From: Bolinopsis microptera | Lineage: Eukaryota; Ctenophora; Tentaculata; Lobata; Bolinopsidae | DNA: 60,000 nucleotides | Direction: 5' to 3' | NCBI RefSeq assembly: GCF_026151205.1 | Contig: NC_087072.1 | Coordinates: 25,883,799-25,943,798 of the forward strand | Part shown: positions 1 through 60,000 of the stretch, piece by piece | Position numbering within the stretch: position 1 is the first letter of the stretch | How the letters are laid out: each line of letters starts with the position of its first letter | Translations under genes and position numbers: made by a program | The notes under the pieces: model-generated | Databases searched by the model: none | What the model saw: only the letters and a program-made list of their open reading frames with translations | Told to the model about the DNA's origin: nothing

Positions 1-3000
1 GTGAGTATCAAATGAAGTGTCACACTGATGTTTACCTGATGTGAGTAACAAATGAAGTGTCACACTGATGTTTACCTGATGTGAGTAACAAATGAAGTGT
101 CACACTGATGTTTACCTGATGTGAGTAACAAATGAAGTGTCACACTGATGTTTACCTGATGTGAGTAACAAATGAAGTGTCACACTGATGTTAACCTGAT
201 GTAAGTAACAAATGAAGTGTCACACTGATGTTTACCTGATGTGAGTAACAAATGAAGTGTCACACTGATGTTAACCTGATGTGAGTAACAAATGAAGTGT
301 CACACTGATGTTTACCTGATGTGAGTAACAAATGAAGTGTCACACTGATGTTTACCTGATGTGAGTAACAAATGAAGTGTCACACTGATGTTAACCTGAT
401 GTAAGTAACAAATGAAGTGTCACACTGATGTTTACCTGATGTAAGTAACAAATGAAGTGTCACACTGATGTGTACCTGATGTAAGTATCAAATGAAGTGT
501 CACACTGATGTTTACCTGATGTGAGTATCAAATGAAGTGTCACACTGATGTGTACCTGATGTGAGTATCAAATGAAGTGTCACACTGATGTTAACCTGAT
601 GTAAGTAACAAATGAAGTGTCACACTGATGTGTACCTGATGTGAGTATCAAATGAAGTGTCACACTGATGTTTACCTGATGTGAGTAACAAATGAAGTGT
701 CACACTGATGTTAACCTGATGTGAGTAACAAATGAAGTGTCACACTGATGTTAACCTGATGTAAGTAACAAATGAAGTGTCACACTGATGTTTACCTGAT
801 GTGAGTAACAAATGAAGTGTCACACTGATGTTTACCTGATGTGAGTAACAAATGAAGTGTCACACTGATGTTAACCTGATGTAAGTAACAAATGAAGTGT
901 CACACTGATGTTTACCTGATGTGGGTAACAAATGAAGTGTCACACTGATGTTTACCTGATGTGAGTAACAAATGAAGTGTCACACTGATGTTTACCTGAT
1001 GTGAGTAACAAATGAAGTGTCACACTGATGTGTACCTGATGTAAGTAACAAATTAAGTGTCACACTGATGTTTACCTGATGTGAGTAACAAATGAAGTGT
1101 CACACTGATGTTTACCTGATGTGAGTAACAAATGAAGTGTCACACTGATGTTTACCTGATGTGAGTAACAAATGAAGTGTCACACTGATGTTAACCTGAT
1201 GTAAGTAACAAATGAAGTGTCACACTGATGTTTACCTGATGTGAGTAACAAATGAAGTGTCACACTGATGTTTACCTGATGTGAGTAACAAATGAAGTGT
1301 CACACTGATGTTAACCTGATGTAAGTAACAAATGAAGTGTCACACTGATGTTTACCTGATGTGGGTAACAAATGAAGTGTCACACTGATGTTTACCTGAT
1401 GTGAGTAACAAATGAAGTGTCACACTGATGTTTACCTGATGTGAGTAACAAATGAAGTGTCACACTGATGTGTACCTGATGTAAGTAACAAATTAAGTGT
1501 CACACTGATGTTAACCTGATGTAAGTAACAAATGAAGTGTCACACTGATGTTTACCTGATGTGAGTAACAAATGAAGTGTCACACTGATGTTTACCTGAT
1601 GTGAGTAACAAATGAAGTGTCACACTGATGTTAACCTGATGTAAGTAACAAATGAAGTGTCACACTGATGTTTACCTGATGTGGGTAACAAATGAAGTGT
1701 CACACTGATGTTTACCTGATGTGAGTAACAAATGAAGTGTCACACTGATGTTTACCTGATGTGAGTAACAAATGAAGTGTCACACTGATGTGTACCTGAT
1801 GTAAGTAACAAATGAAGTGTCACACTGATGTTTACCTGATGTGAGTAACAAATTAAGTGTCACACTGATGTGTACCTGATGTGAGTATCAAATGAAGTGT
1901 CACACTGATGTGTACCTGATGTAAGTAACAAATGAAGTGTCACACTGATGTTTACCTGATGTGGGTATCAAATGAAGTGTCACACTGATGTTTACCTGAT
2001 GTGAGTAACAAATGAAGTGTCACACTGATGTGTACCTGATGTGAGTAACAAATGAAGTGTCACACTGATGTTTACCTGATGTGAGTAACAAATGAAGTGT
2101 CACACTGATGTTTACCTGATGTGGGTAACAAATGAAGTGTCACACTGATGTTAACCTGATGTGAGTAACAAATGAAGTGTCACACAGATGTTTACCTGAT
2201 GTGAGTAACAAATGAAGTGTCACACTGATGTTAACCTGATGTGGCTATCAAATGAAGTGTCACACTGATGTTTACCTGATGTGGGTATCAAATGAAGTGT
2301 CACACTGATGTTTACCTGATGTGAGTAACAAATGAAGTGTCACACTGATGTTAACCTGATGTGGCTATCAAATGAAGTGTCACACTGATGTTTACCTGAT
2401 GTGGGTATCAAATGAAGTGTCACACTGATGTTTACCTGATGTGAGTAACAAATGAAGTGTCACACTGATGTTAACCTGATGTGGCTATCAAATGAAGTGT
2501 CACACTGATGTTTACCTGATGTGAGTAACAAATGAAGTGTCACACTGATGTTTACCTGATGTGGGTATCAAATGAAGTGTCACACTGATGTTTACCTGAT
2601 GTGAGTAACAAATGAAGTGTCACACTGATGTTAACCTGATGTGAGTATCAAATGAAGTGTCACACTGATGTTTACCTGATGTGGGTATCAAATGAAGTGT
2701 CACACTGATGTTTACCTGATGTGAGTAACAAATGAAGTGTCACACTGATGTTTACCTGATGTGAGTATCAAATGAAGTGTCACACTGATGTTTACCTGAT
2801 GTGAGTAACAAATGAAGTGTCACACTGATGTTTACCTGATGTGAGTAACAAATGAAGTGTCACACTGATGTTACCTGATGTGGGTATCAAATGAAGTGTC
2901 ACACTGATGTTTACCTGATGTGAGTAACAAATGAAGTGTCACACTGATGTTTACCTGATGTGAGTAACAAATTAAGTGTCACACTGATGTTTACCTGATG

Positions 3001-6000
3001 TGGGTAACAAATGAAGTGTCACACTGATGTTTACCTGATGTGAGTAACAAATGAAGTGTCACACTGATGTTAACCTGATGTGAGTATCAAATGAAGTGTC
3101 ACACTGATGTTTACCTGATGTGAGTAACAAATGAAGTGTCACACTGATGTTAACCTGATGTAAGTAACAAATGAAGTGTCACACTGATGTTAACCTGATG
3201 TGAGTATCAAATGAAGTGTCACACTGATGTTTACCTGATGTGAGTATCAAATGAAGTGTCACACTGATGTTTACCTGATGTAAGTAACAAATGAAGTGTC
3301 ACACTGATGTTTACCTGATGTAAGTAACAAATGAAGTGTCACACTGATGTTTACCTGATGTGAGTAACAAATGAAGTGTCACACTGATGTGTACCTGATG
3401 TAAGTAACAAATGAAGTGTCACACTGATGTTTACCTGATGTGAGTAACAAATGAAGTGTCACACTGATGTGTACCTGATGTGAGTAACAAATGAAGTGTC
3501 ACACTGATGTGTACCTGATGTGAGTAACAAATTAAGTGTCACACTGATGTTTACCTGATGTGAGTATCAAATGAAGTGTCACACTGATGTTTACCTGATG
3601 TGAGTATCAAATGAAGTGTCACACTGATGTTTACCTGATGTGAGTATCAAATGAAGTGTCACACTGATGTTTACCTGATGTGAGTAACAAATGAAGTGTC
3701 ACACTGATGTTAACCTGATGTAAGTAACAAATGAAGTGTCACACTGATGTGTACCTGATGTGGGTATCAAATGAAGTGTCACACTGATGTTAACCTGATG
3801 TAAGTATCAAATGAAGTGTCACACTGATGTTTACCTGATGTAGTATCAAATGAAGTGTCACACTGATGTTTACCTGATGTAGTAACAAATGAAGTGTCAC
3901 ACTGATGTTAACCTGATGTAAGTAACAAATGAAGTGTCACACTGATGTTTACCTGATGTGGGTAACAAATGAAGTGTCACACTGATGTTTACCTGATGTG
4001 AGTAACAAATGAAGTGTCACACTGATGTTTACCTGATGTGAGTAACAAATGAAGTGTCACACTGATGTTAACCTGATGTAAGTAACAAATGAAGTGTCAC
4101 ACTGATGTGTACCTGATGTGGGTATCAAATGAAGTGTCACACTGATGTTAACCTGATGTAAGTATCAAATGAAGTGTCACACTGATGTTTACCTGATGTA
4201 AGTATCAAATGAAGTGTCACACTGATGTTTACCTGATGTGAGTATCAAATGAAGTGTCACACTGATGTTTACCTGATGTGAGTAACAAATGAAGTGTCAC
4301 ACTGATGTTAACCTGATGTAAGTAACAAATGAAGTGTCACACTGATGTTTACCTGATGTGGGTATCAAATGAAGTGCACACTGATGTTTACCTGATGTGA
4401 GTAACAAATGAAGTGTCACACTGATGTTAACCTGATGTAAGTAACAAATGAAGTGTCACACTGATGTTTACCTGATGTGGGTATCAAATGAAGTGCACAC
4501 TGATGTTTACCTGATGTAAGTAACAAATGAAGTGTCACACTGATGTTAACCTGATGTGAGTATCAAATGAAGTGTCACACTGATGTTTACCTGATGTGAG
4601 TAACAAATGAAGTGTCACACTGATGTTAACCTGATGTGGGTATCAAATGAAGTGTCACACTGATGTTTACCTGATGTGAGTATCAAATGAAGTGTCACAC
4701 TGATGTTAACCTGATGTGAGTAACAAATGAAGTGTCACACTGATGTGTACCTGATGTGAGTAACAAATGAAGTGTCACACTGATGTGTACCTGATGTGAG
4801 TAACAAATGAAGTGTCACACTGATGTTAACCTGATGTGGGTATCAAATGAAGTGTCACACTGATGTTAACCTGATGTGAGTATCAAATGAAGTGTCACAC
4901 TGATGTTTACCTGATGTGGGTAACAAATGAAGTGTCACACTGATGTTTACCTGATGTAAGTAACAAATGAAGTGTCACACTGATGTTAACCTGATGTGGG
5001 TATCAAATGAAGTGTCACACTGATGTGTACCTGATGTAAGTAACAAATGAAGTGTCACACTGATGTGTACCTGATGTGGGTATCAAATGAAGTGTCACAC
5101 TGATGTTTACCTGATGTGGGTATCAAATGAAGTGTCACACTGATGTGTACCTGATGTGGGTATCAAATGAAGTGTCACACTGATGTTTACCTGATGTGAG
5201 TATCAAATGAAGTGTCACACTGATGTGTACCTGATGTGGGTATCAAATGAAGTGTCACACTGATGTTTACCTGATGTGGGTATCAAATGAAGTGTCACAC
5301 TGATGTTTACCTGATGTGAGTAACAAATGAAGTGTCACACTGATGTTTACCTGATGTGAGTAACAAATGAAGTGTCACACTGATGTTTACCTGATGTGGG
5401 TATCAAATGAAGTGTCACACTGATGTGTAACTGATGTGAGTATCAAATGAAGTGTCACACTGATGTTTACCTGATGTGGGTATCAAATGAAGTGTCACAC
5501 TGATGTTTACCTGATGTAAGTAACAAATGAAGTGTCACACTGATGTTTACCTGATGTGAGTATCAAATGAAGTGTCACACTGATGTGTACCTGATGTGGG
5601 TAACAAATGAAGTGTCACACTGATGTTTACCTGATGTGGGTAACAAATGAAGTGTCACACTGATGTTTACCTGATGTAAGTAACAAATGAAGTGTCACAC
5701 TGATGTTTACCTGATGTGAGTATCAAATGAAGTGTCACACTGATGTGTACCTGATGTGGGTAACAAATGAAGTGTCACACTGATGTTTACCTGATGTGGG
5801 TAACAAATGAAGTGTCACACTGATGTTAACCTGATGTGGGTAACAAATGAAGTGTCACACTGATGTGTACCTGATGTGAGTAACAAATGAAGTGTCACAC
5901 TGATGTTAACCTGATGTGAGTATCAAATGAAGTGTCACACTGATGTGTACCTGATGTGAGTAACAAATGAAGTGTCACACTGATGTGTACCTGATGTGGG

Positions 6001-7500
6001 TATCAAATGAAGTGTCACACTGATGTTTACCTGATGTGAGTAACAAATGAAGTGTCACACTGATGTTTACCTGATGTGAGTAACAAATGAAGTGTCACAC
6101 TGATGTTTACCTGATGTGAGTAACAAATGAAGTGTCACACTGATGTTTACCTGATGTGAGTAACAAATGAAGTGTCACACTGATGTGTACCTGATGTGGG
6201 TATCAAATGAAGTGTCACACTGATGTTTACCTGATGTGGGTATCAAATGAAGTGTCACACTGATGTTTACCTGATGTGAGTAACAAATGAAGTGTCACAC
6301 TGATGTTTACCTGATGTGGGTATCAAATGAAGTGTCACACTGATGTGTACCTGATGTGAGTAACAAATGAAGTGTCACACTGATGTGTACCTGATGTGAG
6401 TAACAAATGAAGTGTCACACTGATGTTAACCTGATGTGGGTATCAAATGAAGTGTCACACTGATGTGTACCTGATGTAAGTATCAAATGAAGTGTCACAC
6501 TGATGTTTACCTGATGTGAGAAACAAATGAAGTGTCACACTGATGTGTACCTGATGTAAGTAACAAATGAAGTGTCACACTGATGTTAACCTGATGTGAG
6601 TAACAAATGAAGTGTCACACTGATGTTTACCTGATGTGGGTATCAAATGAAGTGTCACACTGATGTGTACCTGATGTGAGTATCAAATGAAGTGTCACAC
6701 TGATGTTTACCTGATGTGAGTATCAAATGAAGTGTCACACTGATGTGTAACTGATGTGAGTAACAAATGAAGTGTCACACTGATGTGTACCTGATGTGGG
6801 TAACAAATGAAGTGTCACACTGATGTGTACCTGATGTGAGTAACAAATGAAGTGTCACACTGATGTTAACCTGATGTGGGTAACAAATGAAGTGTCACAC
6901 TGATGTTAACCTGATGTGGGTAACAAATGAAGTGTCACACTGATGTTTACCTGATGTGAGTAACAAATGAAGTGTCACACTGATGTGTACCTGATGTAAG
7001 TAACAAATGAAGTGTCACACTGATGTGTACCTGATGTAAGTAACAAATGAATTGTCACACTGATGTTTACCTGATGTGAGTAACAAATGAAGTGTCACAC
7101 TGATGTTTACCTGATGTGAGTAACAAATGAAGTGTCACACTGATGTTTACCTGATGTGAGTAACAAATGAAGTGTCACACTGATGTTTACCTGATGTGAG
7201 TAACAAATGAAGTGTCACACTGATGTTTACCTGATGTGGGTATCAAATGAAGTGTCACACTGATGTGTACCTGATGTGAGTAACAAATGAAGTGTCACAC
7301 TGATGTTTACCTGATGTGGGTATCAAATGAAGTGTCACACTGATGTTTACCTGATGTGGGTAACAAATGAAGTGTCACACTGATGTGTACCTGATGTGAG
7401 TAACAAATGAAGTGTCACACTGATGTGTACCTGATGTGAGTAACAAATGAAGTGTCACACTGATGTTTACCTGATGTGAGTATCAAATGAAGTGTCACAC
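1..7500. repeat. 40-bp satellite array, about 187 copies, inside a zinc-finger gene intron
   Basis: Uninterrupted head-to-tail 40-bp units run from the window edge to the zinc-finger exon, so the true array is longer. Units differ at a few fixed sites: GTGAGT/GTAAGT/GTGGGT, AACA/ATCA, and TTTACC/TTAACC/TGTACC. Rare one-base deletions occur near 2870, 3840, 3880 and 4375. Read on the minus strand, each unit repeats the last bases of the exon ending at 7471 together with its 5' splice site (CATCAG followed by GTAAAC, GTTAAC or GTACAC). Variant order shows higher-order structure: the AATTAAG variant recurs 440 bp apart (about 1050 and 1490), and GTGGCTATCA recurs every 120 bp (2241, 2361, 2481). 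Confidence 0.98.
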
Positions 7501-9001
7501 TGATGACACCTGTAGCCACGATTAGGATGAGTCTTCATGTGTTCTTTTAATTTTTCCTTGCTGGTGATTATCTTGCAAGTTCTGCACGTGCTCAGTTTGA
7601 ACTGATGCACTCCGAAGACGTGGGTTTTAAGGTTGCTTTTCTGGTTGAATCTTGCTTCACAGTAAGGACATTGGTGAAGTTTCTGTTTTGTGTCAGGGCT
7701 CAGCACCTCGTTTTTTGGGGCTGTGGTCACGGCATCATCTAGAAGTTGGTAGCCTGAGGGGAGGGTGGACTTCTTGGGTGTCGCGATTTGGGGCAACTTA
7801 AACAAATTGTTCTGCAGCATAAAGTCTGCTAAATTCAGATCCTGAGAAGAGAAAGAGTGTTACCATGGTTACGTAGGCAATAATAGTTTTCATCGTGTAA
7901 AATCATATTTTAAATCTCGATTTAATCGGGTCCTGAAACATTATGTTAATCAGGATTTACCGGCTGAAATAGTGAGGGTTGAAGTCTGGCAGTGGAAGTG
8001 GCCGGGTTTGCTAGGATAGACTTAGTTAGGTTAGATATGTCTGTCTTCTCAGAACTCTGTTGCAAAGCATTGGAGAGCGCTAATCTTAACGTTCTTAACT
8101 CGTCTAGTTGTACGTTCTCCAATTTGTTAGTCGCTGAAGTGTAAATGTATCAATATCATGTATATAGAATATCTGTCCATTATTTATTAGCTACGTGGCA
8201 ATTGCTCTGAAGTTGTACCAGGATATCAAATGATAGAGTTTCGTATTCAATTTCACAAACAACCACTTTAATGTATTTTTGTTCACTTGTCAAGCGCTGA
8301 TAAAATCAATCAAACTTCAAAGCAGTTGCTTGAATAAACATTGTGAAGTTTTAAATATTGTTTAGTTTATGAACAAAAGTATTTGCTTTGTCTGTGCAGC
8401 ACGTGTAAACAATATTACGAGTTATAGACTTAGTGAGTAGGTACACTGTGATCGTTCTCACTGAGTATAATAACAAACCTTAAAGAAGATGCAAGAAAAG
8501 GGCTGAAAGGAGAGAGATCAAAAGGAGTAGGATTGTCTGGTTTAGAGAGGTTACTGTTGTTGGATGTGGGGCACAATACACCTATAATACCGTCTACTAG
8601 GGGGGCAGCTCTGTTGTCCACTAAAGGTGACGTCATGGCTCTGCCTCCCTGGTCCGAGGTACTGGGCGAGGTGAAGGGACTTGACTCAGTATAAATGAGG
8701 GGAGGGGAGGGTTTCCTTGGCGAGACATTGTTCTCTGTTGGAGGCAGAGTTAGAGTTATAGAGGGTGACGTTGAAACACTGCAGGTGGGTCTAGGATCTA
8801 TATTTGGGGGAGTATTGATAGACACTGATGCTAGGGAAACGTGGCCGGTTGTGGTGTTCACGGGCTTCTGTAAGCCCGCTTCCTCTTTTGCAACTTTGGC
8901 TGGCAGGTCCACGTGATTGTCATCTAGAGGCACGTGCGCGTGGTCCGAGCTCCAGGGACGTTTACATGCTCGTCTTATGATACTGTCCCTCTGTATATCA
9001 C
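7471..9001 (-). CDS. C2H2 zinc-finger protein, partial (three exons seen)
   Basis: Probable DNA-binding transcription factor, broken by the window edge. Three exons can be read on the minus strand: 9001-8462 (acceptor TTTGCAG), 8133-7961 (acceptor ACTTCAG, donor CCG|GTAAAT) and 7841-7471 (acceptor TTCTCAG, donor CATCAG|GTAAAC). Phases agree if the first exon uses the donor CTCA|GTGAGA; a donor at 8479 would put a stop in the next exon. The first exon is Ser/Pro/Thr-rich and disordered-looking. The second encodes a short helix-prone segment (KLENVQLDELRTLRLALSNA). The third holds finger 1 (CPYC ... H-x4-H), finger 2 (CRTC ... HMKTH) and the first half of finger 3 (CHQCDTSFDTHIR), which must finish in an exon left of the window, beyond at least 7.4 kb of satellite. 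The start codon is not identified and the exact family is unknown. Confidence 0.75.
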
Positions 9002-10350
9002 CTGCAAATGGCTCTGTTAAGTGGGGTGTTTTGTTTTAAGGGTGAAATTCGGAGAAACCGATTTGCTTATGATCAGGTACAATGTACATGTGGAATGCGC
9101 GGCGTATTTATGTTGCACTAAATGATATTTCACAAACTTATATCATCTAAATTTATTTCGCGCATTCCAAACAATTTGCTCGCATCTGAGTCACGCGGCA
9201 GAGCTCATCGGTCTACGTGGAATTTACACATGAGCCACAAGTCTGGAACAGAGCTGGAAGAGCAACCAGGGCATTGGCGGAGACAAGAATAGTATTACCG
9301 ATATAGCGGCAGTATGACACCCTAACTATATTAAAGTACGGCATGAGCACTAAAAAGAGGACTAATGTCATGGCAATGTAATGGTAAATAAGTGTACACT
9401 ACACACTGTAGAGTGCCTGAATTCCTACATCATCACATGCACCCGCCATCTCATTGATCTGCCAAACACGTGTACAGTGCGACCCTTATTATTCCGCAGC
9501 ACGTGCCACAACACTTTAACTATAAACACATTGACCTTTCTCTTGTTTTGTATTACAGATAGACAACTTTATCTCATAAATACTTAAATACTGTCAACGC
9601 GGTCCCCAAAACACCGTCAATATTGGATAGCGATCAAATCGGTTAAATAGAGCCCGCAAATTGCACCTTATCATTGGGCCACCATTTGATATTATACCTA
9701 CCTACCTACAAGATATTACTTTCAAATGGAGGAAATCTCTAACTTAATCCAGTCAACACATGTCGTAGCCTGCAAATTTAACAAGACCTCGTGGTGTATA
9801 TAATCTGCGCTATTTTACTACTGCAGTTTAAAAGTGCGGCGGGGCTGACTGTGGAGGTAGTTATAACACCTAAGGACAAGTTGGAGGTGGCACACGGACA
9901 AAGTACGAGAAGGGGTTGGTTAATGCGATTAGTAGTTCGCAGATCGGTCATAACTCACGTGCAGTATGCCCTCTAACAATCGCTGCAAGACTTGCGTATC
10001 ACAGTGATACAGGTATGAGTTGCCATGACAACGGTACACGTGTATCCGTCACGTGACTAGACCACGTGACACACATGCTACAGTAACGCACTGTTCTCTC
10101 TAGTTTAGATTGGGTGGCAATTGATTTATGTTGTTGTTAAAATATACGGTAAATACGCTCATTGCTCACAAGTAAAACAATGTTCACGTACAAAAAGAGC
10201 TGATCTCATGTCCTATATACCTCCGCAAGCAATAATATACCTCCACTACTCCGCAAGCAATACCTGCACTACTCCTGCGCCACCCACCCGACCTGGTTAT
10301 GTAATGACAAGACAGGAAGCTAACTTCCGGGAACACCAGACCAGGAAGAA
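9002..10350. other. Intergenic or upstream intron, no gene recognised
   Basis: No convincing exon was found; the small ORFs here lack splice context or protein-like composition. CACGTG boxes occur at about 9469, 9498, 9957, 10038, 10050 and 10064. The last three fall within roughly 35 bp and include the palindrome GTCACGTGAC, so this is a plausible regulatory block. Confidence 0.5.
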
Positions 10351-10441
10351 ACAGCAGATATTCAGATAGCCAGGGTCACCTGCTCAAACGTGGAAACTGC
10401 CAAATAGAAAGAGTTCAGTGGTGTATCAGGGAATCTAATTG
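10351..10441 (+). CDS. Candidate exon end feeding into the 58-bp array
   Basis: An open plus-strand frame reads through RGNCQIERVQWCIRESN and stops at a strong donor, AATTG|GTAAGTATC, at 10442. Possible acceptors lie just upstream (ATATTCAG, ATAGCCAG). No family is recognised and no partner exon was found. The support is the frame, the donor and the fact that the following array copies this same junction. Confidence 0.3.
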
Positions 10442-12866
10442 GTAAGTATCTCTAATCCTTATTAAATCTACTGTTCCTTTAAAAGAGTAATCTAGTTGGT
10501 AAGTATCTCTAATCCTTATTAAAATCTACTGTTCCTTTAAAAGAGTAATCTAGTTGGTAAGTATCTCTAATCCTTATTAAAATCTACTGTTCCTTTAAAA
10601 GAGTAATCTAGTTGGTAAGTATCTCTAATCCTTATTAAAATCTACTGTTCCTTTAAAAGAGTAATCTAGTTGGTAAGTATCTCTAATCCTTATTAAAATC
10701 TGCTGTTCCTTTAAAAGAGTAATCTAGTTGGTAAGTATCTCTAATCCTTATTAAAATCTACTGTTCCTTTAAAAGAGTAATCTAGTTGGTAAGTATCTCT
10801 AATCCTTATTAAAATCTACTGTTCCTTTAAAAGAGTAATCTAGTTGGTAAGTATCTCTAATCCTTATTAAAATCTACTGTTCCTTTAAAAGAGTAATCTA
10901 GTTGGTAAGTATCTCTAATCCTTATTAAAATCTACTGTTCCTTTAAAAGAGTAATCTAGTTGGTAAGTATCTCTAACCCTTATTAAAATATACTGTTCCT
11001 TTAAAAGAGTAATCTAGTTGGTAAGTATCTCTAACCCTTATTAAAATATACTGTTCCTTTAAAAGAGTAATCTAGTTGGTAAGTATCTCTAATCCTTATT
11101 AAATCTACTGTTCCTTTAAAAGAGTAATCTAGTTGGTAAGTATCTCTAATCCTTATTAAAATCTACTGTTCCTTTAAAAGAGTAATCTAGTTGGTAAGTA
11201 TCTCTAATCCTTATTAAAATCTACTGTTCCTTTAAAAGAGTAATCTAGTTGGTAAGTATCTCTAATCCTTATTAAAATCTACTGTTCCTTTAAAAGAGTA
11301 ATCTAGTTGGTAAGTATCTCTAATCCTTATTAAAATCTGCTGTTCCTTTAAAAGAGTAATCTAGTTGGTAAGTATCTCTAATCCTTATTAAAATCTACTG
11401 TTCCTTTAAAAGAGTAATCTAGTTGGTAAGTATCTCTAATCCTTATTAAAATCTACTGTTCCTTTAAAAGAGTAATCTAGTTGGTAAGTATCTCTAATCC
11501 TTATTAAAATCTACTGTTCCTTTAAAAGAGTAATCTAGTTGGTAAGTATCTCTAATCCTTATTAAAATCTACTGTTCCTTTAAAAGAGTAATCTAGTTGG
11601 TAAGTATCTCTAACCCTTATTAAAATATACTGTTCCTTTAAAAGAGTAATCTAGTTGGTAAGTATCTCTAACCCTTATTAAAATATACTGTTCCTTAAAA
11701 AGAGTAATCTAGTTGGTAAGTATCTCTAATCCTTATTAAAATCTACTGTTCCTTTAAAAGAGTAATCTAGTTGGTAAGTATCTCTAATCCTTATTAAAAT
11801 CTACTGTTCCTTTAAAAGAGTAATCTAGTTGGTAAGTATCTCTAATCCTTATTAAAATCTACTGTTCCTTTAAAAGAGTAATCTAGTTGGTAAGTATCTC
11901 TAACCCTTATTAAAATATACTGTTCCTTTAAAAGAGTAATCTAGTTGGTAAGTATCTCTAACCCTTATTAAAATATACTGTTCCTTAAAAAGAGTAATCT
12001 AGTTGGTAAGTATCTCTAATCCTTATTAAATCTACTGTTCCTTTAAAAGAGTAATCTAGTTGGTAAGTATCTCTAATCCTTATTAAAATCTACTGTTCCT
12101 TTAAAAGAGTAATCTAGTTGGTAAGTATCTCTAATCCTTATTAATATCTACTGTTCCTTTAAAAGAGTAATCTAGTTGGTAAGTATCTCTAATCCTTATT
12201 AAAATATACTGTTCCTTAAAAAGAGTAATCTAGTTGGTAAGTATCTCTAATCCTTATTAAATCTACTGTTCCTTTAAAAGAGTAATCTAGTTGGTAAGTA
12301 TCTCTAATCCTTATTAATATCTACTGTTCCTTTAAAAGAGTAATCTAGTTGGTAAGTATCTCTAATCCTTATTAAATCTACTGTTCCTTTAAAAGAGTAA
12401 TCTAGTTGGTAAGTATCTCTAATCCTTATTAAATCTACTGTTCCTTTAAAAGAGTAATCTAGTTGGTAAGTATCTCTAATCCTTATTAAAATCTACTGTT
12501 CCTTTAAAAGAGTAATCTAGTTGGTAAGTATCTCTAATCCTTATTAAAATCTACTGTTCCTTTAAAAGAGTAATCTAGTTGGTAAGTATCTCTAATCCTT
12601 ATTAAAATCTACTGTTCCTTTAAAAGAGTAATCTAGTTGGTAAGTATCTCTAACCCTTATTAAAATATACTGTTCCTTAAAAAGAGTAATCTAGTTGGTA
12701 AGTATCTCTAATCCTTATTAAATCTACTGTTCCTTTAAAAGAGTAATCTAGTTGGTAAGTATCTCTAATCCTTATTAAATCTACTGTTCCTTTAAAAGAG
12801 TAATCTAGTTGGTAAGTATCTCTAATCCTTATTAAAATCTACTGTTCCTTTAAAAGAGTAATCTAA
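10430..12866 (+). repeat. 58-bp minisatellite, about 42 copies, each with a consensus 5' splice site
   Basis: Units are 57-58 bp and highly uniform. Each contains TAATCTAGTTG followed by GTAAGTATC, a near-perfect metazoan 5' splice site. The flank at 10431-10441 carries the related GAATCTAATTG at the same place relative to GTAAGT. A two-unit variant with AACCCTTATTAAAATATAC recurs at about 10975, 11613 and 11902. These spacings equal 11 and 5 units, so blocks of units were duplicated together. Confidence 0.97.
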
Positions 12867-13020
12867 TTCTAAGCCACGTGTAACTGTTCACAGCATCTCT
12901 TTCTATAGTCTATATATTATCTATCTAATTATAGTCTATATATCTATCTAATTAAGAGAAATAACGTGTTGTAAAGATGTTGTAGTCCACAAGGGTACAG
13001 AAGGTAATTAGTCGCTGTAC

Positions 13021-13768
13021 AATGTAGTTACTACGTGTCATATCATAATACAATAGGTACTTACTACGTGTCATATCATAATACAATAGGTACTTACTAC
13101 GTGTCATATCATAATACAATAGGTCGCTAAAATAAGGGGTTATATGTTACTTGTTATTTGTTACTGACTCATGTGTAATGAGTGAGTAAGATGGTGAGGG
13201 CACGTGACACAGAGCACGTGACACTCCACAGTACTGTACTGTAGATCACGTGTCTAATAATTACACGTGATCTAAACAAGGGGTGAAGTGTGATATCCTC
13301 TCATTGTACGTGAGCACGTATGAGAGGTGGTCAGTTGTGCGGTAAATCAAGTTTAACATAATATCTTACTGCGCTTATCAATAGCTTTTATCCCGGTTAA
13401 TAAGATAAGTACAAATTAGTACAATAAGATAAAAATCTTGACTTATCTTAAAGGCTTGTGTCATTTAGACAACATTTCAACATTTCAACATTAGATAAAC
13501 ACTAACACTACTAATTAAATAAACATTAGATAAACACTAACATTACTAATTAAATAAACATTAGATAAACACTAACATTACTAATTAAATAAACATTAGA
13601 TAAACACTAACATTACTAATTAAATAAACATTAGATAAACACTAACATTACATAAACACTAAAATAAACCGACCCTTCACAGTTTACAGTTTACAGTTCA
13701 CAGTTTCCAGTTCACAGTTCACAGTTCACAGTTCACAGTTCACAGTTCACAGTTCACAGTTCACAGTT
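13021..13768. repeat. Three small tandem blocks
   Basis: About 13040-13125 holds three copies of a 33-bp unit containing TACTACGTGTCATATC. About 13490-13650 holds four to five copies of a roughly 34-bp unit with ATTAGATAAACACTAACA. About 13678-13768 is a CACAGTT-rich short repeat (7-8 bp) that runs straight into the trinucleotide tract. Confidence 0.85.
13197..13275. promoter_or_regulatory. Cluster of four CACGTG E-boxes
   Basis: Four CACGTG cores (about 13201, 13216, 13247 and 13265) fall within 75 bp, two of them in the form GCACGTGAC. Such sites are bound by bHLH-zip factors (USF, MITF/TFE, Myc/Max) in animals. There is no adjacent exon, so the target gene is unknown. Confidence 0.45.
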
Positions 13769-13769
13769 C

Positions 13770-14895
<1,126 letters not shown>

Positions 14896-16985
14896 ACAGC
14901 CAACACACAGCTCACCCGGGGAGATGAGGGTAGGAGTAACATCCTACATTCATATCAACTGGGGAGCCAACACACAGCTCACCCGGGGAGATGAGGGTAG
15001 GAGTAACATCCTACATTCATATCAACTGGGGAGGCAACACACAGCTCACCCGGGGAGATGAGGGTAGGAGTAACATCCTACATTCATATCAACTGGGGAG
15101 CCAACACACAGCTCACCCGGGGAGATGAGGGTAGGAGTAACATCCTACATTCATATCAACTGGGGAGCCAACACACAGCTCACCCGGGAGATGAGGGTAG
15201 GAGTAACATCCTACATTCATATCAACTGGGGAGCCAACACACAGCTCACCCGGGGAGATGAGGGTAGGAGTAACATCCTACATTCATATCAACTGGGGAG
15301 CCAACACACAGCTCACCCGGGAGATGAGGGTAGGAGTAACATCCTACATTCATATCAACTGGGGAGCCAACACACAGCTCACCCGGGGAGATGAGGGTAG
15401 GAGTAACATCCTACATTCATATCAACTGGGGAGCCAACACACAGCTCACCCGGGGAGATGAGGGTAGGAGTAACATCCTACATTCATATCAACTGGGGAG
15501 CCAACACACAGCTCACCCGGGGAGATGAGGGTAGGAGTAACATCCTACATTCATATCAACTGGGGAGCCAACACACAGCTCACCCGGGGAGATGAGGGTA
15601 GGAGTAACATCCTACATTCATATCAACTGAGGAGGCAATACTTCTACCCGGGGAGATGAGGGCACTGGTAGGAGTAACATCCTACATTCATATCAACTGG
15701 GGAGCCAACACACAGCTCACCCGGGGAGATGAGGGTAGGAGTAACATCCTACATTCATATCAACTGGGGAGCCAACACACAGCTCACCCGGGGAGATGAG
15801 GGTAGGAGTAACATCCTACATTCATATCAACTGGGGAGCCAACACACAGCTCACCCGGGGAGATGAGGGTAGGAGTAACATCCTACATTCATATCAACTG
15901 GGGAGGCAATACTTCTACCCGGGGAGATGAGGGTAGGAGTAACATCCTACATTCATATCAACTGGGGAGCCAACACACAGCTCACCCGGGGAGATGAGGG
16001 TAGGAGTAACATCCTACATTCATATCAACTGGGGAGCCAACACACAGCTCACCCGGGGAGATGAGGGTAGGAGTAACATCCTACATTCATATCAACTGGG
16101 GAGCCAACACACAGCTCACCCGGGGAGATGAGGGTAGGAGTAACATCCTACATTCATATCAACTGGGGAGCCAACACACAGGCTCACCCGGGGAGATGAG
16201 GGTAGGAGTAACATCCTACATTCATATCAACTGGGGAGCCAACACACAGCTCACCCGGGGAGATGAGGGTAGGAGTAACATCCTACATTCATATCAACTG
16301 GGGAGCCAACACACAGCTCACCCGGGGAGATGAGGGTAGGAGTAACATCCTACATTCATATCAACTGGGGAGCCAACACACAGCTCACCCGGGGAGATGA
16401 GGGTAGGAGTAACATCCTACATTCATATCAACTGGGGAGCCAACACACAGCTCACCCGGGGAGATGAGGGTAGGAGTAACATCCTACATTCAGATCAACT
16501 GGGGTGCCAACACACAGCTCACCCGGGGAGATGAGGGTAGGAGTAACAATCTACATTCATATCAACCTGGGGAGCCAACACACAGCTCACCTGGGAGATG
16601 AGGGTAGGAGTAACATCCCATCCTACATTCATATCAACTGGACGGGAGCCATCACAGCAGCTCACCCGGGGAGATGAGAGGGCAATGGGTAGGAGTAACA
16701 TCCTACATTCATATCAACTGGGAGGCAATACTCTACCGGGGAGATGAGGGCACTGGTAGGAGTAACATCCTACATTCATATCAACTGGGGAGGCAATACT
16801 TCTACCCGGGGAGATGAGGGCACTGGTAGGAGTAACATCCTACATTCATATCAACTGGGGAGGCAATACTTCTACCCGGGGAGATGAGGGCACTGGTAGG
16901 AGTAACATCCTACATTCATATCAACTGGGGAGGCAATACTTCTATCCGGGGAGATGAGGGCACTGGTAGGAGTAACATCCTATTA
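14896..16985. repeat. 67-bp minisatellite, about 31 copies
   Basis: Units of 66-67 bp contain CACCCGGGGAGATGAGGGTA and a core with ACATCCTACATTCATATC. Some copies carry a variant half (GGCAATACTTCTACCCGGGG) and an inserted CACTGG; these dominate the right end from about 16680. The CCCGGG site recurs in nearly every unit. Read on the minus strand, each unit has CTCCCCAG and CCCGG|GTGAGC, an acceptor-like and a donor-like motif about 44 bp apart. Confidence 0.96.
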
Positions 16986-18070
16986 AATATTAAGATAGTT
17001 GAAATATTGGGAGGAGTAAGATAGTTGAAATAGTGGTAGGAGTAAGATAGTTGAAATAGTGGTAGGAGTAAGATAGTTGAAATAGTTGGGTGAGTAAGAT
17101 AGTTGAAATAGTTGAAATAGTAAGATAGTTAAAAATATTGGGAGAAGTAAGATAGTTGAAATAGTTGAAATAGTTGAAATATTTGAAATAGTTGAAATAG
17201 TGGGAGGAGTAAGATAGTTGAAATAGTTGAAATAGTGGGATGAGTAAGATAGTTAAAATATTGGGAGGAGTAAGATAGTTGAAATAGTGGGAAGAGTAAG
17301 ATAGTTGAAATAGTTGAAATAGTAAGATAGTTGAAATAGTGGGAGGAGTAAGATAGTTGAAATATTGGGAGGAGTAAGATAGTTGAAATATTGGGAGGAG
17401 TAAGATAGTTGAAATAGTGGTAGGAGTAAGATAGTTGAAATAGTGGTAGGAGTAAGATAGTTGAAATAGTGGGTGGAGTAAGATAGTTGAAATAGTTGAA
17501 ATATTGGGAGGAGTAAGATAATTGAAATAGTTGAAATATTGGGAGGAGTAAGATAGTTGAAATATTGGGAGGAGTAAGATAGTTGAAATATTGGGAGGAG
17601 TAAGATAGTTGAAATATTGGGAGGAGTAAGATAGTTGAAATAGTGGTAGGAGTAAGATAGTTGAAATAGTGGTAGGAGTAAGATAGTTGAAATAGTGGGT
17701 GGAGTAAGATAGTTGAAATAGTTGAAATAGTAAGATAGTTAAAATATTGGGAGAAGTAAGATAGTTGAAATAGTTGAAATAGTTGAAATAGTTGAAATAT
17801 TTGAAATAGTTGAAATAGTGGGAGGAGTAAGATAGTTGAAATAGTTGAAATAGTGGGATGAGTAAGATAGTTTAAAATATTGGGAGGAGTAAGATAGTTG
17901 AAATAGTGGGAAGAGTAAGATAGTTGAAATAGTTGAAATAGTAAGATAGTTGAAATAGTGGGAGGAGTAAGATAGTTGAAATAGTTGAAATAGTGGGAGG
18001 AGTAAGATAGTTGAAATAGTGGGAGGAGTAAGATAGTTGAAATATTGGGAGGAGTAAGATAGTTTGAAAT
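16986..18070. repeat. 26-bp minisatellite built on GATAGTTGAAATA
   Basis: The basic unit is GATAGTTGAAATAGTGGGAG plus GAGTAA. Internal 10-bp expansions of GTTGAAATA give variable lengths. It starts directly at the end of the preceding array, inside a copy of its ATCCTA motif. Confidence 0.92.
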
Positions 18071-20990
18071 ATTGGGAGGGTGGTTTTTTAAAAAGTGGGA
18101 GGGGGGTTTGGGGGAAATTTGGGGGGGAGTTGTTGGGTTTAAATATTGGGGGAGGGAAAATTTTTTTTAAAAAAAAAGGGGGAGGAGTTTAGTGGGGAAA
18201 TTTGGTTTTTAAAATTTTTTAAAATGTTGGGGGTTTTTTTGGGAAAATTTAAAAGGTTTTTTGGGGATTTTAAAAATAGTTTGGGAAAAAATAGGGGAAG
18301 GAAATTTGAAATGTGGAGGGGAAATGGTGGGTTTTTTAAAAAAGGGGTTTTAAAAAAAGGGGGGGGAGTAGGAAAGTTGAAAAGGGGAGGAGGGGAAAAA
18401 AATTTAAAAGGGGGAGGTGATTATTAAAAATTGGGGGTAAAAATATTTTCTGTGGGGGAAAAGATGTTTTTGTTTTGGGGTTTTAATGGGGGATAAAGTA
18501 ATTTTTTTGTTGGGGAAATTATTGGGAGGGAGTAAGATAGTTTTAAATTTGGGAGGGAAAAAATAAGTTTAAAAGGGGAGGGGGAAATTTGATAGGGGAA
18601 AAATTTTGGGGGGAAAAATGTTGTTTGGGAAAGGGGTTTAAAAAATTGGGGGGTTTTTTAAAAATTTGGGGGGGGGTTTTTTTGTTGAAATTTGGGAGGG
18701 GTTTGAAAGTTGGGAAAAAAAGGGGGGAGTTTAAAAAAGTTGAAAAAGTTTGAAAAAAATGGGAATAAAAATTTGGGAAAAATTTTGGGGGGTTTTGTTT
18801 GTTAAATTTTTGGGAGGGGGTTTGATTAAAGGGGGAAAAAGTTGAAAATTGGGGAGGAGTAAGGGTAGGTTGAAATTTGGGGGGATAAGATAATTTAAAT
18901 TTTTGGGGGAAATAAAATAGTTTTTAAAAAATTGGGAGGAGGGTTTAAAAATAGTTGGGAAAAAATTTGGGGAAGGAAGTAAGTAAATGAAATATTGAAA
19001 TATTGGGGGGGAGTTAAAAATTTGAAATTATTGGGGGGGAGTTTAAAATAGTTGAAAAATTGGAGGAGTAAGAAGTTGAAATATTGGGAGGGTAAGAAAG
19101 TTGAAATAATTTTGGGGGGAGTAAGAAAATTTAAAAAGTTTTAAATAGGAAATAAGTTAAATTTTGAAAAATTTTTAAAAAAGTTTAAAAAGTTGGACTG
19201 GTCCCCCAACCTGGGTTGAATAACACACTGAAAGTTCCCCTAATTTTGTGGCCCAATTTTTGAGAGCCGCATTAACAATACTTAGCTCTCTAGAGTGCTC
19301 ATGATAAATTTCACAGTTCTAGAGAAAATTATCCGCGCTATTATTTAACACTTGGTAACGATCCTACAAGTGGAAATCACGTGACAATTCTCTAGCATCT
19401 CATTGGTAGAAGGAGGAGCTGGGCGGATAATTTGTGCCGGGAAATTTTACGCCAAAAAAGAGTATAAGAGTCCCGGGTTTTCTTTTAAAAAAAAAGCTTT
19501 TCATGTACCAACTGCTGTCCGAGGGACCCCGGGATTTTAGAGAGAAGGAGAGAGAGGGAGGGAGAAGATGGAAGGGGGAAGGGGGGGTTTTCCATGGCAA
19601 CATTAAAACCCCCTGTCCTGACAAGAAACTCCTTTCACAACCCCGGGGTTTAAAAAAAGATTTTCAGAGAACCCCCCTTGCTCAACAAGGCTTACCATTT
19701 TGACTAAAGGGGAGGGACAGAGGGCAGTTTACTAAGGGCAGTGACTAAAGGGCCTGACAAGGGAAAGGCCCGGGGGTAGAAGGGATTTTCTAAGGGGGAG
19801 TGACCCAGAAAGGGCAGTGACAAGGGCATGACTAGAGGGCCCGTGAATAGAGGGGGGAGTGCTAAAGGGGGATGACAGAAGGCAGTGACCCAAAAAGGGG
19901 GGAAGGTTTACCTAAAAGGCAGTGACAAAGGGAAGTTGGGCCCAGAAACAATTTACTAGAAGGCAAATGCCCAGAAAGGGAAATGGGCTAGAAGGGAGGG
20001 GACTGAGGGCAGTGACAGAAGGGGAGTGACTAAAGGTTAAGGGGACTAGAAGGGGAGTAACTAGAAGGGGAGTGGAAATTTGAGGGCAAAAGGGCTAAGT
20101 CAGTGACCCAAGGGCGTGCCCAGAGGGGGATGAAAAAAAGGCAGTGACTAGAAAAGGGAGTTTACTAGAGGGGAGTGACTAGAAGGGATGCCCAAAATAG
20201 CATTTTTAATTTCACTGCCATGAAGCCAAAGGCCGGGAAATTTTCATCCTGGGCCCCGCAAAAACTTTTTATCTATTATTATTGAATAGAAAATTTGCAT
20301 GTTTACAGTTTTTTCAGACCGTTAGTTATATGTACTTTTAAATATTTCAATTTTTTAAAATATTCTATTTTACAATTTTTTAAATTTTTTGTGTACCTTT
20401 TATAAATTTAATTTATCGTGTAATTCCATTATTAAAAAAAATTTCGGCACCCCGCCCCCCTCCACCGGGGGTTTTCAAAAAAACCCCAAAAGAAGGGATT
20501 TACTAAAGGGAGTGACTAAAAAGGGAGTGACTAAAAGGCCAAAAAGGGCCCCCGGGAAACCCCTACTTGAAGGAATCCCCCCGGGAAACAATGTCTTTTA
20601 GGGGAGGACAAAGGGGGAACCAAAGGGAAATGATTAAGAAAAGGGAGGACTAAAAGGGAGTTCCAAGGGGGCATGACTAAAAGGGCGTTACTGAAGGCAG
20701 TTACTAAAAAGGCCGTGACTAAGGGAAATGAATAAAGGATTTACTAGAAGGGAGGACTAAGGGCAGGCCCCAAAGGGCCAGGGCTAGAGGGGGGAAAAAA
20801 GGGATGACTAAAATTTTTGGACTAAAGGAAGTGACAAAAGGCAGGGGGCCCAAAGGGGGTTGACTAGAGGGGATTTAAATGAAGGCGTGACAAAAGGGGG
20901 AATTTCAAAAAGGTTTGGACTAAGGGCAGTGACAAAAGGTTTGGCCCATAAAGGCGTGACAAAGGGCAAATGACTACTAAGCAGTGACTA
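18071..20990. other. Low-quality consensus joining two tandem arrays
   Basis: From about 18071 the 26-bp array turns into text full of inflated G, A and T homopolymers with frequent indels. From about 19700 to 20990 the same decay affects the 14-bp array (TGACTAGA still visible). A roughly 500-bp non-repeat segment lies between (about 19195-19700), with one CACGTG and a CATTGG element near 19378-19407. Nothing in the flanking arrays shows this texture. I read it as unpolished assembly sequence and call no gene. Confidence 0.7.
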
Positions 20991-22576
20991 GAAGGCAGTG
21001 ACTAGAGGTTATTGGAATATAAGGAAGTGACTAAAGGCAGAGACAAGAGGGCAGGTGGACTAAGGGCAGTGACTAACGGGCGAGTGACGAGAGGGCAGAG
21101 ACTAGAAGGGCAGTGACTAGAGGCAGTGACAGAAGGCAGTGACTAGAAGGGCAGTGACTAGAGGGCAGTGACTAGAGGGCAGTGACTAGAAGGTAGTGAC
21201 TAGAGGGCAGTGACTAGAAGGCAGTGACTAGAAGGTAGTGACTAGAGGGCAGTGACTAGAGGGCAGTGACTAGAGGGCAGTGACTAGAAGGCAGTGACTA
21301 GAAGGCAGTGACTAGAAGGCAGTGACTAGAAGGCAGTGACTAGAAGGCAGTGACTAGAAGGCAGTGACTAGAAGGTAGTGACTAGAAGGCAGTGACTAGA
21401 GGGCAGTGACTAGAAGGCAGTGACTAGAAGGTAGTGATTAGAAGGCAGTGACTAGAAGGCAGTGACTAGAGGGCAGTGACTAGAGGGCAGTGACTAGAAG
21501 GCAGTGACTAGAAGGCAGTGACTAGAGGGTAGTGACTAGAAGGTAGTGACTAGAAGGCAGTGACTAGAGGGTAGTGACTAGAGGGTAGTGACTAGAAGGC
21601 AGTGACTAGAAGGCAGTGACTAGAAGGCAGTGACTAGAAGGCAGTGACTAGAGGGCAGTGACTAGAGGGCAGTGACTAGAAGGCAGTGACTAGAAGGTAG
21701 TGACTAGAGGGCAGTGACTAGAAGGTAGTGACTAGAAGGCAGTGACTAGAAGGCAGTGACTAGAGGGCAGTGACTAGAGGGCAGTGACTAGAAGGTAGTG
21801 ACTAGAAGGCAGTGACTAGAGGGTAGTGACTAGAAGGCAGTGACTAGAAGGCAGTGACTAGAGGGCAGTGACTAGAAGGCAGTGACTAGAGGGCAGTGAC
21901 TAGAGGGTAGTGACTAGAAGGCAGTGACTAGAAGGCAGTGACTAGAGGGCAGTGACTAGAAGGCAGTGACTAGAAGGCAGTGACTAGAAGGCAGTGACTA
22001 GAAGGTAGTGACTAGAAGGCAGTGACTAGAAGGCAGTGACTAGAAGGCAGTGACTAGAAGGCAGTGACTAGAAGGCAGTGACTAGAAGGCAGTGACTAGA
22101 GGGCAGTGACTAGAGGGCAGTGACTAGAAGGCAGTGACTAGAGGGCAGTGACTAGAGGGTAGTGACTAGAGGGCAGTGACTAGAGGGTAGTGACTAGAGG
22201 GCAGTGACTAGAGGGCAGTGACTAGAAGGTAGTGACTAGAGGGTAGTGACTAGAGGGCAGTGACTAGAGGGCAGTGACTAAAGGGCAGTGACTAGAAGGT
22301 AGTGACTAGAGGGTAGTGACTAGAGGGCAGTGACTAGAAGGCAGTGACTAGAAGGCAGTGACTAGAAGGCAGTGACTAGAGGGCAGTGACTAGAAGGTAG
22401 TGACTAGTCGAAGGCAGTGACTAGAAGGTAGTGACTAGAAGGCAGTGAATAGAAGGCAGTGACTAGAAGGCAGTGACTAGAAGGCAGTGACTAGAAGGTA
22501 GTGACTAGAAGGCAGTGACTAGAAGGTAGTGACTAGAGGGCAGTGACTAGAGGGCAGTGACTAGAAGGCAGTGACT
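20991..22576. repeat. 14-bp minisatellite, over 110 clean copies
   Basis: The unit is GGCAGTGACTAGAA or GGGCAGTGACTAGA, with a C-to-T variant (GGTAGTGACTAG). It becomes regular only right of about 21040; the part to the left is its degraded continuation. Confidence 0.96.
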
Positions 22577-23181
22577 ATGGCCTCAGCTCATAATTTTCAA
22601 GGGGAAATTATAATTGAGAGAGCCCGATGATTATCTGCCCCGCTAATATGTAATTAGTTAGTGTACTAGTACCACTAGTAACTAAATATGTAATTAGAGG
22701 ACTGAAAACTAGCAATCTATTGAAAAGGAGGTATGTTTACTAGTACTACTAGTACCGCTTGGTTACTAGAACTACTAGTACTACTAGTACCGCCTGGTAC
22801 ATTTCCATTTGTTTGATCAAATAAGAACACGATCGTAAATCGTATATCTTCAAAATGATTATCGCAATTAAGTTGTCAGAATTTGTGCAACGTTGCGTCA
22901 TTATATAGAAAAATGTCGAAAATGCGCAAAATGGGTTAGTTACCTTTAAATACAAGTATTTAAACATAAACTGCAATAAAATTAACTTTTTTTCTAAAGA
23001 AAACACAGCATATTTAATACAGGGTGGCCCAAAAGTAACTACCCACACGCAACCCTTTAATAACTCACGTAATTGGTATCAGAATTGCCTAAAAATTTCA
23101 GAGAATATAGATATGGGCCAAACTTAAATTTCCTGAAATTTTTATAAAATTTCATCAATTAAAGATCATGTCAAACGTTTT
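22577..23181. other. Non-repeat interval, no gene recognised
   Basis: Contains a short block of CTAGTACTACTAGTACCG repeats at 22740-22797, otherwise AT-rich. The minus-strand ORF at 22749-23048 overlaps this block and has no recognisable feature. Confidence 0.5.
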
Positions 23182-23634
23182 GAAGAACTGATAGAGCCTA
23201 TCTAGTCTTTCTGAAGAACTGATAGAGCCTATCTAGTCTTTCTGAACACCTGATAGAGCCTTTCTAGTCTTTCTGAAGAACTGATAGAGCCTATCTAGTC
23301 TTTCTGAAGAACTGATAGAGCCTATCTAGTCTTTCTGAAGAACTGATAGAGCCTATCTAGTCTTTCTGAAGAACTGATAGAGCCTATCTAGTCTTTCTGA
23401 AGAACTGATAGAGCCTATCTAGTCTTTCTGAAGAACTGATAGAGCCTATCTAGTCTTTCTGAAGAACTGATAGAGCCTATCTAGTCTTTCTGAAGAACTG
23501 ATAGAGCCTATCTAGTCTTTCTGAAGAACTGATAGAGCCTATCTAGTCTTTCTGAAGAACTGATAGAGCCTATCTAGTCTTTCTGAAGAACTGATAGAGC
23601 CTATCTAGTCTTTCTGAAGAACTGATAGAGCCAA
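23182..23634. repeat. 31-bp minisatellite, about 14 copies
   Basis: Near-identical units contain GAACTGATAGAGCCTATC and TAGTCTTTCTGA. One early copy is diverged (GAACACC). The unit has no donor-like GT motif, unlike most arrays in this window. Confidence 0.97.
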
Positions 23635-24037
23635 TCTAAAGTTGTTACTCTTCAATGAATTTTGAGTGCAGAACTCCTTCAATTTCGCTGAAACACGTTA
23701 AATTTTATGTTTTTATCCGAAAAACTTAAGTTAGGTTAGCAGTCATACAATCCGAGGATAAGTTTAAAAGCCAGGTGTAGTATTATTAAGACACTCCGCA
23801 CGCAATCAAGACATGTTCAGCGCACCTTGTCCGGAATGTTCCCCAGTTACAGAGAGAGAGCAGTAGGGTATATACTGAGAGCTACAGAGAGAGAGCAGTA
23901 CTAGTAGTAGTAGAGCCTACAGAGAGAGAGCTACAGACTCAACAGAGGCTTTGATCTCAAGGAGAGTTTAATTGAGAACAGGTTGAGGTAAGCTCTCAAC
24001 AAAGACACTAGTCCAGGTTACATAGCTTGTTTAGACA

Positions 24038-24096
24038 CGTGACCCGCCTGTTCAGCCTTCTGATTGGTTAACCTTTATTACTGGGTCACGTGTCAA
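24038..24096. promoter_or_regulatory. CCAAT box flanked by two CACGTG boxes
   Basis: The order is ACACGTGACC, then CTGATTGGTTAA (an inverted CCAAT box), then GGGTCACGTGTC, all within 58 bp. The two E-boxes are mirror images around the CCAAT element. This fits an NF-Y plus bHLH-zip module, but no start site was identified. Confidence 0.45.
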
Positions 24097-24660
24097 GATA
24101 AAGCATTTGCGTTCAAATTTGTTAAATCAAGTATGGTCTTAAGAATACAAGTTACTTAATAAAGTGGTATTAAAAGTTGGTATCCTAACAGCTGACACCG
24201 TACAATTCTTTTGAGAGATCTGGAGTCTTGCCTAGCTCCTAGTCTGGATTTAAAAAATCCAACTTCAAAACAGGGCTAGAAGTTTAATAGAATAAGATAA
24301 TAACGTCAGAAATTCAATTAAAAGCTGCTCGATTGAGCCAAAAATACGAAAAACTAAATTGAATAATAAAGTCCTGTACAGTGAGTGAGATGAGTAACAG
24401 GTGTAACATGTGTAACATGTGTAACATGTGTAACATCATTGTGAGATGATAACGAGAAAGTACTTGTACTATTAACAGCTCTAACAGTTCACAGAGAACA
24501 AATAAAATAGTACCGGGTAACTTCTTCTGAGAATAATTATAAGTAAAAGTGCTAATTTATTAAAAAACTTATGTTTTGTGTTGAGGCCTTTAGAAGCAAT
24601 TAAAAAGCCTCATTTAGAAATGTAAGGAATGTAATGATATCAGATAAATATATCACTTAC

Positions 24661-25920
24661 CAGACTTGCCGTTATCAAACGAACAATCCTGAAATAGAAT
24701 ATAATTTAAAACTAGTTTTTGACTTAAAATACAAAAATATACAGTCTCTGAGATTTGTAATAAATCAAGGTGTGACGACTGATAAATCAAGGTGTGACGA
24801 CTGATAAATCAAGGTGTGACGACTGATAAATCAAGGTGTGACGACTGATAAATCAAGGTGTGACGACTGATAAATCAAGGTGTGACGACTGATATATCAA
24901 GGTGTGACGACTGATATATCAAGGTGTGACGACTGATAAATCAAGGTGTGACGACTGATATATCAAGGTGTGACGACTGATATATCAAGGTGTGACGACT
25001 GATAAATCAAGGTGTGACGACTGATAAATCAAGGTGTGACGACTGATAAATCAAGGTGTGACGACTGATAAATCAAGGTGTGACGACTGATATATCAAGG
25101 TGTGACGACTGATATATCAAGGTGTGACGACTGATAAATCAAGGTGTGACGACTGATAAATCAAGGTGTGACGACTGATAAATCAAGGTGTGACGACTGA
25201 TATATCAAGGTGTGACGACTGATAAATCAAGGTGTGACGACTGATAAATCAAGGTGGGACGACTGATAAATCATTAAAGGAATGATATTTACCAATCGTC
25301 TGATCAAACCACAAAATTCAATAGTATTAATTTCAACTGCAATACAAATTTGTAGCACAGTAATAATAATTGATATTAAAAAATGGTTAAGCAGTATAGT
25401 ATTTACCAAGTTTCTTAAATCGAAGAATGCTTCGTGTATCTTCTCCTAAAAATATAGGGTTATACTATGAACTATTACTATGTACTACATAAGGTAACAG
25501 TTATACCCTGGCTCTATTCCATGTGATCGAAAGAAATGAGTGGACAGAAGTAAATGCATTGTCGCATGTAGATTAAATTACAGTTTATCATAAGCACAAA
25601 ATATAATACTGCAAATGATAGCAAAAAAAGGTAGAATAAATAAATTCATGTCTAAAATAAAATTTGATAAACTTAATTTAAACTATAACTATAACTAGCC
25701 ATGAGACATAGCAATGTTTAGTGTCTACAGACATGGTGAGGGGGGTCACGTGACTTACCAATATGTGAAAGTACACCTTCTCAAGGGGCAGGTATTTGGC
25801 AGTGCAATCAGAACCAAACGAGATATCAGTCTGACATATTTGCGAGAGATTAACTAGAGGGGTACTATTCTCGATGCATGAAGACATTATAGCTGAAACG
25901 GGTAACGAGTTATTACTCAT
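24661..25920 (-). CDS. Small-exon minus-strand gene, model incomplete
   Basis: Four segments look like exons. 25920-25759 opens with ATG (MSNNSLPVSAIMSS), contains SQICQTDISFGSDCTAKYLP and ends at ATTG|GTAAGT. 25445-25407 is 39 nt (acceptor TATTTTTAG, donor CTTG|GTAAAT). 25336-25293 is 44 nt (acceptor TGTATTGCAG, donor ATTG|GTAAAT). 24688-24661 is 28 nt (acceptor TATTTCAG, donor TCTG|GTAAGT). The last three join in one open frame: RFKKL, V at the junction, EINTIEFCGLIRRL, then DCSFDNGKS. The first segment ends in a phase that does not fit the second (+1), so an exon is missing, a site is wrong, or they are separate transcripts. No family is recognised. The intron between the 44-nt and 28-nt exons contains the 22-bp array. 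Confidence 0.45.
24766..25274. repeat. 22-bp minisatellite, about 23 copies, intronic
   Basis: The unit is GATAAATCAAGGTGTGACGA plus CT, with a TATATC variant. On the gene's strand the array begins about 18 bp after the donor at 25292 and fills most of the intron to the 28-nt exon. It copies the flank rather than the donor itself. Confidence 0.96.
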
Positions 25921-27337
25921 CCTACAATCCTATTACATAATTACTCAGTAAATCTGATAATAGCAATAATCTCATCATAGATTTGACGGGGTACGACGAC
26001 ATGAAATATAGGCTATAATATAATATAAGCGCTCTATAATGACATAGCTCCGATTAAATGAAATGTTGGAATGACACAGTTATAGGGAGGAATATAAAAA
26101 GGTATCTGTTTGAACGAGAAGATGGGCGCGGCCGGTAAGAGTAAAAGTAGTACGAGTATGAGGAGTAGAGCAAGCAATATTGATTCTGTGGTCTCGAGCG
26201 TTCTTTTTATTGCCACGGTTAAAAGGCTTAACTACTTAACGCGCAACTGTAGTGCAAAGCAGAATCTCAGAGTCGAGACACCCCAATTAGAATCAAGGTT
26301 TTACGGTGCTTCAATTTCTCAGACGCAGCAACTGTAGTACTGCTTTCTAATATACTAGTACCTAGTTCTAATAATTCTAATAATACTGCAACACTTTTTA
26401 AATGGTGATCCGATTTTGAACGAAAATAATCATTAGTAACTGGTGGAGCAAGTAGACGGGATTCAGAATGGAGCTGAATATTAAAAGGATTTGATAAAGT
26501 GCAGTTTGATCACGTGTAAGGGGTAAACTGCAATCTCTCTTAACGCAGGTTAAAGAGCTTGCAGTCACGTGGGCCCGGTCACGTGCAGTTTCCAACCATT
26601 AACAATCGCGCACATACCTGCTTGACATTCCATGAGCTTTGATGTTGACATGGCTGCGGCTGTAGTGCGTAAAATGGTTTTGGTGGGGGAGCCCTGTGAT
26701 TGGCGGAGGAAGATTGGGAATTATGAGGGAGAATCTGATTGGACAGAAACCAGACAAATAATAGAGCATTTATAAATCCGGGCATATAGAAGTTGAAGCA
26801 ATATTGAGAGCGACTGTTTAAAACACTTAAGCCTCTTGAACACGGATCACCTTCAGCTTTGCTCAAGAGCTCAACTTGTGCTCTTTAAGCCAATTACCCA
26901 ACTTCGTTTAATCCATAACTATTAACGTGAGTTGCACTGTAGAGCAAGACTCGTAGCAAGCTATAACAGGTATAAGGGGTATTTTACTTCGTGGGAATGG
27001 GAAGTGATCACGCGTCACAAAGTCACGTGAGCACGGAGTCAGATTTAACAGCTGAACTAATATAAAACTGCTAAGTGCTACTGTTTGAAATATCACCATA
27101 AACTGACTAGTGAGAGGCTGCCAACTATCTGAATGGCACTTTGGGTCACCTCTACAGCTGGACTCACCTCTAAATTCAGTGGAGTATAAAGATACAAAAC
27201 TTAAATGTATGACAATGTTTTAGTCGACATATTATTGTTATAATATGTACAAAGATAATTGTAACAGGAGACAATAAAAGAGCTCAGCTAAATGGTAAAG
27301 AGCACATGACGAAGATTATTATAAAGGAACATGTTCC
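25921..27337. promoter_or_regulatory. Intergenic interval with CCAAT and E-box elements at 26505-26745
   Basis: Three CACGTG cores (about 26511, 26564, 26580) are followed by two inverted CCAAT boxes (GTGATTGGCGGAGG near 26697 and CTGATTGGACAG near 26731), a promoter-like arrangement. Another CACGTG lies at about 27023. A short CpG-containing plus-strand ORF (26122-26337, MGAAGKSKSSTSMRSRA) is conceivable as a 5' exon, but it shows no good donor and is not called as a gene. Confidence 0.4.
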
Positions 27338-28232
27338 AAACACCCCCCCCCCCCACACTAACATGTGCACTAACTGCTATTAAAGCAGGTGCACTCAATT
27401 AGAATATAAACAAACACCCCCCACACTAACATGTGCACTAACTGCTATTAAAGCAGGTGCACTCAATTAGAATATAAACAAACACCCCCCACACTAACAT
27501 GTGCACTAACTGCTATTAAAGCAGGTGCACTCAATTAGAATATAAACAAACACCCCCCACACTAACATGTGCACTAACTGCTATTAAAGCAGGTGCACTC
27601 AATTAGAATATAAACAAACACCCCCCCCCACACTAACATGTGCACTAACTGCTATTAAAGCAGGTGCACTCAATTAGAATATAAACAAACACCCCCCCCC
27701 CACACTAACATGTGCACTAACTGCTATTAAAGCAGGTGCACTCAATTAGAATATAAACAAACACCCCCCACACTAACATGTGCACTAACTGCTATTAAAG
27801 CAGGTGCACTCAATTAGAATATAAACAAACACCCCCCCACACTAACATGTGCACTAACTGCTATTAAAGCAGGTGCACTCAATTAGAATATAAACAAACA
27901 CCCCCCACACTAACATGTGCACTAACTGCTATTAAAGCAGGTGCACTCAATTAGAATATAAACAAACACCCCCCACACTAACATGTGCACTAACTGCTAT
28001 TAAAGCAGGTGCACTCAATTAGAATATAAACAAACACCCCCCACACTAACATGTGCACTAACTGCTATTAAAGCAGGTGCACTCAATTAGAATATAAACA
28101 AACACCCCCCACACTAACATGTGCACTAACTGCTATTAAAGCAGGTGCACTCAATTAGAATATAAACAAACACCCCCCACACTAACATGTGCACTAACTG
28201 CTATTAAAGCAGGTGCACTCAATTAGAATATT
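27338..28232. repeat. 68-bp minisatellite, about 13 copies, with variable C tracts
   Basis: Units are identical except for the poly-C stretch (6 to 10 C) after ACAAACA. Each contains ACACTAACATGTGCACTAAC and AAAGCAGGTGCACTC, the latter including CAG|GTGCAC. Near identity between units implies recent expansion or ongoing homogenisation. Confidence 0.97.
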
Positions 28233-29362
28233 ACAACACATTATCCTACTATTGCCAAGATGGAATTAATTTACACTTAGTTTAGTTGTTCTAGTCCTTG
28301 TCTCAAGTTGGGTGTACTATAACAGTAGGTGACAGTGAGATAACTGATTGCTTATACTTATATCAACACAATTTACAAGTGAAGCAAGTGGATTTTATAA
28401 CAAATTTGAATTTTCACTTTACAAATTATTTATTCACATTTCACAATAAAATTATAAATATATATGATATATGTATATAATGTATATGTAATTTACTCTT
28501 TCTAATTTAAACGTCCTATAATCCTTCAGAGACACTATGGCCCAGTAACTATTTCTAATTATTGCGCAATCTCTTTTCTTTCACACAATTACATGGTAAG
28601 CAACTGAGCAACTTGTCTAATAGAGTTAATGAAGAAAGGCCTAACCATTTCACCTTTGATTCTTAGGCCAATAATTCCATACCATTGCTTCGTCCGAAAA
28701 AACTGTTTCATGAGATCATAGAGAATAAGTAATAGGGTACAATTATATATTGTTGCAACATTGTTTACGTTGTAACAATATAACACGTGTTTAATAACCA
28801 TAAAGTATGCAGGGCATTTTATAACACTGTAGTTTCAAATAAGTTACATTTTTTCTCGATTGTAGGAATGTGGTACGAGTCATTTAAAAAAATTAAAATT
28901 GTGTAAAGAAGAAGCTTGATCCAGTGCACAGTTTTGTACTGCACGTGAGTAAAATAAAATTTGTATGTACTATCCTACCTAGTTCTTATTAATCTAACTC
29001 GAGGGACCTTATGGGTAGAAACCAGAGGGGAGCATTGATCCAACTAAATTGTTTTTGAGTGATGTTCATGGTGATTGCTGGAGCAAGGTACAGAAAAACT
29101 CACAGTTTGGGGAAAGGAAAATAGCATGGTAAATCAGGGTTTTAATTTTTGAATAACAGATTTCTCCACAAAATCCTGGTTCCAAATCAGGGGTAATAGT
29201 TGACAAGCAATCAAGTATGAGGTAGCTAGAGAAAATGATGAGTCTGACAAGTTTGTTTGTTTTTTTGCTTGTTTTGTTTGTTTGTTTGTTTGTGGGGCAC
29301 CCACTCTACTTCGACACCAAGTAAGGAGGCTTATGGACAGTGATATCCCGAATGTTAGTGTC
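28233..29362. other. AT-rich non-repeat interval, no gene recognised
   Basis: Several 60-85 residue ORFs occur but none has recognisable motifs or paired splice sites. A (GTTT)n microsatellite lies at about 29251-29293. CACGTG cores occur at about 28783 and 28942. Confidence 0.5.
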
Positions 29363-29437
29363 CATGTCATCGGGAGGATGTTCTGGGTCACATCCTCCCG
29401 ATGACATGCGTTATTGTTTCATAAAACAATAACGCAT
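29363..29437. other. Two adjacent perfect hairpins
   Basis: Hairpin 1 (29363-29408) has a perfect 19-bp stem, arm CATGTCATCGGGAGGATGT, and an 8-nt loop. Hairpin 2 (29406-29437) has a perfect 14-bp stem, arm ATGCGTTATTGTTT, and a CATA loop. They share the ATG between them. They could be ends of a foldback element or a structured RNA; there is no coding evidence. Confidence 0.8.
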
Positions 29438-30470
29438 CACTCATTGGTCGATTTTCAATTGTTATTCTGTCCACTGTGATTCAGTTAAACAAAAATTTCA
29501 ATTTTATGCCATTTATTACAGAGTAAACAAGTTTACAATAAATCAATTTGATATTTAAAGGAATCCTAATTCAATGTGTAGTATGGTTTTCACTCTTTAA
29601 ATAGATTAGATATAGGTTGACGGGGCAAAGGAGTGTGCGTGCTGTTCGCTATTGCTCACACCCAACAGCAACCTAGTAAATGTTTTGTATGGACACCAGT
29701 CTCCATCACGATACAAAATTAGGATTGTAGAATTTATTGTATAACTTTTAGTGCAGTGGAGGTAGCGGTGTGGTGCATTAATAGAAGCTAGTGATTGTTA
29801 TAAACAAACTTGAAGCTTACGATAATATGATGTCACAGAAATTCACAGCAGATGCCTTATCTATATAATTCTTGTCTTATTTATAGGTACCACTGGGAAG
29901 TTTGATTAGGTTTTAAAAATAGGATAATTTTTTGACAATTTTTAAAATAGGATAATTTTTTGACAATTAAAAAAAAATATTTATTTGATAAATAATTAAT
30001 TTTAGTGGGAAAATATTTATTATATATTTTTCACATAGTGCGATGATATTTTGTAGACATGTGTGATGATGTGATGTCATAATTTTTACTTTTACTTTGC
30101 TTTAGTTTACTACCTGCTTGGTGCTTTGGTTGGTAGACTAGGTACTCGAATTCCTTCTTCATCTGATTGTCAAAAATAGTTAATAGTTAGCATTCCTTTG
30201 AAATTTCAGTAGATCAAGACAATAATTTAAGAATCGGAAACCTTTGATAACATGGTAAAACTTTGAAATGGTTTGATTCATACCTCAGTGGTCGCAATCA
30301 ATTTGTCTCCTTAAGGGGGCCGGGGGGGGGGGAGGTCTTCATGGAAATTTTCTCAAAATTGAATTTTTAGTTGTTTCTGATAGAGGGGAGTAATATCTAT
30401 CAGATGCTTTTGATCCCGTGGAAAAATATTGTTCCTAGCCAAAATTATTGACGGTCAAAGGTCAGCGCGT

Positions 30471-30717
30471 GTGTGTAATTGTATTGCGCAAGCGATTTTT
30501 GATCGCGTGCTCTGAAAATCGAGTCTAAAAATCTATCTTCTCCTACATTTTTGAGCAATCACCCTGAAACTTTCAGGATATGTTCTAGGCATCATTTAGA
30601 AGAGATGAGCCAGTCAGAATTTTGAGATTATAGGCTTTTACATATTTTTTATTCGATTTTGAAAATCGTGGACCTCGAAAAATCATCAAAAATCGCTCGC
30701 GCAATACAATTACTCAC
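30471..30717. mobile_element. Foldback or MITE-like element, 33-bp inverted ends
   Basis: The left arm 30471-30503 (begins GTGTGTAATTGTATTGCGC) and the right arm 30685-30717 are inverted copies with about two mismatches. The centre contains further partly inverted segments around TGAAAATCG. No ORF is present. The length (247 bp) and structure fit a non-autonomous DNA element, but no clear target duplication was identified. Confidence 0.6.
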
Positions 30718-31689
30718 CTTTTCTGTTTCATAATTTACCCGGGCTACGTAAATCGACAAGATCAGGCACTCAACAAATCAACTACCGAGAAGTACCTAAG
30801 GAATAAGTAAAACTAGACGATTTGCACATTAGTCACTATCAATCATATGCCACATTTTTAACTGCTCATTCACTGTCATATTGATGGCGCTAGCAGATGC
30901 TACATTCACGTATATTAAATAAAATTATATTGTTATATATCATATGATTTTGTAAACATTGGCTTGCAAGTTTACAACCTACCAGGACGCGCGCCGAGAA
31001 CAGATATTTTACGAGTATCACCCGTTAAAACAAGGACATGATACTATGTGTGGGGACTACGGACCCCATCATAACCCATTTCAAATTTGCCGCCTGGTTA
31101 CATAGCACTGAAATACAATATAATTCAATATACAAATTCAAAGCAATGTAATGAACATGATAGCCTGAGGTCCCCAGGTAACAACAAACATGTCAAGCAT
31201 CTCATACACCTCAGCCATATATGCACGTATTGTGTAGTATTTCGATGGAGTGCAGCTCGATATATGTACTCACATCACCAGTGATTATCCAGGGAATGTA
31301 ATGTGAGTTTTAATGAAGCACATGTCTTGTCAAACTGAGCGATCGTGTTCTACAGATGGGTAGGTATAGCGATATGTGTGCCATTCTTTTTGTTAGTTCA
31401 GCTCGTTTTCAATTTTTAATCTTAATTTTAATTTTCAGTACGTTTTACCTAACAATATCATTTTGAAGCTAGCAGAATGGTTTTCAGAGGGCATTAATGA
31501 AATGTACTATGAGCTGGTCCCAAGTCCAGACGCCATTTTATTCTTTGTAATTTGCAATAACCCTGTTTAGTCATTGACTACTAATAGGTGTTTCACAGTA
31601 ATAAAAATCAATTTTGACGACATCGTCTGTTTAGATTACAGTTTGAATCGATGAAACGATGCCAACTCTTTTTGACAAAACATAACATA

Positions 31690-32055
31690 AAATGTTACTC
31701 GTCCAAATTTCTTCGAAGTAGCGCGCGCCGTGTCCATTGTTAATGAACTAACCCGGCGCGCGCTTTTTCGTATGTCGTAGCACTTGCATCGGGCTACTTC
31801 ACATAGCCATGTGTCTACGCGTACTGTGTAGTGTAGTGTGACGCGCTTGTTTCACAAGTATAAGAGCCGCTGCGCCTTCGGCTTTATCCAAAGCCCTTGC
31901 GCTTGCAGTGGCGCGCGCCCGCCTCCCTTCTTTACTTGTGAAACAATTGCGCACCCGCAGTGGCGCGAAAGCACATGGTTAGGTGAAACTGCAAGTGAGA
32001 GGGCTCTGGATAGAGAAATCGGGCTACTTCGAAGAAATTTAGACGAGTAACATTT
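31690..32055. mobile_element. MITE-like element, about 366 bp
   Basis: The terminal inverted repeats are about 32 bp with one mismatch: left starts AAATGTTACTCGTC at 31690, right ends GACGAGTAACATTT at 32055. Inside is a second inverted pair (TTGTTTCACAAGTA near 31848, TACTTGTGAAACAA near 31933) and GC-rich GCGCGC segments that also pair. No transposase is encoded, so mobilisation would need a partner element. Confidence 0.7.
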
Positions 32056-32409
32056 GCGAGCGTGCTAAATCAATTTACAGTGTACAGTCGATCTTCAAAA
32101 TTTTTCTAATATATAAGGGCCCCTGACAGTTGGAATCTACATGATTCGATGTATTTTCGAACGCTGATTCCGAATCACGCCACATGACTTGTAGGTTTGT
32201 AACCTACCAGGACTCGAGTTGGACTCGTCAACGGTCTTGTAGCGCGATGCACTACTGGGTCGCACCGCGCATCAAATAATTCTTCTCGCAACCACACTTC
32301 GGTAGATCGGCGAGATGCACCACTGTGCCTCACCGAAGGATTGACATCGTGAATCAATCAACGGTCCTAGTAGGTAGAAATACGACTCAATTACGGCATA
32401 GTGCCGTAG

Positions 32410-32470
32410 ATGTTGATTGGCTGAAACATTTGCGCCAATAGGAGAGCTTATATTGAGTCACGTGAGCTAT
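32410..32470. promoter_or_regulatory. Two CCAAT boxes and a CACGTG box
   Basis: TTGATTGGCTGAAA (inverted CCAAT), GCGCCAATAGGA and GAGTCACGTGAG lie within about 60 bp. It is the same combination as at 24038 and 26505. The neighbouring 32160-32640 sequence has no supported gene. Confidence 0.4.
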
Positions 32471-34672
32471 GCGCGGCGTAAAATCACTCTGCAGCTCGAA
32501 ATTCTGTGATAAAATCGAGCGCTCATCAATTTTGTCTGGCTTTGTAACTTCACTTGGAGGACTTCGCCGCTTCGACGCGCCGCGCAAACTAGCATTCTTG
32601 CTTCGCAAGCTCGGGCTTCCAAGCTCGGATGATGATTAATTCTTCAGAGCCACTTAGAGGAAGTGGCTATATATAATGTTTATAAACAACAGAGATTCGG
32701 CGGAATAACAGGCTAAGCGCCGCCCAGTAATAGTATTATTAATATCCATCAATATTTGTTTTCGAGCGTTCTTTGACATACGTTGCATCATTGCATGCCA
32801 CTTTTCGCGCGCGAAGCGCGCGCCGCCGTATTTGGGATACGTAACATAGCGTTCAAAGCGTTCTAAATCTAAATGAAAATCACTCTACACTCGAACTTCG
32901 AGATTTTTTCCCTACATTTGCCGAAGGCAAAAAGATCGTAGGAAATAAGTAATCGGGCTTCCGTTTGGATATATGAAGGTGGCCCGACGTTGATGACAAA
33001 AGTCTGCTCCTTCGCAATATAGACCACTCCCCTATAATTATGTGTATAGGAAGCGTCGGTTATGCTGCGCGCAACGCTGGCCATGTGTTAATTAATTACA
33101 GTGAAATTTCACGTAGGGAAAATTGATCGTGCATGGTTTAATGTTTAACCGCGGCGAAATTCTTGTTCTAAAAGGGGCCCCGATGCTTGACCAACTTCGG
33201 AAGTGGCTCACTTTTTTATTTGTATAAAAAGAAACACGTTTCTACATCAAATTTAAATGCTGCAAAAATGCAGAATTATCAGTTATAATTTTCAAATAAA
33301 CAACACCATCGATCACAATATTCATTTTTAATAAAATTTGTGAAGCTAATACAGATTTTTTATAAGTGTAAATATGTGCGGTATGTGATTCCCACAAGGT
33401 AATAGGGCAGTAATAGGAATATAATATAACAATGTTAGTTGCGAGGGCTACAATGTCATTATCTATACATCGTAACCATTTGACCTGGCAATTTAATATT
33501 CTTTAGTGTTTTATTATTTATGCCCCAACCTTCGTTAAATCAAGGATTAATTTTACATGTAACAAATGCCAATCATACACAACTTGATATAGTTTCATAA
33601 TTTCAAAGGAGTACAAATTTACACATAAGTGTGGAAATACAAATTAACATATACGCGACGAATTCAAAAACGTTGTGATAGAAATCAAAAGTTGATAATA
33701 ATCAAATTAAGCCTGAAATATAAATATAACTTAACATGTCCTTTTCAACATATTATGCTTAATATCAAAGATTGGAATACCGAACACGTATAATAAATTG
33801 CCAATTTCATCTCTCATTTCAAGATAAATAAAGTTCTCCTAATAACTCTATGAAAAGACAGAACTTGAAAATTGACTTAAACGCCTGCAGCTGTTTCAGT
33901 TGATTGACGAAACAGAATTTCCAAAACGTGAACTTAGAATTAGCAATTTAAATTAGAAAATACAAAGCTAGAAGTGCGAAACGTGTAACAAATATGAACT
34001 ACTAAAAGTAGTAATATGAAATATTTAACAATACGCTCAATAACTCTACTTGTTAACGTTAATTACACACTTTAATTAGTAGTTAATTAGTGTAAACTAA
34101 CTGGTCAGATTAGTTAAATACAATTATAAATTCCCAACAATTCTGTTGCCATGATAACAGATACATGTTACATGTTCTGATAAACATGTATTTTAGCGAC
34201 TATCAAATCTAAAGAAAGAAGAGTTACTACACAATCTCAATATATTTACATAAACCTCACACCTATTATGTCCTATTCTAGGTGCCAGCCACTGTCTAGC
34301 TATTTACACATCTCCCACGCATTATGATAAGTGTAATATGTATCTCTTCCTTACGGTGAATATTCGGGATAGTATCTCCCTCATTATTATTTCTTTAGTT
34401 TCCAATAAGCAGAGCTTGGTGAGACCTTGCATTCCCAGTGTGTTAAGTGTGGTGTGTTGGAAGTGTAACATGTTAAGTGTGGTGCGTTGGAAGTGCTGGT
34501 TGTGTTAGTTGAGTGTGAGTATCCAGCAACATCCGTAGAGCGAGGGAGTGAGCCCTATCTACCACTCTCTGGTAGCTTTTAAAGTCTTGAGCGCACTGTT
34601 TACTGTACCTTACACTGTAGGATAAGAGGAAGGGAGAGAGGGAGGAGAGAGGAAGTAGCTCCATACTGTTAT
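32471..34672. other. Non-repeat interval, no gene recognised
   Basis: A GC-richer part to about 33180 contains palindromic GCGCGC strings (near 32806-32823) and short minus-strand ORFs of no clear identity. AT-rich sequence follows. Nothing else is supported. Confidence 0.5.
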
Positions 34673-36345
34673 CATCCAGCCACTCTACCGTGTACCTGAA
34701 GGGTATGTTATCATCCAGCCACTCTACCGTGTACCTGAAGGGTATGTTATCATCCAGCCACTCTACCGTGTACCTGAAGGGTATGTTATCATCCAGCCAC
34801 TCTACCGTGTACCTGAAGGGTATGTTATCATCCAGCCACTCTACCGTGTACCTGAAGGGTATGTTATCATCCAGCCACTCTACCGTGTACCTGAAGGGTA
34901 TGTTATCATCCAGCCACTCTACCGTGTACCTGAAGGGTATGCTATCATCCAGCCACTCTACCCTGTACCTGAAGGGTATGTTATCATCCAGCCACTCTAC
35001 CGTGTACCTGAAGGGTATGTTATCATCCAGCCACTCTACCGTGTACCTGAAGGGTATGTTATCATCCAGCCACTCTACCCTGTACCTGAAGGGTATGTTA
35101 TCATCCAGCCACTCTACCGTGTACCTGAAGGGTATGTTATCATCCAGCCACTCTACCGTGTACCTGAAGGGTATGTTATCATCCAGCCACTCTACCGTGT
35201 ACCTGAAGGGTATGTTATCATCCAGCCACTCTACCGTGTACCTGAAGGGTATGTTATCATCCAGCCACTCTACCGTGTACCTGAAGGGTATGTTATCATC
35301 CAGCCACTCTACCGTGTACCTGAAGGGTATGTTATCATCCAGCCACTCTACCGTGTACCTGAAGGGTATGTTATCATCCAGCCACTCTACCGTGTACCTG
35401 AAGGGTATGTTATCATCCAGCCACTCTACCGTGTACCTGAAGGGTATGCTATCATCCAGCCACTCTACCGTGTACCTGAAGGGTATGTTATCATCCAGCC
35501 ACTCTACCGTGTACCTGAAGGGTATGTTATCATCCAGCCACTCTACCGTGTACCTGAAGGGTATGTTATCATCCAGCCACTCTACCGTGTACCTGAAGGG
35601 TATGTTATCATCCAGCCACTCTACCGTGTACCTGAAGGGTATGTTATCATCCAGCCACTCTACCGTGTACCTGAAGGGTATGTTATCATCCAGCCACTCT
35701 ACCGTGTACCTGAAGGGTATGTTATCATCCAGCCACTCTACCGTGTACCTGAAGGGTATGTTGTCATCCAGCCACTCTACCGTGTACCTGAAGGGTATGT
35801 TATCATCCAGCCACTCTACCGTGTACCTGAAGGGTATGTTATCATCCAGCCACTCTACCGTGTACCTGAAGGGTATGTTATCATCCAGCCTCTCTACCGT
35901 GTACCTGAAGGGTATGTTATCATCCAGCCACTCTACCGTGTACCTGAAGGGTATGTTATCATCCAGCCACTCTACCGTGTACCTGAAGGGTATGTTGTCA
36001 TCCAGCCACTCTACCCTGTACCTGAAGGGTATGTTATCATCCAGCCACTCTACCGTGTACCTGAAGGGTATGTTATCATCCAGCCACTCTACCGTGTACC
36101 TGAAGGGTATGTTATCATCCAGCCACTCTACCCTGTACCCGAAGGGTATGTTATCATCCAGCCACTCTACCGTGTACCTGAAGGGTATGTTATCATCCAG
36201 CCACTCTACAGTGTACCTGAAGGGTATGTTATCATCCAGCCACTCTACCCTGTACCTGAAGGGTATGCTATCATCCAGCCACTCTACAGTGTACCTGAAG
36301 GGTATGTTATCATCCAGCCACTCTACCGTGTACCTGAAGGGTATG
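34673..36345. repeat. 39-bp minisatellite, about 43 copies
   Basis: The unit contains GTTATCATCCAGCCACTCTA, then CCGTGTACCTGAAGGGTAT. Because 39 is divisible by three, it stays open as 13-residue repeats (MLSSSHSTVYLKG) for 556 residues on the plus strand. Many of the few differences are silent in that frame (TTA/CTA/TTG, ACC/ACA), with GTG to CTG next. There is no recognised start, splice partner or domain, so I treat it as a repeat. It ends about 30 bp from the stop codon of the Tudor-like gene. Confidence 0.95.
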
Positions 36346-36377
36346 CAGCAACCTCAATGACACAATATATGACGAGA

Positions 36378-38378
36378 TTAACAAAATGCTTCCCTCACAA
36401 CAGAATGTTCACGAGCAATAATCGTTGAAAGGGCGCGACAATGTCCTCGAATATCAATAAGTACCATCTGCAAAATTACAAGTCTCGAACATGAAAAACA
36501 TCAATGTTATAAGACCAAACGCTTGCACACTGACGTTAGATGTTTAGTCGTACTAATAATATAATTTGCAGTTCTTAAAATGTTTAGTTGGGGTTGCCCC
36601 CCCCAGTAGCAGTTGTAGTATTAGTTAAAATGTTTAGTTGGGGTTGCCCCCCCAGTAGCAGTTGTAGTAGTAGTTAAAATGTTTAGTTGTGGTTGCCCCC
36701 CCCCCCAGTAGCAGTTGTAGTAGTAGTTAAAATGTTTAGTTGGGGTTGCCCCCCCCAGTAGCAGTTGTAGTAGTAGTTAAAATGTTTAGTTGTGGTTGCC
36801 CCCCCCCCTCCCCAGTAGCAGTTGTAGTATTAGTTAAAATGTTTAGTTGGGGTTGCCCCCCCAGTAGCAGTTGTAGTAGTAGTTAAAATGTTTAGTTGTG
36901 GTTGCCCCCCCCCCAGTAGCAGTTGTAGTAGTAGTTAAAATGTTTAGTTGGGGTTGCCCCCCCCCCCAGTAGCAGTTGAAGTAGCAGTTAAAATGTTTAG
37001 TTGTGGTTGCCCCCCCCAGTAGCAGTTGTAGTAGTAGTTAAAATGTTTAGTTGGGGTTGCCCCCCCCCCAGTAGCAGTTGAAGTAGCAGTTAAAATGTTT
37101 AGTTGTGGTTGCCCCCCCCCCAGTAGCAGTTGTAGTAGTAGTTAAAATATTTAGTTGGGGTTGCCCCCCCCCCAGTAGCAGTTGTAGTAGTAGTTAAAAT
37201 GTTTAGTTGTGGTTGCCCCCCCCCCCAGTAGCAGTTGCAGTAGTAGTTAAAATGTTTAGTTGTGGTTGCCCCCCCCCCCCCCAGTAGCAGTTGTAGTAGT
37301 AGTTAAAATGTTTAGTTGTGGTTGCCCCCCCCCCAGTAGCAGTTGTAGTAGTAGTTAAAATGTTTAGTTGAGGTTGCCCCCCCCCCCAGTAGCAGTTGAA
37401 GTAGCAGTTAAAATGTTTAGTTGTGGTTGCCCCCCCCCCCAGTAGCAGTTGTAGTAGTAGTTAAAATGTTTAGTTGGGGTTGCCCCCCCCCCAGTAGCAG
37501 TTTAAGTAGCAGTTAAAATGTTTAGTTGTGGTTGCCCCCCCCCCCCAGTAGCAGTTGTAGTAGTAGTTAAAATGTTTAGTTGTGGTTGCCCCCCCCCCCC
37601 CAGTAGCAGTTGTAGTAGCAGTTAAAATGTTTAGTTGTGGTTGCCCCCCCCCCAGTAGCAGTTGTAGTAGTAGTTAAAATGTTTAGTTGGGGTTGCCCCC
37701 CCCCCAGTAGCAGTTGCAGTAGTAGTTAAAATGTTTAGTTGTGGTTGCCCCCCCCAGTAGCAGTTGAAGTAGCAGTTAAAATGTTTAGTTGTGGTTGCCC
37801 CCCCCCCAGTAGCAGTTGTAGTAGTAGTTAAAATGTTTAGTTGGGGTTGCCCCCCCCCCCCAGTAGCAGTTGTAGTAGTAGTTAAAATGTTTAGTTGTGG
37901 TTGCCCCCCCCAGTAGCAGTTGCAGTAGTAGTTAAAATGTTTAGTTGTGGTTGCCCCCCCCCAGTAGCAGTTGTAGTAGTAGTTAAAATGTTTAGTTGTG
38001 GTTGCCCCCCGGCCCCCCCAGTAGCAGTTGCAGTAGTAGTTAAAATGTTTAGTTGGGGTTGCCCCCCCCCCAGTAGCAGTTGTAGTAGTAGTTAAAATGT
38101 TTAGTTGGGGTTGCCCCCCCCCCAGTAGCAGTTGTAGTAGTAGTTAAAATGTTTAGTTGTGGTTGCCCCCCCCCCCAGTAGCAGTTGTAGTAGTAGTTAA
38201 AATGTTTAGTTGGGGTTGCCCCCCCCCCCCCCAGTAGCAGTTGTACTAACGTTTGCTGGTGGATGTCATGTACTCTAGCAGGCCACCAGTCCTGCTCGTA
38301 TAATCCCCACACAACACTCTCTCGTCCAATGCAGCTCTTAACATCACTCTCAGCCTCTTCCACCGCCTCTTTCCACTC
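36378..38378 (-). CDS. Tudor-domain-like protein, partial (last two exons)
   Basis: Tudor domains are small beta barrels, often binding methylated Arg or Lys. The first exon starts at 38378 (acceptor TTATGTACAG) and encodes EWKEAVEEAESDVKSC, then VVWGLYEQDWWPARVHDIHQ. The final exon starts at 36467 (acceptor TAATTTTGCAG) and reads MVLIDIRGHCRALSTIIARE to a TAA at 36378. Joined in phase 0 (donor TTA|GTACAA at about 38244) they match the Tudor pattern W-[WY]-xAxV ... V-x-[FI]-x-D-x-x-G. The stronger-looking donor CAAAC|GTTAGT at 38250 gives another phase and a less Tudor-like tail, so the junction is uncertain. WWPAR also suggests a PWWP domain. Upstream exons lie further right and were not found. 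The intron is almost wholly a C-rich array. Confidence 0.5.
36575..38247. repeat. About 53-bp minisatellite with variable poly-C tract, about 31 copies, intronic
   Basis: The unit is TTAAAATGTTTAGTTGTGGT, then TGCC with 7 to 15 C, then CAGTAGCAGTTGTAGTAG. G/T alternates in TTGGGG/TTGTGG, and GAAGTAGCAG variants occur. The array starts within about 10 bp of the donor of the Tudor-like exon. On the plus strand each unit has a long pyrimidine run followed by CAG, which resembles a 3' splice site, but the gene runs the other way. Confidence 0.96.
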
Positions 38379-38739
38379 CTGTACATAATAATGGGTTTAT
38401 AACAACTATCAATTAGTTAGTTTAGTTAATTGGTATAGTTATCTTATGTTATCTAATGTTATCAAATATTATCTTATGTTATATAATATTATCTTATGTT
38501 ATCTAATGTTATCTAATGTTATTTAATATTCCCAATATTATTGTAACATTTTATCCCTTTTATTATAAATAATTGTTCAGTCAGACATTACGTAAACTGG
38601 GAGGGGCTACAACACATTGACCAAATTTATTGTAGATTAAATATTTGCTTCTAAGGTATTATATATATATGGAATAAGACAGAGAGTGCTCCAAAATCCT
38701 TTAAATAAGATCTAGGTTACAGGTTGATACATTACACAG

Positions 38740-39440
38740 GTGAGTAATGTGCCACCTAAATAAGGTGAGTAATGTGCCACCTAAATAAGGTGAGTAATGT
38801 GCCACCTAAATAAGGTGAGTAATGTGCCACCTAAATAAGGTGAGTAATGTGCCACCTACATAAGGTGAGTAATGTGCCACCTAAATAAGGTGAGTAATGT
38901 GCCGCCTAAATAAGGTGAGTAATGTGCCACCTAAATAAGGTGAGTAATGTGTCACCTAAATAAGGTGAGTAATGTGTCGCCTAAATAAGGTGAGTAATGT
39001 GCCACCTAAATAAGGTGAGTAATGTGTCACCTAAATAAGGTGAGTAATGTGCCACCTAAATAAGGTGAGTAATGTGCCACCTAAATAAGGTGAGTAATGT
39101 GCCACCTAAATAAGGTGAGTAATGTGCCACCTACATAAGGTGAGTAATGTGCCACCTAAATAAGGTGAGTAATGTGTCACCTAAATAAGGTGAGTTATGT
39201 GCCACCTAAATAAGGTGAGTAATGTGCCGCCTAAATAAGGTGAGTAATGTGCCACCTAAATAAGGTGAGTAATGTGTCATCTAAATAAGGTGAGTAATGT
39301 GTCGCCTAAATAAGGTGAGTAATGTGCCACCTAAATAAGGTGAGTAATGTGTCACCTAAATAAGGTGAGTAATGTGCCACCTAAATAAGGTGAGTAATGT
39401 GCCACCTAAATAAGGTGAGTAATGTGTCACCTAAATAAGT
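38740..39440 (+). repeat. 25-bp minisatellite, about 28 copies, each with AAG|GTGAGT
   Basis: The unit is GTGAGTAATGTGCCACCTAA plus ATAAG. The junction of each pair of units reads AAG|GTGAGT, a consensus 5' splice site, and the left edge reads ACACAG|GTGAGT. Upstream frames are closed by stops within 40 bp, so no exon is proven here. Variants are GCCGCC, GTCACC, GTCGCC and CTACAT. Confidence 0.96.
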
Positions 39441-40014
39441 TTACAATGTCAGTGTGTTTAGGGGTATCACATTACATACCACTAGCAGGGTACCTATATT
39501 ATATAGTAAGATAACTGTGTTTCATCCCTCGGTGTGTTCTACATTCCTATGTGCGTGTGTACTGTAGTATGACCTAATCTCTTGTGTGTGCTACACTTTA
39601 GTCTGATACAGTCTGCAGTCCAGCAGTCTATAACACACAATAGTATTTGGCTTATGTTTGCATTATAGTTATCGTCTGTTTGTTTCTGGTATACGGTAGT
39701 AGTAGTACACTAGTGCGGTAGTATGATATATCTAAACTTAACGTTAAGTAATTGATATCTGGTATCTGTATTAATACTTTCTGGTGCCTTTCACTGGTCA
39801 GTGGCGAAACGAAGGGATAATATACACGCGAAATAATTTATGTAAATTAGCAAAGTTTGCAATACAACACTTTTACTCACATTTACAAGTAGATTAGACA
39901 ATCTGTGACGTTACGATACGTCTACAGAGTAAGAGGAATGTATAATTTAGCGGTTATTTTGTTCTGCATACCAAGTTAATTGTACTTCGATAAAAGCTCA
40001 GTTTTATCATGTAC
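39441..40014. other. Non-repeat interval, no gene recognised
   Basis: AT-rich, without a supported ORF, splice pair or repeat. Confidence 0.5.
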
Positions 40015-42444
40015 TCTTGTATTATTATTTTACGTTACTGCAGCTCTTGTATTATTGTTGTAAATTACTGCAGCTCTAGTATTATTATTGTACATTACTC
40101 CAGCTCTTGTATTATTATTGTACATTACTGCAGCTCTTGTATTATTGTTGTAAATTACTGCAGCTCTAGTATTATTATTGTACATTACTGCAGCTCTTGT
40201 ATTATTGTTGTAAATTACTGCAGCTCTTGTATTATTGTTGTACATTACTGCAGCTCTTGTATTATTATTGTACATTACTGCAGCTCTTGTATTATTATTG
40301 TACATTACTGCAGCTCTTGTATTATTGTTGTACATTACTGCAGCTCTTGTATTATTGTTGTACATTACTGCAGCTCTTGTATTATTGTTGTACATTACTG
40401 CAGCTCTTGTATTATTGTTGTACATTACTGCAGCTCTTGTATTATTGTTGTACATTACTGCAGCTCTTGTATTATTGTTGTACATTACTGCAGCTCTTGT
40501 AATATTGTTGTACATTACTGCAGCTCTTGTATTATTGTTGTACATTACTGCAGCTCTTGTATTATTGTTGTACATTACTGCAGCTCTTGTATTATTGTTG
40601 TACATTACTGCAGCTCTTGTATTATTGTTGTACATTACTGCAGCTCTTGTATTATTGTTGTACATTACTGCAGCTCTTGTATTATTGTTGTACATTACTG
40701 CAGCTCTTGTATTATTGTTGTACATTACTGCAGCTCTTGTATTATTATTGTACATTACTGCAGCTCTTATATTATTATTGTACATTACTGCAGCTCTTGT
40801 ATTATTATTGTACATTACTGCAGCTCTTGTATTATTGTTGTACATTACTGCAGCTCTTGTATTATTGTTGTACATTACTGCAGCTCTTGTATTATTGTTG
40901 TACATTACTGCAGCTCTTGTATTATTGTTGTACATTACTGCAGCTCTTGTATTATTGTTGTACATTACTGCAGCTCTTGTATTATTATTGTATATTACTG
41001 CAGCTCTTGTATTATTATTGTATATTACTGCAGCTCTTGTATTATTATTGTACATTACTGCAGCTCTTGTATTATTGTTGTACATTACTGCAGCTCTTGT
41101 ATTATTGTTTTACATTACTGCAGCTCTTGTATTATTATTGTACATTACTGCAGCTCTTGTATTATTATTGTACATTACTGCAGCTCTTGTATTATTATTA
41201 TATATTACTGCAGCTCTTGTATTATTATTGTACATTACTGCAGCTCTTGTATTATTGTTGTACATTACTGCAGCTCTTGTATTATTATTGTACGTTACTG
41301 CAGCTCTTGTATTATTATTGTATATTACTGCAGCTCTTGTATTATTATTGTACATTACTGCAGCTCTTGTATTATTATTGTACATTACTGCAGCTCTTGT
41401 ATTATTATTGTACATTACTGCAGCTCTTGTATTATTATTGTACATTACTGCAGCTCTTGTATTATTATTGTACATTACTGCAGCTCTTGTATTATTCTTG
41501 TACATTACTGCAGCTCTTGTATTATTATTGTACATTACTGCAGCTCTTGTATTATTGTTGTACATTACTGCAGCTCTTGTATTATTATTGTATATTACTG
41601 CAGCTCTTGTATTATTATTGTATATTACTGCAGCTCTTGTATTATTGTTGTATATTACTGCAGCTCTTGTAATATTGTTGTACATTACTGCAGCTCTTGT
41701 ATTATTGTTGTACGTTACTGCAGCTCTTGTATTATTGTTGTACATTACTGCAGCTCTTGTATTATTATTGTACATTACTGCAGCTCTTGTATTATTGTTG
41801 TACATTACTGCAGCTCTTGTATTATTATTGTATATTACTGCAGCTCTTGTATTATTATTGTATATTACTGCAGCTCTTGTATTATTGTTGTATATTACTG
41901 CAGCTCTTGTAATATTGTTGTACATTACTGCAGCTCTTGTATTATTATTGTACATTACTGCAGCTCTTGTATTATTGTTGTACATTACTGCAGCTCTTGT
42001 ATTATTGTTGTACATTACTGCAGCTCTTGTATTATTGTTTTACATTACTGCAGCTCTTGTATTATTATTGTACATTACTGCAGCTCTTGTATTATTATTG
42101 TACATTACTGCAGCTCTTGTATTATTATTGTATATTACTGCAGCTCTTGTATTATTATTGTAAATTACTGCAGCTCTTGTATTATTATTGTACATTACTG
42201 CAGCTCTTGTATTATTGTTGTACATTACTGCAGCTCTTGTATTATTATTGTACGTTACTGCAGCTCTTGTATTATTATTGTATATTACTGCAGCTCTTGT
42301 ATTATTATTGTACATTACTGCAGCTCTTGTATTATTATTGTACATTACTGCAGCTCTTGTATTATTATTGTACATTACTGCAGCTCTTGTATTATTATTG
42401 TACATTACTGCAGCTCTTGTATTATTATTGTACATTACTGCAGC
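40015..42444. repeat. 30-bp satellite, about 81 copies
   Basis: The unit is CTCTTGTATTATTATTGTAC plus ATTACTGCAG, with frequent ATT/GTT and TAC/TAT variants. Every unit has a CTGCAG site. Since 30 is divisible by three and several frames lack stops, long ORFs appear on both strands; they are repeat translations. The right edge lies inside a LINE fragment, and the first unit continues the LINE sequence AGCTGCAGTAATGTAC read on the minus strand. Three diverged units recur at 43013-43108. Confidence 0.97.
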
Positions 42445-42690
42445 TTTTAGGTCTAATAACACTGGTAGATCTTTGCCCAGCATGAGATACTGCATGAGGA
42501 ACAATACGTTTGAGAGAGTGTCCTGTAGATAGTCAGGGGCCATTCCAAGCAATCCTCTTTTTAACATCCAGCCAGTTAAAGCTTTAAAGTGTAGCCAGTA
42601 AGTGTAGTTTCCGTAGATCATCTTCCATGTGATCATGTTTGTATTTCCAAGTGACCACTTTTGCAGCAGTATTCTGTATGAGGTGTAATT
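42445..42690 (-). mobile_element. Degraded LINE reverse-transcriptase C-terminal fragment
   Basis: Read on the minus strand in one frame it gives LHLIQNTAAKVVTWKYKHDH, then MEDDLRKLHLL, a broken middle with stops, and AGQRSTSVIRPKSCSN. These match in order the fragment at 58363-58830 and the conserved C-terminal region of CR1/Jockey-type reverse transcriptases (QNAAAxxVTG ... KLHWLxVRKR ... xRSFSVxxPxxxN). It carries stops and frameshifts and is inactive. Its 3' end grades into the 30-bp satellite. Confidence 0.75.
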
Positions 42691-42711
42691 AGGTGGCTCG
42701 TACAGTACACA

Positions 42712-42870
42712 ATGTTTACTGTGTACTACACATATTATACCTTATTGTATACAATGTATATTATATACAGTATACATATTATACCTTATTTTATACAATG
42801 TACATATATACAGTATACATATTATACCTTATTGTATACAATGTATATATACAATATACAGTATACATGA
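42712..42870. repeat. Short AT-rich tandem repeat, about three copies
   Basis: Units of roughly 55-60 bp contain ATATTATACCTTATT and TATACAATGTA, rich in TATAC palindromes. Confidence 0.8.
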
Positions 42871-43194
42871 AACAATACGACTACTGTTGAAGGAATTTCT
42901 GGTGTTTAGAAGGAATCTTTCGTAAAACACTTATTTTTCAACTGTAGAATCTGCTTCTCAAAATTTAATTCGATGTCCAGATTTATTATTGATGAAATAA
43001 ATCTTAAATTACGGCAGCTCATGTATTCTTATTATACATTATACAAAGCAGCTCATGTATTATCATTATACATTATACATTAAAGCAGCTCATGTATTGT
43101 TATTGTACTTCTGTTATATACACTATACATTTGGCGGGCTCGCAGATGTTTACTCTTCGTATTATACCGTATATTATTATAACGTATAATTTGA

Positions 43195-43532
43195 GTTGAT
43201 TTGTTTGTAAGTGTGTATGTTTGTTTGTAAGTGTGTATGTTTGTTTGTAAGTGTGTATGTTTGTTTGTAAGTGTGTATGTTTGTTTGTAAGTGTGTATGT
43301 TTGTTTGTAAGTGTGTATGTTTGTTTGTAAGTGTGTATGTTTGTTTGTAAGTGTGTATATTTGTGTGTAAGTGTGTATGTTTGTGTGTAAGTGTGTATGT
43401 TTGTTTGTAAGTGTGTATGTTTGTTTGTATGTGTGTATGTTTGTGTGTAAGTGTGTATGTTTGTTTGTAAGTGTGTATGTTTGTTTGTAAGTGTGTATGT
43501 TTGTGTGTAAGTTTGTGTGTAAGTGTGTATGT
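43195..43532. repeat. 20-bp minisatellite, about 17 copies
   Basis: The unit is TTTGTTTGTAAGTGTGTATG with GTGTG/GTTTG variants. Each unit carries GTAAGTGT. The flanks (to 43621) contain no supported exon, although the open minus-strand frame extends a short way beyond the array. Confidence 0.95.
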
Positions 43533-43804
43533 TCCCGCTGTTTAGAAGTATGTTCTGGGCCACACACAGCAATAAGATTTGATGTAACATTACGTAGGTG
43601 GTATGATCTTACCGGTACCACATTGTAACACGAACGTAGCTTACTTAATTGGGGTTACTATATTGGGGTTCATATTCCTTTTATAAGACTTGACATTTGA
43701 TCTGAAATAATATGTTCTAACGATAATAAAGTTGAAACCTTATCCCCCCGTGCCCCCCCCCACCTGCTCCAGACTGGGCGTTTTGTAGTTTCACTTATTT
43801 AACG

Positions 43805-44524
43805 GTGCTCTGTGCATTAGTTGCTCCGTGTATTAGTTGCTCTGTGTATTAGTTGCTCCGTGTATTAGTTGCTCTGTGTATTAGTTGCTCTGTGTTTTAG
43901 TTGCTCCGTGTATTAGTTGCTCTGTGTATTAGTTGCTCCGTGTATTAGTTGCTCTGTGTATTAGTTGCTCCGTGTATTGGTTGCTCTGTGTATTAGTTGC
44001 TCCGTGTATTAGTTGCTCTGTGTATTAGTTGCTCTGTGTATTAGTTGCTCCGTGTATTAGTTGCTCTATGTATTAGTTGCTCCGTGTATTAGTTGCTCTG
44101 TGTATTAGTTGCTCTGTGTATTAGTTGCTCTGTGTATTAGTTGCTCTGTGTATTAGTTGCTCTGTGTATTAGTTGCTCTGTGTATTAGTTGCTCTGTGTA
44201 TTAGTTGCTCTGTGTATTAGTTGCTCTGTGTATTAGTTGCTCCGTGTATTAGTTGCTCTGTGTATTAGTTGCTCTGTGTATTAGTTGCTCTGTGTATTAG
44301 TTGCTCCGTGTATTAGTTGCTCTGTGTATTAGTTGCTCTGTGTATTAGTTGCTCTGTGTATTAGTTGCTCTGTGTATTAGTTGCTCTGTGTATTAGTTGC
44401 TCTGTGTATTAGTTGCTCTGTGTATTAGTTGCTCTGTGTATTAGTTGCTCTGTGTATTAGTTGCTCTGTGTATTAGTTGCTCTGTGTATTAGTTGCTCTG
44501 TGTATTAGTTGCTCTGTGTATTAT
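43805..44524. repeat. 16-bp minisatellite, about 45 copies
   Basis: The unit is TTAGTTGCTCTGTGTA with CTCCG/CTCTG alternation on the left side. The right half is nearly uniform, suggesting more recent growth there. It lies about 135 bp upstream of the first coding exon of the proline-rich gene. Confidence 0.96.
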
Positions 44525-44659
44525 GTCCGCTGACTTTTACACACGCTTTGATTGATTCATTATTTGTATGAAGGGGAACATGCTAATGTACTAAAATACC
44601 TGTTTACAAGGCATCTATACTTGTCACAACTCCGTTAATAATTCCCTTTGATTTGCAGA

Positions 44660-47600
44660 ATGGGAAAAGAGGAAGGAATGGCTAGTGAGGCTCCCCCCTC
44701 GTACGTTGACTCCACTCAACCCGCAGCAGCGCCTCCCTATCAATATCCACCACAAGCAAGCTATCCGCCACAAGCAAGCTATCCACCACAAGCAAGCTAT
44801 CCGCCACAAGCAAGCTATCCACCACAAGGAAGCTATCCGCCACAAGCAAGCTATCCGCCACAAGGAAGCTATCCACCACAAGGAAGCTATCCGCCACAAG
44901 GGAGCTATCCTCCAACTGGTTACCCACCTGTACAAGCTGATTATACACCACCCACTAGCAACCATCCTCAACAATATCAACCATATCAAGGTTAGCTACC
45001 CCCTCAACAATGTCTACCATATCAAGGTTAGCTACCCCCTCAACAATATCTACCATATCAAGGTTAGCTACCCCCTCAACAATATCTACCATATCAAGGT
45101 TAGCTACCCCCTCAACAATATCAACCATATCAAGGTTAGCTACCCCCTCAACAATGTCTACCATATCAAGGTTAGCTACCACCTCAACAATGTCTACCAT
45201 ATCAAGGTTAGCTTCCCCCTCAACAATTTCTACCATATCAAGGTTAGCTACCCCCTCAACAATTTCTACCATATCAAGGTTAGCTACCCCCTCAACAATA
45301 TCAACCATATCAAGGTTAGCTACCCCCTCAACAATTTCTACCATATCAAGGTTAGCTACCCCCTCAACAATGTCTACCATATCAAGGTTAGCTACCCCCT
45401 CAACAATTTCTACCGTATCAAGGTTAGCTACCCCCTCAACAATGTCAACCATATCAAGGTTAGCTACCCCCTCAACAATGTCTACCATATCAAGGTTAGC
45501 TACCCCCTCAACAATATCAACCATATCAAGGTTAGCTACCCCCTCAACAATGTCTACCATATCAAGGTTAGCTACCCCCTCAACAATTTCTACCATATCA
45601 AGGTTAGCTACCCCCTCAACAATTTCTACCATATCAAGGTTAGCTACCCCTCAACAATATCAACCTTATCAAGGTTAGCTACCCCCTCAACAATGTCTAC
45701 CATATCAAGGTTAGCTACCCCCTCAACAATTTCTACCATATCAAGGTTAGCTACCCCCTCAACAATGTCTACCATATCAAGGTTAGCTACCCCCTCAACA
45801 ATTTCTACCATATCAAGGTTAGCTACCCCCTCAACAATTTCTACCATATCAAGGTTAGCTACCCCCTCAACAATTTCTACCATATCAAGGTTAGCTACCC
45901 CTCAACAATTTCTACCATATCAAGGTTAGCTACCCCCTCAACAATTTCTACCATATCAAGGTTAGCTACCCCCTCAACAATTTCTACCATATCAAGGTTA
46001 GCTACCCCCTCAACAATATCAACCATATCAAGGTTAGCTACCCCCTCAACAATTTCTACCATATCAAGGTTAGCTACCCCCTCAACAATTTCTACCATAT
46101 CAAGGTTAGCTACCCCCTCAACAATTTCTACCATATCAAGGTTAGCTACCCCCTCAACAATTTCTACCATATCAAGGTTAGCTACCCCCTCAACAATTTC
46201 TACCATATCAAGGTTAGCTACCCCTCAACAATTTCAACCATATCAAGGTTAGCTACCCCCTCAACAATATCAACCATATCAAGGTTAGCTACCCCCTCAA
46301 CAATTTCTACCATATCAAGGTTAGCTACCCCCTCAACAATTTCTACCATATCAAGGTTAGCTACCCCCTCAACAATTTCTACCATATCAAGGTTAGCTAC
46401 CCCCTCAACAATTTCTACCATATCAAGGTTAGCTACCCCCTCAACAATTTCTACCATATCAAGGTTAGCTACCCCCTCAACAATGTCTACCATATCAAGG
46501 TTAGCTACCCCCTCAACAATTTCTACCATATCAAGGTTAGCTACCCCCTCAACAATATCTACCATATCAAGGTTAGCTACCCCCTCAACAATTTCTACCA
46601 TATCAAGGTTAGCTACCCCTCAACAATTTCTACCATATCAAGGTTGGCTACCCCCTCAACAATGTCTACCATATCAAGGTTAGCTACCCCCTCAACAATA
46701 TCTACCATATCAAGGTTAGCTACCCCCTCAACAATTTCTACCATATCAAGGTTAGCTACCCCCTCAACAATTTCTATCATATCAAGGTTAGCTACCCCCT
46801 CAACAATGTCTACCATATCAAGGTTAGCTACCCCTCAACAATTTCTACCATATCAAGGTTAGCTACCCCCTCAACAATGTCTACCATATCAAGGTTAGCT
46901 ACCCCCTCAACAATTTCTACCATATCAAGGTTAGCTACCCCCTCAACAATTTCTACCATATCAAGGTTAGCTACCCCCTCAACAATGTCTACCATATCAA
47001 GGTTAGCTACCCCCTCAACAATATCTACCATATCAAGGTTAGCTACCCCCTCAACAATTTCTACCATATCAAGGTTAGCTACCCCCTCAACAATTTCTAC
47101 CATATCAAGGTTAGCTACCCCCTCAACAATGTCTACCATATCAAGGTTAGCTACCCCCTCAACAATTTCTACCATATCAAGGTTAGCTACCCCCTCAACA
47201 ATTTCTACCATATCAAGGTTAGCTACCCCCTCAACAATTTCTACCATATCAAGGTTAGCTACCCCCTCAACAATTTCTACCATATCAAGGTTAGCTACCC
47301 CCTCAACAATTTCTACCATATCAAGGTTAGCTACCCCCTCAACAATGTCTACCATATCAAGGTTAGCTACCCCCTCAACAATTTCTACCATATCAAGGTT
47401 AGCTACCCCCTCAACAATTTCTACCATATCAAGGTTAGCTACCACCTTAACAATGTCTACCATATCAAGGTTAGCTACCACCCCTCCCGCCGCTGTAAAA
47501 TTGAAATAACGTCAGGTGTACAAATGGTGACTGCATCTCCTTGTAACGCTTGCAATATGCAGAATTTTGGAGGGGGAAACCCGATACAAGGTAAGATATT

Positions 47601-49774
47601 TATGTCGCAATCGATTTTTCTTCTTTAGTATAAGATTATGTAAACCTTTTAGCTTGTGTGTTGATAACAGTCGCTCTCTTATCAGTAGAATCGTTTAATT
47701 ACACTACGCTCACATACAAGTTAAGTACATCATGGACGATATGGAATTATTAGAACGTTTGTCAGCTCGCTCTGTGTATGTGACTGAAGTGCATCAGGAC
47801 TTCCATACTTGGATTACAGAACTTAACGGAGTCTCAAACTGTGATGAATCAGAGTTCTCAGCAGAACAATTGGAAAAACCAGGGAAACCGACTAAGAAAG
47901 TTATGTCAAAGTTATTGTACAGTTTGTACAGATATATGAAACAATTTGTCAGAGAAGCTGTCAAAATGAAAGAAAATTTGGAGGAGTTGAAGAGCTCTCT
48001 TATTCAGACACAAAATTCGGTGATTAAACTGCAGAGTGAACTTCTTGAGGGCAAATCAAAGCAGTTGGAATCTGTTCAGACCACCGTAAAATCTGCCGTT
48101 CAGGAAAGTGTACAAGCTGAGATCAGGTCATACAGTAAAGCTGTTTCAAAGGTCCCGCCGGAAACTGCAATGACAGAACAGAGCTTGAAAAAGGTAGTTC
48201 AAAGTGCTGTATCGAAAGAGGACCGCAGTAGGAATTTGGTCGTGTTTGGTTTAATGGAGTCAGATGATGAGAAACTATCCGATAAAGTAGACGAACTGTT
48301 TGAACAAATCGAAGTAAAACCACGCTTTGAAGCTGTCAGGATTGGAAGGAGATCAGCCGACAAGACCAGACCTGTCAAAATATCGGTTACAAATACCAAC
48401 AATGTCCACGAGATATTATTGAAATCGAAGAAACTGAAACTGAGCCAGCACCACAAAACAGTTTTCATTTCTCCGGATCGGTCACCTTAAGGAGCAAACC
48501 AAACACCATCTGCTGGTATTGGAAATGAAACAGAAGGCAAAGGAAGATTTGAATATACGCTATTATATCAGAAGTGGTATTATTTGTTGTGAGGACAAGA
48601 TCCTAGACTAATTTAAATCATTTACGACATTGTCATATTCATTTTCATGCTAGTCTTTTTCACTCACCCTTTAGAGCCGCATTGACATGGTTCGTAGCTG
48701 GCACTTGTGCCGGCTGCTAATCATATGGGCGGGACATAAGCACATTATTTCATTTCATTTCATTTCATTTCATTTCATTTCATTTCATTTCATTTCATTT
48801 CATTTCATTTCATTTCATTTCATTTCATTTCATTTCATTTCATTTCATTTCATTTCATTTCATTTCATTTCATTTCATTTCATTTCATTTCATAGTTAAA
48901 TTTGTTTTGGAATTAAAATTTTCTGATAAAAATATGCGAACCTGCATATCTAATATTAATTATTCGTAGGAATATAAAATTAACATACTGTATCTGTATT
49001 GATTTACAACTCAAATAGTTGGAGTCCTAAGAAAGCAACCATGGAGAAAATGGACACACTCCATCGTAGACACCTCAGGTCCATTTTAAACATCAAATGG
49101 CCTAAAGGTATGATAATCAACAAAACATTGTATGAACGGTGCAAAGTTGAAAAGTTATCCAAGCGTATTGAACACCAGCGGTGGAAGATGTTTGGACACA
49201 TTCTCAGGAGTATGGAGAACACCCCAGCGCAAACGGCTCTCTCTTTTGCAATTGAATCAGATAATTTATTCATTGGTAGATTGGGGAGACCTAGAATGAA
49301 CTTGTTATCGGTTTTAAGAAGTGATTTAAGTAGTAGAAATTTGCAAATGGACAACTTGCATGAATTGAACGAAATTAGAGATATAGCTGCATGCAACAGA
49401 TGTTGGGAAAATCTTTTTCAAGGGTACAGTTTACCGCATTAAGGTATTTTTAAGAATCATTTTTGTCGGTAAGATCCTGTTTTATAATAATAATAATACT
49501 GTAAACACTATTAACTAACTGCATTCCTACCGCAGGCTGTCTGCTAAGCTCGAATGGAAGAAAATGTCAGTTTATTTACGTAATAGCGGCAGTGGTTGTT
49601 GTAATGGTACTCATCTCTACTATTGACGGAGGTAATGCCTTCCCCCAGGCAGCTCTCATTCCTTTTATAATCTTCACAATTGTAGTAAACTTGATGTTTT
49701 ACATTCCCGTCACCATTCAAAGATCTAGAAACCCCCACAGTTGCGACAGAAAGAACGAGTCACTTTGGTGTTAA
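44660..49774 (+). CDS. Proline-rich PPxY two-pass membrane protein, copy 1 (three exons)
   Basis: Exons are 44660-44990, 47516-47590 and 49536-49774, about 214 residues. Acceptors are TTTGATTTGCAG (just before the ATG), AACGTCAG and CCTACCGCAG; donors are ATCAAG|GTTAGC and ACAAG|GTAAGA. Both introns are phase 1. Exon 1 encodes an acidic start, a PPSY motif (residues 12-15) and six-residue SYPPQA/G repeats. Exon 2 adds SPCNACNMQNFGGG, a CxxC motif. Exon 3 has two hydrophobic stretches (about IYVIAAVVVVMVLIS and ALIPFIIFTIVVNLMF) and a polar tail NPHSCDRKNESLWC. PPxY motifs usually bind WW domains of Nedd4-type ligases. The architecture resembles LITAF/BRI3-like endosomal proteins, but the LITAF HxCxxC half is missing, so the family is not assigned. 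Intron 1 is a satellite and intron 2 holds LINE pieces. Confidence 0.8.
44985..47478 (+). repeat. 36-bp satellite made of exon-end plus 5' splice site, about 69 copies, intron 1
   Basis: The unit is CTACCATATCAAG|GTTAGC plus TACCCCCTCAACAATTT. The first copy is the real exon 1 end (CAACCATATCAAG|GTTAGC). In the exon's frame each unit reads LPPQQFLPYQG then TAG, so the array looks like the coding Pro/Gln/Tyr repeat closed by a stop that forms part of the donor. One copy has TGG instead of TAG (46643-46647). Single-C deletions in the C5 run occur at several units. The array ends about 37 bp before exon 2. Confidence 0.97.
47732..48611 (+). pseudogene. LINE ORF1-type protein with a frameshift
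   Basis: The 252-residue frame starts at ATG 47732. It has a charged, helical middle (coiled-coil-like, about residues 60-140), then VSKEDRSRNLVVFGLMES, the conserved entry to the RRM-like or transposase-22-like domain of non-LTR retrotransposon ORF1 proteins, and RIGRRSADKTRPVKI. The frame stops at 48488-48490 right after FISPDRSP. The downstream +1 frame continues the family pattern (KEQTKHHLLVLEMKQKAKED, then RYYIRSGIICCEDK) to a stop near 48611. One extra base near 48484 explains the break. It sits in intron 2 of the proline-rich gene. Confidence 0.8.
48748..48894 (+). repeat. (TTTCA)n tail, about 29 copies
   Basis: Perfect pentanucleotide repeat directly after the LINE 3' end, as expected for the simple-repeat tail of CR1/L2-like elements that later expanded. 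Confidence 0.97.
48985..49442 (+). mobile_element. LINE endonuclease/reverse transcriptase C-terminal fragment
   Basis: A 147-residue open frame starts inside the family pattern (LIYNSNSW, then MEKMDTLHRRHLRSILNIKW), followed by KRIEHQRWKMFGHILRSMEN and LGRPRMN, ending with a natural TAA at 49442. This is the C-terminal region seen in RTE-like and related LINE proteins (ExxLDxFHRRxLRxIL ... RRxRWxGHxxRM). The polymerase core is absent, so it is 5'-truncated. It is a different family from the two minus-strand fragments. It lies in intron 2 of the proline-rich gene, about 95 bp before exon 3. Confidence 0.75.
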
Positions 49775-50324
49775 GGGGGCTGGGGGGGGGGGGGGGTCTT
49801 CTTAAGGACACATTTTTAGAACATTTACATACAATTTAAATTTAGAACATCTTACAGGGTTGCTAAAAGGCTAAAAGCATGAATATATCAAAATTAAATG
49901 TTCGTTAAGCTCGGTGAGAGCTATTTTTATCCACATATTGAAATTTATTTTTGAAAGGATTTTAAAATTAAATACGTATACTTGGAATGTTAAGCGGAAA
50001 TGGTCACATGGGGGCTTTTCTAACACGTTCAGAGAATGATTTATATTAAAACTTGTTTAGAGCTGTTTTACATGTTGCATTATGTACGCTAATCTAACTG
50101 CGTATAATGCAATTACACTATTAATATAAGTGGAGTTATATTAATAACTGAAATTAAATTATTAATTATTTCTTTAAAATTTGAATTACGCGAGTAACTT
50201 GATTTAATGATTGTTTTCAATTATGTACCAAATAATAAGTATTGATTTTAGATAACACTGTAATATTATACATACATTATACATACATATAATACATATT
50301 ATGTATATGTAGAATATTATAGGT
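49775..50324. other. 3' flank of proline-rich gene 1, AT-rich
   Basis: Begins with a poly-G tract (49784-49796) directly after the stop codon, then AT-rich sequence without a supported gene. Confidence 0.5.
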
Positions 50325-51075
50325 AGACTAGAAAACCCGTGGTCACAGGGAGGAAACTGATAGCGTTCTTTGAAAGTAAGTTTTTATCGCATAAAAAACA
50401 TCCATCCCAACCATAGATATAGTCGATCAAAAATTTAAAACACTCTCAACTTCTATTTATTTATCTAATTTGCACGTGGGCGGTCGTACAAAAAGAATCT
50501 TTAGAATTATAATATAGACTAGAAAGCCCGTTACGTGGTCACAGGGAGGGAATTTGCAGTTTTATTGCATCAAAAATATCCATCACAACCGAAGACACAG
50601 CCGATTAAAATTTATCTCGCACTGAATGAGTGAACACAACGTAATTACCACAAAATGACGTTAAAACAATCTTTGCACGTGCATGTGCGCGTTTCAACAC
50701 CATTACCATGGTTACTATGCAACTACATATTTCTCATCTGATTAGCACGTGGGCGGTCGTACAAAAAGAATCTTTAGAATTATAATATAGAAGACTAGAA
50801 AGCCCGTTGTCACAGGGAGGAAGCTAGTAGTATTTGTTGGTAGTCAGTCTTTATTGCATCAAAAAATATCCATCACAACCGATGATAGAGCCGATTGAAA
50901 TGTTGTTCGCACTGAACACAACGTAATTACCACAAAACCGAAAATGGCGCTCGCAAATCTTTGCACGTGCACGTGCGTGTAACAACCCTCATAACCATGG
51001 TTACTATGCAACTTCCTATTTCTCATCTTATTTGCACGTGGGCGGTCGTACAGACAGAAATAATTTTTTGAATTA
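50325..51075. repeat. Three tandem copies of a 190-275-bp repeat
   Basis: Copies start near 50328, 50516 and 50792 with AGACTAGAAA[AG]CCCGT, then GGTCACAGGGAGG or a shortened form. Each ends near GCACGTGGGCGGTCGTACA, followed by an AATTATAA string. The second and third also share CAACACAACGTAATTACCAC-like middles; the first lacks that part. It is possibly a multimerised non-autonomous element. It lies about 200 bp upstream of the second proline-rich gene and carries a CACGTG in each copy. Confidence 0.85.
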
Positions 51076-51274
51076 TAAGTAAGATCGTGATGTCGTTATT
51101 CTTGAGTTATCAATATTTATAAGATCAATTTAACAGATTCTCTTTTCTATCATTCGGCTAGCTTAATTATCATTTACCAACTAGTTTTATTTTTCAAGAA
51201 TACTATCTCTATCAATTATCATTTATTCATCAAGTTTATCCTCTAGCAAAGTTTACAGCGTGAAGTTGACAGCG

Positions 51275-54200
51275 ATGGACTCAGAAAAGGGAGGAGCTGC
51301 TCCCCCGCCTTATACTGCCCCAGGCTATCCTTCACCTCAACAAGGCTATCCTCCCGCACCCCCTCAAGCAAGTTATCCTCCCGCACTCCCTCAAGCAAGT
51401 TATCCTCCCCAAGCAAGTTATCCACCTGTACCCCCTCAAGCAAGTTATCCTCCCCAAGCAAGTTATCCTCCCGCACCCCCTCAAGCAAGTTATCCTCCCC
51501 AAGCAAGTTATCCTCCCCAAGCAAGTTATCCGCCTCAAGCAAGTTATCCTCCCCAAGCAAGTTATCCGCCCCAAGCAAGTTATCCGCCCCAAGCAGGCTA
51601 TCCGCCCCAAGCAGGCTACCCCGTACAACAATATCCGGCCCAAAATGTGGTAGTGGGAAATCCAGGCTATCCCGGACAAGCAGTTCCAGGTAATTATCAC
51701 TACACTTATTGTTGGTGCTGTATCTAATTATCACTACAGTTATTGTTGGTGCTGTATCTAATTATCACTTCAGTTATTGTTGGTGCTGTATCTAATTATC
51801 ACTTCAGTTATTGTTGGTGCTGTATCTAATTATCACTACAGTTATTGTTGGTGCTGTATCTAATTATCACTTCAGTTATTGTTGGTGCTGTATCTAATTA
51901 TCACTACAGTTATTGTTGGTGCTGTATCTAATTATCACTTCAGTTATTGTTGGTGCTGTATCTAATTATCACTACAGTTATTGTTGGTGCTGTATCTAAT
52001 TATCACTACAGTTATTGTTGGTGCTGTATCTAATTATCACTTCAGTTATTGTTGGTGCTGTTTCTAATTATCACTACAGTTATTATTGGTGCTGTATCTA
52101 ATTATCACTTCAGTTATTGTTGGTGCTGTTTCTAATTATCACTTCAGTTATTGTTGGTGCTGTATCTAATTATCACTACAGTTATTGTTGGTGATGTTTC
52201 TAATTATCACTACAGTTATTGTTGGTGCTGTATCTAATTATCACTACAGTTATTGTTGGTGATGTTTCTAATTATCACTACAGTTATTGTTGGTGCTGTA
52301 TCTAATTATCACTACAGTTATTGTTGGTGCTGTATCTAATTATCACTACAGTTATTGTTGGTGCTGTATTTAATTATCACTACAGTTGTTGTTGGTGCTG
52401 TTTCTAATTATCACTACAGTTATTGTTGGTGCTGTATCTAATTATCACTTCAGTTATTGTTGGTGCTGTTTCTAATTATCACTACAGTTATTGTTGGTGC
52501 TGTATCTAATTATCACTACAGTTATTGTTGGTGCTGTATCTAATTATCACTACAGTTATTGTTGGTGCTGTATCTAATTATCACTACAGTTATTGTTGGT
52601 GCTGTATCTAATTATCACTTCAGTTATTGTTGGTGCTGTTTCTAATTATCACTTCAGTTATTGTTGGTGCTGTTTCTAATTATCACTTAAGTTATTGTTG
52701 GTGCTGTTTCTAATTATCACTACAGTTATTGTTGGTGCTGTATCTAATTATCACTACAGTTATTGTTGGTGCTGTATCTAATTATCACTACAGTTATTAT
52801 TGGTGCTGTATCTAATTATCACTACAGTTATTATTGGTGCTGTATCTAATTATCACTACAGTTATTGTTGGTGCTGTATCTAATTATCACTTCAGTTATT
52901 GTTGGTGCTGTATCTAATTATCACTACAGTTATTGTTGGTGCTGTATCTAATTAACACTTCAGTTATTGTTGGTGCTGTATCTTATTATCACTTCAGTTA
53001 TTGTTGGTGCTGTATCTAATTATCACTACAGTTATTGTTGGTGCTGTATCTAATTATCACTACAGTTGTTGTTGGTGCTGTATCTAATTATCACTTCAGT
53101 TATTGTTGGTGCTGTATCTAATTATCACTACAGTTGTTGTTGGTGCTGTTTCTAATTATCACTTAAGTTATTGTCGGTGCTGTATCTAATTATCACTTCA
53201 GTTATTATTGGTGCTGTATCTAATTATCACTTCAGTTATTGTTGGTGCTGTATCTAATTATCACTACAGTTATTGTTGGTGCTGTATCTAATTATCACTA
53301 CAGTTATTGTTGGTGCTGTTTCTAATTATCACTACAGTTATTGTTGGTGCTGTATCTAATTATCACTACAGTTGTTGTTGGTGCTGTTTCTAATTATCAC
53401 TTCAGTTATTGTTGGTGCTGTTTCTAATTATCACTACAGTTATTATTGGTGCTGTTTCTGATTATCACTTCAGTTATTGTTGGTGCTGTATCTAATTATC
53501 ACTACAGTTATTGTTGGTGCTGTATCTAATTATCACTTCAGTTATTGTTGGTGCTGTATCTAATTATCACTACAGTTATTGTTGGTGCTGTATCTAATTA
53601 TCACTACAGTTGTTGTTGGTGCTGTTTCTAATTATCACTTCAGTTATTGTTGGTGCTGTTTCTAATTATCACTACAGTTATTATTGGTGCTGTTTCTGAT
53701 TATCACTTCAGTTATTGTTGGTGCTGTATCTAATTATCACTACAGTTATTGTTGGTGCTGTATCTAATTATCACTTCAGTTATTGTTGGTGCTGTATCTA
53801 ATTATCACTACAGTTATTGTTGGTGCTGTATCTAATTATCACTTCAGTTATTGTTGGTGCTGTATCTAATTATCACTTCAGTTATTGTTGGTGCTGTATC
53901 TAATTATCACTTCAGTTATTGTTGGTGCTGTATCTAATTATCACTTCAGTTATTGTTGGTGCTGTTTCTAACTGTATGGGATGCAACATGGAGAGCGGGA
54001 TGTATGGTAGATACGGAGGTAACGTTGGAGGTCGTTATGGTCATAACCAATATAACGGTGAGAGCAATAGTACCAGTCCAGTACGCACATGTGTACGCAC
54101 AGTGTCCAGTACGCACATCGCACATGCACCAATTAATTGCTATCACAAAAGCGAGTTTCACAAACATTTTCAGTATCACCAACAAATATTTTCTACATTT

Positions 54201-54489
54201 CTACATTTTATATTATTTCCTTTCTATTTTTGCAGGGCCGGGGATTGGAGCGAGACCGTGTAGAATCTGTCAAGTAGTTTTCATAGGTGTGGCAGTACTA
54301 GTCCTGATAATAATGGGTGCTACATGGCCCAGTTACAGCTGGGGTCTGCCAATCCCTCACTTCCCTATTGTACTCTTTCTGGGAGTTGCTACTATCTTCT
54401 TCATATTCATGTATTCCATTACAACGTGCCAGAAGGCTAGATTCCCCCACACGTGTGACGCCAAAAAGGATCAATCTATATGGTTGTAA
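51275..54489 (+). CDS. Proline-rich PPxY two-pass membrane protein, copy 2 (three exons)
   Basis: Exons are 51275-51689, 53950-54057 and 54236-54489, about 258 residues. Donors are GTTCCAG|GTAATT and TATAACG|GTGAGA; acceptors are TCACTTCAG and TTTTTGCAG. Both introns are phase 1, exactly as in copy 1. Exon 1 begins MDSEKGGAAPPPYTAPGYPS (PPPY motif), then QASYPP repeats. Exon 2 contains VSNCMGCNMESG, parallel to SPCNACNMQ of copy 1, then Gly/Tyr-rich GRYGGNVGGRYGHNQYN. Exon 3 has CRICQ, two hydrophobic segments (VVFIGVAVLVLIIMG and FPIVLFLGVATIFFIFMY) and a tail FPHTCDAKKDQSIWL like copy 1. This is a tandem duplicate on the same strand. Intron 1 is entirely satellite, so several acceptors could be used. 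Confidence 0.82.
51690..53949 (+). repeat. 34-bp satellite made of 3' splice site plus exon-2 start, about 67 copies, intron 1
   Basis: The unit is TTATTGTTGGTGCTGTATCT plus AATTATCACTTCAG, with ACTACAG, TTTCT and GTTGTTG variants. The last unit becomes the real acceptor and exon 2 (CACTTCAG|TTATTGTTGG, then GTGCTGTTTCTAACTG). The array occupies the intron from its donor (GTAATTATCACTACAC) to its acceptor with no other sequence. Confidence 0.97.
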
Positions 54490-54537
54490 CTGAGATACAG
54501 AGGAAAAAAGGAACTTTTGTTTTAGAGATGGTTTTGA

Positions 54538-54680
54538 TCTCCGTAACCTTGGTAACCTTGGTAACCTTGGTAACCTTGGTACCTTGGTAACCTTGGTACC
54601 TTGGTAACCTTGGTAACCTTGGTAACCTTGGTAACCTTGGTACCTTGGTAACCTTGGTAACCTTGGTAACCTTGGTAACC
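54538..54680. repeat. 9-10-bp repeat (GGTAACCTT)n
   Basis: About 15 short units, alternating GGTAACCTT and GGTACCTT, lie just after the stop codon of copy 2, probably in its 3' untranslated region. Confidence 0.93.
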
Positions 54681-54689
54681 ATTAACACT

Positions 54690-55795
54690 TACAAAGTTAG
54701 TTATGAGATAAGTAAACGTCTCTTATAAAGAGACTGGCTAAAAATATCTGTTATGTACAGTGTACTCAGGACATCTTTGGTATTAAATGAGACCATTTAG
54801 TGACTTTTATTAATTATTACCACCTCTGTTTCCTTGAAACATAATTTAATAATTAACAATAATAATTATTAATTATGTTGAGAAAATCCAGAAGTTGTCA
54901 AGTTTTAGCATAATCTTGTCAGTTTGCTAATTTTAAAGATCTTAAAGGTAATTAATAAACATTGGTAGTAGAAGAATATAAATTATTTTATCATTTTCTT
55001 TCAAGATTTGTGTGCTACATTTTTATTGAGTGACCCAGTTGATAATGATGGGTATGGCGCGCTCGAACTTGCACCCTTTTGAAGTTTTGATTGCAAGAAA
55101 GAGGACGCCTTATATAGTTATATGGGCATCACGTGTAACACTAAGTACCCACCCTTTGTACTAAAATCTCTCTGGAGTTGACTGTATCTTAATGTCAGCT
55201 GATTTTAAGATAAAAAACACGTCTTGAACTACTCTGCTTCATAAGCAATACTAGTTCAGTTACGGTTATGATGATATCCGGTATTTCTTTTAGATGAAAA
55301 CAAGCTGAAACTGGTTTCAGAGCTTATTTTTTCTATATATTTGGTTTCATGTTTATTTTTTCTAAAGATTGGTTAGTTTCTCTTTTATAGTCGTTAAGCT
55401 TAAATAGTATTACATGACAGTATATATCGAAGCTAACCTAATTATGATATATGTACCAACGCTACATAATATGCAGTAATGGGAGAGAGAGCGAGAAAAT
55501 GTGAGCCATTTTATGTCACATTTGTGGTACAAAACCATCAAATAAACCAATTACCGTCGGCCGATTTAAAAAAATTTGCTTATTGGCTTCGTCAGAGTTT
55601 TGTCGTTACTATACCGAAAAAATCAGTCCCGTAACTGTTACTGTTTTTTTAAATATAGCCGCTCGGAAATTTCCTGCACACACACAGATTTATTGAGATT
55701 ATCATTTAAGATACCATAGAAACATCTTATAGCTTTATCAATAGAAATTAGTATAACAAAATTGCCGCTGATCAGATAATGTTAACGCTATACAA
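54690..55795. other. Non-repeat interval, no gene recognised
   Basis: AT-rich. One CACGTG lies near 55130. No supported exon or element was found. Confidence 0.5.
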
Positions 55796-55797
55796 CA

Positions 55798-56312
55798 GAG
55801 CTCTAGTATACTGTATACTACAGTAATGTAGTATACTGTATACTACAGAGCTATAGTATACTGTATACTACAGTAATGTAGTATACTGTATACTACAGAG
55901 CTCTAGTATACTGTATACTACAGTAATGTAGTATACTGTATACTACAGAGTTCTAGTATACTGTATACTACAGAGCTCTAGTATACTGTATACTACAGTA
56001 ATACTACAGAGCTCTAGTATACTGTATACTACAGAGTTCTAGTATACTGTATACTACAGAGCTCTAGTATACTGTATACTACAGAGCTCTAGTATACTGT
56101 ATACTACAGAGTTCTAGTATACTGTATACTACAGTAATACTACAGAGCTCTAGTAAACTGTATACTACAGAGCTCTAGTATACTGTATACTACAGAGCTC
56201 TAGTATACTGTATACTACAGAGCTCTAGTATACTGTATACTACAGTAATACTACAGAGCTCTAGTATACTGTATACTACAGAGCTCTAGTATACTGTATA
56301 CTACAGTAATGT
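55798..56312. repeat. 25-bp palindromic minisatellite
   Basis: The unit is GAGCTCTAGTATACTGTATA plus CTACA, with CAGTAATGTAGTATACTG- and CAGTAATACTACAG-type spacers. Each unit is close to its own reverse complement, so every unit can fold into a hairpin and the whole array could form cruciforms. It lies about 440 bp upstream of the receptor gene. Confidence 0.95.
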
Positions 56313-56750
56313 TTTTTTATCTAGACACTTATTTTACTTCGGAGTATTCCAACAGCCATATTGTTACACAAGTGCAACCAGCCAATTACAGGAAGCCGAA
56401 GGATTTGTTTTTAGCCAGTGACGGTTAAGGTAGTGTGTACCATACTTTGAAAAAAATTACTAATGATAATTTGAAGTCCGGTTAAAACTGATCTTTAAAA
56501 ATGTTTGCTCAGAACGTAGCGTTGATAGACTTTACGATAATTTTCAACATTTTCTGCAAACATTTTGCTATATTTTACTATGTATAATATAGATATATAT
56601 AACATATATGCAGTGGGCTCCTTGTAACATGAGCGTGTATATATCGAGACATTTACAAATCTAATAAGGTACTAGTAACTAGAGGCTCAAGTTCTCAACC
56701 TAATAATATCTGGGTTTACCTGACTTTACCTTAGTTTCGTTACAGTTGTC

Positions 56751-57827
56751 ATGTTCTGTCAAAATGGCACCACCTATCTGGAAGTATCATTACCTCCAGA
56801 AAACAGAACAGATGTTGAAACCTTCAGCACATTTTGCTCAGTGTCCCTACAGTTTGTAAAGTACGCCTCACTACCTGTGGGTTTTGCAATAATCCTGCTC
56901 ACTACCTCCGCTTTCATTGCTCTGAAGTCCCGCTTTAAGATGACGGATAATGGTACGGGGGTTATCTTCATGGCAGTGGTTACCCTAGACTTTCTAAACG
57001 GCTGGCTATGTTTCAGACTGTTTGAACAGCTTGGGTTCAGGAAGATAATATCATTTAGCGCCGACACTACGAGGCTGATATTGGAGTGGGGGACCTGGCT
57101 CATTCTGTACACATCATGGGTTCTCAAGTTCTTCCTCTGCGCGTACCAGATGCACAGGTTCCTGATGGGGAATCTAAACGTGTCGTGGTATCCAGCGCGA
57201 CCCAACCTTTCAAGAGCACCAACACCCCTGAGCAAGAGAGCTGGGTACGCTATAGTGGCAGTCTCCCTGATCTGGTCCCTAGCCCAGATGACGGTCATGT
57301 ACCTGACGAGTTACTACAATATTAAACACGTGTCCGTTCCTTTTCTAGGGATTCAGACTATGGTACTGTTTGCTTGCAGCTGGTTAGTAGCAGGACTTTA
57401 CATCTTCACTAGATACGATTCCTCGTCCAGTCCTCTGGAGAGGTTTATAGCTAGCACTATCGGTCTCAACTGTGTCTTCACCCTTCTAGCGGACACCTTC
57501 CTCACATACGGCGACTTGAGCTGCTTGTTCGGCTACTCCACCCCCAGTTACATGAAACCAATGTGCTACTGTATCTTAGCTCGGTTTCTCAGTTACTCGG
57601 ACAGTATCTTCTTCTCTGCAACTCTGTTCCGGAGCAGTGTGGTGAGGAGATATTTCCTGGAGGCGATAAGAAGACCAGGCACTAACCAGAAGGAACAGCT
57701 CTCTGGCGAGGAGAAGAGGAGGTCTCTGGTGCAGACCTTGTCTGAAGATGACATGAACAGTTACCCTGTTAATGCAGATACTAGGAACCAAAATAACTTT
57801 AGAAGAGTTACCATAAATGATGAGTAG
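56751..57827 (+). CDS. Class A-like G-protein-coupled receptor, single-exon CDS, 358 residues
   Basis: A predicted plasma-membrane receptor; the ligand is unknown. Seven hydrophobic helices lie at about residues 39-58, 70-91, 109-133, 164-186, 197-220, 230-253 and 270-292. The N-terminus has glycosylation sequons NGT (5-7) and NRT (18-20). Family marks are D80 in helix 2 (TLDFLNGW, position 2.50), R136 after helix 3 (QMHRF in place of DRY), W175 in helix 4 (position 4.50), and DSIFF (284-288) in helix 7 in place of NPxxY, followed by a basic stretch VVRRYFLEAIRR. Helix 6 lacks CWxP. The tail is charged and Ser-rich (SEDD). The ATG follows an acceptor-like TTTCGTTACAG by five bases, so the 5' untranslated region is probably spliced. 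The DRY and CWxP losses make it divergent; a non-rhodopsin seven-helix family is possible. Confidence 0.8.
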   Translation: MFCQNGTTYLEVSLPPENRTDVETFSTFCSVSLQFVKYASLPVGFAIILLTTSAFIALKSRFKMTDNGTGVIFMAVVTLDFLNGWLCFRLFEQLGFRKIISFSADTTRLILEWGTWLILYTSWVLKFFLCAYQMHRFLMGNLNVSWYPARPNLSRAPTPLSKRAGYAIVAVSLIWSLAQMTVMYLTSYYNIKHVSVPFLGIQTMVLFACSWLVAGLYIFTRYDSSSSPLERFIASTIGLNCVFTLLADTFLTYGDLSCLFGYSTPSYMKPMCYCILARFLSYSDSIFFSATLFRSSVVRRYFLEAIRRPGTNQKEQLSGEEKRRSLVQTLSEDDMNSYPVNADTRNQNNFRRVTINDE

Positions 57828-58362
57828 GTGTTGACTGCATTACTGGCATGCTGTGTTAAGCATGCAGTTATGTGTTTTTACGCTCGGCAGATCTTGTCAT
57901 ATGATCAATCATCTAACATTATAGCCAAGGTGTAGGAAGCGGGGGGCAGGGGCCATCCCCCCTTCTCAGTAATAGTTGTAACTATATGTATTAAAAAGAA
58001 GGTCTTTTAACGATAGTTACGGAGATAAGCGAATATATTATGTGTGTTAAATGTTCATTATATTTAAATATGTGTGTATATCTTTAATATAAATTGATTG
58101 TAATTAAATATTTTAAGGCATTAGTGCAGAGTAATGCCTCCGGGTAGTGCTCCTCAATCAATCAATCAATCAAATAATAATAATAATAAATTGAATTATA
58201 AACACTGCTTTTAAGTTGTAAAACTTTTACTCAGCAGTGTGAGAACAACTACATACAAAAGAACAAACTGAGATAAGTGCCACAAAAACTCTATCCTAAA
58301 ATAACAGCCTTCCCAGCAATACACGATTTATTAATATAACTCAGTAACCTAGAGTCTCGAGT
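57828..58362. other. 3' flank of receptor gene
   Basis: AT-rich with small (CAAT)n and (AAT)n microsatellites near 58155-58190, which may be the simple-repeat tail of the minus-strand LINE fragment that follows. Confidence 0.5.
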
Positions 58363-58830
58363 TCATGAATAAAGTTTTTCCAAATCATGATTTGATAAAC
58401 TGAACAGATAAGTCTTGAGGGCCGATTTGAAGCTGTTACTAGTAGGACAGCTTTGAACAGACAGAGAAAGGTTGTTGAAGATTTTGGGACCTATCACGCT
58501 GAAAGATCTTTGGCCTGCTAATGAATAAGCGTGTGGAACACCGAACAATCAACTTGAGAGAGTGACCATGATGGGAGTACCGAAACATTTGTTGGAGGTA
58601 TTCTAGGGCAGATCCTACAATCGCCTTGTGGTTGTGAGCAAGTAGTGCTAGCTTGAACACCACACGTTTTCGGACATCCAGCCAATGGAGTTTCTTTAGG
58701 TCATCACCCAATGATCATGTTTATATTTACCAGTGACAGCTTTGGCTGCAGCGTTTTGAATTAACTGTAGCTGGTGCCATACTTTTTCAGTTGCACCGAA
58801 GAAGAGGCCATTGCAGTAATCAAGGCAGGT
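58363..58830 (-). mobile_element. LINE reverse-transcriptase C-terminal fragment, frameshifted
   Basis: On the minus strand it reads CLDYCNGLFFGATEKVWHQL, then QLIQNAAAKAVTGKYKHDH. A frameshift (one base short) follows, then DDLKKLHWLDVRKRVVFKL and SALEYLQ. A second frameshift near 58545 precedes YSLAGQRSFSVIGPKIFNNL and SFKSALKTYLFS to a stop at 58363. This is the conserved C-terminal part of CR1/Jockey-clade LINE reverse transcriptases. It is the same family as 42445-42690 and better preserved. Confidence 0.85.
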
Positions 58831-59962
58831 TTGAAATTGTTTAATTTTCTAACAATATTCATCAATTTATTGTTGAATTGAGCGTGAATCATTGTTAAAT
58901 TCATCCATACCGCCGTAAACACACAGCTTAATATTTCCAATCTTTATAATATCGCCCTTATTCTCCCATAATACGTTTATAAATATCTCAGTAAATTATG
59001 ACTCGACTGGTCGAGTAGTTTTAGATTTGCTTGGTTGGGTATCACATTACGCACGCCTGCGGTCTTATCTACGTTTTTATCTTTGATGGTGTGAGGTCAT
59101 CGTTTTACTGTGATCCTGCCTTCTTTGTTGTAACTTTGAATGTAGTCCGTTTCAAGTTGTTATCTAAATTTTTTCCCGATCCATGACTCAAAGTGCCGAA
59201 GGCACAAAAGAGTCAAGGACAAGGGTTGGCGAACGAGGTTTTTTTTGTATATGGTAGCTCCGCGACCGTGCCTGCGACCGTACATAAGTGCCCGCGCGCA
59301 CTGTTGTCGCCCACGTTCATACCTGCGCAAAGTTATTTTGCGCGATTATAACCTGAATTAAACAATTGTTGGCGCACGTTGCTGAACTGACCAAGTACAT
59401 TGTCGATTGTTAATTTCACCATGTACGTATCCCACTAGGCACTAATTGATAGCATATTATTATTATTATTTTGAGTTAGTATTACTATTTTGCACAGATC
59501 CGTGTCAGGTTGCATAAACAATAAACATATGGTTACACTTACATATAAATATACATGATTTTCAAATTCAATATGGAATTATATTAACTACGCTCGGCCT
59601 GTCACTCCGCCATATCTGCATGCTTATAAAAAGTAAAAACTGGGGTCCCCATACCAGGTTGTGTGGAATATGATAAAATATGCCATCACGGATCGGGAAA
59701 TTGAGCGGCCATCCACAAAAGAAAAGCGGCCACATTTCTTGTTCTATTATCTTATCGTTCAATTTGATCGTGTCTTATTTTGAGTGTTTGAATATTGTAA
59801 GTTGTACAGTATACTGAAAGTCGGGGTTGTTGTACAGTATACTGAAAGTAACGATTATAAATCAAAAATACATTTTTAAAAATTCAGAATTTGAGATAAT
59901 TCAAGTTGTACTGATTGTTTGTGAAATTGGGATTTAACAATATTTCTAATACCGTAGGCGAC
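58831..59962. other. Non-repeat interval, no gene recognised
   Basis: A small foldback (GTGCCGAAGGCAC near 59193) and a CG-richer patch with GCGACCGTGCCTGCGACCGT (about 59262-59281) are the only features seen. Confidence 0.5.
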
Positions 59963-60000
59963 ATGGGAGAACAAAATATTGTTATCAAGATAAGAGACGG
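59963..60000 (+). CDS. Possible first coding exon cut by the window end
   Basis: An acceptor-like TTTCTAATACCGTAG is followed five bases later by ATG and an open frame MGEQNIVIKIRD running off the end. The distance from acceptor to ATG is like that of the receptor gene. It is too short to identify. Confidence 0.25.
   Translation, partial: MGEQNIVIKIRD

What the first reader, a model, noticed from the sequence alone, without database searches (positions are those of the whole stretch)
1..53970. General association of minisatellites with splice junctions
In all five multi-exon models an intron carries an array that contains or begins within about 20 bp of a splice site: 7471 and 44990 (donor inside the unit), 53950 (acceptor inside the unit), 38250 (array about 10 bp after donor), and 25292 (about 18 bp after donor). 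Further arrays carry consensus donors in every unit (GTAAGTATC at 10442, AAG|GTGAGT at 38740, GTAAGTGT at 43200). Intron creation by tandem duplication of AGGT-bearing exon DNA is an established hypothesis; here the process seems to have kept going. This could be a distinct class of self-amplifying intron sequence.
Basis: inference. Interest (0 to 1): 0.88.

Follow-up and report, generated by a model that had tools for sequence, protein, structure and literature searches.

The report
Repeat arrays built from splice junctions
In this animal-like genome several introns consist almost entirely of a short DNA stretch, often the exon-intron border itself, repeated tens to hundreds of times; the same kind of array was described before in amphioxus genes as 'mirages', and here the arrays can make up nearly the whole intron.

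Summary
The anatomy is real. At the three 'further arrays' (10442, 38740, 43200) I saw donor words but no coding exon. The same anatomy occurs elsewhere in this genome: of 20 arrays in introns whose exons I could read, 17 have an edge within 22 bp of a junction or across it, and 8 cross. Exons are easiest to recognise beside an array, so this fraction is biased upward. Arrays with the donor word AGGTRAGT are about ten times denser than arrays with its reversal. The kind is known: boundary-spanning 'mirage' minisatellites of amphioxus (PMC3087553, passages). A distinct class of self-amplifying intron is not supported: units are unrelated between arrays, and two related genes share an intron (same phase, within one residue) but carry unrelated arrays, so there the intron is probably older. 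Open: whether duplication breakpoints favour the 5' splice site, and whether any intron was born this way.

The parts
1..7505 (-). 40-bp array, 237 copies in all (-1985..7505); fills the intron of a zinc-finger gene and covers the last 35 bp of the upstream exon, donor in each unit
7471..7859 (-). open frame holding the zinc-finger exon that ends at the donor (first intron base 7470)
   Evidence: Pfam zf-C2H2
24760..25273 (-). 22-bp array, 23 copies, starting 19 bp after donor 25292 and ending 71 bp before acceptor 24688 (exons weakly supported)
36575..38245 (-). 52-bp C-rich array, starting 4-22 bp after donor 38250 and ending about 107 bp before acceptor 36467
38251..38377 (-). coding exon EWKEAVEEAESDVKSCIGRESVVWGLYEQDWWPARVHDIHQQ, upstream of donor 38250 (exon start read by eye, approximate)
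   Evidence: PWWP 0.037, under the cut-off
44660..44990 (+). exon 1 of first paralogue; last 25 bp lie in the array
44966..47479 (+). 36-bp array, 70 copies, across donor 44991; ends 36 bp before acceptor 47516
47516..49774 (+). exon 2 (47516-47590), intron 2 with a LINE-like stretch and (ATTTC)n, exon 3 (49536-49774)
51275..51689 (+). exon 1 of second paralogue, ending at donor 51690
51691..53971 (+). 34-bp array, 67 copies, forming the whole of intron 1 and the first 22 bp of exon 2; acceptor (first exon base 53950) in each unit
53950..54489 (+). exon 2 (53950-54057), intron without array, exon 3 (54236-54489)

Best explanation
These are 'mirage'-type minisatellites. A short tandem duplication whose block spans, or lies next to, a splice junction of an existing intron was later expanded and homogenised by ordinary minisatellite turnover (slippage, unequal exchange). 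A donor-spanning duplication is tolerated because the first copy keeps the exon and a working donor and all later copies fall into the intron; an acceptor-spanning one is tolerated because the last copy keeps acceptor and exon. Growth and deletion inside the intron can leave little of its original sequence. Shown: the anatomy (periodicity reaching 22-40 bp into exons and stopping sharply, a donor or acceptor in each unit), unrelated units, strong homogeneity, and one related gene pair with the same intron and unrelated arrays. Inferred: that the first or last copy is the one spliced, that introns came first in general, and the turnover mechanism.
For: Exact footprints: -35, -25, -26, -29, -26, -40 bp at six independent donors (one of them at two duplicated loci), -22 and -28 bp at two acceptors. 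Joins across the array restore known domains: the C2H2 finger; an Img2-like mitochondrial ribosomal protein gene, 23.7 bits for the downstream exon alone, 32.4 bits joined at the first-unit donor, one continuous match, 2 bits under the cut-off. Related genes at 44660 and 51275 share phase 1 and, in the alignment, an intron position within one residue, with unrelated units. Unit variation: in the 9.5-kb array most positions do not vary among 237 units and seven vary in 8-31%. The anatomy equals that described for amphioxus. Uniform placement of blocks in introns of 75-150 bp would make 54% of arrays cross.
Against: No RNA data: splice choice is not shown. Several introns have almost no unique sequence left (0-36 bp outside the array), shorter than a working intron, so that intron birth or large deletions must be considered. 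With introns of 132-399 bp uniform placement predicts 29% crossing; 5 of 8 had P = 0.048, 5 of 10 after two later cases P = 0.13. The RNA-binding-protein-like case may be a coding repeat. The position of intron 2 in the two related genes agrees in phase but lies in a stretch that does not align well.
Confidence: 0.7

Rival explanations
1. Intron birth: the array made the intron. An exon stretch (with AGGT, or flanked by a short direct repeat) was tandemly duplicated, became spliced out, and kept growing.
For: The zinc-finger intron and the -37893 intron are nearly all array; the latter starts exactly at the donor (offset 0) and ends 2 bp before the exon start I chose by eye, and the word CCACTG stands on both sides of it. 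In the zinc-finger array all but 5 of the 40 bp of a unit are exon sequence, in the L026 array all but 3 of 32.
Against: Every donor-crossing unit ends in at least 3 bases that I read as intron; the 44660/51275 pair shares the intron but not the array; after the arrays of L026 and L031 unique intron sequence remains (197 bp in L031). No relative without the intron was available.
Confidence: 0.15
2. Breakpoints drawn to the 5' splice site: duplication blocks start 25-40 bp inside the exon and end within the first few intron bases because breaks or template switches happen there, for example during transcription.
For: In six of six independent donor-crossing arrays the block ends 3, 4, 5, 8, 11 and 10-16 bp into the intron, with units of 32-44 bp; P = 0.0008 against uniform placement, taking 13 for the last.
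Against: The idea was formed on the same six cases; three came from a pattern that limits units to 14-44 bp; fresh cases could not be obtained. The two acceptor-crossing blocks hold more intron sequence (12 and 36 bp by subtraction).
Confidence: 0.15
3. No link at all beyond short introns: arrays land anywhere in non-coding DNA, and in short introns any array is close to a junction; reading exons next to arrays makes the link look strong.
For: 33 of 42 larger arrays in 130 kb have no readable intron; the automated edge test was negative; HPRT, C2_1 and (ATTTC)n arrays are interior; kinase-domain introns are only 132-399 bp (eight).
Against: It does not explain sharp homology 22-40 bp into exons in 8 of 20 cases, nor the ten-fold excess of the donor word in arrays over its reversal.
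Confidence: 0.3
4. Assembly artefact: collapsed or misjoined repeats.
For: One array is next to a run of 100 N (block C2_1).
Against: Many loci with different units, sharp exon edges, exons in frame on both sides; long arrays without N in the window.
Confidence: 0.03

Closest known systems
'Mirages': minisatellite-like tandem duplications of exon-intron boundaries in amphioxus (globins BflGb6, BflGb9; Adh3) - PMC3087553, passages read; the original Adh3 paper (PMC117041) was not held
   Same: Units span 5' or 3' intron boundaries of coding genes; many units keep AG/GT signals; a link to intron gain is proposed there
Human internal tandem repeats at exon-intron boundaries in segmental duplications - PMC2812944, passages read
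   Same: Tandem repeats lying on exon-intron boundaries
   Different: There variable between paralogues and linked by transcripts to novel introns; here no transcript evidence and much larger copy numbers
[quoted passage not shown] potato RdRp case) - PMC4974935, abstract read; Rogers 1989 seen only as a reference
   Same: Duplication across an intron-exon boundary
   Different: A single duplication that made a new intron; here long arrays, and in the one testable pair the intron is shared without the array
Introner-like elements (recalled, no call)
   Same: Repeated sequence that fills introns
   Different: Introners are dispersed copies of one family; here each array has its own unit

Membership tests
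Mirage minisatellites | tandem repeat unit spans an exon-intron boundary | tested here: met
   8 of 20 arrays in readable introns; the other 12 do not cross
Mirage minisatellites | both 5' and 3' boundaries can be duplicated | tested here: met
   six independent donors, two acceptors
Mirage minisatellites | regular splicing is kept | not testable with these tools
   no transcripts; open frames after splicing only
Mirage minisatellites | length instability between alleles or cells | not testable with these tools
   one assembly only; two duplicated loci differ in copies, 37 and 26
Intron gain by AGGT exon duplication | unit is wholly exon-derived and holds AGGT | tested here: inconclusive
   units end in 3-16 bases read as intron, but an ancestral exon cannot be compared
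Intron gain by AGGT exon duplication | relatives lack the intron | tested here: not met
   only one pair could be tested: the 44660 and 51275 genes share it
Introner-like elements | same sequence dispersed over many introns | tested here: not met
   3 of 2,145 unit pairs alike, none between two junction arrays; one unit is shared by two loci with like flanks, L026 and L027

The most novel reading that the evidence does not exclude
Splice junctions are themselves hot spots of tandem duplication in this lineage: blocks reach 25-40 bp into the exon and end within the first few intron bases, so that introns are replaced by arrays of their own splice sites, in unrelated genes and more than once at the same intron, with occasional birth of new introns made only of such units (candidate at -37893).
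Probability: 0.15. Interest if true: 0.85.

Novelty: new member of a known kind. Interest (0 to 1): 0.55.

Why it matters
Splicing would have to pick the right site among tens to hundreds of near-identical ones, a natural test of how the first donor or the last acceptor is chosen. The arrays also bring up to 40 bp of coding sequence within reach of repeat homogenisation. Whether such arrays replace introns or make them bears on the old question of where introns come from, and relatives plus RNA could settle it.

Tried and rejected
Tried without result. (1) Protein database search: switched off, not sent. (2) A home-made gene finder (one search failed, one search ran): chained false exons; not used. 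(3) An automated edge score: 12 of 108 edges (11.1%) against 12.1% at random positions at threshold 6, 0 of 108 against 4.5% at threshold 20; it gave the zinc-finger junction a negative score, so I take it as weak evidence against. (4) Word GTRAGT in unit consensus: 8 of 41 arrays near the window against 2 of 41 for the reversed word, 1 of 38 against 0 of 38 in random blocks; in the zinc-finger array the word is on the strand opposite to the gene. (5) The RNA-binding-protein-like array at -14068: its 42-bp unit stays open in one frame, so the donor in use, or whether the repeats are coding, is unclear; I still count it as crossing. (6) The 52-bp array -36796..-30347: junction not clear, left out of the tally. 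(7) PDB match for the joined Img2-like protein: none up to 0.1. (8) Under Pfam's curated cut-offs: Img2, the upstream Sushi exon, PWWP, BAR, RRM_1 piece. No family matched the exons of L026, L029, L030, L040 and of the 64338-69524 array, which rest on reading frame and splice signals alone. (9) Assembly artefact as a general cause.

Rows dropped before counts: of five reversed-word arrays one is a coding repeat (L035) and one has no coding flank that I saw (L038), so 3 of 5 enter the tally; of six donor-word loci two have the same unit and like flanks and count once; of 42 larger arrays in 130 kb, 33 have no readable intron. The tally of 11 in 130 kb includes two arrays of 6-bp and 5-bp units.
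Full report
What was checked. The window lies 0.26 Mb from the end of a 26.2-Mb contig of a 264.65-Mb genome in 232 contigs. No name, annotation or file was available. Arrays cover about half of the window and 41.5% of 90 kb, against 1.5-54% (median 5%) in ten 20-kb blocks at fixed positions on three contigs.

The five named junctions. Exons were rebuilt by reading frame and splice signals. The zinc-finger gene (minus) has its first intron base at 7470; the fetched left neighbour shows the next exon starting at -1997, so the intron is 9.47 kb and nearly all array. The 29 bases before the donor code for part of a C2H2 finger that only the downstream exon completes; finger models match across the join. 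The genes at 44660 and 51275 splice to open frames of three exons, all introns in phase 1; their last two exons are related (21 of 74 identical in the C-terminal part; 30% over the alignment). Intron 1 sits within one residue of the same place in that alignment; intron 2 agrees in phase but lies in a poorly aligned stretch. In the first gene a 36-bp array crosses the donor of intron 1; in the second an unrelated 34-bp array starts 1 bp after the donor and runs 22 bp into exon 2. The arrays at 38250 and 25292 start 4-22 and 19 bp after their donors and do not cross; their exons have little or no homology support. At 10442, 38740 and 43200 I saw no coding exon.

Around the window. In 70 kb of neighbouring sequence I read further cases: an RNA-binding-protein-like gene with a 42-bp array over at least 26 bp of exon; a (TAACAG)n array 2 bp after the next donor of the zinc-finger gene; a 64-bp, 5.2-kb array over 28 bp of exon at an acceptor (64338-69524); a 15-bp array exactly at a donor (-37893); an 11-bp array 22 bp after a donor (80308). 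With the (ATTTC)n array as the exception, 10 of 11 arrays in readable introns of this 130 kb lie at a junction; 9 of these 10 belong to the 42 larger arrays of the stretch.

Elsewhere in the genome. Three copies of AGGTRAGT spaced by 6-36 bp match 2,312 times, the reversed word 198 times. The listing is capped at about 100 places. By arrays it shows six loci (five independent) in the first 4.18 Mb of contig 1, and for the reversed word five arrays in contig 1 and the first 13.5 Mb of contig 2, 39.7 Mb: about ten-fold. I fetched all eleven. All five independent donor-word arrays have an edge at a splice site that I could read: three cross donors (Img2-like mitochondrial ribosomal protein gene, -40; Sushi-domain gene, -26; a gene without family match, -29 at two duplicated loci), one starts 12 bp after a donor, one ends 15 bp before an acceptor. 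In three of the five the word lies on the strand opposite to the gene, so the ten-fold excess is not simply repeated donors; I cannot explain that part. Of the five reversed-word arrays three lie in readable introns: dynein heavy chain (4 bp before the acceptor; exons match at 1.4e-35), an unnamed gene (17 bp before the acceptor) and HPRT (interior, 412 bp after the donor; 1.4e-14); one is a coding repeat and one could not be placed. One array of a random block ends 49 bp before its acceptor. In sum 17 of 20 arrays in readable introns are within 22 bp of, or across, a junction, 8 of them across; 12 of 15 without the donor-word set. Exons are recognised most easily next to an array, so these fractions are biased upward, and the tails printed (0.004 and 0.0001 against a 43% that I set by hand) are not a valid test. 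An automated test on 108 edges found nothing.

How it probably works. Periodicity runs unbroken or nearly so into the exon and stops sharply, as a tandem duplication block would. A donor-spanning block leaves the first donor in place, an acceptor-spanning block the last acceptor, so both can be neutral if the outermost site is used. In the zinc-finger and 44660 genes the frame meets a stop directly after the donor if the intron is kept (sequences), which would select for use of the first donor; that is inference. Within arrays a few positions vary at high frequency and the rest hardly at all, as after repeated amplification of few variants. Units of different arrays are unrelated.

Null model. 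With introns of 132-399 bp (eight gaps between adjacent kinase-domain matches, read by me) uniform block placement would make 29% of arrays cross; 5 of 8 has P = 0.048, 5 of 10 after two later cases P = 0.13. With introns of 75-150 bp it is 54% and P = 0.44. Crossing alone therefore needs no special process. The place of the block ends in donor-crossers (3 to 11, or 16, bp into the intron in six of six, P = 0.0008) would, but it was noticed on the same data.

Known or new. PMC3087553 (passages) describes the anatomy in amphioxus as 'mirages' and proposes a link to intron gain; human and potato cases are in print (PMC2812944, passages; PMC4974935, abstract). Seven searches of the open library, read as listings, showed me no report of such arrays in another lineage; subscription papers are not covered and the original Adh3 paper was not held. 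I file this as a new member of a known kind. The organism may be a ctenophore: kinase matches fall almost only on contigs 1-13, and a listing gives 13 chromosomes for Mnemiopsis (PMC11797021); that is weak inference.

Noticed in passing
L026, L027, L029, L030: The donor word AGGTRAGT in these arrays lies on the strand opposite to the gene that I read, yet the word is about ten times denser in arrays than its reversal. Unexplained.
   Followed up: partly
L026 and L027 (C1:36,300-38,400 and C1:761,100-762,900): Two loci with the same 32-bp unit and like flanks, 37 and 26 copies: a duplicated segment with different array lengths.
   Followed up: no
L034, -36796 to -30347: 6.45-kb, 52-bp array (124 copies) directly after an ShK-domain exon; junction not resolved.
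   Followed up: no
L014/L015 (block C2_1), 5726-5896 and 18436-18618, minus strand: Two near-identical exons, each with an array of a different unit upstream; one array borders a run of N.
   Followed up: no
window 44744-44914 and 51335-51613: Coding minisatellites (YPPQAS-like repeats) in exon 1 of both related genes; their units are alike.
   Followed up: no
window 40014-42445: 30-bp array, open in several frames on both strands because the unit is a multiple of three without stops.
   Followed up: no
window 47699-49439: LINE-like open frames inside intron 2 of the 44660 gene (by eye, no family match over the cut-off).
   Followed up: no
-5335 to -5259: Short telomere-like (AACCCT)n stretch inside the contig.
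   Followed up: no
whole genome sample: Array coverage differs from 1.5% to 54% between 20-kb blocks; the window and block C1_1 lie within about 1 Mb of contig ends.
   Followed up: partly
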